Notes under the pieces: model-generated
What the model was told of the DNA's origin: nothing
Database searches by the model: none
Seen by the model: the letters and a program-made list of their open reading frames with translations, nothing else
Origin: Spirogloea muscicola
Taxonomy: Eukaryota > Streptophyta > Zygnematophyceae > Spirogloeales > Spirogloeaceae
Direction of reading: 5' to 3'
NCBI GenBank assembly: GCA_009602725.1
Contig: WELB01000012.1
Location: 610,958-652,070, forward strand
DNA: 41,113 nt
Position numbers and translations under genes: made by a program
Shown: in pieces, positions 1 to 41,113 of the stretch
Numbering within the stretch: position 1 is the stretch's first letter
Layout: every line of letters begins with the position of its first letter

Positions 1-39
1 GCCGCCGCCGTCGCCGCCGGCGGCGGCGACGGCGGCGGC
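1..39. repeat. GCC/GGC inverted triplet repeat at the window edge
   Basis: Bases 1-18 and 22-39 are exact reverse complements around a 3-nt spacer, all made of GCC/GGC triplets with one shared interruption. GC-rich triplet sequence continues to about base 60. Such sequence is hard to sequence and assemble, and a perfect fold-back at a contig edge can be an artefact. Confidence 0.85.
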
Positions 40-152
40 GCGAGCGGAGGGCGCGGGCGCCCAACGGTCGGAGACCTCTATGGCTGGACCTCCTGCAGCG
101 GCTTGCCAGGCAGGCCATCTTCATTGATCGGCGAGCGGGTTAGCCAGGGGAG

Positions 153-323
153 AAGAAGTGGCAACCCCAATGAGGGGCAAGGGCTGTGAAAAGCCAGCCC
201 GAAAAAGAATTGACATAGGTTCGAAGGGGCCAAATGATGGAGGGGCCTAAAAAGCGCTAAGCAGCTACGAAGAGGCCTGAAGTTGCTATGTCAGAACGGG
301 GTAAGATGGACCACTCCGTTCGA
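153..323 (-). mobile_element. Ultra-short 5'-truncated LINE insertion with 7-bp duplication
   Basis: On the minus strand this 171-bp piece is a LINE 3' UTR with the hairpin arms GGGCTGG/CAGCCC near its 3' end. It is flanked by identical AGGGGAG at 146-152 and 324-330, while the surrounding LINE tail continues on both sides. It matches the copies at 6877-7081 and 8571-8772 over most of its length. Confidence 0.8.
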
Positions 324-400
324 AGGGGAGGTGCCGGGCTTCAATGCTGCAGGCTCGCTCGCTCGGGTCTTTCGCATGCGGCTCTCCGTCTCTCTCCAGC

Positions 401-581
401 ACTCAGTAACCCCTGCTAAGCAGCCTCAGGTCAGAGAGACTGGGTTCCTGGAAGCGGGTCCCCTGGCCAGAGCCAGAGGCAGCAGCGAGGGCTCTGCCTG
501 CACGCAGGTGCAGCGCGCGGGCCATAGACCTCTGCAGCGAGACGGCCAAGCGCATGCGGTACGTACACCTGCGCTAGCGAC
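401..581 (-). mobile_element. LINE tail inserted antisense into another LINE tail
   Basis: The minus strand reads 'GSLAQVY', 'RMRLAVSLQRS', 'ALHLRAGRALAAASGS' and 'SLSDLRLLSRGY' then TGA, so it is a LINE C-terminus of a different subfamily from its host. CCAGC occurs at 396-400 and 582-586, and removing the insert restores the host reading 'SLQRSLAHAVH'. Unlike other copies it stops just after the stop codon, without the usual 3' UTR. Confidence 0.65.
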
Positions 582-708
582 CCAGCGCTCTCTGGCTCAC
601 GCAGTCCACACGGTGCCGATCGCGCCAAGACTGCTGCCTCAGGGTCTCGCCGGAGTGCTTCACTTCCTGCAGCGAGTTACTCAGACTTGATGTTGCTCAC
701 TCGCGGGT

Positions 709-885
709 ACTGAGCTTCCGTCTGTATCGTCTTGTGTCAATTGTGTGGTTTTTCTTTTCGGCACTTTCTTTGGCTTTGGATATTGTCCGTTCTTTTTGGG
801 CTGCCCCTCTTCTCTCAGGGCGCGCCATTCCCTTGGACTGGCCTCTCCCAGCCACCAGTTAATATGGCCGCGCTTGCTTCCATGG
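709..885 (+). mobile_element. LINE 3' UTR, two partial modules
   Basis: This follows the stop codon of the tail ending at 708. The first part (to about 815) resembles the 3' UTR after the stop at 12.885 kb, with the hairpin arm damaged. The second part (about 826-883) has 'GGCCTCTCCCAGCCACCAG' and the GCCGCGCTTGC ending of another subfamily seen at 13.4, 22.7 and 27.2 kb. Confidence 0.6.
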
Positions 886-2290
886 GCGAGCCCTACTCTC
901 TCCGGTTCAACCCCTTGCGCCCGCCCGCCTGCTTGCCCGCACGCACGCACGCGCCGTTTTCCTCTGCGGGCGCCATCACGCGCACGACCCCCGGGCCTGA
1001 CCAGCTGCAGCCCTTGCCTGCCGGCAGTCTATCGCTTGCCCCCTCATTTGGGAGAGCCACTTTCTCGTCTCCTCTGCAGCCGGCCCTCCGTTGGCCCCTG
1101 TCCAAGATGAAGCAGCTCCTCTCGGTTGGTTTGAGGCTGTTGAGAGCTCACAAAGAAATAAGAAGGGCATACAAAGGCCAGAGGCAGCCGGAAACCGTAG
1201 AGGCCACCAAGGCTGCTTGCGAAGCAGAAGAAGAAGATAAGCTTAGTCAGCAGCCTTGTCCGACTTGTGGCTTGCCTTCCAATATAGCCAGTGCCCGCTT
1301 TGGTAGATAGGAAATATCTCATGGCCGACGCAGCCAAGGGGGGCGAGGTTTGTAAGAAGCCACCCACAACGGATGAACATATCCCGAGGAGCCGGACAAG
1401 CGTAGAAATGGGGCAATGGCTGTGAAAGGCCAGCCCTAGCAATGCACCAAGGCTAAGCGCCTAGCTGGCCAGGCCCGACCGGGCGGAGGGCCGAATGGCC
1501 AGGCCAGAAGAAACAGCACTTCCAAATTAACAGCACAGCACAGGCCAGGCCACCGCCCTACACGTGCTAGGCCCTGCCCGCGCCTCAGCCGTCCTCCACC
1601 CTTCACATAGGCCCCACCGGCCACCGTTGCCACCGCTGCAGACGCGACTGACAGTACTGAGAGAAAGAGCCATTCCAATGTAGGAAGAGAAGATGTAAGC
1701 AACGGCTGTATCGGTCGAAGTGGAGAGGAACCAAGCTCGTTCGAAGGGGGCGAGGGCTTTGTAAGCCAGGTCGAAGTTAGAGAAGCTCGTCCAGTGGAAA
1801 GGCATTGGCGGAAAGAATGGCCGAGGTCCGAGGGGCCCGAAGGCTATCAGCTAATAGAATTGCACGACTCTGCTATGGCCACCCTCATTAAGGACGTGTC
1901 TGGCTTGGTCGTACTCTTACACCACACGCCTCCGACGTGCCATCGCCCCCTTCTGGAAGAACTTCGTTGCAAGAGAGAAGGCTCGCGGTAAATATGCAAT
2001 TCTAGCAAGCTGAGCCGATACACTGTTCAAAGAAAGGGGAAAGCCCCAAGAGAAAGCTGGGCTCCCATGAGTACCGGTGCCTGTCAGAAGTTGAACACCC
2101 CGGACTGAAGACTGCTAGCTGGCAGCTGTGACCAGGCCATGCTCGCCGTCGCTGAACAAGGTGCGCGAGAGATCTTACCTCGATCACAGTCGACAAAACG
2201 CCGCTGATTTATCGGCGTAGGCAGCCATGAAAGCCATCCTCTCACTCTGCAACTCCCCAAATCTCACTCTTCCCTTACTTTGGTAACGCC
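886..2290. other. No gene recognised; scattered LINE 3' UTR relics
   Basis: Open frames here are short and resemble no family I know. Two antisense LINE 3' UTR remnants are visible: 1404-1450, with the hairpin GGCTGTGAAAGGCCAGCCC, and a weaker one at about 1735-1835 with TTCGAAGGGGGC and GGCTTTGTAAGCC. The rest looks like unconstrained intergenic DNA. Confidence 0.5.
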
Positions 2291-2467
2291 CCATGAGTGG
2301 CCGTCTTCTTGTAACGCTATCCATCTGGGCTTCGCCTTGCAGGGCCAACATTAGGGAGTCCTCTCTGACTGGCCGCTCGTGCCTACTCCTGCCAATTGTC
2401 TCCGGCTATCACTTCACAGCCTTCCTCACAGTGTTTCTATTTTGCTCGGTGATCTTCGAGTCTGGGG

Positions 2468-2560
2468 CTCCCCTCTAGACCTTGTCCACTAATTTTGGGG
2501 CTGACCTTTTGCAGCCACCGCCTTTGCTTGGAATAGCTTTGCTTTTCTCGCAGTCACTGC
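2468..2560 (+). mobile_element. Degenerate LINE 3' UTR fragment
   Basis: The order 'AGACCTTGTCCACTAATTTT', then GGGGCTGACCTTTTGCAGCC, then CACCGCCTTTGC follows the hairpin module found at 13.37, 22.69 and 27.14 kb, with several substitutions. It lies inside an apparent run of open frame (2293-2736) that I do not regard as a gene. Confidence 0.5.
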
Positions 2561-2739
2561 CATTTCCAGACGCTTTCCACGCCCTCGCCTCCTTCATGAA
2601 GCGCTGCTTTTTTATCTCCTTCTGGAAGCTCAATGTCTCTTCTTGGAGGGATCTTCCACATTTTTCACATTTTACTTCCTCTGCAGATTATGCATGGCCA
2701 ATGTCCTACCAAGGAGCCCCCTCAGCCCCTGACTAGATT

Positions 2740-4110
2740 CGCTTGACAGCCAGTGACTGTGTTGGGTCGCTCATCTGCTTGACATGAAGGCCTCGCCTAT
2801 GAGAAAGTATGTTGCTTCTCTAGGGAGTCTGAGAGTGCCACTGGGTTGAGCAGACTCTTGGGTCAGGCAGTCGCACTGCGTGTGCCCTTATATGTCTAAG
2901 CGGCACGCCGTTACTGCTGGTCCACTTGCTGTTACAGAACCAATGCAGTCATCTCACCTGCATACGCACTAGGCAACGGAAAGAAGATGCGTGTAGCGCA
3001 TGTTCTTCAGTAAAGGGGCCAAGGGTGAGCCATCAAATGTGATCAAGAGGGACTTGCAAATTTTCCATATCATCAACAATATCCTACCCCTTACTACCAA
3101 AGGCAGATAGTCTGCTGTGATTGGCCTGAGATGCTCGGTCCTGCAGGTTAGTAACCAATAACAACCCTCGGGAGGTGCTGACATAGTAATTGTTCACATT
3201 CCTCATTCAAATTTAAGAACGAAGGTCTTCCTAACATATATGCAAACGGGGCAGCTGCCAGACGCATGCAATATTTTGTATTGATATCTGGACTGACTGA
3301 ATTGACTATCTATTGATTGGTTGCATCTCTTGACTGGAATCAAGCAATTATAAGAAACTCAATGCAAGCTCTAGCCAGCAAAATTGACAATGAGGCCGTC
3401 CAATCGCATCTCCACATCCCAAAGGTGGCAGGCAGTAGACGTCATACTGTTCCCTATGGCAACCACGTAGAGCGCGGGACAACAACGACGACAACAACAA
3501 CAACATGATGTTGGGCCCAATAAAAATAAGAAGCCCGTAGAACTTGTGCAGCCTCATTACAGCCACTCCTCTCGTGCTAATTACTTAGCACCTCATGATA
3601 TATCAACATTCAACTTGTAATCATTAGCCAATTGCCATTCTCGTGCACATTATTTCTACTCTAAATTGAGCAAAAAAAACGCAGATAAGACAAGGCTGTA
3701 TAGGAGGCATATTCATCTGCTACAGGAATGGTAAGGGCGGTTCTCAATAGAGGCTCCCAAACTTTTAAAATCATATCATCTTTCAATGTAAATAGTAGCA
3801 GCATACGGCAGACACTTTTATTGTGTCTGGTCCAACTTGAGATTTACCTCTGTTGATCCATGTGCATGCACAGCTAACTCCGCCTGTATTCTGGATGCTC
3901 TCCAACGTCATACCAGTCAAGTCTGCACCTCTTTCACAACCACATTCAGTACGCAGCGGGGGTGACCCTTGATAGAACGGGCATGCGCTCTGGATTGTGG
4001 CGTATTCAGTTGGACTTATGTATATAGACTGCTGATACTTAGCGTCAATGTACTTTAGGGCTGCATTAGGGAAAATCCTGCATCCACACTATAGCTATTG
4101 CCCAGCAATG
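2740..4110. other. Intergenic stretch; short ACA/ACG repeat only
   Basis: No frame here resembles a known protein, and no clear exon chain could be built on either strand. A short trinucleotide tract of AAC/GAC units lies at about 3480-3505. The stretch is more AT-rich than the retroelement clusters. It is downstream of the cysteine-rich gene on the minus strand and may hold its 3' UTR. Confidence 0.5.
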
Positions 4111-5887
4111 TCATGTTGATCCTTGTCCATATAGTGAGTGACTCCCAGTCGCATGAGTCACACCAGAAGAAGAAGCGCTCCTCTGCTCCCTGAGAAATAA
4201 CAACAGAGGTTGTGTCGTAAAGGCCACCATTGCAGGATATCTCCCCATCTGCTCCATCTGGCAGGAGGTATTGCTGCTGCATGGAGTGATAGAAGTGCAC
4301 ATGGCTGCTGATGGACTTACGGCGGGCACACATTACTGGACACACAGATAAATCCACCACCAGTGGGCTTGGTGCAGCAGATCTGGTAAGAAAATTCGCG
4401 AGATATGCATGAGGGGCACATAGATGTAGCTGTGCGGTCAAGTCAAATAACGCTCAAACCGCACTATCATGAAGAGGCATGCTGCCATAGTGAGTGCTGT
4501 CGAAGCATTCCTCTACCAAATCCATCTGCTTGCGCATCTGCTTGGAAGGCACCTACATGCACAATGAAGTTGCTAACTTTGACATGTTTTATGAAAGGGC
4601 CTCAAGGGGCTGTGATACCTGGCCAGCAGGACAGCAGAGAGACTTCACACCGGTTGCCGACTTCTGGTAGCAGACCCGCTTAGGTGGGTAGCATTGACCA
4701 GTTGTGGGGCAGCACACTGTGTTGACAGGGCAGAGGACAGTGGTGGTGCTGGGAGACGGCTGCGGGCAGACTCTCTGCTCATCGACATACATTCCCTGCA
4801 AGTAGTCCTAATAAAGTCAAACAGAGCCAACGGCAGAAACAAGCACACTGCAGTGGCTTCCAACTTCTTACAGTGACAATTGCGAGAAGTGTCTCATGGG
4901 AAGCCATTCCCATGCACGAAGTCGCACATACATAGCTTTGGGTGCTCCATCCAGCAGCACCGGAGCTCGTTATCAGCGATAACAGCAGATTGAGTTTGGG
5001 AGGCGTACCTTATAACAGGCTTGATGGGCATCGCAGCAGCCGCAGGTCTGATTCTGGCGAAGTCACTGCCGATTTCACGCAAGAATCGTTAGTGCCTTTG
5101 CAGGAGGGCAAGTTTATCCATGAAGTATGGCAAGTCGTCTGTTGTGATAAGTAAATATGTGCCTGCAGCATTCACAATTGTCCAAGCCGTTGCTGGCAAA
5201 TGATTCAAAGGACAGAGGGCCAGCAAGCAGCTGCTGACAATGTTGGAGAACATTGAAGCACATGGCTGTCGCTTCAATTGAACGGACGCTTAGTACTACA
5301 GCTGCACCGCTTGCAGGCACAATAAGGTGTGGCTCTCGGCTTTCATATTCACCAGCTACATTCAGGAACTCTATGACCAAGCAAGATTTTTCTGCTGAGA
5401 GGGTTGCAGAGGTCCGCGGCAGTTGCCCTTCAGCTGTCGAGATTGAACAACTATTATGGAGACCTAGCATCACTCTGCAGGATGAGGACCAAAAGCAGGA
5501 GTAGTAGGCGCCACGAGTGCAGAGGACAGGAGACTTACATAGCAGCATCGGGAAGTGCAGATAGGTGGGCAGACCGTTTGAGCCTCGATTTGAAGCGTGG
5601 TTGCTGGATTTCAGAAGTGAAACACAAGTGTTACCCGGGAGCGTTGTTGCCGTTTGTAGGTAGACAGCAGAGAGATGATTGCATGGCTTGTACACGAGGC
5701 CCAGGGCTACAGGTGTCAGGAAGCAACATGTGCAAGGAGCCAAGCATGAACACGGGGAGACGAAGAATGTGAAGTACACCGAAGTCAAAGCTGCCCCCTT
5801 CATGGAGCTTAGGCAAGCGTCTCTGCAATGAGACTTACCTGCAGGCAGCATTAGGAGAGCGACCAGGGCAGTAGCCTTGAGAGCCAT
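4111..5887 (-). CDS. Putative secreted cysteine-rich protein, six exons, function unknown
   Basis: I do not recognise this family. A consistent chain of exons is 5887-5839, 5603-5539, 5053-5009, 4795-4619, 4382-4321 and 4276-4111. Phases match throughout, and the donors are GTAAGT, GTAAGT, GTACGC, GTATCA and GTAAGT. The product is about 187 residues. The first exon gives a typical signal peptide (MALKATALVALLMLPA). The rest holds about 21 cysteines, often as CC pairs: 'CPPICTSRCCY', 'TCGCCDAHQACYK', 'CPVNTVCCPTTGQCYPP', 'SLCCPAGQICC', 'GFICVSSNVCP'. This pattern suggests an extracellular disulphide-rich fold, loosely like granulin- or Stig1-type modules, but the spacing fits neither well. The last exon is the weakest part: a second frame over 4210-4070 is also open and would give another C-terminus. 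Exons between 5539 and 5053 may have been missed. Confidence 0.6.
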
Positions 5888-6059
5888 GGTCGCCAAAGGA
5901 CGAAGGTGGTTGGGAGGGGTGGGCAAGGGGCCGGAAGTGTGGGGCTGTGGAAATGAGTAGACGCGACCAGCACGCTAAGTAGAATTGTGCACCTCCGCTA
6001 GGGGCCGTCCCGCCAGCCCCTCACGAGCTTCTCTGCTTGCTGCACAGAAGGAGCACTTC
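5888..6059. promoter_or_regulatory. Presumed 5' flank of the cysteine-rich gene
   Basis: These roughly 170 bases separate the ATG at 5887 (minus strand) from the first LINE remnant. No TATA-like box or other defined motif stands out. The assignment rests on position only. Confidence 0.3.
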
Positions 6060-6315
6060 CAGAAGAAGCCCATGGCTGTGAAAGGCCAGCCCAAGAGGAA
6101 AGGGCAAGGTTCGAAGGGGCCAGGAGGGGCGAGGGGCACAGAGGGCTCACAGGAAGCGGGGAGGGGGCACTGATTGAGTGGAGGGAGGAACAGGAGCGGG
6201 AGAGGGGCAAGCGACATGTTCGCCCAGGAGCGGGGACAAAAGCGCGTGCCCGGGTCGAGAAGGAAAATTTCGTGTATTTGAAACAAACGAAGGCCAAATG
6301 GCTAAGTACAAAGGT
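6060..6315 (-). mobile_element. LINE 3' UTR (subfamily with TTTGAAACAAACGAAGG)
   Basis: On the minus strand, 'GGCCTTCGTTTGTTTCAAA' (about 6270-6300) precedes a GC-rich stretch, 'GGCCCCTTCGAACCTTG' and the hairpin GGGCTGGCCTTTCACAGCC (6074-6092). The same order occurs at 13.75-13.55 kb and 23.02-22.80 kb, where it follows the SDL-LTR protein ending. Confidence 0.65.
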
Positions 6316-6337
6316 TGAGAAGGAGACGAGGTTGTTC

Positions 6338-6396
6338 CATCTCGTTCATCCCTCTGGGCTGGCCTCTCACAGCCATTGCCATTCGTTGGAAGCGCT
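6338..6396 (+). mobile_element. 59-bp LINE 3' end with 8-bp target duplication
   Basis: This segment is little more than the hairpin GGGCTGGCCTCTCACAGCC (6357-6375) and the terminal nucleotides after it, flanked by perfect GGTTGTTC at 6330-6337 and 6397-6404. It is the shortest insertion seen here and nearly defines the minimum 3' sequence of the element. Confidence 0.7.
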
Positions 6397-6714
6397 GGTT
6401 GTTCTTCCGGGTCATATACCTCCGAGGGCAGGGAGGGCGAGAGAGCAGTAGCCACGGTGCCGTGCAGGGCGGCTGCGGCCAAGGGCGCAGGGAGGATCGC
6501 GGCAGCCGCAGCGGGCAGGGCAATGGCGGCCGCTTGCGCCCCGGAGACACGCCAGCCAGGAACGGCGAGGCTGATGGCACCGACGAGTGGGCCCGTCGAG
6601 AAACAGCTCTACCAATGTAAGAGAGAAGGCGCGCGGTGCGCATAAAATTAAAGGGGAGGCCAATTCTAGCCTTACAAATGTCCTGTTTACGGGGATGTAC
6701 GAGAACAGCGCTTC

Positions 6715-6765
6715 CGAATTGACTGGTGGCAATGTAAGGCAATGGTTGTGAGAGGCCCATAGAGG
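6715..6765 (-). mobile_element. LINE 3' UTR relic
   Basis: AAGGCAATGGTTGTGAGAGGCCC around 6731-6755 is a mutated antisense copy of the hairpin with its terminal segment. The flanks could not be resolved. Confidence 0.4.
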
Positions 6766-6876
6766 ACGGGCGGGGAACTCGGGCCCGGGTGTCACCGGCC
6801 GTTGGGGCCCATCTCGCACGCATCTCTCCGCGTGCACCGACGGCGGCCAGCACGCGCGCGGACCAAGCTTGGACGA

Positions 6877-7081
6877 AGAAGTGGCTCTCCCAATGGGGGC
6901 AAGGGCTGTGAGAAGCCAGCCCGAAAAGAATTGACAAGGTTCGAAGGGGCCAAAGTACGAGCTACGCAGCGACTTCGGGGCCTGAAGAGGCTGTGGCAGA
7001 ACGGGGGAGGATGGACGACTCAGTAGTTACGAGTGAGGAGCCTCAAATCCGACAGACTAGCTGCCGGGAAACTATCCCCAA
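6877..7081 (-). mobile_element. 5'-truncated LINE insertion with 9-bp target duplication
   Basis: On the minus strand this 205-bp insert starts inside the protein ending (PAASLSDLRLLTRNY, stop), then carries a 3' UTR of about 150 nt with the hairpin GGGCTGGCTTCTCACAGCCC and the end 'CATTGGGAGAGCCACTTCT'. CTTGGACGA flanks it exactly at 6868-6876 and 7082-7090. Confidence 0.85.
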
Positions 7082-7317
7082 CTTGGACGAGCCCAGGGAG
7101 GGAAGATTGCGTGCCGCCCCACCTGTGCCGAAACGGGCGGACGGGGTAGGTCCCACGGAAAAAGGAGATAAGCAGGGCCTGTCGACAGGACGGTGGCTGT
7201 TTCTAACTCAATTCCAACCCAAAGTGAGAAGCAGCTGCTTTTCCAACCGGCAGAGTCAAGGGATTTAGAGTCGTTCTTGTAAAGAAGCACGACTCTTTGT
7301 CTTTATAAAAAGCCCTC

Positions 7318-7450
7318 GACCCCTCTTTTCTAAAAGGGTCGAAGGCTGTGCAAGGCTAGCCCGAAAGGATGGACCTGTGAAAGGATATGCCTGTGCAAAG
7401 CAGGCCCAGAAAAGGTGGAACAAGGTCTAAAGGGCCCAGAGGCGCCAAAA
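7318..7450 (-). mobile_element. LINE 3' UTR remnants, two adjacent hairpin copies
   Basis: Two antisense hairpin-like units (GGCTGTGCAAGGCTAGCCC near 7344, CCTGTGCAAAGCAGGCCC near 7390) are followed by ATGGACCTGT or 'GGTGGAACAAGGTCTAAAGG'. The order matches the antisense module, but both are diverged. Confidence 0.5.
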
Positions 7451-7615
7451 TGTCATCCAGGCCGGGCAATAAGGGCGGCGGCTCCAACGCAAGGCCGGGC
7501 TGCCCGGGTGGAATATAGCCCGGCCCCATGCAAGAGCGGGCCTGCCAGCCAGTAGCATCCGGCCCCGGGCCCCGCCACACGACCTCTGCCCGCACGCCGC
7601 AGTGCGTCGGCGCCA

Positions 7616-7621
7616 CGCCGT

Positions 7622-7653
<32 letters not shown>

Positions 7654-7660
7654 CCGCTTG
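7616..7660. repeat. GCC triplet microsatellite
   Basis: A run of GCC units with occasional GTC and ACC interruptions. It makes long spurious open frames (poly-Gly, poly-Ala) on both strands. Confidence 0.9.
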
Positions 7661-7930
7661 GACGAGAGGGAGGGTGCGCGGTGCGCATGCAGTAAAGTGG
7701 TGTGGCCATATTAAGCCATTAGGTTGTTCAGGCAAAAGCTAGTCCAAAAAGTGCGGCTTCATGAAACGTAGCTCTATGCTAAGATGGCTAAGAAAGAAGC
7801 AGTACCATTGTGACTTTACTACTCACGGGTGAGCACATCCATAATGTCGACAGGCTGAATTGGGGAGCCGAAAGCCGGTGTGACGGACACGTCACTTGGC
7901 GCAGGTAGTTAGCCAAATCGTCTACTAGCT

Positions 7931-8150
7931 GTGAGCGCCGCCGGTTCGCTCGCTCAGGTCTTCCGTATGCGCCTGGCGGTCTCGTTCCAACGCTCCCTTG
8001 CCTACGCCGTCCACACGCGAGCAGGCCGTGCTATGGCTGCTGCCTCTGGGTCTCGGTGGAGTGCCTCTTTCCCTGCAGCGAGCTACTCTGACTTGATGTT
8101 GCTCACTCGCGGGTACTGAGCTTCCCTCTGCATCGTCTCGTATTTTGCAA
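7931..8150 (+). mobile_element. LINE 3' tail, 5'-truncated
   Basis: An open frame from about 7931 reads 'AAGSLAQVFRMRLAVSFQRS', 'YAVHTRAGRAMAAASGS' and 'SYSDLMLLTRGY', then TGA at 8117-8119. This is nearly identical to the copy at 12.7-12.89 kb. The 3' UTR begins with GAGCTTCCCTCTGCATCGTC and soon loses similarity. It lies tail-to-tail with the minus-strand copy at 8570-8275. Confidence 0.75.
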
Positions 8151-8274
8151 GTAATCGTTCAGACGACACGGTAGCCCCGACGACACTTCGTGTGCCACGT
8201 CGAAGAGGCACGTACACCCCGCGGCGCGGCCCGGCGGCGGGCCTGCCCGGCGGCTTGCCATGCTCGGGCATGCT

Positions 8275-8570
8275 GGCCAGCATGAGAAGTGCGCGCCCAT
8301 AGAGAAGAGGGGCTGGCAAAGCCAGCCCAAAAAAGAATGGAAAATGTTCAAAGCCAAAGAAAGAGGAGCCGGAGAAAGGACTATCACTACAAAACACTGC
8401 AGAAGACAAAAACGATGCAAAGGAAAGCTCAGTACCCAAGAGTGAGCAACATCAGGTCTGAGTAGCTCGCTGCAGGGAAAGAGGCACTCCGTCGTGACCC
8501 AGAGGCGGCAGCCATAGCACGGCCTGCGCGCGCGGCCAGCATGGGCCTGGCGGGGCAGCCCCGGGGGTTC
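8275..8570 (-). mobile_element. LINE 3' tail plus 3' UTR, antisense copy
   Basis: The minus strand reads 'ARAGRAMAAASGSRRSASF' and 'SYSDLMLLTLGY', with the stop at 8431-8429. The 3' UTR contains GGGCTGGCTTTGCCAGCCCC (about 8305-8325) and ends near GCGCACTTCTC. A further truncated copy (8571-8772) is inserted next to it. Confidence 0.75.
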
Positions 8571-8772
8571 GAGGAGAAGTGGCTCTCCCAATGGGGGCAA
8601 GGGCTGTGAGAAGCCACCCCGAAAAGAATTGACAAGGTTCGAAGGGGCCAAACTACGAGCTAAGCAGCGACTGCGGGGCCTGAAGAGGCTATGGCAGAAC
8701 GGGGGAGGATGGACCACTTAGTAGTTACGAGTGAGGAGCCTCACATCCGACAGACTAGCTGCCGGGAAACTA
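8571..8772 (-). mobile_element. 5'-truncated LINE insertion with 9-bp target duplication
   Basis: This 202-bp antisense piece is the near-twin of 6877-7081: protein ending PAASLSDVRLLTRNY and stop, 3' UTR, hairpin, terminal CATTGGGAGAGCCACTTCT. CGGGGGTTC flanks it exactly at 8562-8570 and 8773-8781. One hairpin arm is mutated (GGGGTGG instead of GGGCTGG). Confidence 0.85.
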
Positions 8773-9049
8773 CGGGGGTTCCGCTCCGGGCTCGCCCCTC
8801 CAAGGCATGGGCCCTGGGACCGAGCCAGGGACACCCCTCGGACGGGCTTCGGCAGTGCATTTGCGGCAGCGAAGGGCGGCCATCAATGCTCAGTCCCGCT
8901 TCACCGGGAAGCGCCACTAGCACCTGCAACCACACCCAACCCGGTTCCTGAGGCCATTCCCCTTGCATCGGCTCGTTGGGAGCGCGCTGCAGCTGCAGCC
9001 TCTGGGATGGGAAGAGCTCTTTCTTTCTTCCTTGACGGGGCGCCTCCTT

Positions 9050-9260
9050 GATCCACTTCCCCGGCTGGCTCCTCAAAGCTGCTGACTAAGTGTCACCAAG
9101 AGAAGGCGCGCAGTCCGCATGATATAAGCGGGAGGCTAAAGCAAGCCAGTACACTTGTTGCAATAAGAACAAAAGTTCACGAGAACTAGGGCTACGGAAA
9201 CGAAGTGAAACCAGTACTGAAGGGGACAAGTACCCACGAGTGAGCAAATGCATATCCGCT
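9050..9260 (-). mobile_element. Degenerate LINE tail and 3' UTR
   Basis: The minus strand reads 'ADMHLLTRGY' near 9256-9230 with the stop codon lost. A UTR-like stretch then holds a decayed hairpin (ACTGGCTTGCTTTAGCC near 9150). Older than the neighbouring copies. Confidence 0.5.
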
Positions 9261-9355
9261 GAAATAATCTGGGGCGCCGGAGCACCACCCCAAACGCCAG
9301 TGGCATGGCTTATTGTCGCCCAGCTCACTTAAAAGTACGGCTAGAGCCTGGGCTA

Positions 9356-9386
9356 CTGCAGACTGCAGACTGCAGACTGCAGACTA
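9356..9386. repeat. Tandem 7-bp repeat (CTGCAGA)n
   Basis: About four consecutive units of CTGCAGA, with PstI-type CTGCAG palindromes at 7-bp spacing. Confidence 0.9.
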
Positions 9387-10139
9387 AGTGAGAGCGGCAT
9401 TCTGTGTTGAGCAAGCATGCTCGCGGGACGCTAGTCTGCCCTAAGCTTCCGGCCCGAATATGACGGCGTGCATCGACCAGGTTGGCAGGCTGTGGAGGAG
9501 TGAAACCCACTTCTTACCGTTGACGTCATTCATGTCCATAGCTTACTAATGAAAAACACAAGACCTCCTTGGGTGTGGACGATTAGCAGAGGAAGGCTCG
9601 GGAAGGTGCCAGTTAGATAAGGGTGACTGATTCCGGCTGTCGGCTGCTATTCCTCCACTTTGCGGCTGTTGACTAGAGGTTGTTGAGCACAAACTTGTCG
9701 TATCTTCCATGCAGACTAACTAAATGTGTGTGCTTTTGCAGATCTGCACATGTCTATTCGCTGATGTCTCTCAAAATGCCGGACTAATTGTCGGAGTCGT
9801 GATTGCTGATGAGGAGGGAGCAACAAAGGAACACCCGCTTTACCTGTTGTCTTGGGGAGGGGAAAAGACATTCAGACGAAGGAATGCCATCACCTTTTGT
9901 CGTGGGCCAGAAGCGGGCAGTCTCCACTTTTACATCGTTCTGTGGTGCAGCCAGGCATCCTGCTGAGTGCATTGACCTCGGATTGGCTGACTGATGAGGA
10001 CTTGAAGGAGCTTGTAATGGAAGAGAAGTAGCGACTATATCTTGCGATAATTCCATAATAGGTCAGATTAGCAGCCCTTGAAGTAAGGGAGGCTCAGTCT
10101 TCGACGACTTTTGACAGCATCTCCATTGTCCAGGGCAGA
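9387..10139. other. No gene recognised; possible retroelement remnant
   Basis: A plus-strand frame at 9724-9966 contains 'DVSQNAGLIVGVVIADEEG' followed by EHPLYLLS. This faintly recalls the RNase H start of LTR retroelement polyproteins (D-A-S ... G-A-V-L ... H-P-I-A-Y-x-S). The likeness is weak and no wider domain can be seen. The rest shows nothing. Confidence 0.25.
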
Positions 10140-10455
10140 ATGCATGGACCAAACCAGTACCAACGATATTATGAAAAAGTTGAAATCCCTGCAAGTTGTC
10201 TGACGGTGCTGGAAATGTCTGCTGGTATCTGCACAGGGTTGGCAGGTCTTCTTCGGAGTCGCTTGACCATTGCCCAATACATATATTTGGACAACTATCC
10301 GGAGGCGTGTAAAAGCAGCTGTGCACCACACAGACATTCTGAAAGTGAGGTACAGCCACCTTCTTTCTTAGACAACCTTCAAGATTTTGGCATACATTCT
10401 TCCTGGTGATGTTACAAAACTGCTCTAGGTGGAGAATCTCAACAAGCTGCCGAAG
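10140..10455 (+). pseudogene. Decayed cytosine-methyltransferase-like domain of a retroelement
   Basis: The frame reads 'LEMSAGICTGLAGLL', then 'IAQYIYLDNYPEA', and after a one-base shift 'AAVHHTDILKVRYSHLL'. This follows the SAM-binding start of C5-methyltransferase-like domains carried by some plant and algal retroelements (x-G-I-G-T-G-L-x-x-L, then Y-V-D-x-x-x-x-A). I see no catalytic P-C motif downstream, and the frame is broken, so the piece is non-functional. The assignment rests on two motifs only. Confidence 0.4.
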
Positions 10456-10789
10456 GTTGATCTAACGATTGCGAGGCTTTTCATAGTGCAGGTTTTTGGT
10501 TGCGGTCTGACAACCGCTCTACTCCTTCAAATGACATAGGTCCTGCTACACATCACAGCAGGCAGAGGAAATCCGGTTCACTTCGCAAGGAAAGATGACA
10601 CAGCGACGGGATCTCTCCTGACCTTGGGACAGGAGACTTGTGTAAGAGGCAAGTACGAGGGGGTTGTTGGGGGTGTTTGCCAATCAAAGTCGGAGATAGC
10701 TGGTTCTACCCAAAGCCAAATATTAAAGCTTGCCTCTGACAGGGCTGCAGAGAGCGGGCTCTCTTTACAAAAGGACAGGAGAGCTCTTT
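10456..10789. other. No feature recognised
   Basis: About 330 bases between the methyltransferase-like relic and the next LINE tail. Frames are short and no repeat of the window's families is evident. Confidence 0.4.
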
Positions 10790-11080
10790 ACACATGGTGG
10801 GCGTGGTTGTGAGAGACAAGCCCCCCCCAAAGAAGCAGTAACTTTTCCAAAGGGTTGAGGGCTTTGAAAGGCCAGCCCGAAAAGACTGAACAGGGTCCAA
10901 AGGGGTTGGGACAGCTCTGGGTCACACGGCTATGCAAGACCACGAGGGGCGCATAATTTCTAATAAGCAGCTGCAAGTCAGACAGAATAGCACCCAAAAG
11001 CAGTCCCCTTGCCAATAGCCAGAGGCGGCAGCTAGAGCATGGCTTGCTCGCAGATGCAGTGCGTGGACCATTGACCACCG
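10790..11080 (-). mobile_element. Degenerate LINE tail with 3' UTR
   Basis: The minus strand reads 'VVHALHLRASHALAAASGY', then in a shifted frame 'LSDLQLLIRNY' (about 11000-10955) with the stop lost. The UTR has CGGGCTGGCCTTTCAAAGCCC near 10870-10890. It lies back-to-back with the plus-strand LINE that begins shortly after. Confidence 0.6.
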
Positions 11081-11376
11081 CAGCAGATTGGTAAGTTGCG
11101 TGTAATACACCTTGAGAGGCGAGCTTGTGGCGTTGAACTCAGGCTGTTTCCCGTGCCGCTGTCAAGACATGGCCTGGCGCGCAAGCCTGCTCAAAAGGTC
11201 CGGCCACTGAGACTCGGAAGCCCTGTGGACATCGGTGGCCAGTGGATCGAACTCGTCCCCTTCCGTATGATCAGCCTGATTGGGCTCCTTGCCACGGGCG
11301 GCGTTGGCTGCTGCATGCCAGAAATAATAGAAGAGACCCTCAAAATGGAGCGATTAAACACATCTGTTGTGACGTC

Positions 11377-13015
11377 ATTGGCAACGATGCGCGGGCCCCA
11401 GTATCAGGCGCGGCTGCAGGAACACCTCCGGCCGGCGGACTATCTTCACACGCTTTAGGACATGCAGCTGGCGACCGCTATGCTGACACGATGCATCGCG
11501 CAGCGGCCACACTATCTGGCCCGCACCATCCCTCCCTCATCGGCGGTGAAGGCAGCGTATGCGGCATTTGACTCTGGCATCCTGGCGTCCGCGTCCACCC
11601 TCGTGCAGCACCCCGAGTGGCTCACCTCACCAGCTGCGCTGCTGCAGGCTAGCCTGCCGGCCAGTCGCGGTGGCTTGGGATGCCGCTCAGTGGCCCGCGT
11701 CTGTGCGGCGGCCTACAAGGAGAGCTGGTCTCAGGTTGCAACCCCCATGTGCCAGCGATTCATCGTCCACGGCCAGCGCGCCCTGGAGCGGGCGGCAGCT
11801 GAAGTGGAGATCGGCCAGCTGCCCTTCCAGGTCGCCCTCCGCTCTGCCAGCGACGGGCTCCTGGCGGTCCACCCCAACATGTCGGAGCAGGCCGTCCCGT
11901 TCCTGGCGGTCCACCCCAACATGTCGGAGCAGGCCGTCCCGTTCATTCACCTCGCCCACATGCCTGACCTGCCTGCCCAGGCACGCTTCACGGCGCTAGT
12001 TGAAAAAGAGGCCTCTGACCAGGTGGTGGAGCTTCTCCCTCCGTCTGACCTTCGCGGGCGCGCGCGGCTCCTTCCAGCCTCTTCCCTGGGGCGGCGGCGT
12101 GGTTATCAGCACTACCAATCTACGCGGCGCTCACCATGCCCGACGAAGTCTTCAGGACAGGGGTCCACCGGCTCTTGGGCCTTCTCCCTCCCTGTCTCGT
12201 GGGCGGCACTCAGTGCGAGTGCAGTGCCCGTCACGCCGACCCTGCGGAGCTGGCTGCGCATATGCTCCGTTGCGCGCACGGGGGCGGACCGGTTCCCACG
12301 ATCTCCTGCGAGATGCCATGCAGGGGGTGTTCATGGAGGCGGGCTTCAAGGTGGCTGGAAACACCTCAGTAATGCCCATCCAGCTGGGCGTGGACGGCCA
12401 GCCCCATACTCGACGCGCCGACCTGGTCGCCATCCCGCCCGGGCATCATCGCCGATGTGGTGACAGCTGACTGCATCGACTCCGCCAATCCCGCCAGATC
12501 GGTGTCGTTTGCAGGGCACGCGGTCGGCCTGGCGGCTGGGGGGCAAGTAGCGTAAATACGCTGATCACCCGGGTTGGTGATGAATTTGCGGCCCTGGCGA
12601 TAGATGTCCACGGGGCTTTCGGCAGCCGCTGGCTGGATCTCCTCCAGCGGCTTGCCCGTCAAGCCATTGACCGGCGGCTGGGTCAGCAGGGGCGATGCCC
12701 GGCTTCAACGCCGCCGGTTCGCTCGCTCAGGTGTTCCGAATGCGCCTGGCGGTATCGTTCCCCTTGCCTACGCTGTCCATACGCGCGCCGGCCGTGCTAT
12801 GGCCGCCGCCTCTGGGTCTCGGCGGAGTGCCTCGTTCCCTGTGGCGAGCTACTCAGACCTGATGTTGCTCACCCGTGGAAACTGAGCTTCCCACTGCATT
12901 GTCTTGTGTTTTGCAGTGTAGTCCTTTTCTGGCTCCTCATTCTTTGGCTTTGAACATTGTCCTTTCTTTTGGACTGGCTGTGCCAGCCCCTCTTCTCTAT
13001 GAGCGAGCACTTTCT
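11377..13015 (+). mobile_element. Decayed LINE: region after the reverse transcriptase, endonuclease-like end, 3' UTR
   Basis: The longest LINE copy here begins after the polymerase core. Recognisable pieces in order: 'DMQLATAMLTRCIAQRP' (a TAG precedes it in frame at 11456-11458), 'LPASRGGLGCRSV', a cysteine/histidine cluster 'CECSARHADPAELAAHMLRC' (about 12210-12270), and an endonuclease-like block 'SHDLLRDAMQ' ... 'TRRADLVA' ... 'IIADVVTADCIDSA'. After stops come 'DVHGAFGSRWLDLLQRLA' and the tail 'SYSDLMLLTRGN', stop at 12885. At least two frameshifts (near 12060-12130 and 12290) and several stops show it is dead. The 3' UTR runs to about 13015 with GGACTGGCTGTGCCAGCCCC. The zinc cluster plus PD-(D/E)XK-like block would fit LINEs with a restriction-like endonuclease, but I cannot fix the clade. 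Confidence 0.75.
11861..11944 (+). repeat. Perfect 42-bp tandem duplication inside the LINE
   Basis: Two identical 42-bp units (11861-11902 and 11903-11944) keep the frame and duplicate the peptide LAVHPNMSEQAVPF. Their identity suggests a recent duplication or a collapsed/expanded read artefact. Confidence 0.95.
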
Positions 13016-13109
13016 TCTTCTTCTTTCAGTATGGAGTCCGTCAGCCCTGCGCAGCATGGGCGTGATGGACATATTCCCAAGCGCTCCCAAATTAAATAGA
13101 AGCTCTTCC

Positions 13110-13245
13110 AAAGTAATGCTATGGTTGTAAGAGGCTAGCCCAAATGAGACTGAAGGAAGTGCCAAAAAAGAAAGGAGCAACTACTTCCATGTAAGGCAAC
13201 GGCTGTGAGAGGCCAGCCCAACAGAATTGAGCAAGGTCGAGGCCC
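13110..13245 (-). mobile_element. Two antisense LINE 3' UTR pieces
   Basis: Antisense hairpins at about 13122-13141 (GGTTGTAAGAGGCTAGCCC) and 13202-13221 (GGCTGTGAGAGGCCAGCCC), each followed by sequence of the ATTGAGCAAGGTC type. They lie tail-to-tail with the plus-strand LINE ending near 13015. Confidence 0.6.
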
Positions 13246-13269
13246 AGGTCGGAAGGGGCTGGGAAAAAG

Positions 13270-13481
13270 AGCAAGCGCGGCCAGATTAACTAGTGGCTGG
13301 GCTGTTACTGAGAGTTCGCTTACTGCTGTCTCAGTTTTTAGCACTCCGACACCTTCAGACCTTGTCCATTCTTTTGGGCTGGCCTCTCCCAGCCACCAGT
13401 TAATCTGGCCGCGCTTGCTTTCTGCTGGGAGAGGCCAGCCCAAGGAATGGACAAGGTCTGAAGGAGCCGGAGTGCTGGGAA
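13270..13481. repeat. Nested inverted repeats made of LINE 3' ends
   Basis: Two interlocking fold-backs are present. 13340-13393 pairs with 13424-13476 across a 30-nt spacer (about 53-bp arms, few differences). 13270-13301 pairs with 13388-13419 (32 bp, one difference). Both are parts of one 3' UTR module inserted in opposite orientations. The plus-strand copy at 13322-13418 is nearly identical to 22642-22738 and 27100-27197. Confidence 0.85.
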
Positions 13482-13539
13482 AGAAGAGCGCAAAATCCAG
13501 CTCTTCTCACAAGGGGCCGGCGGATGTCTGGAAGGAAAG

Positions 13540-14200
13540 ACGCTTCCAGGAGAGGGCGGTGGCTGGAGAGGCCAGCCCAGAAAAAAGACTGAACAATTTC
13601 CGAAGGGGCCGGGGAAAAGGGAAATTTCGTGTGTTTGAAACAAACGAAGGCCAAATGGCCAAGTACAAAGGCAAGCACATCTTACGACCTACATAACCTA
13701 CAGTAGATTGACCCGCTCAGAAAGCACGGGTCAAAATATAAAGGTCGCTAACCGATGCCTGGATACTAGATGGCAGATACGAAGCCCTTCTGCCACCAAC
13801 TAGAGCTCGCCCAGCTTTCTGGTGCAAAGCATTAGCCTGAGCACGCTGCAAACAGGCAAACTAGTCGTCGCAACAACGACAGATATTCAGCTGGCAAGCC
13901 CATCTCAGCCGGGAACACATCTGCATGTCGTGTGTAGCCTAGATTGGCTATGTTTTGAAGGAGATTAAGGAAACGAGGACCTAAGCAGCCAAAGATGTCG
14001 ATTGCCGCTGGCAAGAGCTGATCATATCGGGGGTAATCGGAGTAGTGCTGCAACTTTCTTTGTTCAGCACAGCCCACTGCGTGGCCAACGATGTGTGTCG
14101 ATGCTGGACCTTTATAGGCCTCCGTAACTACAATATCGACCAAAGCCCTTGGTCCTCCACCAGGTTGCACGCCCACAATGTCTAGTGTGCGGCGATGATG
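13540..14200 (-). mobile_element. LINE C-terminal region with 3' UTR, minus strand
   Basis: The minus strand reads 'RALVDIVVTEAYKG', 'RKLQHYSDYPRYDQLLPA', 'FGCLGPRFLNLLQNIA', 'FPAEMGLPAEYLSLLRR'. After a one-base shift come 'LQRAQANALHQKAGRALVGG' and 'SVSDLYILTRAF', with TGA at 13719-13717. This is the usual end of algal LINE polyproteins, with an endonuclease-like D-I-V-V-T strand. The 3' UTR continues to about 13540, with CGTTTGTTTCAAACACACG near 13640 and hairpin GGGCTGGCCTCTCCAGCC near 13570. It represents a different subfamily from the 12-kb copy. Confidence 0.75.
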
Positions 14201-14535
14201 ACGTATGACGGAAAAAGGAAGGCCAGGCCCAACACAAACGCCCGCCGCCTAGCCCCCCAGCCTGCCTCCCCGGAACTTGCTCTCGCAACACTATCACCGC
14301 TCTTGGCCCTCTAACTCTCGCCAGACAGCAGCGACTTCAGGATGACACAGCAGCCTCGCTTGCTGTAGCAAATCACTCTTGAGCACCTCCCATCTGCCCT
14401 TCCGCAGCGCAGCTTCCGCCGCAACCTCCTCAACAGGCACTCAAGGCAGAGCACAAACCGCGGACCCCTTGCCGGCCATCTGCGATCCCCCTGATATGCG
14501 CGGAATCTCGCAGACGAAGTTGGAATGCTTATGAC
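14201..14535. other. Intergenic/5' flank before the TPR gene
   Basis: Further LINE sequence may extend a little upstream of 14200 on the minus strand. The remainder, rich in CAGCAG and CGC, is the presumed promoter and 5' UTR of the TPR gene. No defined motif stands out. Confidence 0.35.
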
Positions 14536-17397
14536 ATGGAGGCAATGGCTCGGGGGATACGCCGTCCTGCTGCTGCTGCCCTCCGTTTGCTGTTGTGGAA
14601 CGGTGCTACGAGGACGCAGGCCTCATGCTCTCGCCCAGCTTGCAAGGTGGTGCGCCGTCTGCTGCCGACGAGTGATCGGCAGCAAGGATGTCAGGGCCTG
14701 GACTCACAGCTTAGAAGGGGCCTAGCGGGCGCCACCACCTCCGGTGACAGTGATGCTCATGGAGCTGCCGTCGATGCAAGCTCCGGTGGAGACGCGGCGG
14801 CGCTGGTCGCCGCAAAGGCGGCGGTCACGGGCTTTGACATTCCCACGCTGGAGGCGCTGTTCAGCAGCGCTCAGGAGTCCATCGGAGCGCACCACGCCGT
14901 GACGGCGTCGGTGGCTCTCAGCCTCGGCCAGGCTTACATGCGAGTGCGTGCTGAGGCCGTTGCCTTCTTGTCTGCGCTGGTGTGGCTTGCACTAGCCGGG
15001 TGAGCCTCTGACTGCCGCGGCACTCTCAGCTGCCATGGGGTTGGGCCAGGCTGGCCACCATCCAGAGCGGGCCTTGGAGCTGGCAGAAATGGCTTGGAAG
15101 GTGTTCGACAAGCTGGCAGGCGATAGTGGTGGCGGCGCTCATGGTGGCCAGGCCAGACCCATGTGCTTGCACCTCATGGCGGCCGCTCGGGGGCGGTGAG
15201 CCACCGACAGCCATGGCCAGGACTGCAAGACTGGCGGAAACATTGTTGGGCTGGCGCTGCTCGGCCTGCCTGAAGCCAGTTCCCATCCTATCAGCCTAAA
15301 GCCTGAATCCTAAACCCTTGAACCCTAAATTCTAAACCTCAACCAGTTTGCACTTTCGAACCCTAGTCACTAAACCCTAGGTGGCAACATCGATACCTGT
15401 AACTACCTCACCAGCAGGCGTTCCCGGCGCGTGCAGCATGGGGCAGCACGAGTTGGCGCTGGAGCACCTCGATGCCGCCCTGCGGCTGGTCCGCGCAGCC
15501 AATGCCACCCCTGCCGCCAAGGGCGGCGGCGGCGCCGTCGAGCAGGATGCTGCGCTGATGGAGTTCTCGACGCTCATGCTGCAGGGTGATGTCCACCAGG
15601 CGCTGGGCCGGCACGCTGCGGCCCTTGATGACTACTGCGCAGCACTGAGCTGCCAGGTGGCCACCTTGGGCCCTGCGCATGCTGATGTCGCTGCCACGTT
15701 ACGTCAGGTGGCAGAGGTCCATGCGCACCTGCTACAGTTTCCGGAGGCGCAACCTCTGGCCGAGCGCGCGCTGCGCATCCACTGCCGTGCACTGGGTGAC
15801 GGCTCTACAGACGAAGCTGTGGACCGCAGGTCAGTCGCTGGCCACTGTGACATTCAAGAGCTGAGGTACTGCCTGTTCTCACTTCTCTACTCCAAAACTC
15901 CAACCTGAGCTCATAAAGTCTAAGCTGAGTCTCTGAAGCTTTGACATATTCAGTTTTCAGAGACTTGCCAGTTGCCCTGTTGGCAGGCTCCTGGCTGTGA
16001 TCATGTCGGGCCAAGGCGACCATGAGGCAGCACTGCTGCACCTTCGGAAGGTAGCCGCGATCCTCGCAAAGCGCGGTCGCAACCTGGATATTGCATACGT
16101 CAATGACTCTGTTGGTGAGGAGCTGAGCGCGCTTGGACGGCACAGCGAGGCGCTGGCCGCGTTCGAGGTGGCGATACGTAAGAAGGCGGCGGAGCTCGGA
16201 GAGCGGCACCTGGCCGTGGCATGCACCCAGGTTGCGGTAGCCGAAGCCTGCATTGCTGCTGGACAAGCGAGCGATGCGGAGGTATGCCGAGCTAGCCCCA
16301 GGTGGGGTTCAGGGTTTGACGTCCAGGCGATAGGGCCTAAGTTCTACATCATCAACTTGCACGTCGAAGCTGCCCCTTGGACAGCATCACGGCAGCTAAG
16401 TGCACAGGTGTCCCCCTGCTGCAGGTCTTCATAGAGAAGGCTGTACAAGCATACGGCGAACTGGACGAGCTGGCCAACGACCCGGCAGCCGCCCTTGAGG
16501 CGGCGCATGGCCTCACGCAGCTGGCAGGCGTGCATGAGAACATTGGGCAGTATGACGAGGCCATCATCTTCCTCCGAAAGGCGCTCGCCTTGCGGCGCAA
16601 CATTCCCGGCCAACTGCACGCTGTCGCCAGTGAGGATCCATCTCCCTGCTGGCTCAAGTCCAGAGGGCAGTAGCTTCTGTGAGGTGCAAAGTCCCAATCT
16701 TGAGCACCTTGCGGTGCAGCATTTCCCAAGCCAGCTGCACGTTGCCAGTGAGGATCCGCCTCCTGCTGACGTGAATGCTGGGCAGGACTTGTGATTGCAG
16801 ATCTGCATGGAGGCTATCTCATTAGAGTCTCAGCTTAGATTTCGTGAAAATCTTTTCACCATCATGTGAGCTATTGTGCCAACCTGTACTGAGAGCGTGC
16901 TAAGATTGGTGCAGGTACGCTGTCACAGATTGGCCTGACACAGCAGTCAGCCAGCATGCTGGACGATGCTCTAGTCACTTTTCAAGAGTGCTTGCCTTTG
17001 ATGATTGAGGCTTTTGGGGCAAACCACTCATCCATTCCCATCATTCTAAACCAAGTGAGCTCCTCAACATTCCTCGGCCCATTTGCCCAATCACTGCTAA
17101 TCCAACTCAAGGTGAAAGAGCGTACCAATAGTTTTCTCATATCCTTGCGAAGCGCAATCGCAATCCGATAGCAAGTTAACAAGAATGAATGTGATACTCA
17201 GTGACAATATTGATGGAGCCCTCGATACCCTGCAGATGGGCTTGGCACTGACGGAGCTGGGAAGAATTGAGGAGGCCGTATTTCACTTCCAGCGGGCCAG
17301 CAGCCTCCTCAACATGCTGGTTGGGAAGGATCACGACCAGGCAACTGCTGTGCAAGAGAACTTGCTAGCTGCTCTAGCAATGCTCAAGAGCCCATAG
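14536..17397 (+). CDS. TPR-repeat (kinesin-light-chain-like) protein, possibly organellar
   Basis: Seven exons join in consistent phase: 14536-14943, 15050-15195, 15437-15829, 15987-16281, 16425-16629, 16915-17054, 17236-17397, giving about 582 residues. The body is a string of 34-42-residue tetratricopeptide helices of the kinesin-light-chain type: 'ALSLGQAYMRAGHHPERALE', 'QGDVHQALGRHAAALDDY', 'SVGEELSALGRHSEALAAFE', 'AGVHENIGQYDEAIIFLRKA', 'ALTELGRIEEAVFHFQRAS'. Such repeats bind partner proteins; no catalytic domain is present. The N-terminus (MEAMARGIRRPAAAALRLLL) is Arg/Ala-rich and lacks acidic residues after position 2, which fits a mitochondrial or plastid transit peptide (inference). 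Another ATG at 14525 is out of frame. The gene converges on the AMSH gene, leaving about 130 bp between the stops. Intron 2 holds telomere-like sequence. The exact partner or pathway cannot be told from the sequence. Confidence 0.85.
15295..15382. repeat. Degenerate telomere-like CCCTAAA tract in an intron
   Basis: Units such as CCTAAACCC, AACCCTAAA, AACCCTAG and TAAACCCTAG recur irregularly within intron 2 of the TPR gene. They resemble the CCCTAAA strand of plant-type telomeres, with much decay. Confidence 0.65.
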
Positions 17398-17526
17398 AAC
17401 TGCTGAGACGCGGTCACGTCTCTCACGCTGTAGCATGCAGCAAACACAGACTCTTGACTACGATAGAAAGCAGAGAGGTCTTTGAAGATGGCGCTATCTA
17501 CTGATTTGTAGACAGCAGTACGGTTG

Positions 17527-20500
17527 CTAGTGTTGTCTGAGATCCATGAGCTCAAATTTGAGCGAAGAATTCAGAAAGACATGGGAGCAGTGCTCGTATA
17601 TGGCACCACCGTCTGCCGGCATTTCGTGAGGATGGAAGCCCCGCCGTTGACAGGACTGTATGACCTTGACGCCACCAGGCTCAGACAGCCGGAAGATGCC
17701 ATACCTCCTGCAAATCCGAAGCATTCACAGTGGAAGCATTGCTGGTGTTGGTTGGAAGTTGATTTTATGCAATGTGAATGGGATCAACGCTTTATTGTTG
17801 GCCACCTAAGCAGAACACGGCAGTGACAGCGACGATGAAGGGCTTGCCACTCTGGGCATCACATATCTGAAGATCTAGTATCTCATTACCGAGAAGGGTC
17901 TGAGGGAGCCATCACGATAGCCACTGCTTCAGGAAGCATCACCTGCATCAAGCTAGCATATCTCAGCCCGTATGACTTGCATAACGTCTGTCCTAACAGA
18001 GAAAGTAGAGGCAATGTATCCATGCTCTCCAGAGCTTCATAAGTCTACCACAGCCTTACTTTCGCGCAAGCGTAACATGGCCCAGGTAGGTGTTGACCTG
18101 ATACGAATAGTGCGTATGAAGATCAATGGATGACATGAAGCATGACTGAGATGGATGAGTCTGCAACAGGGGCACACACGTAAAGTATGTGCAATGGTTG
18201 TTTCAAGAAGTGAGCATTAATCCCTCTGGATGATTGCAAAGACACGAACCTAAGACCTCACATTGGCAATGACTTGTGATTTATGACAAGGATTGCAGGA
18301 TATTACAGAGACATGATATGTCATTGCAAACAGAAAAGCCTACAGAATCCTCACACATCAAGGTGCAACATGCAAGATGGGCCATATTTGATCACTACTA
18401 TCTCACATGTATCCAGCCCAGCTGGAATAATCCCCGCTTGTCCTGCACGTCAAAGATTTCCTCCTCATTGACAGTCTGGCACTGCACATGGACAGCAAGC
18501 CATTGCATTGCCAAGTCTGTCATATAAGAAAAGCTGGAATGGAAGGAGCAGAAGCTCTTCTCAGTGGCTGTGAGTAATACAAGAGTTACAGGAGCTGCCA
18601 AAGGAGGACTAAAATGCACAGCATACTCTTGTGCGGTGCAAAGGGTTATGTTTGCATATGAACCCTCATTGCTTCGGCAGGACTTTGAGCTTCCCAGCAT
18701 TATTGTCATGCAGACGCCATAGTAAACAGGGTATGCATTGGAAAACAACGGTTTGGAACGGACATGGGCTCTTTTAGCATGAGCACAGCTGATGATGAGG
18801 ATGAGTTGTGTTTTACCGAATCCGAAGTTGCCTCTTGCTTTGGCAGGATCAAGGTCGTGACGTAGAATGTCCCCTTCTTCTGTCACACAAGCCAGTACTT
18901 AAGATGAGTCAGGATAGGAAACTCAATCAACCAAGCAACCCCCGCTCGCAAGTTCTCACATTCTACCTGATAATAACTTGACGACTTACTCACTATGAGC
19001 ACCAGTCCTTGCATACAAGCTTGCGAGCGCGAGGCAATCAGCTGTATTCTTTTTAAGTAGCAAGCGCAGGCTACTACCAGCAATCCAGCGAGGACTCCAC
19101 AAGTCTCCAGATTCTTGGCTGTATTGGACTTGACCATCAGCATGAACTCCTCCATCATCTTTGCTGACTGAGCCATCCCAACCAGGGTGGACAAAACCTT
19201 AGTGTCACCCTGCTCTGCCTGTAACAATCTCGCCAGCTTCAAAAGTGGCAAGCAGATAATTGTGCCATATGGACGTCCCAAGTCAATCAGAGGCAGTCCA
19301 CACAAGATCTCAGCAGGCTACAGGGACCTGCACAATGCCCCACTACCAAGACTGCACAACAGTGGCGAAGGCGTGACATGCTTACTATGTGTACAGGCTT
19401 GGGACCTTTTGACTCCCCTGAATCCCCGTCAACTAGCAAAGGGACTCCTGGCCGAGGATCAGCGACCGCCGATGGAGGGATGCTCTCAGGTGGGCCCTCT
19501 GCAAATCTGACATGCCCATTGTTGTGATGATCCAGGTTTTGCACTGGGACTGCCATTGGCAGGTCTGCTGGCTGCCTCACAACGTTGACAAGTGGAGCTA
19601 TGTCCTGCCCTTCTTCCGCCAGCACTGAAGCCGGCTCAGCGGCTACTGGGGCCTCTGCCTCTGGCCAAAGTACAGGCTCCCTATTGGCCTCTGGATCCGA
19701 GGATGTTGTTCTCGTGGAAGCGACCGGTCTCAGCGGCTGGAGGCTGTAAGAAAGAGGCAATTTGTGCTTCAAGACATCAAACTTGATACTCATATTAAGT
19801 CAGTCGATTTTGGAAGCACCACCAAGGGTGCACTCTGTAATATAATAGATAAGAGCTTCTCAGAGCAGGTTGTGATACTTTGACAAGCTTTGACCCTTTC
19901 AACTTGACAATTTTCAAACGAGCAAGCGAAAGAGGATGTCCAATATGTGGTACCCACTGTTCACGTACCTTGGCATCTCAATGGGGGTGCTGTCTATGTA
20001 GCTTGGGTACTGAACCTGCAGTAGGAGGCATTTTCTTTCAGCTAGAAGCGAAGTACAAAGGCATTCTACCAACTGACTCCCAGAACCTGTGTCCTGGAAA
20101 ATAGGCTTCAGTATTCAGTCAGCTGCAGTCAAGTAAATCACGCACAGCTTGATGCTCTTGGACGCTCAGCCTGCATGCCCAGGCAAGTCAGCTTCGACCC
20201 TTCTCTTACTCTTTCTAAAACCCGTGAAGGCTCTGCTCGGGCCCTTTGGCTCGGAAGTTGGAGGAAGGAGTGCCGCGAAAGAGTCTCTTCTCGCGGCGAG
20301 GGAATGGACAGTGACCTGCACGAGGAGGACATCCTTGAGGGCAGAGCTAATGTGCAGTGAAGCTTTCAGGTGCTCAGGTATATCTCCAAGAAATGTGCAA
20401 ACCCTTAGCCCTTAATAACACCGAAGTAGTAAGTCTGTTGACCTTCCTATGGACCTGCCTGACTGTACTCCAAAAGCCCGTTTTCCAGAGCTCAGTACAT

Positions 20501-21838
20501 GTGCTCACATGTTTCTTAAGGAGCTTGAAAGATCTGGATGTGATGGAGGACCAGCTGGCTGACTTCTGGCAGGTGCGCTCCAGTCAGGCGAGCCAGTGAG
20601 GAAGTCCATAGCATCGCCACTGCAAGCATAGCTCTGTGAGGCCATAGATCACACAGCAGCTACTTCACCAAGCTAGTCTCAAGGTACAGCCAACCTCCAA
20701 TAGTCAGATGTGCTTCTAAGCCCCTTCAGCTTGCAGCAAGGCCAGGCAGGGGCTTCTAGTCAACAACGAGCGTCATCTTGAGGTGGCAGACTTGTTGGCA
20801 GGCAATCATCTGGAAAGTAGGCAGGCCTCACAGCACCGCTGGGTGCCGCAAACGCAGACTGCCGCGGAGGCGCGAGCGCTGCAGAGCGAGCACCCCTCTC
20901 GATTGCTGAGATGATCTGCTTCGCCTTTGGCTGCAGCCTCTCCAGCTCCGTCACAACTTCCCTCAGCCTCTGCAGATCAAAGCAAGGCGCTCTCAGGGTG
21001 CTCACTGCTAAATATTGTGTCAACAGGATGATCTTTCCTCCATCAAACCATCATGCCTGAGTGCGGCTGCTCTACTGTCTTCAGTGAAGTACTCCTCTTC
21101 CATCACAAAGACATAAGCCTGGTGCGCGCCTGCATAACACTAGGTCAACCTCGCCAGCAACCTTTGCTGGCTGTTGTAAGGCCCTAACTTGCTGCACTGG
21201 GCAACCAGAACCAGATGACACATAGGTGTACGCAAATGGCACACACACACCTTCAAGAAGTCAGCTCGCTCGTGGGGGAAGGATGCATGGTACTCTCGGT
21301 GTGCCGGGATGGTCTCCATTATGAGGCTGCAAGCCATCAACGCATGCAATTAGCACTTGAGCCACTTTACAAGGTGTCTACCTGCCTGCCTGGCTGGTGG
21401 GCACAAGTGCTGCTAGGCCGTGCCTCTGCTGCGCAACATCCAAGGCTGTCCAAGGACGTCCACGGCTGTAGAGACACGCGGCTGCAGGTGGCGGCGACCG
21501 GGACGAGATAAGTAACGGCGCGCTAGCGGCCACGTGCACCTGGAGAAGCGCAGGAGGAGGACATAGAGCTCCAGGACATTGTCCTCTGCCCGATAGACGC
21601 TTGCCTGCGCAGAGCAGCCGCTCGGTCCCAGGCAGCATCAGTACCTGGCAGCGCTTCCCGGAGTTGGCCGCGACTGACAGTAAAGAGCAGCACAAGCCAG
21701 CCATGTCTTGCCAAAATTCTCCGCCGCGGCGAGGCTGACCTGCCGGAGGACGTTATCGGCGCTGCGGTAGTAGTACTTGATCGGCAGCCGGTTGTCCACC
21801 TCCAGCTTCCGCGTCTGCTCCTCCAGGAAGCCCCCCAT
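17527..21838 (-). CDS. AMSH: AMSH-type JAMM-domain deubiquitinase
   Basis: AMSH enzymes are zinc metalloproteases that cut Lys63-linked ubiquitin chains at endosomes, working with ESCRT-III. Exons read here: 21838-21740, 21604-21540, 21326-21251, 20969 to about 20830 (3' border unresolved), 20315-20210, 20015-19969, 19743-19386, 19218-19078, 18879-18817, 18481-18407, 18160-18098, 17942-17890, 17707-17527. The N-terminus 'LEVDNRLPIKYYYRSADNVL' through 'METIPAHREYHASFPHERA' is the MIT-like/USP8-dimerisation region. A variable linker contains 'REETLSRHSF' and 'QYPSYIDSTPIEMP'. The catalytic MPN domain is complete: Glu in 'NLETCGVLAG', zinc motif 'HTHPSQSCFMSSID' split by an intron after the first His, and 'GFHPHE' ... 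'YEHCSHVF'. All key residues are present. The ATG at 21838 sits in GCCGCCATGG; another in-frame ATG lies at 21880. At least one small exon between 20.83 and 20.32 kb remains unresolved because the phases do not join there. Confidence 0.95.
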
Positions 21839-22354
21839 GGCGGCCGCCCGCGCGCGTGGCCCCCGTCGCACAACGCACATACGCTAAGCACAGTGCTGGC
21901 TTGGAAAGCTGTCGTCAGTGGAGGCTCAGCGTCGAGCCGCCGCAGCCGCCGCCGCCATCGCCGCCGCCGCCGCCGCCGCCGCCGACTGCGAAGCGCAGCC
22001 GCTTTCGTGGCGCCGGCGGTGGCAGGCGCGGCGGCCTCGCTGCCGTGACGGGGTCGGGCGCTGGGGTGACAACCAGAGAGTACCGGAAGGGTGTGGGTGA
22101 GAAGAAATGCAGTTGCTTGCTTATGGAAAAGATGGCAGTACGAGCCAGCCAGGGGCATACACACGGTGTTCATCGTTATACTGGCCACTTATTCTATACT
22201 AGCGGAGCCACAGGCTAGGCAAACAGGGTGTGCTCTAATCGAGGAGGTAATTTGTGACGGGATTGTGGCGCAAGGCTCTCATAGATTGCCGGTTTCGCCC
22301 CTTGGCGTCTCACTTTAAGCCGGAAGAAGCTCGTACACCCGCAGACGAGCCTTG
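21839..22354. promoter_or_regulatory. GC-rich 5' flank of AMSH
   Basis: This island upstream of the minus-strand AMSH start includes a GCC-repeat tract at about 21940-21992, probably in or near the 5' UTR. The overlapping open frames on both strands are produced by the triplet repeats. No core promoter motif is evident. Confidence 0.45.
21940..21992. repeat. GCC triplet microsatellite
   Basis: A mostly uninterrupted run of GCC units with CAT and GAC interruptions, upstream of the AMSH start. Confidence 0.9.
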
Positions 22355-22434
22355 GGCTGCTGGCCTGGAAGAAGTGGCTCTCCCAATGGGGGCAAGGGAG
22401 CAAGGGCTGTGAGCAGCCTGCAGCAAGGCGAGCA

Positions 22435-22740
22435 GCCTGGCATCCATGTCGCCGGGTCCCTCGCCCAAGTTTACCGGATGCGCCTGGCCGTCTCTTTGCA
22501 GCGGTCCCTAGCTTTTGCGGTCCACTTGCGCGCAGGCCGCGCTCTGGCGGCGGCCTCCGGCTTCCGTCAGGGCGACGTCTTTCCGCCTGCTAGCTACTCA
22601 GACTTGCATCTACTGACGAGAGGTTACTGAGAGTTCGCTTACTGCTGTCTCAGTCCTTAGCACTCCGACTCCTTCAGACCTTGTCCATTCTTTTGGGCTG
22701 GCCTCTCCCAGCCACCAGTTAATCTGGCCGCGCTTGCTCT
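22435..22740 (+). mobile_element. LINE tail plus 3' UTR
   Basis: The plus strand reads 'AGSLAQVYRMRLAVSLQRS', 'AVHLRAGRALAAASGF' and 'SYSDLHLLTRGY', stop at 22628-22630. The 3' UTR of about 105 bp contains GGGCTGGCCTCTCCCAGCC and ends near GCCGCGCTTGC. Just upstream (22365-22412) is an antisense fragment of another 3' end. The frame is clean from about 22352, so this copy is relatively young. Confidence 0.75.
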
Positions 22741-22744
22741 GTGA

Positions 22745-23030
22745 ACAGAAGAAGTGGCTCTCCCAATGGGGGCAAGGGCTGTGAGAAGAAGTGGCTCTCC
22801 CAATGAGGGCAAGGGCTGTGAGAAGCCAGCCCGAAAAGAATAGACAAGTCAGCCGAATGTCGACATCAGCAGAAACGTCTCTTCCAAGGAATTTTGTGTA
22901 TTTGAAACAAACGAAGGCCAAATGGCCAAGTACAAAGGCAAGCACATCTTAAGACCTACATAACCTACAGTAGATTGACCCGCCCAGAAACCACGGGTCA
23001 AAACATAAAGGTCGCTAGCCGATTTCTCTT
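22745..23030 (-). mobile_element. LINE tail and 3' UTR, with an extra partial 3' end
   Basis: The minus strand reads 'SASDLYVLTRGF' near 23030-22995, with the stop changed to TGG. The UTR with CGTTTGTTTCAAATACAC, the hairpin GGGCTGGCTTCTCACAGCCC and the end CATTGGGAGAGCCACTTCT follows. The last roughly 38 bp are repeated once more (22747-22784 beside 22785-22822), a head-to-tail partial copy. Confidence 0.7.
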
Positions 23031-24072
23031 CCAAGGGGAGTGAGATCTGCAACGGGGCCAGCCCAGCCCACATTATCCAAAACCAAAGACGGTGCCAAAA
23101 AGGTCGGAAGTAGCTGTACAAGGCCAGCCGACTAGAACGGACAAGGGCTATGGAGGAAAGGCCCCATACTGGAGCTCATAACACTGGGCAGGAACAAGTG
23201 GCTGCTATGAATGAAGAGGACATGGATAGCCATACAGTAACCCCATAGCAACTGCTGTCTCCATTTCTATTTGCTTGCTCAGGCCAAGCATGCGAGCATT
23301 GAAATTTCTAGACTCAGTAATGCCCAGTCAGCAGCCAAGGGTCCAAAGTCTGGGAGCAGGAGAGACCACAGCAGCAGAGGTTGCAAAGGCTGGCCAAGAA
23401 AGTGTCCGAAAGCCGTGACTTGCAAGCTGTGGCGAGCTCTCCCTACCTTTTTGCAGGGCCTGATATGGGCCCTGAATGTCCTGGGAGGACCAATCCTTTG
23501 CCTCCCGTGTCCAGGTTCTCGTTGTGTGTACACAACATGAATCAGCTCTGTTTCTTCGCCCTGCCACCAGTGCCAATGAACACGAAGTAGAGCTCGCTTC
23601 ACTTTGCACTTGATTGGCGTTGTCTTCCCACTCCATCGCGCAGCACAGCCCTCGTCTGGGAGAAATGCCAAGGCCTGGGAAAGTAGGGGCTTTAGAGCAT
23701 TAAAAAAAAATTTGGCCCGGGGACTGAGACCTTCCGAGATGTGGCACACTTGCTGCTTATGTACCTACTTAGCCGCCCATTCCCTCTGGCGCAAGCCAGG
23801 GATGCGTCGGGCGGCAGGATAAGCAAGTGCTAACAAATGGGTGCGAGCTGTCTGGCAGCCTCTCAGCCTTATGGCATGTCCTTGTGGCTGCTGCATAGCT
23901 GCCTGATGGCAATGCATCAATGTTGCAAGCTGTTGAGCAACGGTGCTGGACACTGTTCATCTAGAGGAGGATGAGGAGGCAGCCTTTGCTATCACTTGCC
24001 CGCTTGTGCGCGATCGACAGAAGTATTTGGCTGCAGAGTTGATACAGTTGGTCTACTAAGAATGACATGGGA
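23031..24072. other. No gene recognised; possible LINE relic at 23.04-23.15 kb
   Basis: The sequence GGGGCCAGCCCAGCCC near 23055 and 'GTACAAGGCCAGCC' near 23115 look like eroded antisense hairpins. A frame on the minus strand at 23279-23749 is open for 156 codons, but it resembles no family, is open on the other strand too, and has no exon partners. It may include the 3' UTR of the synthase gene at its right end. Confidence 0.4.
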
Positions 24073-26690
24073 CTAATATCTTGACAGTAGGTGGAAGTTG
24101 TCATCGTCCAGAACTTGGACAGACTTTGCACCGACGAAGTGCTCCAGCCCAAGCTCCTCTACAATATTCTTAAACTCAACCCGCTTGTCCAGGCTCAGCG
24201 GCACATATGGAAGCCGAAAGACAGGCCTAATGAGACCCAACTGCGCCAGCGCAGTGTTCAGCCCAATGGGATTTGGCTCAACAAACAACCAGCTTATCAA
24301 AGGTGCCAACTGCTGCGCAAGGTCGTCATCGCATCCTTCCATCAGTTTACGCATCAGCTTGGGCACAAGCGTGCTGGCCACAGAGATAACACCCTGCGCT
24401 CCTGCTTGCCACCGTGCTTCATGGCACTGATCATCATTCCCGCTCCACACTGTCATGCCCTTGCCAGTGTACCCCGCAATTCTCTGTGCAGACAAACACA
24501 AGAGCACGTTTGACTTCAGCACAAGCAATGTCACTTCTCTCTAGCGCACAACATTCTCTAACCTCACTCAGAGAGCATGCGCTCTTCCTCGAGGCACCAG
24601 TGCAAAGTAAAACGCGTGAATACAGCCCTCACCTTGTTGCCCATGCACTCTTTGACGCCTATGAAATTAGGATTACTGATGAGCTGCTCCATGACAGCTG
24701 GCGGAATATCCTGCCCTGTCCGGGCAGGAACATTGTAGATGATGCCTGGTCCAATAGAGAGAACAGACCTAGCACCAGAGACAGACTGCTGTAAGTATGT
24801 CACCTTTCTTAGCTTTGACTGCATGCAAGTTCCTACTAGGTGCCAAACTGCGCCACTTCTGAGGATTTAATGACAGAGACATAAATAAATGCCTTACTGA
24901 TGACGTTCAGCCACCACACTGGGAATCAAGCCCCTAAGCCTAGCCCTAAATCAACACCGCCCTGAACACATTGGGTGCAGAAGCCTTCAAGAAGCAACCC
25001 TTAACGAAGCAACCCTAATCAGAAAATGACAGGGTAAAGTTGGGCAGTGACATTTGGTACAGACTTCCACTAATAGTTGTTCTTGAAGAATCATCAGCCG
25101 GCTGGACTGCGCCAAGAAAGCACCAGAGATAAGCATCTTCAGACCCATATTTCACCTGAAATGAGTGGCAAGGCCTTCCATAGACGTCTTCCCATAATAA
25201 GGATTGATCTGGAGGGCAGCATGCATTCCCACTGCGAAGCCCTGCTCTGTTGCGTGCACCGCCTCAGACGTGCTGTTGCTGCCGGTGTTGCCAATGACCT
25301 TCCAGAATGCAAGCATCAATGGAAGATGTTAACAAGAGAGACAGAAATAGCTCTTCCAATGCAAGGCAATGGCTGTGAGAGGCCAGCCCAAAGGAATGTA
25401 AAAGGTCTGAAAGGGCCAGAAGGCGCAAAACAAGAGAGGAGTAGATTGTGCCGCAGTCCTTCACTTACAAGGGTGCTGCAACAAGAGCTACAGTGTGGCT
25501 TGCCTCACATTTAGCCCACATGCATCCACAGTGCCTACACGTATGGCTGCTGTGAGGCGTTGGCAAGAGCAGGCCCCTTGCTTGACTGGTAATCAGCAGC
25601 TTTATAAAATCTTACCTTGATGCGATCTCCAAAGCATACGACCGTGTGGGCAATGAGCATGATGTGTTCATCCCAGTTCATCAAGTGTCCCTCGCCTGTT
25701 GTTCCACCGACAATAAGACCCTCTGCCCCGCTTTCTATCTGCCAAAACCCAGCCTCAACGTGCAATTAGAGATGACAGCTGTTGCCTTTACTATATACAG
25801 GCTTCTATCCATGACAGGCGTGAGGCAAGTTTCGGCATAGCCGAGTCCCACACAACCAAACAGGTCAGCTGACCTGGCTGTTGACAAGTCTGTCATAGGC
25901 TTGCAGGTCGAACTTGCCAGACTCGGGCAGGTACGGCGTCTTGATGGCTGTGATCAGACGGAGGCTCTGAACGGCCTCCACAGGCGTGCTGCATCAACAG
26001 CAGGACCAGCGGGCAGAGCCCGAGGTGTAAATAAGTCGGGGAAACAAAAGGGGCGGCATCAAATCTGCTGATGAGCAGCTGGCTCCAGCCTTGTTGGTGC
26101 AGATTGCGTCATCCGCCACGCCGGGATTTTGGCTACGTCCCAACATCAACTTCGCACAAAGCAGAAGGAGGGCCTTCCAGACGACGCCTGATCACTAGCT
26201 GGCACAAATTCTCTGTGTCTGACGTGAAGTCCAGGCTTTCTGGCCTTCGTCATAAGAGGGGCTCAACCGCGCGAGTTAAACGTGCAACTGCCAGGAACCC
26301 CGTTCATTAAGCAAGCAGGAGTGCCCTGGCCGGCATATGAGGGGTCAAAGAGCTCCAGTGGGAAGCCCAAGGGAAGCACGTCTGACGCCCAAGCGCCTCA
26401 CTTCGCCTCGCAGGACGTTCATGCTGGCGCGACGCGCAGCCGGCTCAGCTCTCACGCCAGCTTCAGCGGGTCCCAGGCGCGGACTCAGTACGTTCAGCTA
26501 TGGGAGAGGGTCTCTCGTTCGCGCACCTGGTCTTCACTTCGTCGCTCCGCATCGGCAGCGGCGCCGCCTGCATCAGCGCCGCGCGCGGCGGCGCCGTGCC
26601 GCCCTGCCGCCACCGCCGTCGCCGGCTCGGCACTGTCGCCGAGGTCGCGGCCGAGAGGCCCCCCCCGGCGCCCAGCTCGAGGGCCGCCAT
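24073..26690 (-). CDS. dapA: 4-hydroxy-tetrahydrodipicolinate synthase (plastid lysine pathway)
   Basis: This enzyme condenses pyruvate with aspartate semialdehyde, the first committed step of lysine synthesis, in the plastid of plants and algae. Six exons join in phase: 26690-26527, 25988-25874, 25738-25616, 25298-25156, 24768-24633, 24483-24073, giving about 363 residues, normal for plant enzymes. The first about 45 residues (Ala/Arg-rich, no family similarity) fit a transit peptide. The mature part starts 'MRSDEVKT' and '[13 protein letters not shown]'. Active-site elements are intact: 'GGTTGEG' (about 104-110), Tyr in 'YNVPARTG' (about 193), Schiff-base Lys in 'GVKECMG' (about 221). The end '[14 protein letters not shown]' is plant-like. 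In '[11 protein letters not shown]' the Ser, Glu and Ala positions where plant feedback-resistant changes are known (from memory of maize) are wild type, so lysine inhibition is likely. Exon 4 has an unusual AAG acceptor. A LINE fragment sits in intron 3. Confidence 0.97.
25341..25428 (-). mobile_element. 88-bp LINE 3' end inside a synthase intron, 10-bp duplication
   Basis: AACAAGAGAG flanks the piece exactly at 25331-25340 and 25429-25438. On the minus strand it reads from 'TTGCGCCTTCTGGCCC' through the hairpin GGGCTGGCCTCTCACAGCC to 'GCATTGGAAGAGCTATTTCT'. It lies in intron 3 of the lysine-pathway gene in the gene's sense orientation. Confidence 0.85.
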
Positions 26691-26824
26691 GGCGCCTGCA
26701 GGACGCTTTACGGCGACCACACGGCGGCGGTGGCGGCGGCTGGGGCCCCCCGCGGGTTTTGGAAATTTTCGAATGGCCTTTCGCTAACGTAGCCACTGTT
26801 TATTTGCCGTCTGGTATTGGGGCA
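26691..26824. promoter_or_regulatory. 5' flank of the dihydrodipicolinate synthase gene
   Basis: A GC-rich island with GGC-type triplets covers the start codon and the upstream 100 bases; beyond 26770 the sequence becomes AT-richer. Position is the only evidence. Confidence 0.35.
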
Positions 26825-26965
26825 TGAGTTAGCGACCTCTACGTGCTGGCTCGTCGTTACTGAGCGGGTCAGCTTAGCGCAGGTACTGTACAGCTGACGA
26901 AGTGCCTAGCCTTCGTTACTGGGCTGGCCAATCACAGCCATCGCCCTCTCCTAGAAGATACTTTT
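26825..26965 (+). mobile_element. LINE tail end and 3' UTR
   Basis: The plus strand reads 'SDLYVLARRY' then TGA (about 26831-26863), followed by 'GAGCGGGTCAGCTTAGCGC', 'GGGCTGGCCAATCACAGCC' and 'ATCGCCCTCTCCTAGAAG'. It belongs to the same subfamily as the minus-strand copy at 13.72 kb (SDLYILTRAF). Confidence 0.65.
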
Positions 26966-27103
26966 TTCTTGTACTTGGCCATTCAGGCCCTCCATCATTC
27001 CACACGCTCCAATTCCTACTGCAGCGGACTGGGCTACCCGAAAATCAGTAGTCAGCTGTTGACGGAGTCTGCTGCATCGGCCTACACTGTTGGCGCCCTT
27101 CTG

Positions 27104-27194
27104 CTGTCTCAGTCCTTAGCACTCCGACTCCTTCAGACCTTGTCCATTCTTTTGGGCTGGCCTCTCCCAGCCACCAGTTAATCTGGCCGCGCTT
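27104..27194 (+). mobile_element. 91-bp LINE 3' end with 9-bp target duplication
   Basis: GCCCTTCTG is found exactly at 27095-27103 and 27195-27203. Between them lies only 3' UTR: CTTAGCACTCCGACTCC, the hairpin GGGCTGGCCTCTCCCAGCC, and the end CTGGCCGCGCTT. Nearly identical to 22642-22738. Confidence 0.85.
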
Positions 27195-27203
27195 GCCCTT
27201 CTG

Positions 27204-28191
27204 AGCTACAACTGTCCACGACCTTCCTGTGCCATAAACAGCCATTGCTCCAAAATGGAGCACACAACTTTCTCTTGCGAAGAGGATGGAATTGTGTAGC
27301 AGCTACATGTCTATCACTCAAGTAGCTATTGATACTCCAACATACAACAAAGCCCACCTCACTTCTCGGCCGTTCCTCAAGGCTGCTCAACCAGAGTCAC
27401 AGTCCTGGAGCAGCTACGTCCATGTCGCTCTGAGTGCACCTCCATCAGGGTTTGTGGTGCTACTTGACTAGTTATACATAGCCCATAATTACCTTGTCAC
27501 AAAGTAGACGCATGCTTTACATGGCAAAGTCATGGGAGGTTCCTCAGACAACGGACCAATTGTACAGTGGGCAGGCTGGCCAGAGCCCATGCAGAAGGCA
27601 CATCTGAGTTGGTGGGCGACTGCGCAAGGAGGTTTACTCGCGACATATATATATGTCGCGAGTGGATTCAATGACACAGAGGGGCTTTTATTCACGCAAT
27701 TTAGGAGGACCGGTCCGAGTCAATCGGCTGGGAAGTGTTGGTAAAGCGAGGTGCACGACTGAATGCACTGGTGAGCCCAAGAAGCAACCCTCACTGGAGC
27801 CCCATGACTGTGCGGATCTCTCTGCGGACAAGGCCCCATATGTCGCTAACAAGGGTCAATCTCTATATTATGCTACCTCCTCCTTTCTATCATGACTTTT
27901 CTCAAGTTTCAAATCTCACCAGCCAAGCTGCTGTGGGCCAAGCCCCAACCGCCATTAGCAGGCCACCTTGCACGACTTTTAGGCCATTCAGCATTTTGCC
28001 CGAGAAATGCGATTGGATGAAAAATTCAGGCAATGCCTTCTTGAGCTTGTGCCATACAAAAAGAATAACTTCCTCCAGGGCCATTTGACCATCTCTCCTC
28101 ACACAAAATCATCAACAACAGATTAAACAGGCCTGGCAGGTGTTTTTGAGCTTGTATCTTGCAATAAGGTGAAGGTGGAAGTCGCAATATG
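27204..28191. other. No gene recognised; contains a perfect palindrome
   Basis: The space between the synthase start and the eEF1B end. Short frames only, none familiar. The notable item is the 28-bp palindrome at 27636-27663. The right end, after about 27900, probably includes the eEF1B 3' UTR. Confidence 0.45.
27636..27663. repeat. Perfect 28-bp palindrome centred on a TA run
   Basis: ACTCGCGACATATA is followed directly by its exact reverse complement, with no spacer. Each arm carries a TCGCGA core. It matches no LINE piece of the window. Confidence 0.95.
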
Positions 28192-30590
28192 TTCTGTCAC
28201 AAAACAGGGCACAGTGAGGCAAACAGTAAGATATAGCTGCCACAGCACATCTAACAGGAACATTGTTAGGAGCTACAGAATCAAGCTTACATATTTTGTT
28301 GAAGGCCACAATGTCGCAGCTCTGGATGTACTCGGCAGCCTCGCCCTGGGTCAGTTTGTCTTCAATAAGCTCGTCAATAGACACAAGGTCGTCGACAATG
28401 GTCATCATGATGGTGAGCTTCTTAATACCATACCCAACAGCCACAAGCTTAGCTGCAACATCAAACACAGGAGGACGAGTGCAAGAGTCAAGAACCATCA
28501 GGGTTGCAGAAGTCAGACTAAGTGACAGTCAATGAGTATGTTACAGCATTTCTAGGGCAGATACAAGCAGGATCTCATGGAAGCCTTGTATGCTTGTGGA
28601 TAAATTTCCCCGCTCAGTGGCGGAACATTGCTGTGAACGCCTGGAGGTCTACAGATAGATGTATAGAGAGGCAATCTGCACTCGGATGAAGGTAGGATGC
28701 CCACATGATCCCCAAGTGAGGCCCTCCATATGAATGCTGCGAACTAGCTCCTCCAGCTTGACCATATCAGTTTCGTCGTCCCAAGGCTTTACATCCAGCA
28801 AGACGGAAGACTTGCCACCTGCACAATTTGAACAAGGCCTCACCACATGCTCTGTCTGGCAATGTTGTTCCCTCTTGTCAAACCACTACCTTCGTGGCGT
28901 CACTGACAAACCATGTGCTGCGAGGCACGTCCTGAAGCCAACTCCTATGATCTCGACAACACAACGCGCATCTGCTTCAAAGCTGCAATGACTAGCTGTA
29001 CTAGTGGAAATACCAGCTCTTTGACCATGGCATAACCACATCTGTGCTCCTCAAATTACCAATTATGCAAGCATTCTACAGCAACTCATCAATTTGACTA
29101 CTTACTCTCCTTCTTCTTTGTGGACTTTCCAGCAGCAGCTTCGCGCTCAGCCTTGGCTTTCTTCTCCTCCTCGGTCTCCTCTCCAAACAGGTCCATGTCA
29201 TCATCATCGTCGTCCTAGCAACAGGTTGCAAAAGAAAGGTTGGCAAACACGAATGATTGCTCCTGCAATACCTGAGCAGCCCACTGCGGGGACCATTGCG
29301 TTTGCGAAAAGCCAGGGAGTAAGCAAGCCTCCAATGAGCCTTGCTTTGAAGGGCGTGCAGGTAGTCATATCTGCTGCTTCGGACCTCTGAGCGTAACAAA
29401 TAACAGGCCTCTTGTAGGTCACCGCCAATAGGAGCTCACATCAGCAGCCGGAGGAGGAGTTGCTGGCGCAACTGCTACGACGCCAGCTAATGTTGCAGCT
29501 GCAACCCCTGCTGCCTCATCAGCAGCGACAGGAGGTAGTCCTCCCTTTGGCGCCGCCTGAGTCTCCGCGTCGTTGCCACCAAGGTCAACACCTACCCCTT
29601 GACCAGGGAAGCTGCGCAGATAGGCAGCCGGAAGTTGAAGTGGGGCACCTGGCTAGTGCTGCGGCAAGCTAGTCGTAATCATCCAAGTGAAGGAGGAACA
29701 ACGTGAGCCAATAAACGTGACAAAGCAGACGCTCATTGGGAAAACATTGGCGAACCAAAACCATTTCTGCCTTGAGACGCGTGAGACACAGTACATGCAA
29801 GCCCTGCTTCTCAAGAAGATCAACTCTTACAGGAATCTGATGTTCTGTGCAGCAGGCTTGTCTGACTTGTACGTGATAAACGCAGCTTAACATCACTGAC
29901 GTGAGCATAAAATGAAATAGCTCAGTTTTGCTATTTGTCGTTGTATTTCAAATGTACGCCTCAAGTGACTATGGCAAGGCAGGCAGCTTCGCCCCTACGT
30001 GGACCTTCACCTGGAGCCCAGCAGCGCGCTGATGTGCTTGTGCCACCGTGCCGCATTGACGTACTCGCTTGCCACGCCCTTGAGCACGCTGTACACCGCG
30101 AGGTCGTCTCTGGAGGCCTGGTACCTGTGCACAGCCCGGCTGGACTTGGTCAGGCCTGCCACTACTCCTCATATGCACAACATTGGCGAGGTCCACGCAG
30201 TCGGCCTCAGGCCAGTACTCAGTGACGTCGAGATCAATTAACATCGTCAAGTCAAGGTAAGCGATGAGCCGAGGCAGCGCCGTCTTGCGATCGACCACTG
30301 CAGTAGCCTGTGAAGAGGGCCAGCAGCTGTGATATAGCACCCAAGGCCCAATGTAAGACGAAGTGAGCAAGTCCTCCCATCTCATGGAGACGCGGGGTCG
30401 CGACGACGAGCTGCGGCGCAGCCCTGCGGCGTGCGCGGGGCGGCGGAGCGGGTGGCCATGACGGGGGGGTTGGAAGGCAGCGGCCTCACCCGGTGATGTA
30501 GCTGCGCGTGAGCAGGTACTCGTCCAGCGCCTTGAGGCCTTCGGGAGACGAGAGGTTGCGGAAGGACGGCGTCGCCGCAGCGGCGGCCAT
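28192..30590 (-). CDS. EF1B: eEF1B guanine-exchange subunit (eEF1B beta/alpha, plant type)
   Basis: The protein reloads translation factor eEF1A with GTP in the cytosol. Exons: 30590-30490, 30124-30011, 29611-29440, 29214-29106, 28818-28705, 28452-28291, and a last exon that supplies only the end of the stop codon (28193-28192). The product is about 257 residues. Order: a short GST-like N-terminal helix region ('[20 protein letters not shown]', 'DDLAVYSVL', '[14 protein letters not shown]'), an Ala/Pro linker, an acidic stretch '[20 protein letters not shown]', a Lys-rich piece, then the exchange domain ('[14 protein letters not shown]', '[11 protein letters not shown]', '[11 protein letters not shown]'). 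The end -CDIVAFNKI is where this family normally stops. Here ATA is followed by T and a GTAAGC donor, and the next good acceptor supplies AA. Reading through the intron instead would add about 60 unrelated residues to 28112. No leucine zipper of the animal delta form is present. Confidence 0.96.
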
Positions 30591-31371
30591 GGCGGCGGCG
30601 ACGGCGGCGGCTGCGGCGGCGGCGTGCGAGCGGCGGCGGCGGTGGGGGAGTGGGGTCTGGGGTTGGCTGCCCTGACCTGGCAGAGTGAGGCGGATCCGGG
30701 GAGGAAATACCTCCCCGACGTTAAGGAAAGCCCGAGCATTTCCTTGACGGAGCCCGTCCCCACTGGCTGCCAGCCCTTTACCCCGTTTTTGTTTGCACCC
30801 TTTTTGGCGCCAAGCGGATCCAAAACGCCGTGGAGCGGGGCGAGCCTGTTGCGCGGCACCATCCGAGGCGGCGTTAGCCAGACCGATTTCCATTAATCTC
30901 GCACCAGCGATCGGCAGCCCCCGTGCGCGCCGTTCGGGACGGCCGGCCTGAGCGGAGCCCCCCGGGCCAGAAAGTGGAGGTTCTACACCGCTCACCGTGG
31001 CGGTTATCGGAGCCTGGAGGCGGAGCGCCGGGGAGAGGGGCGCGGTAATGGAGTGTGGGCTGTTGCGGCGAGGGAAGGCGGCTCCCATCTGAAATCCATC
31101 TAATTTGTTAGTGTAGGTTGGCCTTCGCCGTCTGCGCCTCCCGCCGCCGCAGCGGGCAGGCCATCCCGGGCGCGGCGGCGCCGGTTGCGGAGCCGGCGGC
31201 GGCGGCGGTCCTGCAGGAGGCGCGACGCGGCCGCCTGCCGAAAGCTGTGACAGCCACCGCCAGGAGATTGACATTCGCGCGTGAAGCCGGCTTCGCTTTT
31301 GACGACTCTGCCTATCACAACGGCCACCGCGAGCTGTCGTGGCGCGGGGAGAGGTCTTGCCACCCGCCTCC
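30591..31371. promoter_or_regulatory. Divergent promoter region between eEF1B and ISWI
   Basis: About 780 GC-rich bases separate two start codons facing away from each other, with GGC triplet sequence at 30591-30655 just upstream of the eEF1B ATG. An inverted repeat CGGGGAGG-AAATA-CCTCCCCG lies at 30697-30717. A shared bidirectional promoter is plausible. No TATA box is obvious. The long minus-strand frame here (to 31688) is a composition effect. Confidence 0.5.
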
Positions 31372-39413
<8,042 letters not shown>

Positions 39414-39594
39414 CTGCTGTTGGAGCTGCTAGGTCAACCTCTTCTTGTAAGCTGCTAGATAGCTTGTAGATTACGCGGCTGGCTGATGGACGCCAACAAC
39501 TATCAGCGAGCAGGCGATTGGAGAGATTCCCTCGCTTTGGGAAGACACTGAAAATTGCAACATTCAGCCCCCCCAGAAGGTGCTGTGCCCAGCC
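39414..39594. other. Presumed 3' flank of ISWI
   Basis: About 180 bases with no recognised element; probably ISWI 3' UTR and spacer. Confidence 0.35.
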
Positions 39595-40015
39595 AACGTA
39601 GGCAGGCTTACAGTGTGAAAGTCAGTCTTGCACGGTACAGCTGTGCATCTGTGGCCTGGAATTCCCTGGCACGACAAAGCAGGCCAGACAGGGCGCCCTG
39701 ACTTGGGCAGTTGGCCAGGAGCTCTTGGGGCCCTGCGAGATGGGGCCCTGCTCGGTCAGCTGATGGAGGGCCACCTTCCTCCTGCTGAGTAGGGGTTACT
39801 GAACGGTCATCCTTCGTCACCGATCGGTCCTCTGCGTCATATATGCCATCTGACAAATCTGGACCTTCTCATTCTTTGGGCCGGCCCTTTACAGCCCTTG
39901 CCCCGTTTAACAAGCTGCGTCCTCCTTACTGGCAGCTCGTTTCTTTTTGTGCTGGCCTTTCACAACCCTCGCGCCCTTGATGAGCTGCTTATTCTCACAG
40001 CCACCGACTCTGTTT
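39595..40015 (+). mobile_element. Degenerate LINE tail and stacked 3' UTR pieces
   Basis: The plus strand ends in 'LLSRGY' and TGA (about 39789-39809). A 3' UTR with GGGCCGGCCCTTTACAGCCC (about 39881-39900) follows, then a second hairpin-like unit TGCTGGCCTTTCACAACCC (about 39949-39968) with GATGAGCTGCTTATTCTC. Upstream similarity to the LINE ORF is faint. Confidence 0.5.
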
Positions 40016-40264
40016 GGTAAAGCGCCAATCTCATGTGTAGGTGGAAGCTTTTGGGCTTTGGGCAGTCGAACTGTCAGATTGCCCACTCTCCTGAGAAGAA
40101 GGGAGGTGCACGCTGCAGATAAGAAATTTGGGAGGCCAAATCAAGCCAATGCACTGTTCAGGCAAAATTCAGTGTGCAAAGAGTGGGGCTCGCCAGGCCA
40201 CTGGCTTCTGTGGTGATGCGCCAGCTCCCCAAGTCAGCCTGTCAGATCTGCATGTACTCACTCT
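40016..40264. other. No feature recognised
   Basis: About 250 bases between LINE relics and the telomere-like tract; frames are short and unfamiliar. Confidence 0.4.
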
Positions 40265-40314
40265 GGGTTTAGGGTTTAGGTTTAGGATTTAGGGTTTAAG
40301 AATTTAGGGTTTAG
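40265..40314 (+). repeat. Interstitial telomere-like TTTAGGG tract
   Basis: About seven units of TTTAGGG with small variations (TTTAGG, ATTTAGGG, TTTAAG). The unit is the plant and Chlorella-type telomere repeat. It runs directly into a 5'-truncated LINE end. Confidence 0.85.
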
Positions 40315-40500
40315 GCTCCTCACTCGTAACTTCTGAGTGGTCCATCCTCCCACGTTCTGATATAGCCTCTTCAGGCCCCTTAGTAGCTGCTTGCGTTTTA
40401 TAGGCCCCTCCATCATTTGGCCCATTCGAATCTTTGTCAATTCTTTCTCAGGCTGGCTTTTCACAGCCCTTGCCCCCATTGGGAGTGCCGCTTCTCTTTA
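40313..40500 (+). mobile_element. 5'-truncated LINE end joined to telomere-like sequence
   Basis: Starts within the protein ending ('LLTRNF', TGA) and continues through a complete 3' UTR: 'GTGGTCCATCCTCC', 'GGCCCATTCGAATC', the hairpin with AGGCTGGCTTTTCACAGCCC and 'CCCCCATTGGGAGTGCC'. Sense twin of the antisense pieces at 153-323, 6877-7081 and 8571-8772. Confidence 0.8.
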
Positions 40501-40619
40501 CTCCACTCACTCGTAACTACTGAGTGGTCCATCCTCCCCCGTTCTGACATAGCAACTTCAGGCCCCTTAGTAGCTGCTTAGCGCTTTTTAGCCCCTTCGT
40601 ACCTTTGTCAATTCTCTCC
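40501..40619 (+). mobile_element. Second tandem LINE end, lacking the hairpin
   Basis: Begins with 'CACTCACTCGTAACTACTGA' and repeats the 3' UTR of the previous copy up to 'TTTGTCAATTCTCTCC', where it is cut off before the hairpin by the next element. Confidence 0.7.
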
Positions 40620-40840
40620 CAGTCTCTCTGACCTGAGGCTGCTTAGCAGGGGTTACTGAGTGCTTCGTAGCTGCTTCGTTTCTTTCTAGTGCTTGTTGTT
40701 CTTCGTACTTCCCCTGGCCCCTTCTCGTCCTTTGTTCATTCTTTTCTGGGCTGGCTTTTTCCAGCCCCCTATCCTCAATGGGCGAGCCCTTCTCTCTTTT
40801 CACAGCCCTTGCCCCCACTTCTTCTACTCCAGTCTCGTCC
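40620..40840 (+). mobile_element. Third tandem LINE end (SLSDLRLLSRGY) with 3' UTR
   Basis: Reads 'SLSDLRLLSRGY' and TGA (about 40620-40658), identical over this stretch to the antisense insert at 401-440. Its 3' UTR contains a perfect 7-bp hairpin, GGGCTGG (40748-40754), 6-nt loop, CCAGCCC (40761-40767), and a partial further 3' end near 40800-40820. Confidence 0.7.
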
Positions 40841-41037
40841 GGCCCACCCCGCGGGCTCGTGGCGGTGGGGCACAACGGCCACCACGTTCCGCGCACTGTC
40901 TCAGGTCTCGCTTCTCCAGCCACATTCCCCGAATCCCCTTTGACGAATACCGTACCGGCTGGCTTTGGCTTCCCTTTTGTTTCATCCGGACGAAGCGCCA
41001 TCCTTCCATTCCCTCGTGGCGGCATACCAAAGCTCCA

Positions 41038-41113
41038 GCGGCCTGCAGCCGCCGCCGCCACCGCCGCCGACGCTGCCGCCGCCTCCGCCGCCGCCGCGCC
41101 AGCCGCAGCCGCC
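41038..41113. repeat. Imperfect GCC/CCG triplet repeat at the window edge
   Basis: The last about 75 bases are GCC/CCG units with GAC, CTG and CAG interruptions, running to the final base. It mirrors the GCC tract at the other edge. Confidence 0.85.

Follow-up and report, generated by a model that had tools for sequence, protein, structure and literature searches.

The window analysed here, a continuous stretch of 41,113 nt, contains short pieces that we interpret as dead copies, truncated at the 5' end, which target-primed reverse transcription has made from several related LINE subfamilies (probability about 0.87). An earlier note on this DNA had already proposed target-primed reverse transcription, and the proposal is supported by direct repeats that persist when both copy ends are fixed by homology, by a paralogous empty site, by variable 5' ends, by a shared 3' hairpin zone and by a coding LINE ancestor. 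The process is well known; what is described is a real and well-formed example of an ordinary mechanism.

Six pieces had been reported as bounded by exact direct repeats, and sequence comparison in the window showed that in all six the repeats are exact and immediately flank the insert (Table 1). A seventh insert, 8285-8533, was absent from that list and was exposed by the end-anchored test described below. Read on its sense strand, it runs from an ORF end (RAGRAMAAASGSRRSASFPAASYSDLMLLTLGY-stop) through the 3'UTR and the hairpin to the tail. The seven duplicated inserts, all of them from this single window, have interiors of 59-249 bp and different 5' ends. Identical 5' ends had been named as a sign of a different element type; the closest pair (6877-7081 and 8571-8772, 96% identical over 198 nt) starts 7 nt apart, so that even here the 5' ends are close but not the same.

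Table 1. LINE-derived inserts, copies and fragments in the window.
Feature	Position	Strand	Length	Direct repeat or other landmark
A-subfamily LINE tail insert	153-323	minus	171 bp	duplication AGGGGAG (146-152 / 324-330)
B-subfamily tail insert	6338-6396	plus	59 bp	duplication GGTTGTTC
A-subfamily insert	6877-7081	minus	205 bp	duplication CTTGGACGA
D-subfamily insert	8285-8533	minus	249 bp	perfect 10-base duplication GGCCAGCATG (8275-8284 / 8534-8543)
A-subfamily insert	8571-8772	minus	202 bp	duplication CGGGGGTTC
B-subfamily insert	25341-25428	minus	88 bp	duplication AACAAGAGAG
C-subfamily insert	27104-27194	plus	91 bp	duplication GCCCTTCTG
Older LINE copy	81-815	plus		ORF end YSDLMLLTRGY-stop at 681
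I-subfamily LINE copy	10827-11293	minus		tail 10827-10910; ORF end SDLQLLIRNY without stop at 10982
Longest plus-strand LINE remnant	11462-13018	plus		open frame 11462-12463; ORF end YSDLMLLTRGN-stop
F-subfamily copy	13534-13756	minus		ORF end SDLYILTRAF-stop
LINE copy	22435-22740	plus		readable ORF end (MRLAVSLQRSLAFAVHLRAGRALAAASGFRQGDVFPPASYSDLHLLTRGY-stop) joined to C-type tail
Tail-only fragment, A type	22747-22788	minus	~42 bp	starts inside hairpin
A-subfamily tail copy	40310-40501	plus		directly after telomere-like repeats
G-subfamily copy	40618-40795	plus		ORF end SLSDLRLLSRGY-stop, hairpin, tail

When the window was searched with a profile of the 3' tail, built from 14 tails that included all six of the pieces named earlier, 29 copies were found at E≤1e-3 (42 rows at E≤1), which means that the six represent a selection. 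The repeats could in principle be chance matches, picked by eye at six of 29 copies in GC-rich, repetitive DNA. Short repeats are indeed frequent in this sequence. If repeats were sought anywhere in the 300 nt upstream of the 29 copies and compared with cross-paired flanks, matches of at least 8 bases were found for 14 copies (7.8 expected) and matches of at least 9 bases for 10 (3.5 expected), and the longest matches (13, 15 and 21 bases) were internal to the LINE and not target duplications. Under these conditions most of the six repeats are individually unremarkable, with cross-pair p values of 0.667 (153), 0.214 (6338), 0.107 (6877), 0.143 (8571), 0.036 (25341) and 0.071 (27104). Since 7- and 8-mers are so common without a positional constraint, a repeat of 7-9 bases is weak evidence by itself, and the unconstrained search was dropped as a test because of its high background.

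In the end-anchored test both ends of a copy were fixed by homology, and only short windows around them were allowed. BLAST matches and profile hits supplied the edges, from which the ends were picked manually; 28 of the 29 profile copies were used, 13424-13476 being left out because its 3' tail is missing. The numbers of copies with repeats of at least 7, 8 and 9 bases were 8, 6 and 5, against 1.59, 0.59 and 0.30 expected from cross-pairing. Random placements within bases 1-27200 gave a mean of 0.33 for at least 8 bases, with none of 1000 sets reaching 6, and the maximum for placements over the whole window was 4. The 5' edge turned out to be faulty in five of the 28 copies: for 12946-13018 it had been taken from a match on the minus strand, and for 10842, 13541, 26919 and 40715 it fell short, LINE sequence continuing upstream. 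Without these five rows the counts were 6 of 23 (0.45 expected; none of 10000 permuted pairings reaching 6) for at least 8 bases and 5 of 23 (0.23 expected) for at least 9. When four of the faulty edges were lengthened, the values for 13541 and 26831 being estimates from the peptide, 6 of 27 copies had repeats of at least 8 bases (0.50 expected; one of 10000 permuted pairings reaching 6). The corrected test was slightly stronger than the first one. The edges of 8571-8772 came from an untrimmed comparison, whereas those of 153-323 and 6877-7081 are not fully independent of the boundaries given before, as the query pieces had been cut there. Within this window, exact repeats at copy ends are in excess of the controls (6 of 23 against 0.45), and target site duplications, as expected of LINEs, are present at the ends of seven inserts, where they are perfect. 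Together with the empty site described below, these tests make an origin of the repeats by chance extremely improbable. For 21 of the 28 tested copies no convincing duplication was detected in the end-anchored test, which suggests that many copies are old, chopped or not simple products of target-primed reverse transcription. The best flanking repeat of 40618-40795 (TTCTCTC, 7 bases, low-complexity) and the 7-base repeat TCTGTGC flanking the copy at 6044-6130 had no other support.

The 7-base repeat of the 153-323 insert was weak in the end-anchored test (p_cross 0.093), and the case for this insert therefore rests on its paralogous empty site. The flanks of the insert were joined with a single AGGGGAG and aligned to the window. 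The joined sequence aligned through the junction to an uninterrupted paralogue at 12630-12747 (76.8% identity over 125 columns, E 8e-22), which is good evidence that the AGGGGAG repeat arose on insertion. A second match, 22422-22502 (70%, E 1.5e-5), barely crosses the junction, as it begins only 4 nt ahead of the duplicated word. For the other six inserts the window contained no informative paralogue; for 6877-7081 and 8571-8772, only matches of 18 and 21 nt at E 0.33 crossed the junction. The 153-323 insert sits within the older copy 81-815, and this nesting orders the two in time; the older copy is interrupted a second time, at 398-587, by a LINE fragment on the minus strand.

All six of the pieces named earlier carry, near their 3' (sense) end, a common hairpin core, which reads GGGCTGGC...CAGCC in sense. 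According to the earlier note, the 3' side is common to all pieces and the point at which the 5' side stops is their only difference. This holds for the hairpin, but downstream of it at least three tail subfamilies can be told apart among the six pieces (A: 153, 6877 and 8571; B: 6338 and 25341; C: 27104), and fragments lacking the tail exist as well. Variable 5' truncation combined with a constant 3' end, as is typical of LINEs, was observed with the exception of these tail-less fragments. In an alignment of 15 tails chosen from the 29 copies, 12 of 70 columns were invariant, nine of them in the hairpin; as the core positions are near-invariant, covariation would say little. The core stem was recognised by eye, whole or in part, in 16 of 18 minimum-energy folds and was missing from two. 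Fold z-scores ranged from -4.8 to 0.2, several being weak (0.2 and -0.4 the weakest); the controls were single-base shuffles, which were only modestly beaten in several tails, and the folds varied among subfamilies. A scan with a loose hairpin pattern was dropped as unspecific.

The ORFs of the LINE copies end in peptides resembling SDLxxLTRGY-stop. An SDLxxL-type peptide (SDV in one case) was found at 14 places, at 11 of them with the stop, a recurrence that is partly by design as the pattern was written after examples had been seen. A fifteenth match, at 5051, looks like chance. Among five of the 14 copies, compared without gaps over 28 codons, the third codon position differed most in all ten pairs, the pattern that divergence of the subfamilies as coding elements would leave, and the comparison supports protein-coding parent elements. 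No reverse transcriptase domain was detected, Pfam giving 0 families for the ORF remnant in the window. The ORF remnant ending at 13018 contains, as judged by eye, a cysteine/histidine (zinc) knuckle and an R..AD..DV stretch that may be reminiscent of a restriction-like endonuclease; searches of PDB and Pfam gave 0 matches.

The coding ancestry also bears on whether the pieces might be SINEs, or members of another non-autonomous family, with a 5' end of their own and a borrowed LINE tail. The tail is common to many short units, the 6877 and 8571 inserts are 96% identical and start at nearly the same point, and LINE-tailed SINEs are known in Chlamydomonas according to a passage of one review (PMC3747384). 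Nevertheless, the seven duplicated inserts have different 5' ends, and in 6877-7081, 8571-8772 and 8285-8533 LINE coding sequence extends to the junction or close to it. The 6877-7081 insert starts within the last ORF codons (GDSFPAASLSDLRLLTRNY-stop), and its coding peptide runs up to the duplication, so that the junction cuts an ORF, a point against SINEs that have a 5' end of their own. No tRNA gene and no Rfam match were found in the window, and the seven inserts displayed neither a 5' region derived from a small RNA nor a fixed 5' end, an observation that carries less weight for the non-coding pieces of 59-91 bp. We consider a SINE origin very unlikely.

The 11462-13018 remnant consists of a decayed, frameshifted ORF followed by the 3'UTR, the hairpin and the tail, position 11462 being the start of the open frame and not necessarily the 5' limit of the copy; a perfect 42-nt tandem duplication lies within the decayed ORF at 11859-11942. 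The minus-strand match at 11169-11293 was counted with the copy 10827-11293, whose matches, to judge from their order, would form one copy. The 10827-11293 and 11462-13018 copies lie head-to-head on opposite strands. A peptide related to that of 13534-13756 continues upstream of 13756, so the DNA edge of this copy underestimates its length. No convincing duplication was found for the 22747-22788 fragment in the end-anchored flank test.

Fragments without a 3' tail were seen at 398-587, 7936-8149 and 40506-40615. The first of these, a minus-strand piece inside the older copy, is flanked by an imperfect repeat recognised by eye (AGCACTC/AGCGCTC), and its first 47 nt (398-444) recur without any change at 40618-40664 on the opposite strand. 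At 13267-13476 there are three C-type LINE pieces in the order minus/plus/minus, so that the middle piece is in inverted arrangement with its neighbour at either end. The tail-less fragments and the minus/plus/minus pieces fit nested insertion, deletion or recombination after insertion, or capture at breaks. It might be supposed on these grounds, and from the imperfect repeat of 398-587, that some of the short pieces originated as cDNA fragments taken up where a chromosome had broken, and not by target-primed reverse transcription. All seven duplicated inserts, however, have kept the tail and are flanked by duplications of 7-10 bp, and we regard break capture as an unlikely source of short pieces.

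Formation of the inserts by target-primed reverse transcription can be envisaged as follows. The LINE protein would bind the conserved hairpin near the 3' end of the RNA and nick the target, and the nick would prime reverse transcription at the end of the tail. In the seven clean inserts cDNA synthesis would have stopped after 59-249 nt, and cleavage of the second strand 7-10 nt away, presumably in this order of steps, would give rise to the direct repeats. The earlier note had described the extreme shortness of some copies as unusual. In support of this, the 59, 88 and 91 bp inserts fall below the range of 100-1,000 bp that a passage of one review (PMC3747384) states for defective LINE members; on the other hand, 5' truncation through incomplete reverse transcription is, as described in part of another paper (PMC2881922), general in LINEs; the same paper outlines target-primed reverse transcription with early truncation of the 5' side. 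No statement on the frequency of such very short LINE copies was found in the literature searched. As the note further suggested, the short copies may be due to a reverse transcriptase that falls off almost at once, but RNA decay, a cDNA that ended early in some other way or host repair would produce an identical scar. We do not claim that the 5' ends cluster around the ORF stop, a possibility that was weighed, as several edges were too short at the DNA level.

The clean examples illustrate that a very small part of a LINE, once copied, can still be inserted with a target duplication, and the defined 3' hairpin is a candidate recognition signal. A more far-reaching and doubtful idea is that tail-only scars shorter than 250 bp are the usual surviving product, that LINEs themselves thereby generate a SINE-like load and that the duplications of 7-10 bp may reflect a restriction-like rather than an APE endonuclease. 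If tail-only scars were to dominate genome-wide, some short orphan repeats might be LINE ends that annotation can miss.

The coding segments of the window are of eukaryotic type: a SNF2-related domain was found in 33024-33482, TPR repeats in 15381-15905, and a DHDPS-like segment on the minus strand (24076-24534), about 0.8 kb from the 25341-25428 insert. From the telomere-like TTTAGGG repeats and the general character of the sequence, the setting is probably green-algal. At 40242-40320 an ORF-end-like LINE peptide (SDLHVLTLG) gives way to telomere-like TTTAGGG repeats, and an A-type tail copy comes directly after these; this may be an interstitial telomere or a LINE insertion into telomeric repeat. 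Degenerate CCCTAAA-like repeats occur at 15290-15385, just before the TPR-coding segment, and tracts rich in GCC/CGG triplets at 1-50, 7605-7671, 21933-21996 and 41036-41113, both ends of the window included.

Comparison with known sequences gave no match to a named LINE family, and Rfam had no match in the window at gathering scores. In viral contigs the tail and ORF patterns gave 0 stretches and the protein queries no distinct locus (one confirmed stretch, possibly the window itself); one tail pattern gave 0 in contigs of prokaryote genomes. The subfamilies are apparently new, although these viral and prokaryote collections tell little about algae. In nested insertion, in the many copies consisting of the 3' end only and in the probable green-algal setting, the pieces resemble Zepp and the Zepp-like L1 LINEs of green algae, as far as described in parts of two papers (PMC8226300, PMC3446292); Zepp arrays are, in the same part of the former, mostly 3' ends. 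For Zepp (L1 clade), PMC3747384 gives poly(A) as the 3' repeat, whereas the 15 aligned tails have none. RandI/Dualen, treated in parts of PMC3747384 and PMC4640811, are likewise LINEs of green algae; none of the 15 aligned tails showed the 3' repeats that PMC3747384 lists for RandI, (ATT)n or (CTATTT)n. The C-terminal restriction-like endonuclease of RLE-type LINEs (RandI/Dualen, R2 and NeSL, for example) may be echoed in the R..AD..DV stretch of the ORF remnant, as judged by eye, PDB and Pfam giving 0 matches. Since the listed 3' repeats are absent from these tails, the pieces were filed under neither Zepp nor RandI. Stringent-type LINEs, according to a passage of the same review (PMC3747384), carry 3' stem-loops and have truncated members, and a conserved 3' stem-loop is present here too. 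With these elements, as that passage describes them, the pieces share the conserved 3' hairpin zone, the 5'-truncated copies and the target duplications; the reverse transcriptase of stringent-type LINEs requires the stem-loop, and the hairpin in the window is a putative recognition site.
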